Shown here: one piece after another, positions 1-64,000 of the stretch
Position numbering within the stretch: the first letter of the stretch is position 1
How the letters are laid out: each line of letters begins with the position of its first letter
Source: Mesostigma viride
Taxonomy: Eukaryota > Streptophyta > Mesostigmatophyceae > Mesostigmatales > Mesostigmataceae
NCBI GenBank assembly: GCA_009746045.1
Contig: RPFO01000165.1
Location: 1,155,046 to 1,219,045 of the forward strand
DNA: 64,000 bases
Direction of reading: 5' to 3'
Notes under the pieces: model-generated
Databases searched by the model: none
What the model saw: the letters and a program-made list of their open reading frames with translations, nothing else
What the model was told of the DNA's origin: nothing
Program-made: the position numbers and the translations under genes

Positions 1-867
1 CTGCTCTGGTTAGCATGACAAAGGCTATCATTTACTCAGTGGGAAAGGTCAAGAGACCATTGGAACAACCTACCTGACGCATGTGCCACCAAAGCATTGT
101 GTCCCGCAAAATGCACACTGCCTCCTTTCTAACAAGCACGAGCCACTTTCTTTAGGAGACAGGTGCCAGCTCGTCAGTGTCTGGGGAAAATGATGCCGCT
201 GCTTAGGAAGACCGCGTGAATTTCCTCGAACACAACTGTCTATAAAGAAAAAGAAATTTCAGAGAAGCATGGAAATAAAAGCATTACACCTTCCCGACAG
301 GTTGTGGGCCACGCGCTGCAGCAAGCCAGCCACGTCATGTGCAGACGAACTTGCTAAAAAACATCCAGGAATCCAGCGATGCAGCGCCAGGACCCGCAAC
401 TTCATGGCTGCATCTGGCCGGAAAGAAGGCAAAAAGCTTACGCTCAACGAGCTAAGAAAGCAGGAAAGCGCTATCTTAGGACCATAACGGGCATTTATTC
501 GTGCCCAGGCGCACAAGAAAGGCCACCCTTTCAGTGAGAGGTCGGGCGCGCATCGCGCAGGCCTAATGTTATCTTACCGCAAAATGACGGGAAAGGTAAA
601 GATAGCAGCGGGAATTTTTACGGCTTTAGAAACATCATAGCTTCCATTAGGACCATCAAAACTGGCAACAATCGACAATCACACCTGCAGGCATCCATTA
701 TACTTTATTCATCCCGACAGAAATTCAGGCCGGACCCCCCCTGCCGATGGTAAGGAAAAAGAGCCCGCGACATTATGGATCGCAACTATCCCACCATAAA
801 TCAGAATCAGTAACTAATTTTCTCCAAGAATCGAGCATTTTTTCTGCTTTCCGCGAGCCAGATTTGT

Positions 868-1000
868 CACGTTTCGTCTAAAAGCAGTCGTCATGGCCAC
901 TTCCGCAAGGGGTGCGCGCACCGTGCACCCACTTTTCACGGTACGGAGGGTACCGAGGAATTTTTTGGCGCGGAAAATATTCGCCGCGCCGAGTCCCTTA
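868..1000 (+). repeat. Dispersed repeat, copy 1
   Basis: About 130 bases that recur in reverse complement at 17637-17773 with only scattered differences. The shared core includes GGCCACTTCCGCAAGGGG and a segment reading towards GCGCGGAAAA. It is probably the end of an unidentified transposon family. The rest of 1-1046 shows no convincing gene; 1000-1040 is a TTAATTAA-rich AT tract. Confidence 0.6.
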
Positions 1001-1046
1001 TTAATTAATCAATTAATTAATAAATTATTTAATTAATTAGCATACG

Positions 1047-1631
1047 TCAAATTTTAAGGTTTTGGGGGTGCAACCTCCCCTGAATTAAATGAAGTGAGCT
1101 GATGGAGGATTCGGTCAAGGTGGTGGTGAGGGGCTGGGGGGGCCAGAGCTCCTCGAAGGAGCGTCCAAGGAGGGGGGAGAGGGCGTATTGTTGAAGGTGG
1201 GGGCGGCGTTGTTTGGGGATGGAGTCGAAATTGTAAAATCGCCTCTGGAAAGCATCGAAGAGGCGACCCAGGATGAAGAGCTGCTTGCACAGTTCCGTAA
1301 GCGAGGCGTGCGATCCAAAAAACACGCAGGCCAGGATGCGATCGTGGGTGAGCTTGTCATAAAAGCCGGGCTGGCTGGCGTCAAAGTCGTACTCCTCAAA
1401 AGTCGGCTCGGCAGGGCGACTGCGCTTGGGTTCAGGCGACGCTACTGGCGAGGCGAGCCCAGGAGGGGGCTGGGCGACCACTAGGGCTTGGCTAGTGGCG
1501 CCGCTGCCGTCTGGGCCGGAGGGCGAAGCTGCAGACGTATTTTCAGGGCTGAGCGCAGCCGCCAGGCTGAGTTCAGTGCGCGGAGAAGCGTTTGCTTGCC
1601 ATATATTGCGTAATAGCTTCGGAAAATTAGA
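1047..1631 (-). CDS. Orphan open frame, possible exon of unknown gene
   Basis: An uninterrupted frame of about 194 codons runs leftwards from just after a stop at 1632-1634 to a stop at 1047-1049. The upstream half is rich in Ala, Ser and Pro, as in a disordered linker. The downstream half is more protein-like (for example EPTFEEYDFDASQPGFYDKL and TELCKQLFILGRLFDAF). No ATG lies in a suitable place, so it would have to be an internal exon or a fragment. I do not recognise the family. Nearby DNA is repeat-like, so a transposon gene fragment is as likely as a host exon. Confidence 0.3.
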   Translation of the reverse strand, partial: SNFPKLLRNIWQANASPRTELSLAAALSPENTSAASPSGPDGSGATSQALVVAQPPPGLASPVASPEPKRSRPAEPTFEEYDFDASQPGFYDKLTHDRILACVFFGSHASLTELCKQLFILGRLFDAFQRRFYNFDSIPKQRRPHLQQYALSPLLGRSFEELWPPQPLTTTLTESSISSLHLIQGRLHPQNLKI

Positions 1632-2262
1632 TCAGCGTGTGCATCTTAGAAAGATAAAGCGGTAATTTGTGATATTCACGGCCGGATTTGATGCCCAAAC
1701 GTGAAAGTTATTGTCTATTTGTCCAGAGGCCTCAATTGAGGCCTTTTGGCTCAATTGAGGCCTTTTTTACCAAGATCTCACAAAGTACGGTATTTTGGCG
1801 GGAAGGACCGGTCCTATGTGTCGTCCGGCCCCAGTGGCGCGAATCTGGTACATGTGCCGAGCGTCCTGACCCGTTGGGGTCGACAGGGGTCGACGGTTAC
1901 TGAAAAATACGTGAGGTGGAAAAGTACCTATTTTGGCCACTTTCGTGCAACGGGACGAGGAATTTTCACGAATGCACGACCATGGCAGCCTCGAGTAAAA
2001 TGGACCGTATGGCCACGTTCGTGCATCATTTCGAGCAGTATGGAGCGCGTTGGGCAGATAAATTATCCTTGAAGCTAGCCCAGTGCTTTTGCTAAGGGTT
2101 TTTGTCATTCGTCAAACTGTTGACTATTTGCCTCGGCACTTCGTCAAATGGTTGACTATTTGCCTCGGCAATTCGTCAAACTGGTTGACTATTTGCCTTG
2201 GCGCTTCGTCAACCCTGGGGGGGGGGGGGAGGAGGAAGCTTTATTTCTTCATAATAATTAAC

Positions 2263-3613
2263 TTAACCCTTAGTCCGTAAACCACCCGAAATTTCGGGTA
2301 GTTTGACCAACGGTCGTAATTCGCGCCGCGCCGCAAGCGCCGCGCCACCCGTGACGGATGCAAGTTGTCCGATGGGTCCGGGAACACTTAGGGACGAAGG
2401 TGATGCATAGGTTTGGGGGTAATATTCGCCATAGCCTGGTAATTACAACGTGCTTTACGACAGTATCACGTGACTTTGGCGGGAAATTTTCGCTCGCGCG
2501 CGCGCGTAACGAGATATGGCTGCCAACGTGCCGTTATCATGGAAATTTTGCGTCTTGCAGCCAGAAACGGTTCAGAATGTTGCTCAGAATGTCGATGCGT
2601 GATTTTCGTAGGTTAGGCATGGCCAGATTTATAGGATTGGGAAAATACAGGTAGGAAAATAATGCTTTCTTGGTCTTCAGTGCTAGATGAGTCATCGCTT
2701 ATCATATGTCGATTTTCTCCCTATGGCCGGGCAGTCTGCGCCAGCCCAAGCATCCAGATCTGGTACGGGATGTCCGCTGCAGCGTTAGCTGGGAATGCGG
2801 ACGCGTTTATAGGTCATCTTTGAACGGAACATCAATCTGGTAATCATGGAGGATGCATGCAGGATGAGGCTATGGCGGCCTTTGCCTGTAGAGCAACGGT
2901 ATGTGTGAGATATGAGGGTCCCGGCCAGGGGAGTCCGTGCGGGACATGAACGAGCCATGTACGACAACGGGTTTGCGTGTTGTTTGCAGCGGAATATGTC
3001 TTCCATGCATTGTATTTGACGAGCTTATTAGTGCACTGTTTAGCAAGCTTCCATGTTGCTGTAGAGAATGGTATTAGCCCAGAAAGTGCCCAGTTTATGG
3101 CATTTCTTTGGAGCACATCATTTCGTTAGTGCAGGTATGCAGCATGTTTGTATTCCAGCACCTTTGGCAGTCTTTTACAGCCTACTATAATGCATTCTTG
3201 TATTGCATGTCATGGATGGCTGTTTACGCGCGCGTAACCCACACACATATACGAGCACGTTTTATTGGTCTAATGGGTTATCCGGGTGGTCTGACCCAAG
3301 GAAACCACCATTGGACTATCCAACTAAGTTGTCCAATGTTGGTATTGAGGTTCCCTTCCCTCCCTGGGAAGTTAGGGGTAGGTACACTTTTTCTTGGGGA
3401 AAAAAGATCGTCTTTTGGCCAACTTTGACTGGCGCTGCCATCCAAATGCTTTGATAAACCCATGATATTATTACATATTCTGAAAGCCCTTGAAGCGTAG
3501 ATATGTTTGGCATCTTGGTTGAGGGTATTTGGAGTTGTGGCCTGTGAGTTATGATTTTTTTCATTTTTAGGGGTATGAAAATGCCCAAAATGGGTCAGCG
3601 GACTATGGGTTAA
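2263..3613. mobile_element. piggyBac-like non-autonomous element, copy 1
   Basis: The unit is flanked by TTAA at both ends. It has inverted termini CCCTTAGTCCGTAAACC (left) and CCCATAGTCCGCTGACC (right end, reverse complement). TTAA targets with CCC termini are characteristic of piggyBac-type elements. A short palindrome, ACCCGAAATTTCGGGT, sits just inside the left end. No transposase is encoded. The body from about 2330 onwards is closely similar to 12281-13559, so this and the 8869-13559 element belong to one family. It lies inside the hAT element. Confidence 0.7.
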
Positions 3614-3759
3614 GGTCGCTCACGCCTCACGTACGCATGTAATGCATGTGGATAAAACATAATATCACATAGCGGTTGTTGACAACTGCATAAACTACAG
3701 AATAATAACTAGTATCGCTCACAGCTAGGCCTGAGTCAAGTGTGCACAGCACGAGGCCA

Positions 3760-6666
3760 TTAAACAACCATCACATCCTCCTCGCTGCTATCAACTGGCA
3801 CTACTGGCATAGTTTTGTCCGAGCTTGGCCCTGCACCCTGCGCGCTGCGCGCGCCTGTCCACTGGTTGCCCGTGCCACCGCCCAGCCGGCGGGGGCCAGC
3901 TGCGTTAAGCCACATCTGGTATGCCCGCCGGAAGCCGTCACGCTTGCCGAAGTCAGCGAGCGATACGCGGCCCACGTGGGTCCGCAGGCAGGCGTCCAGC
4001 AGGTGCGTCTCCTTGAAGGATGCCCGGCGCTTGTTCTTGATGTGGTTCATGCTGCTGAAGACTGTCTCGTTGGGGACTGAGCCGACGGGCATGGAGATCA
4101 TGATCCTGGCCAGTGTCACCCACTCCGACATTGACTCGATGCATTCCTCGTTCTGCACTAGCTGGCACCAGTACTGGCGCCATGGTGTGAACACCATGTC
4201 GCCTTTGGCATCCTTGGTGTAACCCCAGTTTACCATGGCGGCCTTGAAGGCGCCGTACTGGCTGGCCAGCTGCACCTTGTCCACGAGTGGTGGGATGGTG
4301 AACGACTCGGTGGCGCCTGGTGGTGGCTTGCACGTCTTCTCCTCGCAGTAATGCTCGAGGAGTGGCTGGATGGCCTTGAGGACGTCCGCCCCCTTCCGCG
4401 CCTGCCCGGCCCACCACTCTGGGAAGAGTGGGTCCCATGCCTGCATGAATGGCTCGGGAGGAAAGCGCTCCTCGAACCCGTCCTTGAGAGTCTGTGCCAC
4501 GGCTGCCAACTTGGACTGCATCATGCATGGACTCCACCTCATGGCCCAGCTTCTGGGCATCCGACTGCATGGACAGCTGCACAGCTTGACGTGAGCGTGT
4601 CACCCTGGTCTTGCCGATGCGCTCGTTGGTGGGGCGGCCGCGAGTGTTGAACGTCACCTGGTAGGTGGTGTCTGTGTTGATTGCCACCAGCTGCACCTCC
4701 CCCTCGTCAAATTCCTCCAACTTCACCACCGCCTTCACCTGCCCCCGCCTGTAGCGCCCCCCCCCCGTTGTCGCATACCCAGGGAGAGGAAGCACGTCCT
4801 CCTCATCACTGCAAGCCTTCTCGTAGCCAGTGCCATCTAGCACAGCTTGGTAGGCCGGGCCGAAGGTGGCATTGGCAGAGAGGTAGAGCTCGTCAATCAT
4901 GTTTGTGGTCTTCTCGACCTGCCCGGCCACATCAGCGAAGTGGCAGCTGTCCTTCTGGAACATGAGGGACAGCAGGTCCACCTGCTGGAAGAGAGCCACC
5001 AGACCATGGGCAGCCAGGATGATCTGCACCGAGGTCAGCTTCTCGTAGATGGAGGTGACAGCAGCCCTCTCGTCCGCCTTTGTCGCCGTATCCATGCGCT
5101 CCAAGTAGAAGCTGAGCAGCGCATCATACTCCTCGACCAGGCGCTCCAGGGCGCCGCAGATGGACACCCAGCGGATGTCGTGCACCGCCTTGATGTTCAG
5201 CACCTTGGCGTGCTCGTTGATGAGCTGGTGCCAACTTGAAGGCACCTGTGCGCAGTGCACTTCGGCGGATGTCCCCAGCGATGGCTGACAACAGCTCTTG
5301 CAAGGACTCCACGATGGGATGGTCAAGGGAGCCCTTGTGCACCAGGCTGTTGCGGTGTGCTGGGCACCACGAAGGCATGGCGAACGGGGCAAACCAGTCG
5401 ATGCACAGCTTGATGGCCCCAGCGTCTTCCCCCTGCATGACGTTCGCACCGTCAGAGGCGATGCCGGTCAGCTTTCGCGCGAGTGTTGGGATGTCAAACC
5501 CGGTGACCTCCTTGGCCTTCTCCAGCAGGCCCGTGGCGATGGTGACTGCGTCCGCCTTCCCGTTGGGCAGCTCATGCAAGGCCAGGTAGCGGGTGGTTCG
5601 CTGGCCACCCTCAACAGGGTACACCATCACGGAGCACTGCTCCTTCTTGGAGATGTCACTGCTGTCATCCAGTGATATCCCCATGAAGGGGGAGCGCTTG
5701 AGCACCTCACGCAAGTCCTCCACCTGCACCTTGTTGAGGCAGTCTGCGAACATCCAGCCCGCATTGTCGTTGTTGTACTTCTCGGGCAAAGGCAGCTTGC
5801 CCGTCCCACGTGGCCTCTCATTCATGAACTTGATCACCTGCATAGTTTGCTCGAACGCGACCATGGGCCGCGCGTGCAGCAGTGTGGAGTATGCCACAGT
5901 AAAAACATTCACCATGCGCTCCTCGTCCCGCTCTGCCTTGCTCTGGGTTGCTGCGTGAAATACACTGCCAGCTGTGCCGAACATGGCAGTGGTCAGCGAG
6001 ACGTCCTTCACCTTGGGTCCACCTTGCTCCTCCTTGGCTTTCTTCTCGGCGTAGGCCTTTGCCATGCGCTTGTGCATCTTGCTATGCCTGTGCTGGTCCA
6101 TCGCTTGCTTCTTGTAACGCATGAGGCTAGGCTTGCTCTTCAAAGAGCACGGGATGCACTGAATCGACTTCGTACCGCTGAGATCCGTGGTCGTTTGGGC
6201 CCATTCGTACTTTCCGTTTTCCCACCACTGCTCGCGCTCAGGCCGCTCCTTGCTGTACTGCTTGTTGTACTCCTGTCTCTGCCTTTTCGCTGCTGGCTTT
6301 GTCTTGCCCTTCTTCTTCCCCTTCTTCTTCCCTGAGCTGCCGTCATCATCAGCCTTGCTCCTTTCTGTCTGGGCCCCCTCCTCGCCAGATTCCTCCTCGT
6401 CAGATTCCTCCTCTACAGAGTTCGAGGCGCTGTCAGATGATGCTGACTGGCCGCCAATGATCTTCCTCTTCCTGCGCATTCGACCCATCCTCTTCCTCAC
6501 ACTCTACTCTCTTGCGTTTTTCGCGACCCTGCCTGCCCTCCTTTTCGTCTAAACTGCGGCCTAGGTCGACGATATTTTCCGTTTCTACAATTTGTCCAGC
6601 TTGCTTCTTAAACAGCGCATCTAAGGTGCTAGTCTTGAAACCTGCCAACCCGTTTTTCTTCGACAT
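3760..6666 (-). pseudogene. hAT transposase, frameshifted
   Basis: The reading is right to left. The N-terminus (from 6666) starts MSKKNGLAGFKTSTLDALFKK, followed by an acidic/basic linker. A BED-like zinc finger follows (C-x2-C near CIPCSLKSKPS, then H-x4-H in RHSKMH). The catalytic core shows SLDDSSDIS and TGIASDGANVMQ. The C-terminus has the hAT dimerisation signature ARIMISMPVGSVPNETVFSS...NKRRASF. Three frame changes break it: near 6465, near 5233 (one extra base) and near 4525. Its start lies next to the right end of the enclosing element, as expected for the element's own transposase. The clade resembles the ZNF862-like hAT group; that placement is inference. Confidence 0.85.
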
Positions 6667-7297
6667 TCTCTAGCTCATGCAACACTACCCCAACATCGCC
6701 GCCGCCATTATCGAAACAATTTCGCATGCAATATTTTATCGCACATGAAGTCGCCAGACGGCCTGAGGTCGTCACGTAATTAATTGCTTGTCCAGGGTGA
6801 TTACAGTTAATAATTTTTTTCATGCCCTCAACGGCTCAAGTCCTGCCTTGCTCGTCTTCAGTTTTGGTACCCGAGCATTGTCCTGAACCGTACTGACGTA
6901 CTGTCTTTCCAAACCAACTCCAACTACAGCGTACCTAGGATTCAGATGGTACGGGCTGACGGCCTGACGCCGCGCCGCTGGACCTTCGGTCTGGCCTTCA
7001 GGACTTAGGTGGTTGACGAATACCCTAAACATTTCGTCAAACCGGTTGACGAACTTCGGAACATATTCTTCAATTGGTTGACGAATTGCCGAGTTGGTTG
7101 ACGAATGTGGTTGACGAATTGCCCAAAATGGTTGACTATTTTACTACTATTTTCAAAATTCGTCAACCGGTTGACGAAATAGTCCCGTTAGCAAAAGCAC
7201 TGAAGTCAATTATATGTCCCGGCTACAGGAGTAGCCGCCTCTTTTGTTGGGGGGGGAGGTGTGTAACTTGCACGGATGCGACATGCCATTTGTGGTA

Positions 7298-8333
7298 CAG
7301 GCATTCACGCCTTAAGTTGGGTTGGCTTAAGTTGGGTTCACGCCTTAAGTTGGGTCGCAGTTGGCTGCATGGCGAACCCAACTTAAGGCTGATGGATGTA
7401 CTACGAAAAACCCAACTTAAGGCGTGTAGGGGCTTCTAGCGCGGTGTGGCACTGATTTTTTACTGCCGCGACTTGAGTTTTTTCCCGCGCCGGTGGTCCG
7501 ACAGGGTTTCCGCGCCATCCAACACTAAGGATCTATAAAATTCACTGCATGTCTTGGTCAGTTGGGCGCTGAAATCAGTCATCATTGTATTATATACATA
7601 GTGGGCAAACGGCTTGCTGTTCAAACGCGTTCGTCACATTAGAACCCATCGTAAATGCGACACAATGGCCGACAAAACTGATAAGGCCAAATGGAACGCA
7701 CTGTTTTCGGGCAGCGGGGCAGCGTCCAACAAAAAGCAGAAACGAGACACCACAGGCGAGAAGGCACTAGGTGGCAAGGGCAAGCTGTCAAACCAGCAAA
7801 AATTGAACGGCTATGGCCTTCTTGTCGTAAGGGTTGCTGCGCTCTCTGACATGGCGACATATTTCGCCGGGATCAGCAACGTTGTTGGCATTCACGTGCA
7901 CTAAACCGTTCACCGACCGTTATTAGACCAGTCCTGGTGACAGTGGCCATGGACGGGATTACTGTTTGAGTCCGGATGCTACTAGGGAAGACGAGGCTAG
8001 AGAGACAGTAAATAGCCACGCTTACCGCGCATAGAACGCGCATGCCCTGTAGTGCAGCACACCAAGTTTTGGCTAGCACGGTGGGGTGCTTCACCTGCCC
8101 ACAGCCGGTTTGAGGACTTGCATCCAAGTTCCGACCCGAAATACGACTTTGATGGTGAATTCTTTAGTGCAGTTCGATTGGCCTTGACGAGAGCTTTCAA
8201 AAGACACCCTGAAGTCCTTCAGCAGGGCTGGGGGTCGCAAGTTATGGTAACGTAACGGCTTAAGTTGGGTTCACGCCTTAAGTTGGGTTGACCCCAAGAA
8301 ACCCTCGAACCCAACTTAAGGCGTGAATGCCTG
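7298..8333. mobile_element. Small TIR element with TA target (Tc1/mariner-like size)
   Basis: The ends are inverted copies of CAGGCATTCACGCCTTAAG, flanked on both sides by TA. Further copies of the CTTAAGTTGGGTT core lie inside both ends (7310-7430 and 8258-8325), in direct and inverted orientation. A TA duplication suggests the Tc1/mariner group, but no transposase with DDE motifs is present and TA can occur by chance. The single small frame at 7665-7904 could be a remnant. Confidence 0.6.
7665..7904 (+). CDS. Small basic ORF inside the TA element
   Basis: An 80-codon frame starting at ATG 7665 and reading MADKTDKAKWNALFSGSG, then lysine-rich sequence. It lies wholly inside the 7298-8333 element. 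I recognise no domain. It might be the N-terminus of a deleted transposase or chance coding. The stretch 8334-8868 to its right holds no gene I can support. Confidence 0.25.
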   Translation: MADKTDKAKWNALFSGSGAASNKKQKRDTTGEKALGGKGKLSNQQKLNGYGLLVVRVAALSDMATYFAGISNVVGIHVH

Positions 8334-9408
8334 TATTAAATTATCCGTCCCGGTCGATCGGCGCCGACCGTAATCCGGCGCCAGTGCCGAGGCCATAGTA
8401 TATAGTTGGCAGCCGAGGCAATCCGTGTGGAAGTAAGTGTAGAAGTTTTGCTGACGAACTTGGCCCTTTGCGCCGTAGGCAGACCTAGCGCCTGAACGGG
8501 AGTTACGGGACAGCCAAGTGGCACTGCACACGCGTTATGATGGTACATACGGACATTTGGATATTTTTCAGGAGAGGCCTCTAGCCGTACTGGTCTTTAA
8601 TGTGTTCTAGACGGTTCGAGAAGCCCGTCCCCGCGGACCTCACGTCATGCCTGGTTGGCAGCGCCAGGCGCAGCCACCAACGGGGACGAAGGGACAAAAT
8701 AGGCAAGACACGAGCTATGCCAGCAGTCCGGACCTTGTATCGTAATGGCAGTAATTTACCACGTTGCTCTACAGATGTACCATCGCTTGCTCCTGGAGTG
8801 TAATTCTCCTGTGGGCTCGAGTGTGAATCCCTCGCCTACTGGGTGTAAGTCTTCCCGCATAAAGTGTTTTAACCCTTAGCCCGCCAACCCCCCGACATGT
8901 CGGGGGGTCTGACTAATGGTCGAATTTCTCGCCGCGCCGCCATTGCATTACCGAAAGAGGCAACGTTCGTTTCCCTTGAAAATTCAAGTACAACGGACGG
9001 CGCGCAAATTTCAGCATACGGACTGATCCAGGACCGGATCGACCAAACCCGATCTGCCCAAATCTGCCCAAATCTTTCACTTCACGAGTCACTACCGGAT
9101 CTGTACGGCAACTGCAGGCTGACTTCCTGATTCCGTGGACTCCGAGCATTGAACATTTTCTAGACGGGAGTTTTCGGACCTACCCTCGGATCTACACCTT
9201 CAGTCGTGGCAAAACTCGCTGGCATGAAAATTGGAGCTAAGGACGCATTTTGCTGGCAGTAGGTAGAAAAGACGGCGCTGCAAATAGGCATAATGCATTG
9301 TGAACATTTTCTCGTAACTAACGTGCCGCTCATCACGCATGCTTTAGTGGTCATAATTTACATTTTACACTAGCTAGTACACTTGCTGCAGGACATACGA
9401 TACATGTA

Positions 9409-11086
9409 ATGGCGTCACGGAATGCTGTTTCAGTTTACGCGAGCACTAGTTTCTGTAGGCACATTCCGCCTGCGCCTACCCAGCAGCCGGCCAAGCTCAA
9501 AATGAGCAAAAATGCCGCTGCCGGCGCAGTGGATGGCGCGGGATTTTGGTTTCCAGGATCCCGCGTAGATTCCAGAGCTAATAACACGATAGTGCACTCA
9601 TTGCGAAGGAATAGCGAGGGGGAAATGCTAGGTGTTTTCCCAGGGTCGGTAGTGCAGGTCCAAAGCGAGGACCCGGGCAACAAGCCCTTTTTTCTGGAGG
9701 TAGTGTGCATAGTCAAGCCAGGTGAGGCAATAGACCCGAGATGGGCGGTGGCAGGAAACGTAGACAACACGAACGAAGTCGTGTTGTGCAGCTGTTGGTT
9801 GTGGCGCGACGATGAACTTCCTGAGCACCTGGCGCAGGCAGTTCACTGGTCGAGAACTGTAATCGAGCTAATTGCCAGCGAAGACTGCGCTGCCGTTCCA
9901 GTGTCGGCGGTGCAAGACATCGTCTCCGTGCAGGCCTACTGGCACGCGGACTTTTACAGCTGGGCGGACTACACCGCACAGGTACTTTCTGTTTGTAATG
10001 TCCTCTCTATATTGCATGCATTTGATGCGGCTGGCTGGGATGCCTCATTTGCTTTACTGCTGGAGGTGACAGAAAAGTCATAAAGCTTGCTGCCTGGGTG
10101 TTCAGAGAGCATATTTTGTCTGTGTATCTGCTTCTTTTTTTTTCCCTCTTTAATCTTTGGTTGTCTACCCTTTTTCATCCTGGTGGTTGGGTGGTTGGTT
10201 AGTTGGTTGGTTGGTTGGTTGGGTGGGTGGGTGGTGGTGGGTGGTGGGTGGGTGGGTGGGTGGGTGGGTGGGTGGGTGGGTGGGTGGGTGGGTGGGTGGG
10301 TGGGTGGGTGGGTGGGTGGGTGGGTGGGTGGGTGGGTGGGTGGTGGGTGGGTGGGTGGGTGGGTGGGTGGGTGGGTGGGGGGTGGGTGGGTGGTGTGTGT
10401 GTGGGGGGGGGGGGGGGGGGGGGGGGGGGTGTTGTATATTCACTATTGTTGTGATTGCTAGAGAACTGTCACTTATATACCATTGTTTACTTGCATGTTT
10501 GCTTGCTCATGCTCCTGCCTACCATATCATGTGCACTTACTTCGCAGTTCTTCTACTCCAAGGAGAACGCCTGCCTACAGCGCGTGCGGGGACCGGCCAA
10601 GATGAAGGAGCTCAAGGCGGCCTTTCAGGCGCGCAACGAGGTGCTCATGGCTGGCTGCAGCGAGCCCACCTGACGCACCCTGAACCAGTCCCAAGCAGCG
10701 GCTTTCAGGCCGGAGGCGCAGAAGAAGTGGGGACCCAAGAAGTCAACCCAGGACCCAAGCGTCAAGGGCTACGTCCAGTTCCCCACCTCGCCGGTCATGA
10801 TGAGCGCGTGGCCGCGCAGCATCCTCAAGCGGTTCAAGGCGGAGTCAGATGGCACCACCTTGAAAGTAAGTAACTGTTTACAGTTTTGTTGAGTTGCACA
10901 AATGCAATACATTGCATGACACGAATGGAAACATGTGTTAAATTAACATCATTGAAACTGCCTACTACTATACCCTCCATGGGGCTTTTCTGGCGATCGC
11001 AGGCAGTGTTCGAGTCACTCTTAGCTAACACCAAGTCATGCTGCAAAAGGATAAAAGGGGATTCCTTTAGGGTCATGAGCACCTGA
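9409..11086 (+). pseudogene. BAH-like domain gene, three exons, one premature stop
   Basis: I model exons 9409-9981, 10548-10865 and 11003-11086, all phase 0, with GT donors (GTACTT, GTAAGT) and AG acceptors (TTCGCAG, ATCGCAG). Residues about 85-200 resemble a BAH (bromo-adjacent homology) chromatin-reader domain: FFLEVVCIVKPG, then VVLCSCWLWRDDELP, then IELIASEDCAAVPVSAVQD, with exon 2 continuing FFYSKENACLQRVRG. In exon 2 the frame meets TGA at 10671-10673 but stays open and protein-like for 64 more codons to a perfect donor. A CGA-to-TGA transition explains this simply. Exon 3 ends at a normal stop. It may be a host gene copy carried by the enclosing element. The BAH call is by eye. Confidence 0.5.
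10183..10429 (+). repeat. (GGGT)n microsatellite plus a run of 27 G
   Basis: Intron 1 of the BAH-like gene holds about 200 bases of GGTT/GGGT repeats, then GGGTGTGT and an uninterrupted G run at 10403-10429. The long Gly-Trp-Val and His-Pro frames across it are translation artefacts. Confidence 0.95.
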
Positions 11087-13753
11087 TCCTTGTCATCTAG
11101 GAAGCCCAAGCCATGCTCAATGGAAGCAAAACAGGTTGGGAGGAGATAAGTAGCTCACGCATGCTCACCTTCCCTACCAATTCACCATGTTTTCCAGCAG
11201 GGTGAAGAGCCAAGACGCGCGTTTATGAGCTCGTCAGCTGCTTGCAACGGTGATGCCGCTCCCAGGCAGCTAGGGTCCTTGACTACGCAATATAGAATGG
11301 CTAGCACGTAAAAGCCTCCATATAGCAAGCGTAGCAAAGCCACATAACTGCCCCATCAATTCTTGGTAGCCATAGAAGCATGGCATACGCCGCCCAAGGC
11401 AAACCAAAGAAAGCTGCTGGAAATACGATAGCGCAACTGCAGCAAGTGGCGAAAAAAAAATAGCAACAACAACCCGGAAACGGCACTAAAAGCTTCATGC
11501 CAGCGGCATTGAAAGCGCTAACATATTGGACGGTGACATGCGGCAAATGAGCGTACTATGGCCGGCATGATTCCTACCCAGGCGTGCAAGAAATTCCAGT
11601 CATGGACGGCTTGGACGCGGATCGCGCCTGAGCGATATCATTTCAGACATGACTGGAAATGGCCGCAGATTGAAGCCGCTCCGGCTATTTCCACTGCTGC
11701 CATTACTAAACGCTTCTTCCTGCAGCAATATAACCCACTAATATTCAATCTACCGTCGCACGCACGCAGTCTAAATATATATCGCGACCAGTTAGGCCCC
11801 CGTGCTGTGCATCGAGGCGACTTGTGTTGTTTCGGCCTGTTTTCCAGGTAAATGCTTCGGCCTATTTCATGTTTCTACAATTATTGCCTCCCTACAGTAG
11901 CCCCTGTAGCGCAAAAGCTTGCTATGCATGGGCGGGTCGACATGGCGTCGCATGGGCCGTGAAGCCGGACTTGAACGGACGATAGTGTTGTACTAGTTCA
12001 GGCAGGTTCAGGCTCCATATGATTCCACCGTTTTCCCTTCCTGATTCCACCGTTATTCCTTCCCGATTCCTTGGATGAAATCTGGCCGAATCAGACAGAA
12101 TAGTTCCTGCGGTGCCAAAAGGGCGGTTACGGAAATGTGTGGCTGGAGTTTGTGAGAAGGGTAACTACTTTGACTGGTGCGCACTTGAAACTAGTCGGCA
12201 TTGCTAGATGCCGCGGGGGTACACTCCAACTTGAAAGCCGGACGTCTTGGGGTCAAGGCTTGGTGTTCGGTAATGCAATGAAGCGCCGCGCCACTTGTGA
12301 CGGAGGACAGTTGTCCGGTGGGTCCGGGAACACTTTGGGACGAAGGTGATGCATAGGTTTGGGGGTAATATTCGCCATAGCCTGGTAATTACAACGTGCA
12401 TTGAGAATGTATCACGTGACTTTGGCGGGAAATTTTCGCTCGCGCGCGCGTATAATGAGATATGGCTGCCAACGTGCCGCTGTCACGAAATTTTTGCGTC
12501 TCGCGGCTTGAAACGGTTCAGAATGTTGCTCAGAATGACGATGCATGATTTTCGTAGGTCAGGCACGGCCAGATTTATAGGGTTGGGAAAATACAGGTAG
12601 GAAAATATGACTTTCCTGGTCGTCAGTTCCAGACGATTCATAGCTTATCATAGGTCGATTTTCTCCCTATGGCCGGGCAATCTGCGCCAGCCCGGGCATC
12701 CAGTTTGGGTAAGGGACGTCAGCTGCAGCGATTGCTGAGAATGCGGACTAGTTTAGTGGCCATCTTTGCACGGAACATCGACCTGGTAGTCATGGCGGAT
12801 CATGCAGTATGCGGCTATGGCGGCCTTTGCCTGTAGAGCATCAGTATGTGTGAGATATGAGGGTCCCGGCCAGCGGAGTCCGGGTAGGGCATGAACGAGC
12901 CAGGTACGACAGTGTATTTGCGTGTTGTTTGCAGCGGAATACGTATCCCATGCATTATAAATGACGATTTTATGCATGCATATTTCAGCAAGCTTCCATG
13001 CCTGTTGTAAAGAGTGGTATTAGCCCTGAAAGTGCCCAGTTTATGGCATTTCTTTGGAGTTTATCACTCCGTCAGTGCAGGTAGGCAACGTGTTTGTATT
13101 CCAGCACTTTTGGCAGCCTTTGATGGCTTGTTATAATGCATAACTGTGTTGCATGTCATAGATAGCTGTTTACACGCGCGTAATCCACACGCGTGTATGA
13201 GCACGTTATATAGGGGTAATGGGTTATCCGGGTGGTCTGACCCAAGGAAACCACCATTGGACTATCCAACTAAGTTGTCCAATGTTGGTATTGAGATTCC
13301 CTGCCCTCCCTGGGAAGTTAGGGGGGGGCAGACTTTTCCTTGGGAAAAAAAGATCGTCTTTTGGCCAACTTTGAGTAGAGCTATCATCCAAATGCTTCGA
13401 TAAACCCGTGGTATGATTGCATATTCTGAAAGCCCTTGAAGTGTAGATACTCCTAGCATCTTGGTTGGGGGTATCTGGAGTTGTGGCCTGTGAGTTATGA
13501 TTTTATTCATTTTCAGGGGTATGAAAGTGCCGAAAATGGGTCAGCGGGCTAAGGGTTAATCTGTGTGGTAGCATTGTAATATACGAAACCGGTTTTCCGG
13601 GTTTGAGCTTATTCGTATTGTGTGACAAGTATTCTTAAGCCACCATCGTGCGCTGTGACGCATAGGAAGTCAAAGGTCTTTCGCATTCATTCTCAATCAT
13701 TAAGGCGCTATTTTAAATAGCCATACGTGTTGAACCTAGCCTGATTTATTTCT

Positions 13754-15515
13754 TGTTGGATTTATTCCATATGGACTGGGAATTCGATTGCTATGATGAG
13801 CTAGATGGATTGGGCTCAATGAGCTGATCAATATTCATGTGCCATAGTCCTATACTTGGACATGGATGACTTGTAACCTGAGTCAGCCTAGTAGCATCAC
13901 GTATTTGATTGACAAGTGGTGCTATGGCCTAGTGGACAAGTGTTTGGTCCATGAGCTGACAAGTGTTGGCAGCTCATGATGACACATGTTATGACTTACA
14001 TGATGACAAGTGGGTAGACTCATTGCATGACACTTGTCACTCCAAGGAAAAGAGATGTGTCACTTTATAAATCATGTTATGTGGCACATTATTACGTATA
14101 GGGTTGGGTCCACGCTGGATTTTGGGCAGCAAGTACGAGAACCGAGTACTACTCAGGCTAAAAAAAGTCGGCGAGTACGAGTACCGAGTACTACTCGGGC
14201 TCAGAAAAAGAAGGCGAGTACGAGTAGCGGGGCTCAAAAAAGTAGGCGAGTACGAGTAACGAGTAGTACTCGGGCTAAAAAAAGAAGGCGAGTACGAGTA
14301 CCGAGTACTACTCGGGCTCAGAAAAAGCCGGCGAGTACGAGTAACGAGTAGTACTCGAGTACTACTCGAGTACCTGCGATACTATTGGCTGATATAATTT
14401 CCCTAAATTTTCCAAAAAAACTCTGAAGTAAAGGGCCAAATATATAAATATATATTATCTGAAAATAACAATACTTCATGAAAAGAGACACCAAATAGTT
14501 TATTGTCACAATAATCCTTTCCGAGCCGGCTGCGAACTTGTGAGGCCGGGCCAGCCAGTGTCGACCCGTGTCGAATGTCTCGCTATTCATGACAACCATG
14601 CATGATGATTGTCCTCAGAACATGAGTACTACTCGAGTACTACTCGACCGATACTAAATATATCCGGCCCTCGGCCACTATAGATTCTCTGTTGCCCTTG
14701 GGCGGCGTGGGACACAACAACAACAACTACTACTACTACTACTACTCGACCATCTCAGGTTCATGAGTACTACTCGTGTACTACTCGAGTATCTGATACT
14801 TTCACGAGTACGAGTACCGAGTACTACTCGGGCTCAGAAAAAGAAGGCGAGTACGAGTAACGAGTACTAACTCGGGCTAAAAAAAGTCGGCGAGTACGAG
14901 TAACGAGTAGTACTCGAGCTCAAAAAAGTAGGCGAGTACGAGTAACGAGTAGTACTCGGGCTCCAAAATAAAGGCGAGTACCGAGTAGTGAGTAGTACTC
15001 ACTACTCGGTACTCGCCTTTTTTACTCGTGGACTTAGTACTCGTGGACCCAACCCTAATTACGTAGACACTTGGCATCTAGCTATTATGCAAGCTCATTG
15101 GATCATGTCTAGAATGTTCTAGGAATCTTCTAAGAATATGCCAAGAATATTCCTGGAATATACTGAGAATATGCTGGGAATATGCTAGGAATATGCTAGG
15201 ATGCTTCTACAAGCTTCTGTGATGATGTCATTGCTGATGTCATCCTTCCTAGCCTAAAAGGTATAAAAGGAAACTGCCCCCTAAGGGCAGGAACCTCCTC
15301 CTCCTTAACCTCTATTGAACCTCTAATGTATACCCGCATTGAACCTCCATTCAAACTCTTTTCCTAACCTCTAAGCCTATGAAATAAAACTCTTTTTCTG
15401 GTCTCTCTTCCATTGTCTTCAAGCTCAGTCTTTCATCACCTGCAAGGTGAAAGGGTAGCAAGGCCAAGCACAAGGCATTGTGTAAAACCCATTAGTTTCC
15501 TCTACTTTTCCAACA
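13754..15515 (+). repeat. 5' LTR of a Copia-type retrotransposon, split by a MITE
   Basis: The LTR starts TGTTGGA and ends TCCAACA, perfect inverted termini. A likely TATA signal (GGTATAAAAGG) lies near 15259. It is followed directly by TGGTATCGGAGG, a primer-binding site for initiator Met tRNA. Without the MITE at 14099-15057 and its duplication, the LTR is about 795 bp. I find no matching right LTR; the element is lost beyond about 17224. Confidence 0.7.
14099..15057. mobile_element. hAT-type MITE packed with CGAGTA repeats
   Basis: The ends are inverted copies of TAGGGTTGGGTCCACG. They are flanked by a perfect 8-bp target duplication, ATTACGTA (14091-14098 and 15058-15065), as expected for hAT. 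Most of the interior is repeats built from GAGTACGAGTA and CGAGTAGTACTCG, which are self-complementary, plus a TAC microsatellite near 14727. No protein is encoded. It sits within the LTR of the Copia element and so is younger than it. Confidence 0.85.
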
Positions 15516-15534
15516 TGGTATCGGAGGATTGTTC

Positions 15535-17224
15535 ATGAGCTCCAAGAGGACCACCAAGAAACCCAGCCCAGTTACAAGCTCCATGGCAAGCGAGGTGGAC
15601 CACACTCCTATGCTGAATGTGTGCTCCAAGATGGTGCTGAAATTCGATGGCACAAGTTTACGTGGCTGGGAGGAGACCAAGACATCCCTTGAGGGCTTCT
15701 GTCGCTTCTACGGGGGTTAAGGATGTTCTGCTTGGCACCAAGGAGGACCCCAAGGCTGTCACATGGCTGTCGGCCTTGTTATCTCAGCTGCACTTGTTGG
15801 AGAAGCGAGGCGCATCCAATCGCTCGTGCCATGCCAATCTGGCAGCAAGCTCTACAAGACGCTGAGGGAGGTCTACGAGCAGCAAAAGCTCACCAAGAGC
15901 CACCGGATGGATCTCAGGGTCCAGCTGCACAGGCTGCAAATGAAGCCAGGGGAGACCATGGGGCAGTATACCCTAAGGGGACTGCTGCTGCTGGCGGAGT
16001 ACCGTGCTGTGGGGGGAGTCATGAGTGACCAAGACTTAGCAGCCAATGGAGAATGATTCTCAAGAGCGGCCTGCCAGACAAATATTGCCCTGCGCTGATA
16101 TCGGTGCATTTCAAGGAGGAGGACAACTTGGAGGAGGTCAAGGCTGCGCTGCTGGAGGCGGAGGACATGCTGATGGGAGGGCAAAGAAGGAGAGCTCATC
16201 GGACGGCCAGGCTTTCCACACTACTACCAAGAAAAGTGGAGGAAAGCGGTGCTATCACTGCAAGAAGCTCGGGCACGTGGAGGCCCAGTGCTGGGAGAAG
16301 CATCCGGAGCTGAAGCAAGAACGCAAGTACCAGGCGACGCGACGGAACCACGCGACATCAGAGGCGAGAAAGGAGCACTCACCAGGTGCCGGCGAGGCGC
16401 ACATCACCCAGGAGGCCGCAGAGCTGCCGACGTCCGGCTTCGTCTTCGCCACCATCGCCGAGTCGCCATCGCCGTCGGACACTGCTGCACTCACGCAATA
16501 TGAAAAGAAGGCGCCGACCAGCTGGGTGCTGGATTCTGCAGCCGGCGAGCTGTCACATGACGCCATGCCCGTCGGATTTCGTGTGCCTGCACCCTCACAA
16601 CAGGGAAATCGCCGGCTCAGGCGGCAAACTGAAGGCGACAGCCATCGGGACTGTCAAGCTGAAGCTGCATGCCGGGCCAGGAGGCAGACGTGCACCTCCA
16701 AAACGCGCTGCTCGTTCCAAAGCTGAGCACCCGACTTTATCTGTCGGCCAGCTCGTCAAGGATGGCCACAACGTCGACCTCGCCAAGCGGGTTGCTGTGC
16801 TGGACAGCAGGCCCTGGAGCATCGTGACGAGGAACAACACCTACTTTTTGCCCGCGCGCGGTGCGGACGCAGCGATGGACGCCATCCCAGAGCTGAAATC
16901 TTTGGCGACGAGCTTCAAGGACGTCGACGCTGCCTGTCAAGGGCAGAAAATGGCGAGCAGCGAGCGCAGCATCTCACGTGCCTCGGGACACGCGGCGGAG
17001 TGGCTGGCCGTGGGCCTAACGGTCATACTGGCCATGCTTGCCCGTGTATGCGGGATCGAGGGCGGCCTACTGGGCATTACTCGCACACTGCGTGGCTTTA
17101 TATACTCTGCGCCGGCCCAGTGGGAGTTCACGCCAATTCGAGAAGTTTCCAGCGCAATGGCGAAGTCCGTGTCAGACGCTGAAGTACTTGATCCAGAAAC
17201 CGCGTACTTCATTTCCCCTCTCAC
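15535..17224 (+). pseudogene. Copia gag-protease remnant
   Basis: Starting 20 bases after the LTR, frames in several phases give a degraded polyprotein. They show a gag N-terminus (MSSKRTTKKPSP...), a Copia gag stretch (EVYEQQKLTKSHRMDL, then LHRLQMKPGETMGQYTL, then SGLPDKY), a CCHC zinc knuckle (CYHCKKLGHVEAQC, near 16250) and a protease active site in the Copia context (WVLDSAAG, near 16525), where the usual DSG is DSA. At least four frame changes are needed. Integrase and reverse transcriptase are missing. The frame continues to FISPLT near 17224, where an L1-type LINE tail begins. Confidence 0.75.
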
Positions 17225-17246
17225 CTGAAACACCTCTTTGGTCCAT

Positions 17247-17474
17247 AATTTTCGGGGAAATGGGTATATTTTATTAGCCAATTATGGACCAAAGAGGTGA
17301 GAGGGGAAATGAGTATCAGCGAATCCTAATGAAGGTGGGCACACACACGTGTGGCGGTGACAGGTGAAAGGCTAATAGGGCGCGTTATTAGACCAGGGAA
17401 GCCATTGGACCTGAGTAATGTCGCCATGAGGCATACTGGTGAATACCTGATTACGGCCCAGTAGATCATGAAAA
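17247..17474 (-). mobile_element. L1-type LINE 3' tail, fragment
   Basis: In reverse complement this matches the last 220 bases of the LINE at 56041-57584, from the end of its reading frame through the 3' untranslated region to CCCATTTCCCCGAAA. Its 3' end sits in an inverted repeat: 20 bases at 17231-17250 recur inverted at 17280-17299. Confidence 0.75.
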
Positions 17475-17636
17475 AGCTTCTTTGGTCCATAATTGGCTAA
17501 TCCGGCGGAGCCCATTTTCGGAAGAACCAAAGGTTCGAAGAAAGGGCGATGCCAATTTAGTTGGAGATCGAGGTGCGTGAGAAGGGGGAAGCACGATTAG
17601 CGTTACCATTGGACGAAACTCAGCCGACGGTGGATC

Positions 17637-17773
17637 TTCGTTTAAGGGGACGCGGCGCGCCGAATTTTTTCCGCGCCAAAAAATTCGCGGTACCAGCCGT
17701 ACCGTGAAAAGTGGGTGCACGGTGCGCGCACCCCTTGCGGAAGTGGCCATGGCGACTGCGTTTAGGCGAAACT
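17637..17773 (-). repeat. Dispersed repeat, copy 2
   Basis: Reverse-complement copy of 868-1000. Beyond it, 17774-20050 contains only short incoherent frames; I see no supportable gene in those 2.3 kb. Confidence 0.6.
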
Positions 17774-20119
17774 AGCAATGTAAGGCTAGAGAAATGCCAA
17801 AAAAATGCTCGAATGTCGAATACGATGATTTAATGATGTTGGTTTGTGGCGGCAAGTAGCTGATTTACAATATCGCTGCTTTCTTTTACTGCCATCGGCA
17901 TGGGGGGTAAACTGCATTTTTTCGTCGCGCGGAATAAAATAGAATTCGTGATAGCGGCAGTAAATTCGCAGTTTTGGGGGGCTTTTTGACCGCGAAGGAT
18001 GAATTCGTATCGGTAGCATTGAATTCCAAACCGAACTGGTGCTTTTTGCTACATTTTCGGCCGTTCTCGGTAAGTAATTCTTCAGGCCTCCGCAGTGCAT
18101 GTCGGAACCTTCCATGGAAGAACGGCCGTTGTTGCGCGCCTGGGCGAGGGATCTGCGAGGGCAATGTATAGATTTGCCGCGAATGTTCTGTGCTATCAGT
18201 TCTTTCTTCTATTAGCTCATCGTTCGAAGTTTTTTTCGTTCTTTTTGGGCAGTTTCCGCCAGCTAGCTCGCCGTTGCTTGCCGTGGTGTTGTCGAATACC
18301 TGGCAGCTTTAGATTGTTTTCGTTGATGTCGTGGTCAAGGCCGCTTCAGTCGAAGCCTATTGCTTCTCGGGAAGGTTTAAGGTATTTCATGAAACGTGTT
18401 CTGGCAAGGATGTTGTGCGTATGGAAGCTTCTAGTTGTGTGAGAGTGACGCACCCTCTCTTCGCAGCGGCATCACAGCGCTCATGCGCTGGAGGCCCGCC
18501 AATGGTTTCTTTCCATTTTATCGTGCAGGGGAGGAAGTGTTTTATTGACGATCATGTTGGAGATATTGCATTTGTGTGACTGCATGTAGATAGCTGCCAC
18601 CATTGGTTTATTTGAGCTTTCCCTTGATATGATGATGTGAAAAGACTGCAATGTGCTGAGCCAACCATGGTTGACATGGTTGACTGCATGCAAGCTTTGT
18701 ATGCCATGATCTCCTTGGTTCCTTGCCCTCCATCGTTCCAGTTTGTTGCCCATCTCAGGTAGGGCAGTTAAGGAGTCGCTGCAGTGTTGATTAGCTTGGT
18801 TGGCATAAACCTTAACACTCTAACCTGGGAGAAACATAGAAAATGCTGATTAGGCATTTTAGTGCCATCATCATTATTGCTATTCACATGCTTATAAGTC
18901 TGGCCATGCTCGAGGGACGGTGAAGGGGTATGAGGTGTGTGGCCACCCATTTGTATTTCATAACATATTAAGCATGTATTTGATGCATGTTGGATGGCAT
19001 GCAAAGTGTAATTGTGTTTACTTGGTTGCTGAGTGGTCCTTAGCGCCTTGTCAGGTGGTCGTCTAGGAAACCCATCAGTGCGTGCCACAGTGACCCCCGA
19101 CCTTGAGCATGTGTCGTCATCAGTGAGCAAGAGTTAGAGGTGCTTTTGGTCATAGACTTGCTGAGTTCTTGGCATGAAGTTTACAAGGTAACCTTGGGTT
19201 GAGTATAGTGTATGCTCTCTTGGCATGTATGCCTAGCGATCGTGTTGCTATGCTTGCGCTGGCAAGGTTGGCCATGCCGAGGGCAGGTGAGGGCAGATGA
19301 GGTGCCTAGGCGTTTGCTTATGTTTTGTGATCGAGTAGGGCATGCTTTCAGGCTTTTTGGATGGAAAACATCATGCCTAAGTGGCCTTGTACAAAGAAAA
19401 ACCTTCTTTAGCGGTCGTGCGAGTGGCATCTGCCAAACGCAATAACTTGAGCTAGGGTTGTCCGATTGACCTCAAACTTGGACCGTGGCTTGGAACGCCC
19501 GTGCCGAAATTTATTAGTGCTTTTTGGCTTGATCTGACAAGTTTATGAATTGTTTTATTTTTTTAAGTGAAAAAAATCGCGTTTTTGGCGCCACGGGCTA
19601 TTTTTTGAACGGCGGTGTCCATATGCCCCATGTAAGTTGCTGTTTGCGATGTCCCAGGACGTTACTACGTGGCTTGTGCTTTTTGGGTCAAACTGTTTTG
19701 TGGATTGGCTGGGCCATAACCAGCCCTAGTTAGCGTCTTTTGCTATTTATAGCGCATTATTGGCGTATATATGGGGGTAGTACCCCCAAGAAGTGCATGG
19801 ACAACTCACTAGAGATGTTATTTAGTGCCCCCAATCATAACTTAGCATTGTGCAAATGAATTTCAAGTGATATTAGCATATGGCAATTTTAAGGGTTTTG
19901 AGGTGCCACATCCCCTTAAAGGTGTTGCATCTGCGGCTGTAGTGGTACGGTCAGTAGAAACAGGTCCAGTTTTTTGGAAAACTTCAACGGGCGAGTAGAC
20001 CATCAACCGAATTAGGTGCAAACGGCTAGTTGTATTTTCCAGATAAATAGGTGTACGTTTATTCCAAATATATCCAATAGTTAATCCCTGCTAAGCCTAG
20101 GGTATCAAGATGTCAGTGG

Positions 20120-20715
20120 CTAAAACGGAGCCTTGCTAGACCACGGAAGCCACTGGACTTCTAATGGGTTGGCATTGGGCATGTGGGTAAAGATCCTGTT
20201 TTTGCCCATGAGGTCATGAAAGATCTCAAGTGCATGGGCTGGGCTTATCCTGGTCCGCGCCAGGGTCCCAGATTTTGTTTTGTTCATTTGCGACCATCCA
20301 ATAGCGTCGCATGCCAGAGTTCCATAGGTAAATGAAGCGTGAGAGAAAACCCCGGCTTTGTCGAACACTGTGCGCCTATCTATTGAACACCACATCATTT
20401 CGCACCGTCCAGATTGTATACAACATACAGGTGCGGAGCCATATCCACGCTTGTTGTGCAATGGTGAGCTCAAGGCCAGGGGTGCCAGTGATGCCAAAAA
20501 AGATAATTGAGCGGGTAGACACCGGTATGATAGGCTCAGACGTCCAGGCTGCCCATAAACCAATCAGCCAGGTCCAAACTCCCTGCAGGTTACACCATAA
20601 AAATCGGTGCTCCACCGTTTCATCGGGGTTGGTACATAAACATGTGGCAGGGTGTTGAAATCGCCGGTGGAGGATCTCTCCGACCCTGATGGCCATGGAC
20701 CGGTGCATCAAGAGG
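20120..20715 (-). pseudogene. L1-type LINE ORF2 C-terminus (zf-RVT), fragment
   Basis: Two overlapping frames encode the C-terminal end of a plant/algal L1-like reverse transcriptase protein. The zf-RVT zinc finger reads CLCTNPDETVEHRFLWC, followed by WTWLIGLWAAW and WIWLRTCMLYTIWTVRN. The second frame continues to VQWLPWSSKAPF and a stop at 20120. It is clearly homologous to 56060-57463 but divergent, so it comes from another insertion. One frameshift lies near 20380. Short repeats of CGGCTAGTTGTATTTTC occur on both sides (about 20029 and 20751-20830), suggesting insertion into a small tandem repeat. Confidence 0.75.
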
Positions 20716-21408
20716 TGTTGTACGTCGGCCGCACGGCGGTCGACTAGCGCACGGCTAGTTGTATTTTCTTCAAACGGCTAGTTGTATTTTCTTCAAACGG
20801 CTAGTTGAATTTCCAGCAAACGGCTAGTATGCGCCAAAGCCCAGATTCCCAGATTCGCTGTCAAGCCTGCGTCCAGGTCCGCACTCCGGCTCGCCCGTCA
20901 CGAAGGTGTCATTGATAAATAATGGTGGGGAGAGACGATTGACAATCAAGGAAATTCGCTGTCCTGAGACCATGATCAACCAGGTCCTGGCCATGATCGG
21001 GGCCTGATCGCGTGGCCATTATTATGATGAGGGCATTACATTCCATGAAAATAGTGCAGCTGTTTCGAAACGCAGCCCTATGGTTCAGTTGGTAAAGTGA
21101 GGCAGCCCTTTTGGGGGGGCGTTGTATCAACTCGTGCCAGTGAGTGCATAGCATAGCGATAGAGGCTGTACGATGAAGACGTTCTTAACACGCAGAAGGA
21201 AAGGTAAAATGCAAGTCTCATGATAATATTATGATAGGATGGGGGGGGGGGGCGGCAGCGTGGCGTGGCGCGGCGCGACGGGGTGGCGGGGTGGGGTGGT
21301 CATTGCCGAATACTAACTAGATGTTCTTCCGAAAATGGGCTCCGCCGACGAAAGTTTTAACGTGAAAGTTACAACGCACGTTACTTGATAAAAATATACC
21401 CATTTTCA

Positions 21409-22039
21409 GGGGGGGTATCCAAAAACAAGAAAATTTACACGACGCTGGATTCGAGTAGCTAGATCTCGCGAAAACAAGCATGTTTGCCACTGCATGGTCG
21501 CAACCCCAGGGGGTCTCTAGGTTAGAAGTTACAGAGCCTAAAAAACCGTTAACTTAAAGGGTAGGTAGGTAGGGTGCCGGGCCGATATGTTTTTTTTACA
21601 ACAAAACACTTGGATTTTCTGCTAGCTCCCTGTATGGTCGGAATTTTGAAACGGTTTGACGGACAAACTGATAGCACTTGGCGAGCTGAACCCAAATCTG
21701 CAGTCAAAATTTTGGCAGGTACCATAGAGGGGGGGGGGTTCCCCGCAAGATGGTGATGCCCCTAGGCACGGAAGTATGCTGCCGTCTGCCACTGGTCACA
21801 ACAAGGCTTCGGCTATCCAGCGCCGTGCCGTGCTGAGTATCGCGTCGCGCCGGCCAATGACCCATTTTAGAAAACCGGAATTTTCCCATACACCAATATG
21901 CTCAAACGGTAGAGCTCGCGAAGCTGATCATTTTGCTCCCTAGGTCGACCCCTATAACCCTTGGGACCTCAGGGTTTTGCTAGGTATAGCGCCTACGTGC
22001 TAGGTAGGTAGGGTCCAAGGGCCAACTTTTGGAAAATTT
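21409..22039 (+). repeat. Foldback repeat, left arm
   Basis: From GGGGGGGTATCC at 21409 this arm is complementary to 22092-22558 and, beyond the LINE insertion, to 54941-55094. The two arms are more than 90% alike by eye and separated by only 52 bases. The central spacer contains GGACACCCCCC, resembling the outer terminus. No protein is encoded. It is a foldback transposon or two inverted copies of one element. 20750-21408 to its left holds only short repeats. Confidence 0.8.
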
Positions 22040-22091
22040 TAGCGTATGTGTCTGATATTTTTGTTTCGGACACCCCCCCTGCACTGTGCTG

Positions 22092-22558
22092 AAATTTTCC
22101 AAAAGTTGGCCCTTGGACCCTACCTACCTAGCACGTAGGCGCTATACCTAGCAAAACCCTGAGGTCCCAAGGGTTATAGGGGTCGACCTAGGGAGCAAAA
22201 TGATCAGCTCCGCGAGCTCTACCGTTTGAGCATATTGGTGTATGGGAAAATTCCAGTTTTCTAAAATGGGTCATTGGCCGGCGCGACGCGATACTCAGCA
22301 CGGCACGGCGCTGGATAGCCGAAGCCTTGTTGTGGTGGCAGACGGCAGCATACTTCCGTGCCTAGGGGCAGCACCATCTTGCGGGCAACCCCCCCCCCCT
22401 CTATGGTACCTGCCAAAATTTTGACTGCAGATTTGGGTTCAGCTCGCCAAGTGCTATCAGTTTGTCCGTCAAACCGTTTCAAAATTCCGACCATACAGGG
22501 AGCTAGCAGAAAATCCAAGTCGTTGTAAAAAACCCATATCGGCCCGGCACCCTACCTA
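22092..22558 (-). repeat. Foldback repeat, right arm, proximal part
   Basis: Reverse complement of 21566-22039. It stops abruptly at ACCCTACCTA (22549-22558), where a LINE has inserted. The same ten bases resume at 54931-54940, followed by the missing part of the arm. Confidence 0.85.
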
Positions 22559-23430
22559 ATAAAATTAAATTAAATTATAACATGCCTCCGTTGGGAGATC
22601 ATGTAGCACATATTCCTTGATGGTGGTGGAAAGGAGAGAGCCGCGTAATCTAACTATCCTAACGCTAATCTACCTAGTCTAGAAAAATCCTAACTGCGCT
22701 ACTCGTCAAAACGCCTCCTCCTCTTGGGGGGAGGGAGTTTGCCCACAGGGTCGGGCGTGTGAGCCTTGACAATCTTCTGCCACCGCGTCTTGTTCTGCAT
22801 GGCAGTCCAAAGAAGGGAGAGAGAGTGGATGCGGTATTCAAACTGGGCTGGGACCAGTAGGTCATCCAGCAACATCTTTACGTAGTTCGTGACATGTTTC
22901 CCTACCTTTTTGGGAATGTTCTTGGGGCCAGGCCAGGTCAGAATGTGCCGCCCTGGCTGGCCAAGCCGCTGGGGGCCTGCCAGACCAAGGGCGGTGTCGA
23001 CCTGGCTAGTGCGAGCAAGGTGTCCTACAAATGCTATCCTACGCTGTCTAATCTCGTCCGAAATACGAGGCATGCCCTGATACAAAGACTCTGATGACGG
23101 GCGCTTGGAAAACCCTACGTTCAGGACCTGTCGGAGCATCCTGTAAACTGTGCCGTCTAGCCTAGCTGCCAGTGTGTCCGTGAGTGTCCACGCCTCGGCG
23201 CCATACGTGAGCACCGTGAGGACGAGGACCTTGAAGAGCATGCGCTTGCGGTGGTCGCCCAGGCCCTTGGAGCGCCAGTAGGTGTTGAGCGAACGAAGCC
23301 TAGCCCATGCAGGCCAGGCCGATGCGGGTGTCCACATCGTCGGCGGTGTCAGGGAGCCAGCTCCCTAACAGCTTGAAGCGATCGCGGAACGGGACCGTCC
23401 TCCCATCGAGCAGGCGCGGCAGCGGCGGTG
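22559..23430 (-). pseudogene. RTE/Jockey-like LINE, 3' part (split copy)
   Basis: The minus strand encodes the C-terminus of a LINE reverse-transcriptase protein, from PLPRLLDG through the LTYGAEAWTLTDTLA and RRIAFVGHLAR motifs to a stop at 22699. A 3' untranslated region and an AATTAAATT-type tail follow at 22559. It is homologous to 62108-63925. The 5' remainder of the same copy lies at 54317-54930, on the far side of the 30.9 kb transposon. The target duplication of this LINE is ACCCTACCTA. Confidence 0.85.
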
Positions 23431-23555
23431 CCCTAGGCACACCTGGAATTGTACTACATTTTTCAAATTGTACTTCAGTTTTGAAAGTTGCATTTTCATG
23501 CATTTAAAGGGTCAACTAAAGTCTTTGAGGAAAAAAAGTTTGTCGGCGGCCGTGG

Positions 23556-24098
23556 CACCGTTGCACCGTTGCACCGTTGCACCGTTGCACCTCAAATTGC
23601 ATATATGCACACACCTTTGCACATGCAATTGTTATCCATGGGATTTATGTAGGTGGATGGGTCATGCAAGGGTTACCTAGATGCTCATGACACCGTGCCA
23701 CCGTGGCGCCGTTGCACCGTTGCACCGTTGCACCGTTGCACCTCAAAATTATTGCATATAAACACACACCTTTGCACATACAATGGTTATCCATTGGGAT
23801 CTATCAAGGGTAATGGGTCATGCAAGGGTTACCTAGACATGCTCATGACACCGTTGCATCGTGGCATCGTGCCACCGTGCCACCGTGGCACCGTGGCACC
23901 GTGGCACCGTTGCACCGTTGCACCGTTGCACCGTTGCACCTCAAATTGCATATAAACACACACCTTTGCACATGCAATTGTTATCCATGGGTTTTATGTA
24001 GGTGGATGGGTCATGCAAGGGTTACCTAGATGCTCATGACACCGTTGCACCGTTGCACCGTTGCACCGTTGCACCGTTGCACCGTTGCACCGTTGCAC
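23556..24098 (+). repeat. Left subterminal (CACCGTTG)n arrays
   Basis: Four clusters of the octamer CACCGTTG (about 23556-23592, 23690-23742, 23848-23941, 24039-24098) alternate with a spacer starting CCTCAAATTGCATAT. The whole forms a higher-order tandem repeat of roughly 150-200 bases. The orientation is opposite to the arrays at the right end of the transposon. Confidence 0.95.
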
Positions 24099-24386
24099 CT
24101 CAAATTGCATATAAACACACATCTTTGCACATGCATTGGTTATCATGGGGTATATTGCATGCATCAACCAAAATAATCACATGTCATTGAATCACATACT
24201 GAACGTAAATCCATTTCCGTGTAAAACATGGCCACTAGCAAACACATGTATCTTATGCCCACCATTATGCAACATGACCATGCATGGACAGTTGGCATGT
24301 TGGGCTTCATTCTTGCAACAAGACTAGCATGCTTGACAGGACAAAGAGACGCCTTTACTCCTATCGAAGCTTTCACACATTCCCCA

Positions 24387-25909
24387 TCATTCCCATGCTT
24401 CCTCCTCCTCATCATCGCTACTCTCGCTACTCTCACAAACAAAAGAAAGTTGGGGCTCTTCCGCCCCCGTCTCAGCGTCGGCTGCGGCACCATCCTGAAA
24501 AAACTTTTCGCGGCCAAAGGCATTAGCCGCATGAGGGCACCCGCAGATGAACTTTAAGACTTCCTCCAACGTGGTGTACGTCGCTCCCTTGCCGTCGGAC
24601 CAAACCGTCTCGATCTTCAAAGCCCCGCCATTCTCATGTACTTCTGTGACCCACCCGTGAAAACGGGTCTTGGCAGCGGCCCCACAAGGCGCACAGCCTT
24701 CTCCCTTTCAGCGCGTGCAGCCCGTGCTCAACAAAGTGTGCCGCACATGCAGCTTTTGACGTCGCTGCAGCAGCTTGCTGCGTTTGAAAACCAGCAAAGT
24801 GCACGTGTGGATGGTCATCTAAGGCCTGGAGGGTTGCACGAGATAGCTTACGTGCTGCTGTCAGCGACGGAGTGTGGACAGCCTGCCCTGATGCACCAAC
24901 TGTCCAGTGTTGAACGATGATTTCCGATGCCGACACCGTCAGGCCCGGCCCACCGCCTAGCTGCGAGCGAGAGCTTGTTAAACTGCCCTTCCCAGGAGGG
25001 TGAGTAAAACACGGAAACAGTAAGAGTCCCGCGTGAACGAACAGTAGACGCATCCATGACCTTCACCAAGAGCTCCTCTGGCCAGGGCATGCCTTCCCCG
25101 CACGTCACCGCAGGTCTCTTGATGATGAGAAAGTCTCCGCGGGAGATAATGCCGGGATTTACGGAAAAAATATGATCCGCAGTCGCAATGGTCCGTGCAC
25201 CACCGGTGGCATCTGCAGGAGAATTGGAGGCAACTCCAGTAGGAGGATTGGAGGCAAGCGTGGCAGGCGTGGCAGATGCGGCCGGCAGGCGCTCAGCCTC
25301 GCGTCGCGCCCGGTGAATGGCAGTTTGCACCTCGTGCCGGCGGTTGCCTGCATGGCTGATAATTGGGTGCAGCGGCGCTTCCAAAGCACGGGCAGCCCGC
25401 ATCACCGCCTGATCCCCTGCACTGTGGAGGCAAAAAGGGAGGGGCTTGTGTTTTTGCTGCTCCCTGCACTCCGTCAGAGCTTGGGTCATGCGGTCAAACA
25501 CCGACGCTTCTTCTTCCACTTGCTCCGGCTCAGCGGGGAAGCCGCGGATCTCCTCGTTGAGCTCTGCTTGCTTTGCATCCGTCATGATGTCTGGAAACAC
25601 TCGGTTGAGTTTAGAGCAATGACGGCGGATTGCGCGATCGCCATCCCAATCCGCAAACGCGGCAACACCTGGGCTGCCCTTGGGCGCCTTGGTCGCCTCC
25701 ATGACTAGCACGCTGCGGAGCTCTTTGCCATCACTCACACGCTTCGAAGAGACAGTAACCATGTCGCATGGCTCCTCGTTCGGCCCAAGAGGCCTCCAAC
25801 AGTTGGCGGGCACATCAGCTAACGCCTCTGCCGTGGCAAGTCGGTAGCGCAAAAAGCAGTCATCACCAACGTCCGCCCCTGCACCTTCATCGTGATGGCC
25901 GAATAGCTC
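24387..25909 (-). pseudogene. Transposase-candidate gene, C-terminal part
   Basis: Continuing the gene that starts at 42549, the frame reads ELFGHHDEGAG from 25909 and stays open for 354 codons to 24848 (SVADSST). A better continuation shifts frame near 24960 (HPHVHFAGFQTQQAAAATS) and again near 24675. It then ends in KTRFHGWVTEVHENGG and an acidic tail (ESSESSDDEEEEAWE) with a stop at 24387. The two shifts suggest decay or sequence errors. The segment abuts the left LTR of the Gypsy element at the GATAT duplication (25910-25914). The strand 24099-24386 holds nothing recognisable. Confidence 0.6.
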
Positions 25910-25914
25910 GATAT

Positions 25915-26694
25915 TGTAACAAGCAAAAATGACTTTGTTGTTACATCCTTTGTTTTGTGAATGTTTGGCTTTTATTCGAGGACTTTTGGATCAGTATTGA
26001 GAAAGTTATGAGGTTTCTAAGACGACGGTACTTGGAGCTGATACTTTGTCAGCCAACTGATAGGAACCCTCATTGGTCGTGGCCTGATCCACGTAGGGTT
26101 GTAGTTTGTTGGCTGATACTACTGATAGGAGCCCTCATTGGTCGTGGCCTGATCCACGTGGGGTTGTAGTTTGTTAGTTGGTACTATTGAGTCTTAAATG
26201 CTCCTTTGGGACTTCAGTGCTCACGACAGATTTGGGATCTCATGGAAAGATTCTGCCAGGCTGTGTGTGGTGTTGTTCTGTTTTGTGTGACTAGGATGGA
26301 TACGAAGATCTTGTATAGGATTCCATGGTTCTGATTGGTTCTCTTCAGGCTAAGGTTGGAGCAAGCTCGACAAGCACGTCGATATCAAGGACGTGGGGTC
26401 GCCATTGTTGCTACGTTGGTTTTGATTCACCATGGTATAATAAAGCTTGGCTTTGTTGTCCAATCCATAAGAGCCCCTTGGCTATAGACGACCTTCAGTT
26501 CCACAGAGGCCGTCTATACACGAGCTTGTCTTTGTGTCTACAAGGGGTTGTGATTCCCTAAATCACGTGCTGTGGAATTTCCATCTCAACGTTGCTCGGA
26601 TACTTGAAGTTCTGCGACTCAGGAAAGCAACCCAGGTAAAAGATCTTTCATATTGGACTGTGGATGATGTTGATGATCATTTTTAGTCGTTACA
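25915..26694 (+). repeat. Gypsy 5' LTR
   Basis: Starts TGTAAC and ends GTTACA. Differences from the 3' LTR that I see: one extra G near 26229, and single substitutions near 26303, 26600 and 26624. Confidence 0.95.
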
Positions 26695-26696
26695 TT

Positions 26697-26708
26697 GGTA
26701 TCGGAGGA
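26697..26708 (+). promoter_or_regulatory. Gypsy primer-binding site
   Basis: TGGTATCGGAGG, two bases after the LTR, is the usual complement of the 3' end of initiator Met tRNA with minor changes. The same sequence follows the Copia LTR at 15516. Confidence 0.8.
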
Positions 26709-27068
26709 TCTCTACTTTGGTGTTTCTCTTGAAGTCGCAACCTTCCGGGTAGTACAACGTTGATCAGATGTCTGTCATCCGAGAAGATTCATAGAGTTGC
26801 GGAAAACTTACGGTGTTACAGACTGAGACACATCCTGATGTGACTGTCTTGCTCTGTAACACTAGAAGTCAGCCGTAACCGTTGTCTCTACTAGGCAGAC
26901 GATCGCGACTCCATGTGGAAGTATGAGTAGTTCGAAGACACAATCACCTTTACCCCCTACTAATCAAGGTTTGGAGATCCGTCATCATCTCTGGAACCCA
27001 TTGCTAGGGAAGGTGCTGAGACAACTGCTCGTACTCCACGGCGTCAACTTGATTTCAACCGTACTTCT

Positions 27069-28430
27069 ATGTCTGAAGTGAGGCGGCCCTCGTTGTCCAT
27101 AGGGCCCAAGTTTTCCGTCATTGCATCTGGTCTCCAACCAGGCGAGCCATCGCTGACAGGCGTGGGTCGAGGAGCGTCACTGTCGCCCAGGATTCCAAGC
27201 GCGCGAACAAGTCCTGTGCGGAGTGCATCTTCTTCATTTCTTTTCCCGCTAAATACCACGCCTGGAAGAGACGGGACCAGACTTGCAGCGGATCGCCTCT
27301 CAGCAGCTAAAATCAGATTATTACACGATGAACAACACGCAGCGATGTATAGAAAGATGGTGGAGGAGGTGGAACAGGATGTGGGAAGACTTCGTCAGAG
27401 AATTGAGGAGGAGGAGGCGGCCATGCGTGACATGGTTGCTGGATTGGGGAGAGAGGCTCCTCGGTTGGGTGACGGAAGGGTTTTACCTAATAGTACCGCA
27501 GTTACTACGAGGAATGAGACGCAGGATAGCGATAGGCAGGATCCAGCGCAGACGACCTCGGTCACCTTCACCACCCCCGCCAGCGACGTCCCCGTGACCG
27601 TCACTATACCACCGCATCAAGGTTCCGCCCCGCCATTTCCAAAAATCGAATCCGTAGACAAGCTGTCGCTCACCAATCTAACCCACCGCAGTTTCGATCA
27701 TTTCTCTACTCGATTCCAGGATGTGTTCGCTATCCACTTTGCTAACTACGGCAAACGAGCGGAAGAACGACTTTCCCTGGACATCCAGAAGAAGATGGTT
27801 CGACAGCGAATGAGCGACAGTGCAGCCGACAGGTTTGATGAGTTTTTACGATCCTCAGCAGGTAATACTTGCAAGGATTTGCCATCTCTCATGCTTTCAT
27901 TTCGACGTTTTCTCCTTCCCCAGGACCAGCTCCGTCTGGACCGGGACGCGTTGGCCAACTGTACTCAGTCTGGCCTGACACTACCACAATACGTAGAGAC
28001 GTTTACCAACCTGAGGGCCAAAATCCCCCAGTGCTCTGATTCTGAAGCTCTTCACAGGTTTCTGCATGGGCTCTCCCCTCAAGTCAGGGTGGATATTGAC
28101 AAGCATTTCTCCCCTTTCGACTATGTCGAGTGGAAGTGGGATACTGTGCTGTCTTATGCCCTCACGCTGTGCCGTGTCCCTGACTTTTCCCTCAAGTGGG
28201 AGCCTGCTGCAGGCAACCAGGCGCCTGCTGTTAAGAAGCCCCTGAACCAGCTGAACGCTGTGATGGAGGAGCTCAGTGCCATGGAGCAGTCCAAAGGAGC
28301 CTGTTTCACGTGTGGCCAGCTGGGACACTTTGCACGGGATTGCCCCAAGCGAGACCAGTTCCCAAGCGACACCAAGGGTCCTCAGGGGGTTCTTCCATTC
28401 ACCAGACCACCCATTTCCCTCCTGGGGTGA
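27069..28430 (+). CDS. Gypsy gag protein
   Basis: A 453-codon frame from ATG 27069. It has a disordered N-terminus, a coiled-coil-like region (VEEVEQDVGRLRQRIEEEEA, residues about 96-115) and a retrotransposon gag domain (FDHFSTRFQDVFAIHFANYG, then SFRRFLLPQDQ). A CCHC zinc knuckle CFTCGQLGHFARDC lies near residue 413. The product packages element RNA. Downstream frames overlap in other phases, so gag and pol are separated by frame changes in this copy. Confidence 0.9.
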   Translation: MSEVRRPSLSIGPKFSVIASGLQPGEPSLTGVGRGASLSPRIPSARTSPVRSASSSFLFPLNTTPGRDGTRLAADRLSAAKIRLLHDEQHAAMYRKMVEEVEQDVGRLRQRIEEEEAAMRDMVAGLGREAPRLGDGRVLPNSTAVTTRNETQDSDRQDPAQTTSVTFTTPASDVPVTVTIPPHQGSAPPFPKIESVDKLSLTNLTHRSFDHFSTRFQDVFAIHFANYGKRAEERLSLDIQKKMVRQRMSDSAADRFDEFLRSSAGNTCKDLPSLMLSFRRFLLPQDQLRLDRDALANCTQSGLTLPQYVETFTNLRAKIPQCSDSEALHRFLHGLSPQVRVDIDKHFSPFDYVEWKWDTVLSYALTLCRVPDFSLKWEPAAGNQAPAVKKPLNQLNAVMEELSAMEQSKGACFTCGQLGHFARDCPKRDQFPSDTKGPQGVLPFTRPPISLLG

Positions 28431-28670
28431 GCCAGAGCGACCACAGGGCACAGCCTGGGTTTAGACCCAACTTCCAGGCTTCGGGCAAGGGACCATTCCA
28501 GCCCAAGGGATTCAACAGGCAAGACAGGCGTCGGATGGTCAACGCCCTGTGGCACCTCCTAGCAGAGGAGGAGGAGGGAGAAGGGGAGGCAGACGGCATA
28601 GAGGATCAGCAGGTGCAGCCTTCAGTGGGGAGCTCGTCTCAGATCATCCTCCTGAGCTGCCAAAAAACTA

Positions 28671-31600
28671 GTGGAGCCCCCAGGACTACGTCCAGCGGTG
28701 GAGTTAACTGGTTTGCCTGCTGTGCATGTCCGTCCTGTGAACAACTTGTCTGCCTCTGATTCCACCACCCCATTGGGCCCTCCTATTCCCAGTCAACTCT
28801 TGAAGTTCCAGGCTAGGCTGTTGAACGTGCCAGTCCCTTTGGCTCAGCCTTTATGTCTCTTCATGATTGACTCAGGTGCAGGAAGTAACTACATTTCCAC
28901 TTCCTTGGTGCAGGAGCTGCATCTACCAGTGCTCCCCCACCCTGTGCCTGTTAAGGTCCAATATTCTGATGGTAGGCAGAGTAACTCACCTGGCTACGTG
29001 CAACTGCTTTTTCAAGTGTGCTCACGTCAAACCTTGTCTGTCACAGCAGATGTCATTCCACTCACTGCTGCTGATGTGATTTGGGGATGCCATGGTTGGA
29101 GTCTGCTAATCCTGCCATCTTGTGGTCTGAGAAGGTGGTGCAGTTTCAGGATGGGTCAGTGTGGGACGCCACCACAGTGATTAAGGGGGGAGAAAGACCA
29201 GTCACAGAGTGCTGTTCTACTAATGAGGCTGTCAATGATGGGAGAGGGGTTGCAGGTGCCAAGGAGGACGTCAAGGTGCCTTCACTGGAAGAGAAACGTG
29301 CTGCCTTACTTAAGCACGTATGGTCTGCCAATCACACCTTGTCTTACCTGGCTACTTACCCAGTGGAACACGTCTTTCTCTTACAGTTGGTTCCTAACTC
29401 ACCCTCTGATGAGACTCATGGCCACACGGTGAATGCTGTGAACCCAGTACCAGCTGTCACAGAGGAGGAGCAGAAGCTGCATGATGCCCTTTTGGACAGG
29501 TTTGCTGCCATTTTTGAGGACAAAATGCCACAGTACCCCCTGAAGGGCCAATCACTCATGTCATCAAGCTTGTGGATGGTGCCAGGCCTCCCTTTGTTCC
29601 CATGTACAGGATGGGGCCAGCTGAGATGGCAGAGCTGAAGGTGATCTTGACAGGCTGTTGGAAGCTGGACTCATTCTTCCTGCCAATAGTCCTTTCAGCT
29701 CTGGGTGTTTGCTTGTCCCCAAGCATGATGGTGGATGGCGGTTGTGCATTGATCTGAGAGGCCTGAACAAGGTCACAGTGAAGTCCAAGTATCCCTTGCC
29801 ACGGATTGATGAGCTGCTAGAGAGGACAGCTGGATCATCTTACTTCACCAAGTTTGACCTTAGACACGCGTTCTGGCAGATCAGGATAGCTACTGAGGAC
29901 ATTCCAAAAACTGCATTCTCCACACCCTGGGGTCAGTTCCAGTGGACTGTGATGCCCATGGGGGCCTCCAACAGCCCAGCTACTATGCAGATGTTTGTGA
30001 ATGCTATCTTTGGCCATCTGACAGGGAACTCTCTGCCTCAGATCTCCCCTGATCTCAGGAATCCCAGGTTCAAAGACATTGCCCACCTGTGTGACCCTGC
30101 AAGACCCGTGTTCAGGACCTGCGTGGTGGCCTACATGGACGACATCCTGGTGCACTCAAAGACGTTCAAGGAGCATCTGGAGAACGTGGAGGAGGTCTGA
30201 AGGTCATCCAGCACTACCACTTGTCTGTCAAGAGGTCTAAGGTGGAGTGGGGGCATGAAGTGGGGTTCCTAGGGTACAAGTTGAGTTCCTTGGGTATGAC
30301 ACCTGACAATGCTAAGATTGCTGCCATCCTTGAGTGGCCTGTGTTGCAGTCTGCACATGATGTCAAGTCCTTCCTGGGCATGGTGGGGTGGTACAGGCGT
30401 TTTATCCCTGACATGGCTGCCATCTCCACCCCCTTGCTTGAGTTAATCAAGAAGGATGTTCAGTTTGAGTGGACAGATAGGTGTCAGCAGGCCTTTGACC
30501 TGTTGAAGCAGAAGCTCACATCCACCCCTGTGCTAGTGGGTCCCAACCCAGATCTACCTTATCAGGTTAGGTCAGATGCCTCTCAAGGCGCCATAGGTGC
30601 TGTGCTGATGCAAGACCATGGCTATGGACCACAGCCAGTGGAGTACATGTCTAAAACCATGAGCTCAGCTGAACGTAACTACCCTGTACACGAGCAGGAG
30701 TTGCTGGGTTTAGTGGTAGCATGTCACAAGTGGGAGCATCTGTTGAAGGGAGCTCAGTTTTCTGTGGCTAGCAGTGCTACAGATGGGCTAGGGCAAGAGT
30801 CTATCACCCTGATGACTGACCACAGGCCCTTGGTGCACGTGCTAGAACAGAGTAGGATGAGTAAGAGGATGGCTGGGTGGATGGAGTACCTAGGGGGATT
30901 CTATCCTTTCTCTGTGCAGTATGTCCCAGGATCACAGAATGTGGTGCCAGACGCCCTCTCTAGAAGAAGGGATCTGATGGGACATTTCACGAGGATCTGG
31001 ATATTTGTGCTGCCATGGTTTCTGTAGTAGAGTGTGGTGCTGTCACCAGGGCACAGGCAGCTAACCAGCAAACCTCCAAGCTGAGCCCACACCCTGTAGA
31101 GGCTAGCTTTAGTCACGAGATGCTCATTGACCAGGGCTTTGTCCCAGGGTCGACAGGCGTCCAGGGTGGGGGTCAGTCACTGCAGAGCAGTCTTAGGGTT
31201 CTGCTAGCAGCCAGCCCACTCTCACTACACAACCAAGCACAGAGAATCCTAGGAGGGGGAAGGGACGGCCCAGGAAGTGGATACTGGAGCCAGGGATGCT
31301 GACCAAGTCTAGAGGATTGGCAGCTGAGATCAAGGGGAAGTCACGTACACCTGTGGCTGATGTTCTGTCATCCAAGCATCTAGTCACTAGTCACCTGCAG
31401 GAGGGTGAGGTGCTGCAGCTGCAGCCTTTAGGACCTGGCAAACAGCTAGTCCTGCCTAACCCTATGAGTATAGCCCTGCTGGACGTGATTAAGGCCTTCA
31501 CTAAAACTGAGGACCTGGCCACTAAGGCCATTCAGGAAGGAAGCTTTGGTAACAGACCTGTGGAGTACTGGGAGGGAGTCCTGTATGTCCACACCCAGGA

Positions 31601-33032
31601 TGCAGATCATGTAGTAACCAGGAAGGTTATGTGCCAGAAATGGCCATTCCCACTGTGTTGCATTGCTTCCATGACGACGTGACTGCATGTCATCCTGGGT
31701 ATGCTAAGCTCTCCATGAAGTACAAGAGAGGTTTTGGTGGCCTGGCATGTTTCGTGATATCAAAGCCTATGTGGCTTCCTGTGACTCATGCCAAAGGAAT
31801 AAGGTTAGGACTCAGGCAGTGCCTATCTTTCCTATGGCCATGCCTATTCCCCTTCGACCCTGGATCAGTGTGACCATGGACTTCATTTGTGGCTTGCCTG
31901 TTTCTGATGCTGGCAATGACAGGATACTAGTGGTGATGGACAGGCTGTCTAGAATGTGCCACCTCATCCCCTGCAATGCCCATCTCACAGCTGCCCAGTG
32001 TGTAGAGTTGTTCATGAAGGAGTGTACAGATTGCATGGCATGCCACGTGTAATCATCACTGACCAGGATCCCTTGTGGATGTCTGGGTTTTGGAAGTCCT
32101 TCTTTGACATCCTAGACACTAAGTTGGCCTTTGGAGTAGCATACAGGTGTGCCAGCACGGGGGCTGTGGAGAGGCTGAACCGTATTGTACGGGAATGCCA
32201 GAAGCACTATTGTACCCATGATAACAAGGAATGGGACAAGAAACTTCCCTTCATAGAGTTTGCCATCAACAACTCACCCCTGGCTCCTCACCAAATGTCT
32301 CCATTTGTCATTTGCCATGGCCAGTGCCCCTTGACTCCATTTGACCTGGAGTTACCTGATAGGGATGCTGAAGGCCCCTTCAGAAGACGCCTAACCTCTG
32401 TCCACCAGTTGATTGCATCCTTCCAGGAAGCTCACAGTATGGTGGCTGCTCAGATGTTGCATGCACAGGACAAGTATTTAAACAATGCTTGGCAACAGAT
32501 GTTGGCTACACACACCTTTGTGGCTCCTGGTGACCTGGTGCTCTTGGAGGCTAATCGTGTGCTACCTGAAAAGGAGCAATGCAGGAAACTGCAACCCTTG
32601 TGGTTGGGACCTTACCCTGTCCTGGACACCTTCCACTATGGGACTGTAGTTCAAGTCCAGGTGCCTTCCCACTGGAGGCTTAAGACTAACGTGTTTCACC
32701 TGGCCCAGCTCAAACTGTATAAACGCAATACCTTGCAGGGACGCCTTTCTGCTCCATTACCATTTGAGCTGGATACTGAGGGGGAGAGGATATATGAAGT
32801 GGAGCAGCTGGTGGCTCACAGAGTCAAAGGAAAGGGTAGGACCAAGCAGCTGCAGTTTAAGGTGCACTGGAAAGGAGAGTTAGAGTCTACTGCCACATGG
32901 CTGTGGTTGTCTGACTTGACTCACTGCCATGAAGTGGTCCAGGAGTATTGCCAAAAGAAGGGGCTCACTCTTCCTTCTTGGTATACTGAGTTGGTGCAAA
33001 CCACTGCTCCCCTTCCTATATCTCAGGACTAA
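28671..33032 (+). pseudogene. Gypsy pol: protease, RT-RNase H, integrase, chromodomain
   Basis: The frames read in sequence give a protease (LFMIDSGAGSNYIS, near 28860) and RT (KFDLRHAFWQIRI, near 29850; VVAYMDDILVHS, near 30125). RNase H follows (VRSDASQGAIGAVLMQD, near 30565), then integrase with an HHCC finger (HCFHDDV...CDSCQRNK) and core residues in VTMDFICGLP, ITDQDP and GAVERLNR. A C-terminal chromodomain (IYEVEQLVAHRV...FKVHWKG...TWLWLSDL) ends at 33032. Frame changes occur near 29080, 29545, 29645, 30199, 31030, 31740 and 32020. The ones at 29080 and 30199 are fixed by a single inserted T, so they may be recent mutations or sequencing indels. Confidence 0.9.
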
Positions 33033-33159
33033 CGAATGGTTTCTTCGTGCATGCTGTGTGGTCCCAGATGGAGGAGGAGTTCACGTACCCCAACTTGGGC
33101 CTGGGCGCCACCACGGAGGAAGGGGTCACGGGTATGCATCCAGAAACCCCAACCCCATG

Positions 33160-34188
33160 AGTTATGTGGAATCCCTGTTTGACAGTATTGTCAGGCGTGA
33201 CCTTAGGAGGGGTCAGCAGATGGATACCATTAACAAGCTCTTGCATTCAGTGATCTCCAAGCAGGATAAGCTACAGGAGCTTCTTCAGGGGTTGTCCTTG
33301 TCCCAGCCCCAGATGGGGAGTGGTGTTAACATAGCTCTCAGCTCCAGCAGCACTCCCATCATTCAGATTCCTCGTCATGTGGTACCTGTCAAGAATGTGG
33401 TGGCCTATGTGGATCACAGGAAGTGCACGGGACCTTGTGAGCATTGTGAGACGCTGGCCAAGGCAGTGGCTGCCCTTAACAGGGAGGAGGGGGAAGTGAG
33501 CCCTGAGGGTTATGTGGAGGAGGTCTTGTCTCAGTTGCACACCAGCCTGTATGAGATTGGCTCTCCTTTTGTGGGCCACCTGTTGCACAGGATGTTTGCC
33601 TTGACTCCAGGACCTGAGATTGACATGAGACCTGCAGAGGGGCAGGATATGTTGACCACCTTGCCTGAGGCTTTGAAAGGAGCCTTCATGCAGTTCCAGC
33701 CAGTGAGCATGGGTGAGGCCTCCTACATGGAGTTGTTGGAGTTTTCAGTGCAGCAGGGAGATTTTGACTTGGCTCCTTCTTCTTCCAGCTCGGTCAATGG
33801 GTGCTTCCCTTTGGAGACATCCAACCTTTTCTGCAGCCCAGGGTTGCCTAAGTTCACCATGGAGCTCAAGGTTCGTCTGACCCCATTGAGGGTGTTGGTG
33901 CCTTTGACAGGTGCTAAGTGGTCAGTGGTCAAGACCTTTCTCCAGTTCTGGTGGGCGTACAGGTCATGGGTGAGCAGGCACAAGACGTCTTCTACTTGGG
34001 TGATGGATCCTGAGAGCCAGTCTGTGGTGCTTCTCTCCTACCCAGGGACATGCCTGCGTTATGTTGCCCAGATGGCAGCAGGGGCTGCAGAGACGTGCAT
34101 GGTGCTGCAGGTCAGCAGGAACTGGCCAGACTTGGTTCACATGGTGGAGCAGTTTCCCTTGTTTGGGACCAGGGGCAAGGATGGGTGA
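33160..34188 (+). CDS. Extra ORF downstream of Gypsy pol
   Basis: A continuous frame of 342 codons from ATG 33160 (MSYVESLFDSIVRRDLRR), in the position where some Gypsy elements carry an env-like gene. It has a likely coiled coil (TINKLLHSVISKQDKLQELL), a CxxC-rich patch (CTGPCEHCETLAKAV) and a C-terminal W-rich segment. I see no signal peptide or clear membrane segment, so there is no support for an envelope function. The frame stays open upstream to 32929 inside pol, and a short frame MEEEFTYPNLGLG starts nearby in another phase. Function unknown. Confidence 0.65.
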   Translation, partial: SYVESLFDSIVRRDLRRGQQMDTINKLLHSVISKQDKLQELLQGLSLSQPQMGSGVNIALSSSSTPIIQIPRHVVPVKNVVAYVDHRKCTGPCEHCETLAKAVAALNREEGEVSPEGYVEEVLSQLHTSLYEIGSPFVGHLLHRMFALTPGPEIDMRPAEGQDMLTTLPEALKGAFMQFQPVSMGEASYMELLEFSVQQGDFDLAPSSSSSVNGCFPLETSNLFCSPGLPKFTMELKVRLTPLRVLVPLTGAKWSVVKTFLQFWWAYRSWVSRHKTSSTWVMDPESQSVVLLSYPGTCLRYVAQMAAGAAETCMVLQVSRNWPDLVHMVEQFPLFGTRGKDG

Positions 34189-34590
34189 ATGGGGATTGGT
34201 ATAGCCTGTGAAGAACAGAGCTGTGCAGGAAGAGGATGGGGAAGGATGGGGGAAGAGTATGGAAGGTGCTTTGGATTGTGGTGTGAGGGGGGGATTCCAG
34301 GATGGATGATGGGGGGGGGCTCCAGTCCAGTTCTGATGTTCCAGTCCAGAGTTCCAGGTTCCAGGATGCTGAATGGAAGACCTTGTATTATGAGAAGTGT
34401 TTATCTGGCTTTATAGTAGATAAGGTAGTGACTTGTTTGCTGTAGAGACCTGTGACTAGATGTTATGAGATAGGAGGCCCTGTTTTCAGGGATGTAAAAA
34501 CCCATCTGCTTTTCCCAAGAGATGGTGGATTTCTGTTCAATGTTCCTCTGCCTTCAAGAGTTGGCTATTGGACCTGGGAGGTCCAGTTTT

Positions 34591-35381
34591 GAGGGGGAGA
34601 TATGTAACAAGCAAAAATGACTTTGTTGTTACATCCTTTGTTTTGTGAATGTTTGGCTTTTATTCGAGGACTTTTGGATCAGTATTGAGAAAGTTATGAG
34701 GTTTCTAAGACGACGGTACTTGGAGCTGATACTTTGTCAGCCAACTGATAGGAACCCTCATTGGTCGTGGCCTGATCCACGTAGGGTTGTAGTTTGTTGG
34801 CTGATACTACTGATAGGAGCCCTCATTGGTCGTGGCCTGATCCACGTGGGGTTGTAGTTTGTTAGTTGGTACTATTGAGTCTTAAATGCTCCTTTGGGAC
34901 TTCAGTGCTCACGACAGATTTGGATCTCATGGAAAGATTCTGCCAGGCTGTGTGTGGTGTTGTTCTGTTTTGTGTGACTAGGATGGATACGAAGATCTTG
35001 CATAGGATTCCATGGTTCTGATTGGTTCTCTTCAGGCTAAGGTTGGAGCAAGCTCGACAAGCACGTCGATATCAAGGACGTGGGGTCGCCATTGTTGCTA
35101 CGTTGGTTTTGATTCACCATGGTATAATAAAGCTTGGCTTTGTTGTCCAATCCATAAGAGCCCCTTGGCTATAGACGACCTTCAGTTCCACAGAGGCCGT
35201 CTATACACGAGCTTGTCTTTGTGTCTACAAGGGGTTGTGATTCCCTAAATCACGTGCTGTGGAATTTCCATCTCAACGTTGCTCGGGTACTTGAAGTTCT
35301 GCGACTCAGGAAGGCAACCCAGGTAAAAGATCTTTCATATTGGACTGTGGATGATGTTGATGATCATTTTTAGTCGTTACA
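34591..35381 (+). repeat. Polypurine tract and Gypsy 3' LTR
   Basis: GAGGGGGAGA (34591-34600) lies directly before the 3' LTR (TGTAAC at 34603 to GTTACA at 35381) and is the expected plus-strand primer. 34189-34590 is noncoding. Confidence 0.9.
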
Positions 35382-35534
35382 GATATCAAATATCTTGCTG
35401 ACCGGCCGATGCTCCACCACAGGTTGGTTGGTTGACGCGTCCATAACCACGTCAGCAGACTTGACCCAACGCCCAAGATCTGGGTCCATGCAGCCTCGAA
35501 GCCACGTTGTGAAGTCCAGCGCTGCATTGACGAG
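35382..35534 (-). pseudogene. Transposase-candidate gene, middle exon, cut by Gypsy
   Basis: The minus strand begins after a good acceptor (pyrimidine-rich tract ending GCTTGCAG) and reads LVNAALDFTTWLRGCMDPD... to VSKIFDI, where the Gypsy element interrupts. Joined across the GATAT duplication, the frame continues into ELFGHHDE at 25909 without any shift. The phase (0) matches the donor at 40866. Confidence 0.7.
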
Positions 35535-35655
35535 CTGCAAGCAACAAGCATAGAACAAACAGTTGCAATAAGAGGCGAGTAAGCAAGGTGATTATTGGTT
35601 AACTATGGCATGCTAAATGACAAAGCCCCCACCTACAAACACGCTCAATATATAT

Positions 35656-36202
35656 TAAAAATATAATTACTTACAGCAGAGTGAAATCACTCAAACCAAA
35701 GCAAACGCCCAGCTATAAACCTATATACAGAGCCATGTCAAAGCTCTATACTACGATAAGACCAATGGAAACGCCTAACGGGAGGAACCTAATAGCCCTG
35801 CTGCACCGCAAAATCAGCCCGCGTACGGCGGAGCATGATGTCAGCCATGGCCCGAGTCAGCGCCACCGACAAGCGCTGACGCCAATATGACGTCCAGGTC
35901 CGCGCCGACCATGGGGCCCGCTGGCCCTCCAGGTCCAGCCGGTCCTCCCGGAGCCGGCAACACTCCTTGAAGAAGGCGGAGGTCAGGGGCCCCATGGCCC
36001 CAAACTCCTCCAGGACAAAGGGCACCACACGATGGTGCCCGACGTCGCCGTAGGCCAGGAGCTTGGCCCGCTCCGCCCAGTCCGCCGTGTAACCTGCCGT
36101 GAGGGAGGCCCCAGCCACGTGGCTAAGAGCCAAGGGCCGCGCCACCGAAACGTCAATAAGCAGATGCCGGCCACCCCCCTCAAAGTCCAGCACCACGATG
36201 TG
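35656..36202 (-). mobile_element. RLE-type LINE fragment A
   Basis: The shortest of three tandem copies. It covers the 3' untranslated region and the last part of the protein (35789-36202), from within the PD-(D/E)xK-like endonuclease region to the stop. It is cut at its 5' side after VVLDFEGGG-coding DNA. It is bounded on both sides by the 14-bp site CGCTCAATATATAT (35642-35655 and 36203-36216). Confidence 0.9.
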
Positions 36203-36216
36203 CGCTCAATATATAT

Positions 36217-38212
36217 TAAAAATATAATTACTTACAGCAGAGTGAAATCACTCAAACCAAAGCAAACGCCCAGCTATAAACCTATATACAGAGCCATGTC
36301 AAAGCTCTATACTACGAAGTACGATAAGACCAATGGAAACGCCTAACGGGAGGAACCTAATAGCCCTGCTGCACCGCAAAATCAGCCCGCGTACGGCGGA
36401 GCATGATGTCCGCCATGGCCCGAGTCAGCGCCACCGACAAGCGCTGACGCCAATATGACGTCCAGGTCCGCGCCGACCATGGGGCCCGCTGGCCCTCCAG
36501 GTCCAGCCGGTCCTCCCGGAGCCGGCAACACTCCTTGAAGAAGGCGGAGGTCAGGGGCCCCATGGCCCCAAACTCCTCCAGGACAAAGGGCACCACACGA
36601 TGGTGCCCGACGTCGCCGTAGGCCAGGAGCTTGGCCCGCTCCGCCCGGTCCGCCGTGTAACCTGCCGTGAGGGAGGCCCCAGCCACGTGGCTAAGAGCCA
36701 AGGGCCGCGCCACCGAAACGTCAATAAGCAGATGCCGGCCACCCCCCTCAAAGTCCAGCACCACGATGTCAGGCCGGTGGTTGGGGGAATAGAAGGCAGC
36801 GCCATCCGCATCCTCGGACCGGATGTTCGCGTGGGGGAAAACCGACCGAATCATGGCGAGCACCACCGTCAGGAGGACAGTGTGCAAATACAAATACCAA
36901 TTCTGATTCTGTTGGCCCCCCATGCAGGCAAGGTAGTGAGTCCCCGTGGGATCCAGCGGCTGCCCACAGCTACCACAAGGCCGCCCGGCCGGAACAAGAG
37001 GCTGCGGGGCAAATAGCTGGTGCCGGAGCGCCACCGAGTAGTGGCTGGGAGCCAAGGCGAATGGGGGGGCCATGGGAAGAGCACGAAGGTACGCCGAGCC
37101 CACACTCCGCAAGGAAAGCGAGAACAGCCACGCACGTCCCTGGGCGTTGAGGTCCGCGAAAAGAGCAATCCAATCAGCCGTGTGCAGAATACCCGCGTAG
37201 GTTTTCTGGTGTTTATCGATGACGCGAGCAGGGAATGCGGCGGGAGATTGAACGGAGGCGACCGAGGGAGTGCCGCGAGGGAGGTGGCGCTGTACCGCCT
37301 GAGCGGCACGGACGGGAGAACAGGCCTGCTGGATCTCAGCATAGGCCTCCTGGATGGCGGTGACGAAGGGCAAAGGGCTGCTGGGGTCCAGGAGGTCAGG
37401 CGCTGCCGTTGCCAAAAGGGGCAGGAGCCGGCAGCTTTCCGCCCACGACTGAGCGACGGAGCCCAAAAAGGCTGCTGGGGCCAGCCGGGCGGCACGAGTC
37501 AGACCGCAGCCACCCATCCGTGCAGGCAGGGAGGCAATGCGAATAGCATGTGGCGGGAGGTCGGGGCCCGGGACCAGCTGCGCCAAGGCCGACTGGATGC
37601 GTTCGTCGTGGCCCTCGGCGGCCAGCCGGACCTGAGACGGAAGAGCGCCCCGGAGCCAGTGAACGACGCGAGGGTGAGCGCAAAACCACAGAAGCAGACC
37701 CTTGGTCTGCGAATCATGAAGGCGCGCAATCAAGGGCAGTACCTCAGTGCGTGCCTCGAGGGCGGCCCGCAGAGCATCGATGACAAACGCGGGGTCGCCA
37801 ACCGGAACGCCGAGGACATCCAACCCATGGAGGCGCTCGTCCCGGCCCAAGAGCTGGGGCGGAAAGCCGGAGCAATCACCTTGGGGCGAGTACACCGCGC
37901 ACTTGGCAAGGGTCAACTGGAGGTTGATGTCGGCCACCGCGGTCTGCAGTGCCAGCAGAGCCGCGGTGGTGTCCGGCACAGGGCCCAGCAGGTAGATATC
38001 ATCCAAGTAGGCCTGAATAGCGACCGCCGGGTGGGCAGCATGGACCGCTTGGAGGCAACCCTGGAGGGGGGCGGCAAAGTACAGGGGTCCCAGGGGGTCC
38101 CCTTGCTGGGTGCCCGACCGCGACAGCAGGCCGCCGCGAGTGCCGTCCTCCATGATGTGAACCAGTTGGCCGGGCTGGCCGTAGCACACGGCTGTCCAAG
38201 CGTACAAGTCCT
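36217..38212 (-). mobile_element. RLE-type LINE fragment B
   Basis: Second copy, 5'-truncated within the RT domain. The open frame (38212 to 36357) covers the RT core (GTQQGDPLGPLYF, AYLDDIYLLG), a C-terminal thumb and linker, a CCHC finger (CGSCGQPLDPTGTHYLAC) and a restriction-like endonuclease signature (RPDIVVLDFEGG...LIDVSV). No frameshift is present. Nearly identical to copy C. Flanked by the 14-bp target at 36203 and 38213. Confidence 0.95.
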
Positions 38213-38226
38213 CGCTCAATATATAT

Positions 38227-40706
38227 TTAAAAAATATAATTACTTACAACAGAGTGAAATCACTCAAACCAAAGCAAACGCCCAGCTATAAACCTATAAT
38301 ATACAGAGCCATGTCAAAGCTCTATACTACGATAAGACCAATGGAAACGCCTAACGGGAGGAACCTAATAGCCCTGCTGCACCGCAAAATCAGCCCGCGT
38401 ACGGCGGAGCATGATGTCAGCCATGGCCCGAGTCAGCGCCACCGACAAGCGCTGACGCCAATATGACGTCCAGGTCCGCGCCGACCATGGGGCCCGCTGG
38501 CCCTCCAGGTCCAGCCGGTCCTCCCGGAGCCGGCAACACTCCTTGAAGAAGGCGGAGGTCAGGGGCCCCATGGCCCCAAACTCCTCCAGGACAAAGGGCA
38601 CCACACGATGGTGCCCGACGTCGCCATAGGCCAGGAGCTTGGCCCGCTCCGCCCGGTCCGCCGTGTAACCTGCCGTGAGGGAGGCCCCAGCCACGTGGCT
38701 AAGAGCCAAGGGCCGCGCCACCGAAACGTCAATAAGCAGATGCCGTCCACCCCCCTCAAAGTCCAGCACCACGATGTCAGGCCGGTGGTTGGGGGAATAG
38801 AAGGCAGCGCCATCCGCATCCTCGGACCGGATGTTCGCGTGGGGGAAGACCGACCGAATCATGGCGAGCACCACCGTCAGGAGGACAGTGTGCAAATACA
38901 AATACCAATTCTGATTCTGTTGGCCCCCCATGCAGGCAAGGTAGTGAGTCCCCGTGGGATCCAGCGGCTGCCCACAGCTACCACAAGGCCGCCCGGCCGG
39001 AACAAGAGGCTGCGGGGCAAATAGCTGGTGCCGGAGCGCCACCGAGTAGTGGCTGGGAGCCAAGGCGAATGGGGGGGCCATGGGAAGAGCACGAAGGTAC
39101 GCCGAGCCCACACTCCGCAAGGAAAGCGAGAACAGCCACGCACGTCCCTGGGCGTTGAGGTCCGCAAAAAGAGCAATCCAATCAGCCGTGTGCAGAATAC
39201 CCGCGTAGGTTTTCTGGTGTTTATCGATGACGCGAGCAGGGAATGCGGCGGGAGATTGAACGGAGGCGACCGAGGGAGTGCCGCGAGGGAGGTGGCGCTG
39301 TACCGCCTGAGCGGCACGGACGGGAGAACAGGCCTGCTGGATCTCAGCATAGGCCTCCTGGATGGCGGTGACGAAGGGCAAAGGGCTGCTGGGGTCCAGG
39401 AGGTCAGGCGCTGCTGTTGCCAAAAGGGGCAGGAGCCGGCAGCTTTCCGCCCACGACTGAGCGACGGAGCCCAAAAATGCTGCTGGGGCCAGCCGGGCGG
39501 CACGAGTCAGACCGCAGCCACCCATCCGTGCAGGCAGGGAGGCAATGCGAATAGCATGTGGCGGGAGGTCGGGGCCCGGGACCAGCTGCGCCAAGGCCGA
39601 CTGGATGCGTTCGTCGTGGCCCTCGGCGGCCAGCCGGACCTGAGCCGGAAGAGCGCCCCGGAGCCAGTGAACGACGCGAGGGTGAGCGCAAAACCACAGA
39701 AGCAGACCCTTGGTCTGCGAATCATGAAGGCGCGCAATCAAGGGCAGTACCTCAGTGCGTGCCTCGAGGGCGGCCCGCAGAGCATCGATGACAAACGCGG
39801 GGTCGCCAACCGGAACGCCGAGGACATCCAACCCATGGAGGCGCTCGTCCCGGCCCAAGAGCTGGGGCGGAAAGCCGGAGCAATCACCTTGGGGCGAGTA
39901 CACCGCGCACTTGGCCAGGGTCAACTGGAGGTTGATGTCGGCCACCGCGGTCTGCAGTGCAAGCAGAGCCGCGGTGGTGTCCGGCACAGGGCCCAGAAGG
40001 TAGATATCATCCAAGTAGGCCTGAATAGCGACCGCCGGGTGGGCAGCATGGACCGCTTGGAGGCAACCCTGGAGGGGGGCGGAAAAGTACAGGGGTCCCA
40101 GGGGGTCCCCTTGCTGGGTGCCCGACCGCGACAGCAGGCCGCCGCGAGTGCCGTCCTCCATGATGTGAACCAGTTGGCCGGGCTGGCCGTAGCACACGGC
40201 TGTCCAAGCGTACAAGTCCTCGAAGGACTCCATGACGGCCGCAAACATGCTGGCGCGGGACAGACTGTTGAACGCGTTGTGGCAGTCGACCTTGACGACA
40301 GCGTGGGTGGGGTGGGCCTCGAGGTAGGCCTGCACCGAATGGATGAGGATATCCGCCCCGCCTGGAGTCGTCACCCCCAGCTGGGCCGCCACCGAGGTCT
40401 CACCCGCTGCGAGGGGCGGGCAGAAAAAGGCACGGAGCTCGGGCGCCTTTTGGCGGCAGATCACTTTGCCCACGAGCTTGCGGAGCACCTCACCGCAGGC
40501 GATCGGGCGCACCTTGCCCTCGGGGGGGGGCAAGACACCCTTGAGCAGAGCGAGGAGGCGAGCGCCCGCTAACCACTCGCGCGCAGCGGGAGGAACGCGA
40601 CCAGCCGCCAGGTCAATGAGGGTGTCAAAGAGAATGTCCTCGCCCCCATGCCCCACCAGGACCTCCAAGTGCTCGTAGCGCCAGCCCGACGGCCCGGTAG
40701 AGGAGG
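38227..40706 (-). mobile_element. RLE-type LINE fragment C
   Basis: The longest copy, starting further upstream in the RT domain (SSTGPSGWRYEHLEVL, then VRPIACGEVLRKLVGK, then VVKVDCHNAFNSLSR). It continues as in copy B to a stop at 38365. The N-terminal part of the element is missing. The RT plus CCHC plus restriction-like endonuclease order marks an RLE-class non-LTR retrotransposon, a class that often inserts site-specifically. Flanked by the 14-bp target at 38213 and 40707. Long antisense frames on the plus strand are codon-bias shadows. Confidence 0.95.
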
Positions 40707-40865
40707 CGCTCAATATATATACAATCATGTACCATATAAATATATATAGAATGTATGGGTATATATTCTCAGAGAATGATAAATCACAGAGGCGAGATTG
40801 GCATGCTACATATGGAAAAGAAGAAGAACGCGGAAGAAATTCATAGTATTTTAAAGAAAACCAAC

Positions 40866-42549
40866 CTTGGCAGATGGCGGCAGTGGGTTTATTGTCGCCA
40901 TGCTCCCGGATGGGCCTTGCTCGTAGAAGTGTGCAAAGGCACGCGTCAGCCCTTGCAACACATCTTGAAATGTCAGCATGAGCACCGGTGCGAGATCTGA
41001 CACGCGGTTCTTCATCCCGGCCGTTGTACCACCGGATAAACCAACCAAATCTCTGATCAGCGTCATTATGGGTGTGCCCCGGGGGCAGGCGGCACACCCT
41101 GATGAGAGAAAAGAGACGGCGGTTAATGAGAACCGCTAGAAAGCCCAATAGCTCGCTATTCATGCTGTCCCCACCCCCGTCCACTTGAAGGACGAGTATC
41201 GTGGCAAGGCCAAACTCGCGGATCTCAGGATTGTGGGACCTTTCCCATGGTCGCTCAACCACCACTTCCAACAATTGGTGTGTGAGCAGCGTCGCAGTGA
41301 CACGCCCTGAATTACCAGAAACCTCAGAATTGGCTACCCAAGGCATAATCACCCAGAAGTACGTCCTCACTTCGTGCAAAATCGAGCAAACCAGCTGGTA
41401 GGGTATATGTAGCTTGCGGCTGCTAAGCCACTCTTTCGAGGCGCTGCCCCTGGTTGGAACCGCCGTCTTCATTTTCGCCAGACCATCGATGACTATGGAA
41501 ACAAAATAGTGCTTGGCGCCCTCAAACCTTCGTTGCAGGTAAGCCATCCGTTCCCCATTAAAGAAGTCGGTGTGATCAGCTAACTTCTCTTTGAAAGCCT
41601 CCCACCGGGCCCGGTCAGTGGTCCGATAAGACAAGATGGCATCCTTTAACTTCCGGCAGCGGGAGCACTCACCCATAATTTTCGTGCGATATTTCTCAAT
41701 CCGGACTCGCATGCTTACTCTCACTGCTTCAAAAATTGTCCTGACAAGCGAAATGCTAACTACAGGTGTTCCGTAGTCCTGCTGCTCTGCAGTGTAGTCC
41801 GAGTATAAAGTCTTCTTGCACGGTTGCTCAATGATGCTGGCGCCATCCCGGGGATCCTTCTCAACTGCTGGGCAGAACCAACGCCGAATCCACAGCTCAC
41901 AAAGCGCCTTGGCCTCCCCAATCTCGGCAGACAATGACCGGGATACCCCAATGCGCCGTCCAGCAGTGCTACCCAAGCCGGACTCCAAATCACGATCGCC
42001 AGGCAAAGGTCGAGGGCGGGTTGTCTCCTTGACAGCCGCGTGCCACATATTGGGGTTGATATACAAAGCACGGCGGAAAGCGGCTTCACACATGCGATGC
42101 CGAAACGGGGTTGCCGACTCTGGCTGATGCCTGTCAGCTGGGTAAGTAACGTAGCCATCCACTGCGAAAAGGAAGCCCTCGTCTTGACTGCGTTTGTGAC
42201 GCAAGCTCCCCGGAATTTCAGTTTCTCGCTGGCCGGCCTGAAAAAGCTGGTTCTTTATAAACTCTTTCCGATCCGCAGGCTTCTTAGACCACATGTCGGT
42301 CCTCATCGCTCTTATCTCCTCGAAATGCACGCTTCGCAAACAATGGCGGCCACACCCACAGTCCCAGTCCCTGCTAAGTGCCGCAGCACAGGACGCATCC
42401 GTGGTGCATTTTGCTAAGACGGCGGCAGCGCTAAGACGGAGCCCTCGTCTCGCCATGACGAGCAACACGACCCCCAGGACAAGCAGCGAGAATAGCATTC
42501 CAAAAACCTGCGCCCCCGCATCGGGCTCCATAATGCCCAGGCCCTTCAT
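40866..42549 (-). pseudogene. DUF7869-type transposase candidate, N-terminal exon
   Basis: From ATG 42549 (MKGLGIMEPD): a hydrophobic stretch at residues about 16-33, a Cys-rich motif (DWDCGCGRHCLRSVHF), a helical middle and a second Cys pair (CSRCRKL). An RNase H-like core follows with VIDGLAKMKTAVP, TILVLQVDGGGDSMNS and CRLPPGHTHNDADQRF. Acidic and HTHxDxDQ motifs in this order recall DUF7869 proteins of algal and oomycete transposons; that is my recollection, not a search. Near 41020-41060 the frame must shift to read NRVSDLAPVLMLTFQDVL...PLPPSAK, ending at the donor. Later exons are at 35534-35382 and 25909-24387. Confidence 0.6.
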
Positions 42550-42570
42550 GGCTTTAGGAACTGCGTAATA

Positions 42571-42738
42571 TTATACGGTCGCTTGCTTTTTTTTTTTTTC
42601 ATCATCTACACCTGTCTCCACGGATACAGGGCCAGTATCCGTGGTCAGGTTCTCTTGCCCCGGTGGTGCAGGGCCGGCATCCATGGTGTCCCTTTCCATT
42701 CCTGGTGCTTCCATCGCTTCCATCGCTGGTGCTTCCAT
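42571..42738 (-). CDS. Short ORF upstream of and in frame with the leftward gene
   Basis: Fifty-five codons from ATG 42738: MEAPAMEAMEAPGME, then DAGPAPPGQEN and DTGPVSV, a lysine run coded by 13 A, and TAA at 42571. It is in the same frame as ATG 42549, so it could be the original N-terminus cut off by one stop, or a short upstream ORF. Its APPGQEN...DTGPVSV part is homologous to the start of the divergent gene at 43243. Confidence 0.45.
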   Translation of the reverse strand: MEAPAMEAMEAPGMERDTMDAGPAPPGQENLTTDTGPVSVETGVDDEKKKKQATV

Positions 42739-42802
42739 CGCTGGTTCAAATTATCATAATTATCCTTTACATGTAAAGACAGGGCATTCTGGAGTAAAAT
42801 TT

Positions 42803-43078
42803 GGTGGTGCAACGGTGCAACGGTGCAACGGTGCAACGGTGCAACGGTGCAACGGTGCAACGGTGCAACGGCCAGTGATTGGCCCGTTCTTGATTTGCTG
42901 ACATGCAGCCTAGTAAAAATTGGCCGCAAATTCGTCCGGTCGTACGTGGGCACAAGACTTGCGGCCAATTTTTACTAGGCGCATATCACAAAATCAGCTA
43001 CGGGCCAATCACTGGCCGTTGCACCGTTGCACCGTTGCACCGTTGCACCGTTGCACCGTTGCACCGTTGCACCGTGCC
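42803..43078. repeat. Central octamer palindrome
   Basis: An array of CAACGGTG (42803-42871) and its inverted counterpart CACCGTTG (43017-43078) flank inverted single-copy parts. ACGGCCAGTGATTGGCCCGT pairs with its complement near 43000, and CCTAGTAAAAATTGGCCGCAA (about 42911-42931) pairs with its complement near 42960-42980. The whole 275 bases could fold into one long hairpin. It lies between the two divergent genes, in the place of a shared promoter. Confidence 0.9.
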
Positions 43079-43242
43079 ACCACCACCGTGCCACCGGTGG
43101 CACGGCGTGCCACCACCCATTTGTACTCCGTGCCATGGTGCCACCACCGACTCAATAATTCGTGCACTTGGATGCATTTCGTGGAAATTTTCAGCCATTC
43201 TGGCCAGGTATTGGCGTAGTTCGGAAATCCGGATAGCTGAGA

Positions 43243-43524
43243 ATGGCTAGCGGCGCGCAGCCGCAGGCGGGTATTGAAAACAATGGCGGGGATGCCGGAC
43301 ATGTGGAGCATGCCAGTGAACAGGACGCAGTAGCACCACCGGGGCAAGAGAACACAATGGATACAGGCCCTGTATCAGTGGGCGCTGTAGGTGATGAAGT
43401 ACAGAAGCAAAGGGCATCAAACGTGTACGTCAGGGGAGCAGTCAATGAACTTCATAGAATGAGTGCCTCCGGTGCTTCGGATGAGGAAACCGAGCAAACA
43501 GCCAAAACGGATGGGAAATCTCAG
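43243..43524 (+). pseudogene. Rightward gene, exon 1
   Basis: Starts at ATG 43243 (MASGAQPQAG) and ends at a phase-0 donor, CAG|GTAAAT. It encodes 94 residues of low complexity, including APPGQEN and DTGPVSV, which match the upstream ORF of the divergent gene. Function unknown. The complete gene model is 43243-43524, 43808-43989 joined to 51483-52065, and 52284-53485. Marked as pseudogene because the second exon is split by a retrotransposon. Confidence 0.6.
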
Positions 43525-43553
43525 GTAAATTTATGACAGGGGAAATCCGGTTG

Positions 43554-43807
43554 TTATTTTACCAAAGGAATATTACAATAAGTGCAGTTCTTGGCGTTTG
43601 GAATCATGACATTGCTTGTGCTATTGCTCTTGAATTGCATTTTACCAAAGGAATATTACAATAAGTGCAGTTCTTGGCGTTTGGAATCATGACATTGCTT
43701 GTGCTATTGCTCTTGAATTGCATTTTACCAAAGGAATATTACTAAGTGCAGTTCTTGGCGTTTGGAATCATGACATTGCTTGTGCTATTGCTCTTGAATT
43801 GCAACAG
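43554..43807 (+). repeat. Tandem 83-bp repeat within intron 1
   Basis: Nearly three copies with period 83 (ACCAAAGG at 43561, 43644 and 43727); the third lacks three bases. The array lies between the donor at 43525 and the acceptor CAACAG at 43807. It repeats the acceptor-side part of the intron. Confidence 0.95.
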
Positions 43808-43989
43808 GCAGCATCGCAGGACCCAGTTGCGCACAAGTGCCTCGTCAAGTATCTGGGATATTTGGGGGTGCTCGTGAAGGGAGCCGGCAGCCTCTCGATT
43901 GCATCCCGGGGTGCTACTGCGGCCAAGCCAGTTGTGCTTCACATGCTCGACGTGGGCAAGGGTTTTCCAACCAACAGCAGGTTCATCAA
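43808..43989 (+). pseudogene. Rightward gene, exon 2, 5' half
   Basis: Phase-0 acceptor, then AASQDPVAHKCLVKYLGYLG... to PTNSRFI. At 43990 the reading enters the Copia-type LTR. The last five bases, ATCAA (43985-43989), are the target duplication. Confidence 0.7.
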
Positions 43990-44368
43990 AGTTATGCAAC
44001 ACAAAGCTTGGAATGCTTGGGCACTGCCAAATGGCGTGTGTGTGCTTGAACGACGAGACACCTTGGCATTAGGATAATGTGGCACATATACTGCTGGCCA
44101 GCCGTCAACGATGGCTGGCCAGACTTTGCGTAAGTTAAACTAACTTACTGATCCTGGACGGACTAACCTATCAGTTACAACCTGATCTAGTCAGTCCTAA
44201 CATGACAACTACAGTCCCGGTACTGAGGTACCGGCTCATCACATACTGAGTACAGCCACGTGTCCATGCCACGACTGTTCTAGTCCAGCACCGTCCCAGT
44301 ACCCAATTGGGCGCCGGCGGTGCTGGCACGTGTCCACTTAGGCTACAGGCGGGAGACTTAGACTAACT
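43990..44368 (-). repeat. 3' LTR of the Copia-type element
   Basis: Direct repeat of 51099-51477, same length. It includes an internal inverted repeat around GCTGGCCAG. The region 44369-44751 is the 3' untranslated part with no gene. Confidence 0.95.
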
Positions 44369-44751
44369 CCCACTTTAAGTTTTCTTTGGGTTTCAACAGA
44401 AACACACATAGCCATCAAATGGACGCAGCCATTCCCAATGCCTTAAAAAACTGTCAGATAACCTACTAGGACCCAAAGGTCACCTCACACATGTACAAGA
44501 GATGCATTAAAAAGGCCCCATGTCTCAAGCATGGTTTCTTAACTGAGTGAGATGGGTGCTCCAGGCCCCAGCATGTCATGGTCATCCAAACAAGTGTCTC
44601 ACAAAATTTTATTCAATAAATAACACATTCATCATGTCCCAACTTTCTAGACCAGTGCTTCTCACTGTCAGAAAACTACCCAGCTGCCACTGCAGCCTTT
44701 CAGCTGCAGTATTAGGCAGGGGGTCATGGGCTAACATGTACAATGTGCCAG

Positions 44752-46143
44752 TCACTTCAGACTGTAACCAGGGTTCATCAACCCATACAAGACCTGGTAT
44801 TGTGGTCCTGCTGCTTGTGGCACCTTGGTCAGTGCATCTGCAGCATTGTCTTTGTCCCTGACGTGGGCTTTAGACTCCAGGTACTTGCATTCCTGTTTTA
44901 GCACAATCCAATCCAGGTCCGAGTGTACAGCCAAAGGATTGGCAAGGAAAGAGATGATAGATTGAGAGTCAGTCAGCAAATGTGCTTTCACTCCTGCAGA
45001 GCTACCAGCCTGGTGTTGAAGCCAGACCAGCAAGTGATTGAGATACCTTGCATGCAAGACAGAAGATACCACAGCCCTGCATTCAGCTACATTGCTACTC
45101 ACAGCTTTCCTCTTGTGCAATCTACTGAACCAGGAGACTAGTGACTTCTTCCCACCTTGGTTATGCAGGAAAAACAATCCAGCCTCTCTGGCTTGAACCT
45201 TGGTAACTACCCTGGACTCCATTGAACTATCCATCATGCACGTGATGTGAATGGGAGTAAACAGGTCCAGTGAGTGAAGCATCAAAGGTGGACCATCATG
45301 CAACAACTGCTTGATTGCCCGTGCTCCTACCTCCTGTAGTACCTCATCATCTACCCTGCTCACAAAAGCCAGGTGGGGTGCACATGTAGCACATAGCCAA
45401 CCAAGCTTGCCTCTAATGGTAGGGCACATGTCAGGGGTGATGTGAACAGGCAGGACATCCAGACAAGACTTAATGTATTCAGCAGAGGCCTGCATGGAAC
45501 AAACCCAGCTGCCCTGCTGCTGCAGCAACTCAAGCATCATGCCACAGAACTTGACTGGCTCCTTGCCCAGCTCTAGCTGCTTGCCAATCTCAAAACTGGC
45601 AGACACCTGAGCTATGAAAGCATCCACTGCAGCTCTAGGACCTGAGATTAACTGATCATCCCCATGCCAGACAAACATCATCATTCCATCAGGGTGTGGG
45701 ATGACAAACAGGCAAGGGTCAATGTCATCATAGGTGGCCCCTAGCTTCATGAATACCTCCTGTGCAGACAGCCTAAAAATTTTTGGAGCTGACTGCAACC
45801 CTTCAACCCCCAGGTTTGGCCTCAACAAGGGTTGAACAATATCCCTGTGCCACACCTTAGGAGTATTCACCACGTATACCTGACCTCTCCAGACCTGCTG
45901 TGCTATGGCAGGGTCCCCCTTTAGAAAGGCTCTTTTGATATCTGTGGCTTTACACACATAATCCTTCCCTGTATTAAGCTGATGCAAAAACAAGGAAAGC
46001 AACACCTTGAGAGACGTTTGCTGAATACCAGGAGTATAAAGCTCAGCCTCTGTCAGCTCTGTAGAGCCCCTGAACTCAGTAACACATGGCCTAGCATGGA
46101 AAATGGGTGGTCCCCCATCAGCCTGAGGTTTATGCTTGCACAC
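44752..46143 (-). CDS. Copia RT and RNase H
   Basis: A 463-codon frame. RT motifs: KATDIKRAFLKGD (catalytic Asp), and FVWHGDDQLISG, in which the usual YVDD is HGDD. RNase H: a Ser/Asp patch near SSMESRVVTKVQARE, then NVAECRAVVSSVLHARYL and LLTDSQSIISFLANP, as in Copia elements (AEY...DSQ). The frame begins just after a stop, so in an intact polyprotein it would join the protease-like region at 46193-46905. Confidence 0.9.
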   Translation of the reverse strand: MCKHKPQADGGPPIFHARPCVTEFRGSTELTEAELYTPGIQQTSLKVLLSLFLHQLNTGKDYVCKATDIKRAFLKGDPAIAQQVWRGQVYVVNTPKVWHRDIVQPLLRPNLGVEGLQSAPKIFRLSAQEVFMKLGATYDDIDPCLFVIPHPDGMMMFVWHGDDQLISGPRAAVDAFIAQVSASFEIGKQLELGKEPVKFCGMMLELLQQQGSWVCSMQASAEYIKSCLDVLPVHITPDMCPTIRGKLGWLCATCAPHLAFVSRVDDEVLQEVGARAIKQLLHDGPPLMLHSLDLFTPIHITCMMDSSMESRVVTKVQAREAGLFFLHNQGGKKSLVSWFSRLHKRKAVSSNVAECRAVVSSVLHARYLNHLLVWLQHQAGSSAGVKAHLLTDSQSIISFLANPLAVHSDLDWIVLKQECKYLESKAHVRDKDNAADALTKVPQAAGPQYQVLYGLMNPGYSLK

Positions 46144-46192
46144 AAACTTTAACCTTAGCTTCTTGGCCCAGCTGGCATAGCATCAAGAGGAG

Positions 46193-46905
46193 TCACAGGT
46201 GGTGTGTGTGTGGGACTACGTGCATCTGGAACAACCCACTCCTCCCTGGCTTTGGTAAAAGCCTCAGCCACTTAAGAAACCCAATCTGCGTCTGGCAGTC
46301 CCGTACAATATCATCATAGGACAGGGGAGACATGGATGCAACATCCCATCTACCAAGCCCAAACGCTGAAGGGTGTAGCTTTTGAGAGTGTATGAGGTCC
46401 TCCACACACGGTTCCTGACCTGGGAGGTACTTGGGCTTAACTGCATTGATGGCAGCATCCAACCCAGTGCTAATCTGGCTCAAAGGGATTTTAAAATGAT
46501 CTAGAGGCACCTGTCCTACCCCTGCCACACTCAACCTCCCAGCTGAGATGACAACACCAGGGTAAGATACAAAAGGTTCCCCTAACAGGGCATTCCCTGA
46601 GTAACCCTCAACCACCTGAAATGGAGTGGGCATACCCAAGATTTGAATGCTCACCTGACCTTTGACCTGCATTTTGGTTTTGCCTGAAAAATCTGACACT
46701 CTAGCCCATGGTGAGGCCTTCATTTTCAGACCAGATACAGCTTCTGCACTGATGATACTCACCTGTGCTTGGGTGTCTACAGCCAAAATACTAGGATCTT
46801 GACCTGCATCCCCTACAGCATTGACCTGTGCTGTACCTGTTGCCACAACTGCTTTAGTGTTGTGTGCCTTGTGCAAGGCCTTAAGAATCTCAGCAAATGA
46901 CTTCC
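46193..46905 (-). pseudogene. Retropepsin-like domain between integrase and RT
   Basis: The frame DPVVPRKSFAEILKALHKAH continues to ILAVDTQAQVSIISAEAV and NALLGEPFVSYPGVVISAGR. This resembles an aspartic protease (D-T/S-G-A...S.IS, and a later LLG) with the Gly replaced by Gln. It follows integrase directly and precedes RT. In known Copia elements the protease precedes integrase. The frame change from integrase lies near 46905. Confidence 0.55.
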
Positions 46906-48110
46906 TGGGAACGACAGGATCTGCTCTTTTTGTGACTCCTCCAGGTGTGAGGGAGGTGCTACCTGCTGCTCACCCTGTGCACCGTCCTCCTGCCCAGGTG
47001 GACTATTGGGTTGTAGTGGGGCTGCACTACTGAGGAACACAGGAGCTTCTACTGTGGTGCTAGTGCTTGCATCAATGACGTCCTTAGCCAATTCATTGGG
47101 TGAGATCAATCCACCAGACTCCTGCTCTGAATCCATGTCCAAGAATTCTACCCCTGACACGTCTGCCAGTGGTGGGTAATAAAGCTTGAGTCTATGCTTG
47201 CTGACCACACGCTCTCTGTCATGTTGTATAGTGACTGCAGTCCCTTCTTCATGAATTTTGGTGACTACAGCTGGACCGTGCCATCTGGCAGAGTGTGCTC
47301 TTCCTCTGTCACCCTCTCTGAAAAATAACACATGGTCCCCCACTTCAAACACAGGCCTGGCATTGTTTTTGTCTTTCTTTGCCAGCAACTTGGCTAAGTG
47401 CTGCCTTTGTGTGTTGTAGTGAGTGTGTACCTCTGAAGCATAGCTGCCTGACTGAAGGCCAGTTGGGGTGATTTCCCCAAAAGGTGAGGACATTATTGGT
47501 TTGGCGTTTAGCTGGGTAGTCACCCCTGCTGCCCAAGATGCCCTGTCAGCATAGCTACCAGAGTCAGCCAACCTGGATGGCATTTTTCTTATCACATCCC
47601 TGATGGCTCTCATGGTACGTTCTACCAACCCCTGACGTTCATGATCTTGAGCCCCAGACACTTCTATCTTGGGCAGGTCATTCCTGTCCTGGATGCAGAG
47701 AAACTGCTGATCCAGCATTACTTTTTCAATGGGGTGAAAACGTGCCAAGGCTATCTGTAAAGCTCTGTGCAGCTGCTCTTTATCCATCCCAGGCAGGGGC
47801 TCCACTACCACAAACCTTGACCAGGCATCCTTTATGACTAGGTAGTATACCGTGTCCTTCACCACGTGTATAACATCCCCAACCAGTTTGCCTCTAGCCA
47901 GTGGTGGTGTGGCCACATGCCATTTTCTGGGCTTAGGAGCATATAGCTGACATTGCTCACAGTGCTTACGTACGTGCCTGCACATCTGTTCCAGATCATG
48001 GCCTTGTATTTTATTGGCTAGCCTTTCAGCCACAGCCTCATGGCCCATAACCTTGTGCAGTTGCTCTGCTAGAGCACCATACGTGATTACCTTTTCTGCT
48101 GCTGCACTAA
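46906..48110 (-). CDS. Copia-type integrase
   Basis: Frame from about 48110 (SLSAAAEKVITYG), with an HHCC finger (HKVMGHEAV...HCEQCQL). The core includes YYLVIKDAWSRFVVVEP, VMLDQQFLC and HERQGLVERTMRAI. A C-terminal DNA-binding part contains VFEVGDHVLFFREGDRGRAHSARWHGPAVV, which is like Gypsy-style GPY modules. It ends in an acidic/proline-rich linker. The frame formally continues to 46813, but homology passes to another phase near 46905. Confidence 0.8.
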
Positions 48111-48116
48111 GGGAAG

Positions 48117-48482
48117 CTATGGTGGGTCACGCATCATGTGTGACAGTGTCATGTCATATGCCACTTCCCAATCCACATCATCACACTCAGGCAACACTTG
48201 GCAGACAGAAGGTAACAGGAAACCATTTGTGAAAAATGGTGAGGGTAGCTTACAGGTGTCACCCTGGTCTGCCGCCCCCGCGCGGTTGTAGCGCCCTGGC
48301 GTGGTCTTGTTGTGCCTGGGTGCCGTGCAGCGCGCTCCTGCTGCAATGGGGTGACGTGTTTTCCAGCATCCAGGACAAACATCAACGTCAGAACCATAGT
48401 CGGGTTTGCCTTTCCAGCAGTCATCTTTTAGGTGCCCCTTACAAAGGCACCTAGTGCAATGCTTGGTGGGGTCATGAGGCAA
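48117..48482 (-). CDS. Copia gag C-terminus with zinc knuckle
   Basis: CTRCLCKGHLKDDC is a CCHC knuckle, followed by a second Cys group (VCPGCWKTRH). It belongs to gag but is in a different phase from 48556-50133; the switch lies in G/C homopolymers around 48490-48560. Confidence 0.75.
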   Translation of the reverse strand: MPHDPTKHCTRCLCKGHLKDDCWKGKPDYGSDVDVCPGCWKTRHPIAAGARCTAPRHNKTTPGRYNRAGAADQGDTCKLPSPFFTNGFLLPSVCQVLPECDDVDWEVAYDMTLSHMMRDPP

Positions 48483-48555
48483 CCTCTTGTCCCCCCCTGC
48501 TGGCTTAGCACCCCCTGGCTTGCTAGCTCCCCCACTTTGTTTTCTGTTTTTATTG

Positions 48556-50995
48556 TTATTGTTCTTTCCCCCCCCTTGTTTCCACCTCCCCCACTTTTGT
48601 TGTTTTTGTTTTTATCCCCCCCATTACCGCCTTTACCTGGGCTACCAGCGACTGCATCTGCTTCTTGGAGAGCCCCGTACCTGAGGCTTCCTCCCCCTTT
48701 ACCTGCTTCACCTTTCCCTCCTTGGCTGCAGCAGCAAACGGCTCTAGGCATTGCTGCACATAGGCCATTGCCTTCCTAAAGTCCTCCCACTTATCCTTTA
48801 GACCTGCCAGGATTACTGACAGGGTGGTGGGGTCCAGTTCTGCCTTTTGTAGCCATAGGTGTACTAGGTACTTGGCATTGAGCTTCTTCAGCTCCTCATC
48901 TCCCTCTATGTACATGACATATTTTTTGTTGTCACTCACATAGTCACGCTTATTGACCTTATAGGCCTCTATCCACTGGAAGCCCTTAAGCACTTCTAAG
49001 TGCTCCCCCGTGGTAACAAGTGCCCTAAGATCAACCATGAACTGCGCCCACAACACATTTTCTGCCACGTCTACCCCGCTGCTGGCACGCTTTTGGTACA
49101 ATTGTACCAACTGCTGGATAGGCTTGGCAGATTGATGGATGGGTGTGGACGCACGTAGAGAGGCAAACCAATCACGGACATTGTCGCTAGCATATGCATG
49201 TGACAACTTAAACAACCACTCCCTAGCTTCGTCCTGGGTATGGCCCTCTGGCAAACCCGGAAACACTAGCTTGTCCTCTTTCTTTTTTGGATCAAACCTG
49301 GGCCTAGTCAAGGCCATGGTGGAGGTTGTTGTCGTTCCTGCAGTTGGCGGTTGCTGCTGCTGCTGCTGCTGTTGCTGTCGCTGCTGCTGCTGCTGCCGCT
49401 CCCCGCCCTCGTGCCGTGTTGGTGCAGACTCCTGGGTGCCATGTCCACCCCCGCCCTGGTTTCCCCCCCTCTCCCCGTCATCCGCCCCCTCGTCCCTCCT
49501 CCGCTTTGGCTGGGGTGCGCATGCCTCTGCCTGCGCCCTTCGCTTGGCCGGCTTCAGCGATGCCACTAGCCTGGCCACCGTGTCGGCCAACGTCGCCTGC
49601 TCGCCTGGAGACAGCGGGGTATCTGCTTCCAGCATGGCTTGCGCCAGCTGAAGCTGATCAATGAGGTCCTCCCTGTTGGACAGGTTAGACGGTCCGGCTT
49701 CACCAGGCTGCCTGTAAACACGCGTGCGTGCGGCAGTGCCATCACGGTTGGTGATGGTCTTCTTAGGCTGCGACAAATAATAAAACATTTGGCTTGCAGA
49801 AACATCCTCATCCGGCCCAAGGCCAAACTCGACTCTCACCGCTTCACCAAGCGGTCCCCTCACCGCTGTCTTACGTGCATGCTTGAGCATGCGTCGTCGC
49901 TGCTTCAGGATGCGCTGCTCCATCCTTCCCACATTGGCTTCCCACCGTGCCAGCGAGCGTCTGTACCGTTCCTGCGCCTCCGGCCTGCCAGGCGCCTCCA
50001 GCTCAGCCATATGCTGCAGCTTCATCGCCTGCGCCTTTTTCCACACCCTGAGTTCGCGGACCATCCTGTCCCGGCGCACCTGGGTGATCGACATTTTGAG
50101 CTTGATGCGCTCCGTCAGCGCGATTTGCCTCACCCGCTCCGCATGCTCGCGCTCCTTCTTGGCCTCTGCCGCGGCCCTCCGCGCCTGCCGACGCTGCTTG
50201 TCGGCGTGAACGTCTCCATGCGCTTCTGCGCTTCACGCTCCCGCGCCGTCATTGCCGGGGTCATGAGGATCTCGTCCTCAGCAGATGCCCCCGACGGACC
50301 TGTCAAAGAGAACTCCGACTCCTGATGCACACCTAGGTGTACCTTCGGCTCACGAGACCGACGCAAGCTTTTAAAACATGCAAGGTCCCCCCGACGCATC
50401 ACCTCAAACTGCTCCTCGCCAGAAGCCAGCTCACTGCTGTGAAACAACGCCCGGCGCACGTTCTCAGCATCCGCCCTCTGCTGGGCGCGAGCACGTGCGT
50501 GCGTGTCCGCGCGCCGAAGCTCCCGCTCCTCGCGCTCAGCCATCGCCCTAGCGAGGCCTTCATCCGCGGCCACCTGCCGCGAGCGTGCGTCGTCCTGCTC
50601 CTCGGCTGAGGAACCAGGCTGGAGCCCATACAGCTCCATGGACTCCTCCTCTGCAGGAGGTGCCGAAGGTCCAACCCCCGCCGCTGCAGCTGTCGGGGCG
50701 TAAGGAGGACCCCTCGGCCTGTTGACCACAGGCGTGGATCCCCTCCCCTGCGGATACAGGGGCACTCGCAGCACCACGCTGCTGTACGAACCATCGGACA
50801 AGTGGCCCGATGAAGACGTGTCCGACGACGTCGGGTCAGCCTCCATAGACTGATTGAAGCTCCTCGCCGCCCGCTCAATCTCTGCCTGGGCGGCAAGCTC
50901 CGAGTCGGACGTCCCGACGATGAAGACGTCGGAGTGCTGGACCGGCTCCTTGGTCGCATTGGAGCCTTACCCTTGTTCGCATTTGGGTTAGACAT
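48556..50995 (-). pseudogene. Copia-type gag, three phases
   Basis: From ATG 50995 (MSNPNANKGKAPMRPRSR), switching phase near 50905 and near 50190. The N-terminus is acidic and Arg-rich with long helices. A Gln run is coded by CAG/CTG repeats near 49350-49400. Then comes a gag domain: REWLFKLSHAYASDNVRDWF, then VLWAQFMVDLRALVTTG, then KYLVHLWLQKAELDPT. It ends KVGEVETRGGKEQ at 48556. About 800 residues is long for Copia gag. Confidence 0.75.
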
Positions 50996-51098
50996 TTTTC
51001 AAAAAAAACTGGAGGTAGAAAAATGGAATGGGTTGTTTTTGTTCGCGAAATGAACGCTCGTCGTCTGTTGTGTGTATGTTTTTGGAGTTTTTAATGCA

Positions 51099-51477
51099 AG
51101 TTATGCAACACAAAGCTTGGAATGCTTGGGCACTGCCAAATGGCGTGTGTGTGCTTGAACGACGAGACACCTTGGCATTAGGATAATGTGGCACATATAC
51201 TGCTGGCCAGCCGTCAACGATGGCTGGCCAGACTTTGCGTAAGTTAAACTAACTTACTGATCCTGGACGGACTAACCTATCAGTTACAACCTGATCTAGT
51301 CAGTCCTAACATGACAACTACAGTCCCGGTACTGAGGTACCGGCTCATCACATACTGAGTACAGCCACGTGTCCATGCCACGACTGTTCTAGTCCAGCAC
51401 CGTCCCAGTACCCAATTGGGCGCCGGCGGTGCTGGCACGTGTCCACTTAGGCTACAGGCGGGAGACTTAGACTAACT
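51099..51477 (-). repeat. 5' LTR of the Copia-type element
   Basis: Right-hand copy; transcription would run leftwards from here into gag, whose first ATG is at 50995. Confidence 0.95.
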
Positions 51478-51482
51478 ATCAA

Positions 51483-52065
51483 CGGTATTCCTCAGATAAC
51501 CGTTCCAGAGCACAACATCACACGAGCTCACAACTTCTACACGCTGTCTGATGAAAAGGATTCCCTGGCCCAACTAGACACCAAGAGTGACTGGCCTCCG
51601 CTGTATGTTTCGTGCAAAAAGGCTGGCTCTCGTAGCACCGCCAAGGTGACGTCGTTCTCCATCGGTGACATCTGCAGTCATGCGGATCCTGAGCTAATGC
51701 GTGACCTGCGTGCCACTCCCACGGGCAACACCGCTGTGCGGCTTGTCATCCTCGGACTCGCTTGTGTGAGGGCAGCCAGCACTGGCCATGAGTACCAGTC
51801 CTTTGTGGCGTTGGTGCGTCCCATTTACAGCTGCGAGGAAGGAGAATGGACGGCTACCTCATTCGCCTCCGGTGAAATCCGTTTAGCGTGGTGCCGACCA
51901 TATAACTTGACGGTTGACCCTGCCGCCACCGCCGAATTGCATTGCCATTCGAGTACTACCTTGGCGGATGCCATGGCGGACATCACGTCAGTGTTTACCC
52001 GCCAGGAGTCGCGCATCAACCAGTTAAGGAGCGCGACCAACAAGACCACCGGGCAGGGCTATCTT
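51483..52065 (+). pseudogene. Rightward gene, exon 2, 3' half
   Basis: Continues the frame of 43808-43989 across the ATCAA duplication (RFI then NGIPQITVPEHN). It stays open through RLVILGLACVRAAS and SFVALVRPIYSCEEGEW to a phase-0 donor CTT|GTAAGT at 52066. The fold is unknown to me. A VxLVRPxY...W.RPYN pattern hints at a beta-rich BAH-like reader, but this is weak. Confidence 0.7.
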
Positions 52066-52283
52066 GTAAGTATCTCAGATCGGTTTTGCATTGTTGACAT
52101 TCATATGCTAGAACATGCCATGCGCAATCCAACCGCAGCCGAGCGCAAACCACACTGGCGCATATGATCAATGTGCATACTAGAAGACACCATCAGGAGC
52201 ACTCTATTTGTAAGCACCATAAAACATTAATTATTGTTGATGTAAAATGTCAATCTCTGTATGCGTGCATGTTTACAATTCAG

Positions 52284-53485
52284 GTGCTCGCTGTCGTCCC
52301 GCCTGCTCCATCCGATGAAGATGAAGATGAAGATGAAAGCGGGGGCGATGCCAGCTATGACCTGGAGGATGAAGAGGAGGTGGAGGAGGAGCACGATGAT
52401 GGGGAAGGGGGGGGTGACGATGGCAGGGAGGAACAAACATCACCCGTCAAGCCCAAGAAGCGCGCCTCGAAGGCGGCGGGGGGGGGGGCCAGCGGAGCTT
52501 GCGCCCTGCACGCCAGCTTGAATACCAGGGCGGGAAGGCACTGCCGCCTCGCGCAGCAAAGTCAGCACCGTCCGAGAGTGCGATGCCAGCAGCTCCCCCG
52601 GCAGCTCCCCCGGCAGCTCCCCCGGCAAGGTGGCTAGCGCCCCTTACTCAGGGGTTGCAAGCAGCACAGGCAGCAATCGCAGAGCTGACGGACTGGGTGG
52701 GGTTTCAAGCGAAGCAAGGGAGGAAGAAGGCGCCGCCGTCTGTGGCTATGCAGATCGCTGATTTGAATGCAAAGGTTTCCAAGTGCCAATCATCATTGGC
52801 AGCGCGTGCAAAGCCGGCTGCCGCCCCAGAGAACCCCGCGACTGCGAAGCTGAAGGAACAGGTCAAATCCCTGACGGAGAGGGTTGATGCTTTGGAAAGG
52901 GAACGAGTGCCATGCACGCCTGTTGAATGTGCTCCAACCTCAAGCCGCGGCACGGAGATTCACCGGCCGACCATTCCTGCTGCGCCTCCCACATTGCGGC
53001 AACGTGAAGGCTTCACCGGCATGCAGGGGGCAGAATGGCAGCCGGCACGCCGTGAGCCAGAGCCGCGCAAGCGCGCACCCGCGATCGATGGGGCAAGGAA
53101 GCTGGATTGGCAAGATGAGCCAGAGCCGCGCACGCGCGCACCCGCGATCGATGAGGCAAGGAAGCTGGATTGGCAAGATGAATCGCATGGCCTGTACGAG
53201 CCTTATGACTCCTATTATATGGCCCACGGTGAGCCCTTGCAGGGCGCTTACCGTTATGCCGCCATGAGGGAGCCAGATAGGCCACATTATGCTGAGGGAC
53301 ATTATGCAGCAACTCAGCATACTCGTCTCACGACTCACAGCAACTTTGATGATGAACGCATGCGTGCTCGCAGCGCCCCCCGCCCCCCGCCCCCCGCCCC
53401 TCCATCGCGGAAAAGGCATCAGCCGTACTCGCAAGATGCAAATGAGCGAGGGGAACCAGTTTATTATGGTTCATGTTCATGTTGA
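52284..53485 (+). pseudogene. Rightward gene, exon 3, with a frame change at an 11-G run
   Basis: Acceptor ACAATTCAG, phase 0. It encodes an acidic Asp/Glu run, then a basic patch KPKKRASKA. At 11 consecutive G (52478-52488) the frame must shift by one missing base. It then reads ALPPRAAKS, proline-rich repeats, a coiled coil (TAKLKEQVKSLTERVDALER), two copies of a 21-residue unit (EPEPRKRAPAIDGARKLDWQ and relative) and a Tyr/His-rich tail ending YYGSCSC at 53485. The layout suggests a nuclear DNA-binding or accessory protein. Confidence 0.65.
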
Positions 53486-53744
53486 TCGTGTTTGCACCTC
53501 TTTGTCAGTTTTCAGCCATTTATTCAGCTTTTTTATGCTGTGATGTATTAGTTGGCGAACAAAGGAATTGTGGTTGCGATCACGTAGTACTTGCTTCTCC
53601 ATATGTTACATGTAGGAGACATTGGAGACAATGCTGATAATCAATTAATATTTGTCTCAAGTAATCATCAATATTTTATTTTGCCATGTGCTTGCATTAC
53701 TTGCGTAGGAAAAGTCAAAAAATGATGTGTCAAGACATGTCACG

Positions 53745-54192
53745 GTGGCACGGTGCAACGGTGCAACGGTGCAACGGTGCAACGGTGCAACGGTGCAACG
53801 GTGCAACGGTGCAACGGTGCAACGGTGCAACGGTGCAACGGTGCAACGGTGCAACGGTGGCACAGTGGCACCCCACGTTGGGCAGTGCTTGTGGGCAATA
53901 TAACATTAGTATTGGACGTTATGCTACCTCGTGACACCATACAGCATCATAAAATGGTAGTTTTATGGTGCAACAGTGCAACGGTGCAACGGTGCAACGG
54001 TGCAACGGTGCAACGGTGCAACGGTGCAACGGTGCAACGGTGGCACAGTGGCACCCCACTTTAGGCAGTGCTTGTGGACATTATAACATTAGTATTGGAC
54101 GTTAGGTTACCTCGTGACACCATACAAAATCATAAAATGGTAGTTTTATGGTGCAACGGTGCAACGGTGCAACGGTGCAACGGTGCAACGGT
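53745..54192 (+). repeat. Right subterminal (CAACGGTG)n arrays
   Basis: Three octamer clusters (about 53745-53870, 53969-54047 and 54149-54192) alternate with a spacer containing TAACATTAGTATTGGACGTTA. The orientation is inverted relative to the left arrays, so the transposon is symmetric. 53486-53744 is noncoding. Confidence 0.95.
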
Positions 54193-54316
54193 GTCAAAAC
54201 ATGATGAGACACTTACCTCCTACCTTTGGACCTAAGAGAGGTACAAAATAACAAAGTTGAAAAAAAGTCAATTTGTACTAGTGGTGGAGTACAATTCCAG
54301 GTGTGCTTAGGGGTGT

Positions 54317-54930
54317 ACTGGAGGCCCCAATCACCATGGCCTGAGTTTTGACACTAATCTCCAACCCCACCGCCCTCGCCTCCAGGCCCAGACAGTCCAG
54401 CCAGGTCTGAATGTGCTCGGGGCGCGCGATGAGGGTGCGGTCATCATCCGCATAAATCAGGTCGGCCAGGCGGTAACCAGCCAGGTCTAACCCCGCCATG
54501 CTCTTTCTCGTTAAGGATGTCCAAGCCTTAGCCCCAATAGACACGTGACTGCGTCACGTGAGCATAAGTCCTCAGTGGGAGGGGAACATGGGATGGAATG
54601 GATGGTATAAGCTATCTAGGTCCTAGTTACAGGGGTGTGGGCACCGCGGCCCGAATCGCTATGAATGCCATACTTGGTCACACGCGGAGCCCCCACAGGC
54701 TTGGGGGTGGTCTCCTTCATCACTAATTGCCATCTATCCTTGCGCACGGCCATCTGCCTCCATATTACAGACAAACCAGGAGGCTCATGCCCGGGGGTGA
54801 GCCCGTCACGTCTAGTGTAGCACATGTCCATGCCGAGTCTATCACGAAAAGTCCACGGGTGGCGGCCCTGCCGCGCGCGGCCGGGGGCACGCGACCGTGT
54901 CAAAGGCCTTGATATAGTCAACAAAAATGA
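54317..54930 (-). pseudogene. RTE/Jockey-like LINE, 5' part (split copy)
   Basis: The minus strand encodes the RT active-site region (YRLADLIYADDD, with YADD) up to KTQAMVIGASST at 54317, where the transposon interrupts it. With the transposon removed the frame continues directly into PLPRLLDG at 23430, as in the intact copy (MVIGATSRSPLPRLLDG). Upstream of about 54525 the LINE is rearranged; a recognisable piece resumes at about 54890-54930 and ends at the LINE's target duplication. Confidence 0.8.
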
Positions 54931-55094
54931 ACCCTACCTACCTACCCTTTAAGTTAACGGTTTTTGAGGCTCTGTAACCTCTAACCTAGAGACCCCCTGC
55001 CCCTGGGGTTGCGACCAGTGGCAAACATGCTTGTTTTCGCGAGATCTACTGGAATCCGGCATGATGTAAATTTTCTTGTTTTTGGACACCCCCC
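54931..55094 (-). repeat. Foldback repeat, right arm, distal part
   Basis: Reverse complement of 21409-21575, ending GGACACCCCCC. It begins with the second copy of the LINE target duplication ACCCTACCTA. Together with 22092-22558 it completes the right arm. 55095-55562 beyond it has no supported gene. Confidence 0.85.
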
Positions 55095-56040
55095 TTGTCA
55101 TGAGTGAAAAAAATATTCTCCATTCTTGCCGGAGTTGCAGCCGGATTACCGTTGCACCAACAACCGGCAGCCTGAAGCCGGCCGGAGCGCTGCAGTACAA
55201 AATCATCAATATTCTTCTACTTGGAGAATATGCTAATACTATCGCTTACTAAGAGCTTCTACTAAGAGATTCTACAAAAAGTGCCACGTGTCGTACAAGC
55301 CACGTAGCACGTAGCACACTCCCAAGTCGATCCCGGCCGGCGCAGCCTTTTGACTGACAGAGTGCACTCCATTTTTCACTAATTCACTTTGGCTGGCGCC
55401 GGGCGGCGCGGTAGGCCAAACTCTGGAGTACGCTCATGTAGTACGAATTTAGGGGGGGATGTCCCCCCTCCTTTTTCTCACGTGTACGGCCTTCTACAGT
55501 ACTGTAAGCTTCGCCAATTCTGGTGAACCTAGCGGTTCTTCCGAAAATTGGCTCCGCTTGATTACACCCTCCGCATTGGTAGTTTTACTAAATAATTATG
55601 AGGCTGGGCGCCGACCAGCTGCAAACGATAAATAAAACAAAAGAATTTTAATTAACTAATTCCCGAGTGTAGTGAACTGTAGTTTTTGAAGCTACCAAAC
55701 AAACAAAGAAAGTGTAAATAATTATTATTTTACTGTCACGTGTGCAGCTTTCTCGCTAACAAAGAAAGAAATATGATTTCTGGCTGAAAAATGTGCTTTT
55801 CCTAGCCGTAAGAGCAGTGCATCCGGCTGGGTTATACAGAACAAAGTCAACAAACAAAGAATTATTAAATTTCGCAGCCAGTTCAACGGTTGTTCGGTAA
55901 CCAAACAAACAAACTAATAATTAATTAATTGGGCGGGCACAGTAGCACTTTCAACCAATAAAACGCTAATGTCTAATTCCGAAGGGCCTTTTGGCTGAAC
56001 TGAATTAAAACTACCAATGAATGGCTGAACTGAATTAAAA

Positions 56041-57584
56041 ACCTACTACTAGAGAGGAGGTGGCACGGCAGCCACTCTTTTTTAATGACTTAATCACAGA
56101 CGCTACTAACAAGCCCCTCGGCACTCTCCACGGACACAACCCGTATGATGGCTTTCTGCGCGCGTCACCGCCGATTGTCAGGGTGCTGGACCTCTACCTG
56201 GGGCACGGCGCTGCGTACCGACGGCTCAGCTACGACGAGGTCAGCACTTGGGTCTCCCACATGCCCTCCCTGCAAGCGTGGCAAACTCTTATAAGTGCGA
56301 TACCAGCGGCGTGGCATGCATTGATGACTGCCCCACGCAAGCCAATTATAACCGGCGACTGGGTTAGCTTCTACGCCGACGGAGTCACGCCTGCGTGCAA
56401 GGGTTTAGTCGTGACGGTTCTGCCACCTGAGGGGCTCCAACTACAACTGCTGGACGCTATTTCTGGCCACAATGGGTGTCTGTATCAACTATCCACCTTA
56501 TATGCGTACACGCCAGCTTCCCAGTGTCACCGCATACGCGTAGTCCCATGGTCTGTGCCAAGATCTTGCATGATCCAGCCGGACCCATTATCCCCGGTTG
56601 AGAGCATTACATGGCTACACGTGGGCAACACACGGCTCGATCTACTACATCTGGACCCGGTTGAATTTGGATGGGTCTTAACCAAGGGGGACATCAGAAC
56701 CAGCAAATGTATCTTTGAGTACACCGCAGATTGGGGTTATGATATCTTGTTGCATATGTACCATCAGCCCCACCCGGGCCGAGCCCGCTGGGGAATACAT
56801 TGGCCGGGCTACACTTGGGTTAAGATGATTACCCTGGCGGTAGACCACCCTCTCGTGGACCGCAGGGCCACTGATGTACAACACCTTTTGATGCATAGGG
56901 CGATAGGGGTCTGCGCCATGCTCCACGAGCGTTTTGGTCATGATGCATCATGCCTGTGCACGCACCCTAGTGAAACCATTGAGCACAGGTTTCTTTACTG
57001 TAATCTCCCTGGGGTTTGGACGTGGCTCATTAACATCTGGGCCGCATGGACGGCATCGCCACCCACTCTCCCAATCAGCGTGCGTACCATCATTTTCGGT
57101 ATTGCTGGCACACCAGGGTCCGAGCTTTCAGTTTCCCAAGCAGAATGGATATGGCTACGCACTACTATGCTATACGCGATCTGGACCATACGCAACGAGA
57201 CAGTCTTTAAGGTCCGCGAGGAGTATACCCGCGGCGGCGTAGTCCGGCGCTTTATATACCTATGGAATGCGGCTATGCGCCGCTACTGGCTGTTAGCTCA
57301 GGAACAACACAGGGTGTGGGACCCAGGGCCCAATAACGACAAGCCCAGCCCGCTCCAGCTTTTTCATGATCTACTGGGCCGTAATCAGGTATTCACCAGT
57401 ATGCCTCATGGCGACATCACTCAGGTCCAATGGCTTCCCTGGTCTAATAACGCGCCCTATTAGCCTTTCACCTGTCACCGCCACACGTGTGTGTGCCCAC
57501 CTTCATTAGGATTCGCTGATACTCATTTCCCCTCTCACCTCTTTGGTCCATAATTGGCTAATAAAATATACCCATTTCCCCGAA
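56041..57584 (+). mobile_element. L1-type LINE, 5'-truncated
   Basis: Flanked by AATTAAAA (56033-56040 and 57585-57592), consistent with a target duplication. The 3' untranslated region ends near CCCATTTCCCCG. Inserted in the TIR element at 55563-57611. Related tails occur at 17247-17474 and 20120-20715. Confidence 0.75.
56060..57463 (+). CDS. L1-type ORF2 C-terminal part (zf-RVT)
   Basis: A 467-codon intact frame. The N-terminal part is the region downstream of RT. The C-terminus has the zf-RVT finger CLCTHPSETIEHRFLYC, followed by VWTWLINIWAAW and WIWLRTTMLYAIWTIRNETVF, then a tail ending VQWLPWSNNAPY. RT and endonuclease are missing through 5' truncation, so it is inactive despite the open frame. 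Confidence 0.85.
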   Translation: MARQPLFFNDLITDATNKPLGTLHGHNPYDGFLRASPPIVRVLDLYLGHGAAYRRLSYDEVSTWVSHMPSLQAWQTLISAIPAAWHALMTAPRKPIITGDWVSFYADGVTPACKGLVVTVLPPEGLQLQLLDAISGHNGCLYQLSTLYAYTPASQCHRIRVVPWSVPRSCMIQPDPLSPVESITWLHVGNTRLDLLHLDPVEFGWVLTKGDIRTSKCIFEYTADWGYDILLHMYHQPHPGRARWGIHWPGYTWVKMITLAVDHPLVDRRATDVQHLLMHRAIGVCAMLHERFGHDASCLCTHPSETIEHRFLYCNLPGVWTWLINIWAAWTASPPTLPISVRTIIFGIAGTPGSELSVSQAEWIWLRTTMLYAIWTIRNETVFKVREEYTRGGVVRRFIYLWNAAMRRYWLLAQEQHRVWDPGPNNDKPSPLQLFHDLLGRNQVFTSMPHGDITQVQWLPWSNNAPY

Positions 57585-57738
57585 ATTAAAACTACCAATG
57601 CGGAGGGTGTACGCGCCCATGAGCGCACGGGCGGTCGGGCGCATCTCAGCACTATCTCAGCCTGGCCGGCGCGGCTCGCACACGGGTACAGCGCCTGGTC
57701 GGCGCAGCCCAGCCCGTTCTCAGGACCGTTATGATTGT

Positions 57739-57795
57739 CACCCGGTGCTGGCCAGAGCTGGCCAGTGGCCAGTGGCCACTGGCCAGCACCGGGTG
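57739..57795. repeat. 17-bp perfect inverted repeat upstream of the DnaJ-type gene
   Basis: CACCCGGTGCTGGCCAG (57739-57755) and its exact complement (57779-57795) enclose repeats of GGCCAGT. It lies about 215 bases before the gene start, so it could be a regulatory palindrome or just repeat DNA. Confidence 0.8.
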
Positions 57796-58009
57796 CTCAA
57801 CTGCCCATTCCAAAACCCCTCCCGCGTGATGTCTCGCGGGAAAAGCGGACCGCCAACTCGACAGGTTTGCCAGGATTGCCGCTTGTCAAGCTCGGCCAGC
57901 GTGCTCCCTCCTGTCTACAAAGGAAAGGCGGGTGCGCAGCAGTGCATCCATACCCGACTGTTCGCGGAAAATCTTTTGGGAATGATGGAGGGTTGACATT
58001 CTTGGTCGT

Positions 58010-60285
58010 ATGGATGTCGCCATGACGGCTGTTCTGTCCTTCACTGTGCCGGTGCGTTTCTCCCCTGCGCGCGCCACACCTAGCCGTCGGCCCGCTTCGC
58101 GGCTCGTCGTCCGTGCCGAGAGGAATGAAAAGAGTACTTTTGGCAAGCGAGGAGATCAGAAATTGCCTATTCCTTTCACCACGCCGTGCCCTGGAGAAGA
58201 TGAAGAGCCAGACCCATGCGACCGAGAGAAGCAGGTAGTTTCTCCCTAACAAGCAAAGCTCCGCGTACCGATCAATGGTTGTACAGGTATACGAAACGTC
58301 GCGGTGGTTCGAGACGTTTCCATGGCATGGCGAGGGACCATAAGGCTCCCGTGATTCTAGGACTGGTACACGTTTCCTTCTGCATGCTGTTCTTTGATTT
58401 TTACGGCAATTGTCGTTCGAACAACTGGCAGGTCGTCAAAGCCAAGGGCACGTTGAACGGAGCGTTTTTCTTGTGCGAGGCCTTACCCTGAAGGCATAAG
58501 GGAACTAAGATTAAAGATGTGTGAATTAACTTCGCAGCAGTCAAGTGGCACATTGACCGGACATTCTTTTGTTATTGCACCATAGATTGCTTTACATGTT
58601 TTGTGTGATGGGAAGTTATTCTAGCTGTATCCGGGGTAGTGACTTCTTGTTTGCCTTGCTGGCGATGGCCAGCAATTCCTGACATAGAATAACGTACCTG
58701 TCATGTTGGGGGGAAAGAATGTCTCATATTTGATGGGTTGCTCCGTGCCTCTCCTCCTTATCCACTCCCCTCTCCTCTGCCTCGCTGTCATCAAGCTTGG
58801 AGCTAGAGTAGGGAATGTGCATTGGGGGAGGGCCAGTTCAATACGTGCTCATATGTACTCGCTGCATAGGAGCTGTTGCAGTTACAACATCCGATGTATC
58901 TTTCGTTGGGCAGTTTGGATTTTCTCGGGTGGGTCAAGAAAAAACATATGGGTGGGCGCCATTTTTATTGGTCGTGGAAAGGAATGGGCAACTGCTTTGT
59001 GTGTCAGAGTTTGGGGCAACAAAAGCTGTTTTCGTTGCACCCACCAGCTCATGCGTTTATTTGCTATGGGCCTCCATTCGGGTGGCTGACAAAATGGACG
59101 AAAAGTGGGACGTCCCTGTAGAAAAACTCTCCGACGTCAAACGTCCACATTCACGCCCTGCGAGGGATGGCTCTCGCTTTTTGATGCACGCAGAATGTGC
59201 AGATGCCAGAGTACGGCTGGCATGCCCCTTTTGCAATGCTGCATGCTGTAATTGTTGTGTTCGCGCCTGGCTGCTTACCACTGGCCTCTCGTCCCTGGCC
59301 ACACGACCCCTGGCTGCTTGGTTTCGCAGAGCTGTCGCCAGTTCATTGATGTCTACCGCACGAAGTGCAAGGCGTGCAACGGGAGCGGCACCGTCTATTC
59401 GCGAGCGTGGAAGAGCAAGAAGAAGAAGTCGTCAACGGTGCTGGGCACATGCCTCCTGTGCAAGGGGCTAGGTGAGCGTGGATGCTTCCCCTCTGGCCAA
59501 TCATAGGTCAAATAACCCCTCCAGACCATGCATAGCCCATGGTAGTTGCTCTGTAAGAAGGGGTCAGTCATGCGTGGTTAGCTGTTATGTTTTTTCTGAG
59601 ACCTACTAGTCAAAAGCAGATGGGCTCCGCTTATGGCTGGTGCACGGGCCGTCGTGGAAGTGCCGCTTGTAGGCCCACTACGGCAAAGTGGCTTGTTCGC
59701 GGACCCTTGTGCGTTTGCATTGCTGCAGCCTCTGTTGGCAGGTTTGCTGCAGCTGCTAACTGCTATCGCTGCAGTCACCTGTTCAACTTTTGGTGCCTTT
59801 GTGTTGCTTCTGGACTGGTTGGGCCAGGGGGGGGCTGCTAGCAGAAGTGTTTCCTTCCCTTTTAAACTTGTTTCCCATTTAAAGAAACCTGTTTCCCTGT
59901 CTCCCTGTTCCCCTTTCCCATTTGCGGATGCCACAACGCCCCTTTGCACGTTTGTGTTGAAGAAGGCGCATCATCGTGCGAGCCATGTTGACAGCCAAGA
60001 TCAGCAAGCTCTTTTGTTTGGCTTCATTTGTGAAAAATTGACACGTTACACAGGTTATGGCCGCTGGTTGTCAAATATATTATATGTGATCCAGGTTTAT
60101 GGCTTCGCTTGCTGCGTTTTTGCCTTGTCATTTCGCCATGTCATGCATGCCACCGCCTCACTGTGTCTCCATTCCTCATACCTTCCAACACGGTATTTTC
60201 CTGTCTCTGCTTGCTGTCTTGAATCTCGGACGTGACAGGCTGGGTGCGGTATGTGGAGGCAGACAAGAGCCTGCCATACAGCTAA
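58010..60285 (+). CDS. Plastid-type DnaJ zinc-finger (CxxCxGxG) protein
   Basis: Exons 58010-58234, 59330-59471 and 60239-60285 give 137 residues. Junctions: CAG|GTAGTT with TTTCGCAG (phase 0), then CTAG|GTGAGC with GTGACAG (phase 1). The N-terminus (MTAVLSFTVPVRFSPA...RLVVRAER) is Ser/Arg-rich with a V-R-A site typical of a chloroplast transit peptide. The core has two DnaJ-type zinc motifs, CKACNGSG and CLLCKGLG, and the protein ends VRYVEADKSLPYS. Relatives in plants and algae assist photosystem or Rubisco assembly; many carry four motifs and this has two. ATG 58022 is an alternative start. This is the only host gene here that looks intact. Confidence 0.75.
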
Positions 60286-60359
60286 CACCCCAAGGGGCTC
60301 TCCGCAGGGCAAATTTCAGATAGTTGGCCAGGGAAAAAAAAACTACAAGCACGATTTAT

Positions 60360-60911
60360 TCATCCAGCTAAAGGTGGTTTCCACATTGCACCCTGTGTCG
60401 CTATGATGGGCGCGGTGTGAGGCCCTGCCAGCATGAAGGTGCCCTTGGCTTCATCGGTTTTGAAGAAGAACGGATTTGAAGGTGTGACATGGTTTGGGCC
60501 AATCTTGGCCCAGTTGACCTCAACCAGGCAAGGAGCACCATGTTCTGCCTGGACCCTGCCATGTCTCCTGCCTTTTGCGTGCTTTTCGCCATCATGTTGA
60601 AGGGAGGAGTTCCCACTATGTAGAGGAGTCCCCGCCGCTTCCCTAGGTACCGCCCCAGCTTGGGATCCTTGATGTTTTTCCTTTCCCAGCTGGGGAAGAA
60701 TGTGGGGGTTGTCCAGCTTACAGAGCTCCACATAATGGCTTTCCATGAGGCGTTTGACCCGCCACGTGGCTCTCTGAGCAACAGGAATGGCCATGCTTCT
60801 CTGATGCAGGCAGAGAGACCAGGTGGCAGACCATCCACCATTCTGCAACAGGTCCTTCCATGAACAGTAACCTGGTCCACCTTGGAGCTTCACCTGGGCC
60901 AATATGGTCAC
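60360..60911 (-). CDS. Weak reading frame, unknown
   Basis: A frame of 183 codons ending at 60360; its last third (LVEVNWAKIGPNHVTPSNPF, then TDEAKGTFMLAGPHT) looks protein-like. An overlapping frame in another phase (KLGRYLGKRRGLLYIVGT) does too, so the true structure, if any, would need introns. I cannot assign it. 60912-61960 contains no other supportable gene; 61890-61950 is a CTTT-rich tract. Confidence 0.25.
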   Translation of the reverse strand: MTILAQVKLQGGPGYCSWKDLLQNGGWSATWSLCLHQRSMAIPVAQRATWRVKRLMESHYVELCKLDNPHILPQLGKEKHQGSQAGAVPREAAGTPLHSGNSSLQHDGEKHAKGRRHGRVQAEHGAPCLVEVNWAKIGPNHVTPSNPFFFKTDEAKGTFMLAGPHTAPIIATQGAMWKPPLAG

Positions 60912-61964
60912 CTGGGTTGCTGATTCCCATTAGGAGAAGCACTGAGCTGCTGTGGCCGAACCAGTCCCATCTCTGTCGCAAACCTTGCATCAGGCTGCCA
61001 TGATAGTGTCGAGCCACTTGGGTGGGCGAAGGACAGGTTGTGACCTGTGCTTTGCATCCTACTTAGGCTTTCCGTCCTACAAATGTCGACAATGTCCACT
61101 GCCGTGAACCATCACTTTCAGGCGCATGGATACACAACACGTCGACAAGGAGATATAGGCAGTGAACAATATTCTTTTTACAGCCCTGTCATTATCTCAG
61201 AACACCTCGCTCGCACATGGGGTCTTGATGGCGTTGAAACCGTATCAAACAAGGAAGTTGACAGCATGCTGTGTGGTTTGTTCCCATGATGGAAAGGAAA
61301 TTCAGAACACGCCAATCTGCGAGCTGAGATTGGCAAAGATGGAACGTGCGTACTTATTACAGACCATGGCAAGGCATGCAGGCATTGGGATCATGTCATT
61401 GCAGTGACCACAGCCCCACTGCTGGTATATTTTCGCCTTTTTTTGAGGGGCCTTGCCCAGAAGCTCTCGAATGGTTTCACCTTACTGCTGCAGGAGATAC
61501 AAGCACCTGTTCTTGTCAGGGGGCCAAGTATCCTGAACTGGTGACTGCATTTCACATTGCCCTAAGTGAATTTTCTGACCAGTGACTTGTGCCCAGCACA
61601 TGTTTTTTTTAGATCTGATGTGCCTAGACTTTCCAGAACTTCTGGAAAGTCAAGGTATCCCCTTTTTACGAACAGCCACGACCAGTGGGCTGTGGCGCCA
61701 ATATGCGGTAACTCTGCCCTGCTGGTTGTCATGACGGATCTTTATGTTCCAGTTTGAGCACATTGCATGATCCCCTTACAAGTGTGGATACCTTGACAAT
61801 TTACATGGTAGAATTTCAAGAACCGGAATACGGGACTGCTTGTATAATTTAGTGCAAGGCATTATCTGCTGGAACAGCCATGCCCGCTTCTTTATCTTTC
61901 TTTTTATTCTTTTCTTTCTTTCTTTTTCCCTCTTTTTCTCTTTCATTTTACTGCTTTCATCCAT

Positions 61965-64000
61965 TAACAATTAAATTAAACTATAACATGACTCCGCTGG
62001 GAGATCATGTAGCACATTGTTCCTTGCTGGATGGATGGAGGCGGGCGAAGCCGCGGAATCGAACTAAGCTAACCCTAAGCTGTCTAGTCTAGAAAATCCT
62101 AACTACGCTACTCAGCAAAGCGCCCCTTCCGCTTGGGGGGAGGGGGCTTGCCCACAGGGGCTGGCGTGTGAGCCTGGACAATCTTCTGCCACCTCTTCTT
62201 GTTCTGCATAGCAGTCCAAGCAAGAGAGAGGGAGTGAATGCGGTGTTCAAACTGAGCTGGGACCACTAGGTCGGCCAGCAACATCTGTATGTAGTTCATG
62301 GCAGGTTTACCCAGCTTTCTAGGAATGTCCTTGGGGCCAGGCCAGGTCAGGATGTGCCGCCCTGGTTGGCCAAGCCGCTGGGGGCCGGCCAGACCTAGGG
62401 CGGTATCTACCTGACTGTTGCGAGCAAGATGGCCTACAAATGCTATCCTACGCTGCCTAATCTCGTCCGAAATGCGAGGCATACCCTGATCCAAAGACTC
62501 TAGTGGCCTTTGAGTGGAGAACCCTACATTCAGGACCTGGAAGCATCCCTGAAACACGTGGCGTCCAGCTTGGCGGCCAGTGTGTCCGTGAGTGTCCAGG
62601 CCTCGGCGCCATAGGTAAGCACCGTGAGGACGAGGACCTTGAAGAGCATGCGCTTGTGCCTGCTCGCCCAGGCCCTTGGAGTGCCAGTAGATTTTGAGCA
62701 AACGAAGCCTAGCCCAGGCCAGGCCGATGCGGATGTCCACATGGTCGGCGGTGTCGGGGAGCATGCTCCCCAGCAGTTTGAAGCGATCACGGAACGGGAG
62801 CTCCGTCCCGTCTAGCAGCCGCGGCAGCGGCGAGCGACTGGTAGCCCCAATCACCATGGCCTGAGTTTTGACACTCATCTCCAACCCCACCGCCCGCGCT
62901 TCCAAGCCCAGACAGTCCAGCCAGGACTGAATGTGCTCGGGGCGCTCGATGAGGGTGGTATCATCCGCATAAATCAGGTCGGACAGGCGGTAGCCAGGGC
63001 CACCGCCGCCGTGTTCGCGCTCGTTAAGGATGTCCGAGCCGGGCTCGAACCCCTTAAGAGCAGTAAAGCGCGCACGTGCCCGGCGCATGACGTGATCCAC
63101 GACAATAATGAACAGATATGGGGACAAGACACAACCTTGCCACACCCCGTGGTGAAGGGGGAATGGTGGGGTGGTGCCTTCCGCAGTCCGCACTACTGCC
63201 TGTGAGCCCTCATACAGTCGACGAATGGCAGCAATAAACGCTGGTGGTACCCGATCCAGAGCTAGGATGGCCCAAAGAGCCTCCCAGAGGACCGTGTCAA
63301 AGGCCTTGATGTAGTCAACAAAAATGAAGACCAGCGGCAAACTGTCAGGGCAAAGGCGACGCATCTCCTCCATCAACCGGCGCGCGACAAATACAGCCAT
63401 GACAGTGTTACGACCACGACGGAAACCCATCTGAGACTCACCCAGGCGTGGGTCCAGCGCGGCGCGGAGCCTGTGCAGCATCATGCGTATGAAGACCTTC
63501 AGCGCGGCGCTCTGGAGGCAGACACCCCGATAGTTACCGGGGTCAGCAGCAGAGCCCTTTTTGTACAGCATGACTCGGATGGCCGTCTGCCACTCAGCAG
63601 GCGGAGGCTCATCAGAGAGCAGGACACGGTTGCAGAACGCCAGCAGAAGCTCCCGCACCGCCGGGTCAGGGGTCTTCAGCAGCTCAGCAGAAAGGTGGTC
63701 GGCACCGACCGCCGCGTCGAACCGCAGGCGAGCAAGGGCGCCATCCAATTCCTCCAAAGTGAAGGGGTGGATGACGTCGTTGGTTACAAGGCAGCCCTCC
63801 TTCAAGGCGGGGACTTGGTAGTCCGTGGCCGAGGAGGGGGGCGCAGGCGGCGGGGGGGGTCCGGCAACACCGAGACGGGCGGCCGTCTCGGGGTGAAGCG
63901 GCGGGGGGGGGGGCGCGAGCCCCACCTGTCAAGGAAACATTGTGGGCCATGGCCATGACCAGCGGTCAAGGCTGACCGGCGCCGCGCCGTCCCGCCCGTG
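61965..64000 (-). mobile_element. RTE/Jockey-like LINE, longer copy, reaching the window edge
   Basis: The 3' end is an AATTAAATTAAA-type tail at about 61965. The shared 3' untranslated region (GGGAGATCATGTAGCACAT) matches the split copy at 22585. The coding part is at 62108-63925. The 5' end is either truncated near 63950 or continues beyond the window. Confidence 0.85.
62108..63925 (-). pseudogene. LINE reverse transcriptase, long open frame
   Basis: 605 codons without a stop. RT motifs: AVGADHLSAELL, QMGFRRGRNT, VFIFVDYIKAFDT (catalytic Asp), GVWQGCVLSPYLF and LIYADDTTL (YADD). After RLLKIYWHSKGLG the sequence departs from the other copy for about 50 residues and rejoins at QVLNVGFS, so two compensating frameshifts lie near 62530-62680. 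The C-terminus (RRIAFVGHLARNSQVD) is typical of RTE/Jockey-like elements. A TGA lies just upstream of the first codons, so the N-terminal endonuclease is absent or out of frame. Confidence 0.9.

What the first reader, a model, noticed from the sequence alone, without database searches (positions are those of the whole stretch)
23431..54313. A two-gene DNA transposon of 30.9 kb with 25-bp TIRs, inserted in a LINE
The split LINE reads MVIGASST on one side (54317) and PLPRLLDG on the other (23430). Removing 23431-54313 and one GTG joins them in frame, exactly like the uninterrupted copy near 62.85 kb. The TIRs match at 24 of 25 positions. It combines divergent genes, a DUF7869-like protein, octamer arrays and a 3-bp target duplication. 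I know of no described superfamily with this set; CACTA elements are the nearest analogue.
Basis: partly seen in the sequence, partly recalled or inferred. Interest (0 to 1): 0.95.

Follow-up and report, generated by a model that had tools for sequence, protein, structure and literature searches.

The report
Undescribed two-gene cut-and-paste DNA transposon
A jumping-DNA element of about 8.7 kb, present in roughly a hundred copies in what is probably a green-alga genome, carries a protein of a family so far labelled only as unknown, whose predicted structure is that of a transposase, and it appears to fit no described group.

Summary
In detail: 23431-54312 is one DNA transposon (25-bp TIRs, 24/25) with a GTG target duplication, inserted in a LINE and swollen by nested Gypsy-like, LINE and Copia-like insertions. 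The genome has 223 TIR matches (backward control 0); of the 100 listed, 78 form 39 convergent pairs, 30 of them 5.5-10.1 kb apart. Of 12 copies read at both ends, 10 have an exact 3-bp duplication without shared motif; another copy has a 99.7% identical empty site. Two insertion-free copies (8.6-8.7 kb) keep both large transposase frames open. The large protein is DUF7869; the genome holds at least six DUF7869 families. A predicted DUF7869 core (sister family, pLDDT 73) is RNase H-like, best matched by mariner transposases and retroviral integrases, with invariant aspartates at the three catalytic positions. CACTA-clade signatures (CA..TG termini; C2C/H3-4H between second D and last E) are absent. 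No paper found names DUF7869; Repbase/Dfam could not be searched. Best reading: a DDD transposon group, probably an undescribed superfamily. A second gene and octamer arrays at both ends and between the genes suggest an Spm-like accessory system (inferred). Host: probably Mesostigma viride.

The parts
23428..23430 (.). target-site duplication GTG, left copy
   Evidence: sequence
23431..23455 (+). left terminal inverted repeat CCCTAGGCACACCTGGAATTGTACT
23550..24099 (+). left subterminal octamer arrays (CACCGTTG / CACCGTGG)
24387..25914 (-). 3' part of the transposase gene (C-terminal half, similar in other families)
25915..35381 (+). nested Gypsy-like LTR retrotransposon, target repeat GATAT, interrupts the transposase gene
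   Evidence: family named by eye from its ORFs
35387..35538 (-). transposase gene, start of the downstream exon (splice site read by eye)
35643..40720 (-). nested LINE copies (three 3' ends), target-like repeat GCTCAATATATAT on both sides, inside the predicted intron of the transposase gene
   Evidence: (RVT_1)
40868..42570 (-). main transposase exon: CxC...C motif, CxxC, DUF7869 core with D/D/D
   Evidence: frameshifted in this copy near the end
42802..43085 (.). central palindrome with octamer arrays (arms 42802-42906 and 42981-43085) between the two divergent genes
43243..43525 (+). first exon of the second gene (start and splice site read by eye)
43806..43989 (+). second exon of the second gene, first part (read by eye)
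43990..51477 (-). nested Copia-like LTR retrotransposon, target repeat ATCAA, interrupts the second gene
   Evidence: family named by eye from its ORFs
51483..53485 (+). rest of the second gene (about 240 aa, then a low-complexity C-terminal part); no Pfam family over its cut-off
53742..54193 (-). right subterminal octamer arrays (CAACGGTG, i.e. inverted relative to the left)
54288..54312 (-). right terminal inverted repeat
54313..54315 (.). target-site duplication GTG, right copy

Best explanation
The element is a class II (DNA) transposon that moves by excision and reinsertion by a DDD transposase encoded in its DUF7869 gene. The transposase, with a probably zinc-binding CxxC segment ahead of an RNase H-like core, recognises the 25-bp ends, cuts them and joins them to target DNA with a 3-base stagger, which host repair turns into a 3-bp duplication with no shared sequence. 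(Shown: ends, duplications, empty sites, copy pairs, predicted fold of a sister-family core, invariant aspartates. Inferred: that this protein does the cutting.) The second, divergently oriented gene probably makes an accessory DNA-binding protein; the CACCGTTG arrays at both ends and in the central intergenic palindrome are probably its binding sites, so it would bring the ends together and also regulate the shared promoter (inferred from position only). Non-coding copies that keep only the two ends and the central palindrome are probably moved in trans. Together with the other DUF7869 families of this genome it forms a group that is probably an undescribed superfamily of DDE/D transposons.
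Against: No transposition or excision was observed. The model that matched PDB is of a sister-family protein (L034), whose core is 30% identical to the window family's; the model of the window family's own protein was poor (pLDDT 50.3). L010 and L023 lack matching duplications. 22 of the 100 listed TIR ends are not in a convergent pair. In the second family three copies were seen at both ends: L029 has an exact 3-bp duplication, C347 only 2 bp, L030 has altered ends and none. D215 and D217 cannot be told apart as the third residue, and residue-level superposition on Mos1 was not seen. The second gene has no known domain and no DNA binding was tested. Repbase and Dfam could not be searched; whether P0001 and P0003 come from another organism could not be checked.
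Confidence: 0.85

Rival explanations
1. It is a strongly diverged member of the EnSpm/CACTA (CMCT) clade: same 3-bp duplication, two genes and subterminal repeats, with termini and zinc motif drifted beyond recognition.
For: 3-bp duplications; subterminal octamers and two genes resemble Spm (the TnpA/TnpD analogy is recalled); the CMCT clade is described as diverse, with 2-5 bp duplications (PMC12730594, passages).
Against: Termini are CCC..GGG here and GGG..CCC in a sister family, not CA..TG; no C(2)C or H(3-4)H between the second and third aspartate, whereas PMC12730594 gives both motifs as shared by the clade; no Pfam transposase family matched; the best structural rows are mariner and retroviral enzymes, though absence of a CACTA row excludes nothing.
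Confidence: 0.15
2. DUF7869 is not the transposase but a passenger or regulator, and the element is moved by an unrelated enzyme of the genome.
For: No biochemical evidence; the non-coding copies show that movement in trans is likely.
Against: DDE fold and invariant aspartates; families with different ends each carry their own DUF7869 gene; the only other gene has no enzyme-like domain.
Confidence: 0.05
3. The known-group reading: DUF7869 elements are already catalogued in Repbase/Dfam under an existing superfamily (for example Harbinger, Zator or Academ) and only the Pfam name is new.
For: Repbase and Dfam were not searchable here; 3-bp duplications also occur in Harbinger (PMC12730594, passages) and Zator (PMC10045372, passages).
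Against: No Pfam transposase family matched any of the proteins scanned; the open-access searches showed no description of such elements in the rows listed.
Confidence: 0.2
4. The 30.9-kb unit is an assembly artefact.
For: Contig C1334 (L010) looks chimeric.
Against: Same ends pair at 5.5-10 kb in many contigs; empty sites; three blocks of nested insertions each with own target repeats.
Confidence: 0.01

Closest known systems
EnSpm/CACTA and the CMCT clade (CACTA-Mirage-Chapaev-Transib, Plavaka, ESTA, Lanisha)
   Same: 3-bp duplication, TIRs of tens of bp, repeats next to the ends, two genes (the last three from recall)
   Different: termini CCC..GGG instead of CA..TG; [quoted passage not shown] DUF7869 is the only Pfam family over its cut-off in the large protein; genes divergent from a central octamer-bearing palindrome
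Tc1/mariner (Mos1, Metnase/SETMAR transposase domain)
   Different: mariner duplicates TA (2 bp) and is a short one-gene element (recalled); here 3 bp without motif, 8.7 kb, two genes
PIF/Harbinger and Zator
   Same: 3-bp duplications reported for both (PMC12730594, PMC10045372, passages); the two-protein layout of Harbinger is recalled
   Different: no Pfam transposase match; conserved GHTHxDxDQ motif here (difference from those families is from recall)
Pfam PF25273 (DUF7869)
   Same: the large protein of each of the six families scanned is over its cut-off
   Different: Pfam gives no function; here it covers the second half of a DDD core inside a mobile element

Membership tests
EnSpm/CACTA (CMCT clade) | 2-5 bp, typically 3 bp, target duplication | tested here: met
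   3 bp exact in 10 of 12 copies
EnSpm/CACTA (CMCT clade) | 5'-CA..TG-3' termini in most cases (PMC12730594) | tested here: not met
   the 100 listed ends all match CCCYA at 0 mismatches, 223 in all within two; GGGTGG..CCACCC in L029 and C347
[quoted passage not shown]
   none among the 10 aligned proteins between D176 and D215/D217; CxxC is at 26/29, before D84. Depends on the D assignment, which the model supports
EnSpm/CACTA (CMCT clade) | transposase matches known CACTA domain models | tested here: inconclusive
   no Pfam transposase family listed in three scans of 8, 8 and 4 proteins; Repbase not available
Tc1/mariner | TA target duplication | tested here: not met
   duplications AGT, CAA, ATG (twice), GGA, CCC, ACC, TTT, AGG, GTG
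Tc1/mariner | DDE/D catalytic fold | tested here: met
PIF/Harbinger | 3-bp target duplication | tested here: met
   length only, no common motif
PIF/Harbinger | transposase of the IS5/Harbinger type | tested here: inconclusive
   no Pfam hit; no profile comparison possible
Zator / Academ and other Repbase superfamilies | transposase sequence similarity | not tested
   Repbase/Dfam not available; only Pfam scanned
DUF7869 (PF25273) | profile score over the curated cut-off of 26 bits | tested here: met
   43.4 to 57.8 bits in the six families scanned
DDE/D cut-and-paste DNA transposon (class II, TIR) | TIRs, target duplication, empty site, RNase H-like transposase | tested here: met
DDE/D cut-and-paste DNA transposon (class II, TIR) | excision and strand transfer by the encoded protein | not testable with these tools
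   needs biochemistry

The most novel reading that the evidence does not exclude
DUF7869 elements are a new eukaryotic superfamily of DDD transposons, separate from the superfamilies listed in Repbase papers, made of a DUF7869 transposase and a divergent accessory gene, with a shared control device: the same octamer arrays at both ends and in the central bidirectional promoter, so that one protein both pairs the ends and sets expression. Other genomes may carry them unnoticed because the core domain is labelled only 'unknown function'.
Probability: 0.55. Interest if true: 0.8.

Novelty: new variant of a known kind. Interest (0 to 1): 0.75.

Why it matters
It suggests a function (transposase catalytic core) for a domain of unknown function, adds what is probably a new superfamily to the catalogue of eukaryotic DNA transposons, and explains part of the repeat content of what is probably an early-branching streptophyte genome. 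Two uninterrupted copies with both main frames open, and a group of eleven left ends with one identical score, make activity directly testable. The three-site octamer layout offers a clean system for asking how an accessory protein links end-pairing to promoter control.

Tried and rejected
Assembly artefact: rejected. The first protein search, with the window's piece, gave nothing (7999 candidates scored); the profile A1 gave two hits and P0001 one more, each among 8000 scored candidates. No relative in viral contigs (9 and 44 pattern matches, none confirmed), GTDB genomes (117 pattern matches, none confirmed) or phages (that query also held the nested LINE reverse transcriptase); 14 control genomes, not named in the output: 0. 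These say little about eukaryotes. No PDB chain by sequence. AF2 of the window family's own protein: pLDDT 50.3, not used for fold matching. No CACTA, RAG or Harbinger row appeared among the 50 rows; this excludes nothing. The plain Foldseek search of PDB never ran. Second gene compared with second genes of the L030, L031, L032 and L034 families: no similarity at E below 0.5, although L030 and L034 share theirs (E 1e-18). Cymbomonas considered as host and dropped (914 Mb). How often the second gene occurs in the genome was asked twice and not answered.

The left end of the L030 family was first read as GTTTTACC.. without a duplication; two further copies showed the longer TIR GGGTGGTTTTACC.., and L030 itself has altered ends.

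Papers: passages of PMC10675990, PMC10045372, PMC12730594, PMC4455052, PMC6947507, PMC7027972 were seen, none whole; all others only as search listings. Searches behind 'not in print': (open-access library only). Several returned more papers than were listed (20 of 62; 93: 12 of 24; 94: 12 of 54; 105: 8 of 21; 126: 10 of 553), so absence is not proven.
Full report
What is there. The two ends of 23431-54312 are inverted repeats identical at 24 of 25 positions; the best of 200 shuffles of the end regions reaches 17. The right end is 54312, one base less than reported, and GTG stands outside both ends. Joining the flanks with one GTG gives a LINE reading frame that aligns across the junction with the uninterrupted LINE at 62694-62982 (87.8%) and with a LINE copy in L011 (88.9%). 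The 30.9 kb contain three blocks of later insertions, each with its own short target repeat (read by eye): a Gypsy-like element (25915-35381, GATAT), LINE copies (about 35643-40720, GCTCAATATATAT), and a Copia-like element (43990-51477, ATCAA). About 8.8 kb belong to the transposon itself.

Copies. The window lies in a 440-Mb assembly of 2243 contigs. The TIR pattern with up to two mismatches has 112 forward and 111 reverse matches, the backward control none. Only the first 100 places are listed; 78 of these 100 form 39 convergent pairs, 30 of the 39 between 5.5 and 10.1 kb, median of all 39 pairs 7.86 kb; 22 ends are unpaired. So there are roughly 110 copies. One search scored 40 left ends, the window's among them; I fetched 20 of the other 39 at 10 kb. 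Of these, 8 are coding-type, 11 non-coding and one (L018) a mosaic. In 11 of the 20 both ends lie within the fetched 10 kb. Nine of the 11, and the window, have an exact 3-bp duplication (10 of 12); agreement over 4 bp is 1 of 12. L010 and L023 do not match: L010 shares its left flank with L021 and its right flank with L023, which suggests a chimeric contig or a recombination. The duplicated triplets (AGT, CAA, ATG twice, GGA, CCC, ACC, TTT, AGG, GTG) show no motif. L014 sits in the same LINE that lies inside the window's element; its joined flanks match window 36728-37027 at 299 of 300 bases without a gap, an empty site at near identity; L011's joined flanks match window 1093-1318 at 83% over the junction. 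Eleven left ends share one and the same score, as a recent burst would give; their sequences were not compared.

Genes. L013 (8586 bp) and L016 (8673 bp) are uninterrupted. On the minus strand a 580-codon frame and a 575-codon frame are open in both, separated by a short stretch with splice-like borders. In five of eight coding-type copies the first frame aligns over its full length without gaps, in seven of eight the second; open frames were verified only for L013 and L016 (both) and L012 (first). In the window the LINEs lie in that predicted intron, the Gypsy-like element interrupts the second exon, and frames are shifted in both exons, so this copy is most likely dead. The first frame carries DUF7869 (3.8e-11). 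The second frame resembles the C-terminal part of the large proteins of other families (L034, E 7e-7; L032, 4e-4; L030, 0.001; L031, 0.039), which supports one gene. The two ENA relatives have a weakly Tudor-like stretch near their ends (P0003 E 0.019, P0001 E 0.14, both under the cut-off). The second gene runs the other way, has no Pfam family over its cut-off and ends in a low-complexity part. Splice sites were read by eye; there is no transcript evidence.

Octamers. CACCGTTG/CACCGTGG arrays lie at the left end, in inverted orientation at the right end, and in a palindrome between the two genes (42802-43085), so that each gene reads away from an array in the same orientation. The non-coding copies (L009 type) share with the coding ones essentially these three blocks, about 0.7 kb left, 0.3 kb centre and 0.5 kb right, around other DNA. 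These copies are mostly 94-99.5% alike, so this may be one event rather than repeated selection.

Other families. PF25273 is over its cut-off in 150 of 150 scored places of the genome (275 candidates), without stops. The loci I fetched fall, by my grouping of the sequences, into at least six families: the window's, a sister (L036, 60%), L029/L030/L033/L037, L031, L034, and L032/L038/L039. In five of the six regions fetched at 10 kb a second, divergent ORF rich in glutamine lies upstream; the sixth, L033, shows none among its four longest ORFs. The second genes of L030 and L034 are related and start with a cysteine-rich, PHD-like stretch (named by eye). The L029/L030 family has 267 right-end and 265 left-end matches, backward controls 0. 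L029 has the TIR GGGTGGTTTTACCGGATTAGGATACATTT and a GCC/GCC duplication. A copy on C347 has the same outer TIR bases but only CG in common, with an empty-looking site visible in the flank of L027. L030 has altered ends and no duplication. Thus 3 bp is well supported for the window's family and only suggested for the second.

Filing. [quoted passage not shown] Neither is met here, so I do not file the element as CACTA, although it works like one in layout. Mariner membership fails on TA. Harbinger, Zator and the rest could not be tested beyond Pfam. 'DUF7869' occurs in 0 papers of the library, and eight further searches brought no description of such elements in the rows listed, which in several cases were part of the papers found; Repbase and Dfam were not available.

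Host. One hit of the profile search, P0002, is labelled as a Mesostigma viride protein (source label Mesvir1); it has 89% identity over 15% of the query and matches the transposase's N-terminal part. The published M. viride assembly has 441.8 Mb in 2363 scaffolds (PMC6947507, passages), against 439.9 Mb in 2243 contigs here. The host is therefore probably M. viride; this is inference.

Mechanism. The transposase probably cuts at the TIRs and inserts with a 3-base stagger; the second protein probably binds the octamers at the ends and in the promoter, pairing the ends and setting expression, as TnpA does in Spm (analogy recalled). The first step rests on ends, duplications, empty sites and fold; the second on position alone.

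Noticed in passing
P0002: A 286-aa protein, labelled Mesvir1 (Mesostigma viride) by its source, joins the N-terminal part of this transposase family (about 120 aa) to a cobalamin adenosyltransferase (PF01923, E 3e-40): a possible host-transposon fusion gene or an annotation chimera.
   Followed up: partly
G000:C446:199478-214340 and C480:20249-70824: Neighbouring copies lie head to tail almost touching: 2 bases between two copies on C446 and 83 bases on C480.
   Followed up: no
L010 (C1334), L021, L023: L010 shares its left flank with L021 and its right flank with L023; neither L010 nor L023 has a matching duplication. Chimeric contig or recombination between copies.
   Followed up: partly
window 42640-42740 and 43300-43390: The beginnings of the two divergent genes look alike at the DNA level (both encode APPGQEN..DTGPVSV, read by eye), as if the central palindrome were part of a larger inverted duplication.
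   Followed up: no
non-coding copies L009, L014, L022, L027 and others: A 7.4-9.1 kb non-coding class shares only the two ends and the central octamer palindrome with coding copies; why the centre is kept is unexplained.
   Followed up: partly
L024 flank: This copy is inserted in a sequence that looks like a tyrosine recombinase gene (read by eye).
   Followed up: no
window 3760-6503: ORFs that look like a hAT-type transposase with a BED-like start (by eye, not scanned).
   Followed up: no
L030 and relatives: The sister DUF7869 family has more ends in the genome (267 right, 265 left) than the window's family; its ORFs of 1.2-1.7 thousand codons contain long GA-rich repeats inside the transposase gene, and its right end holds a short hairpin (by eye).
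   Followed up: partly
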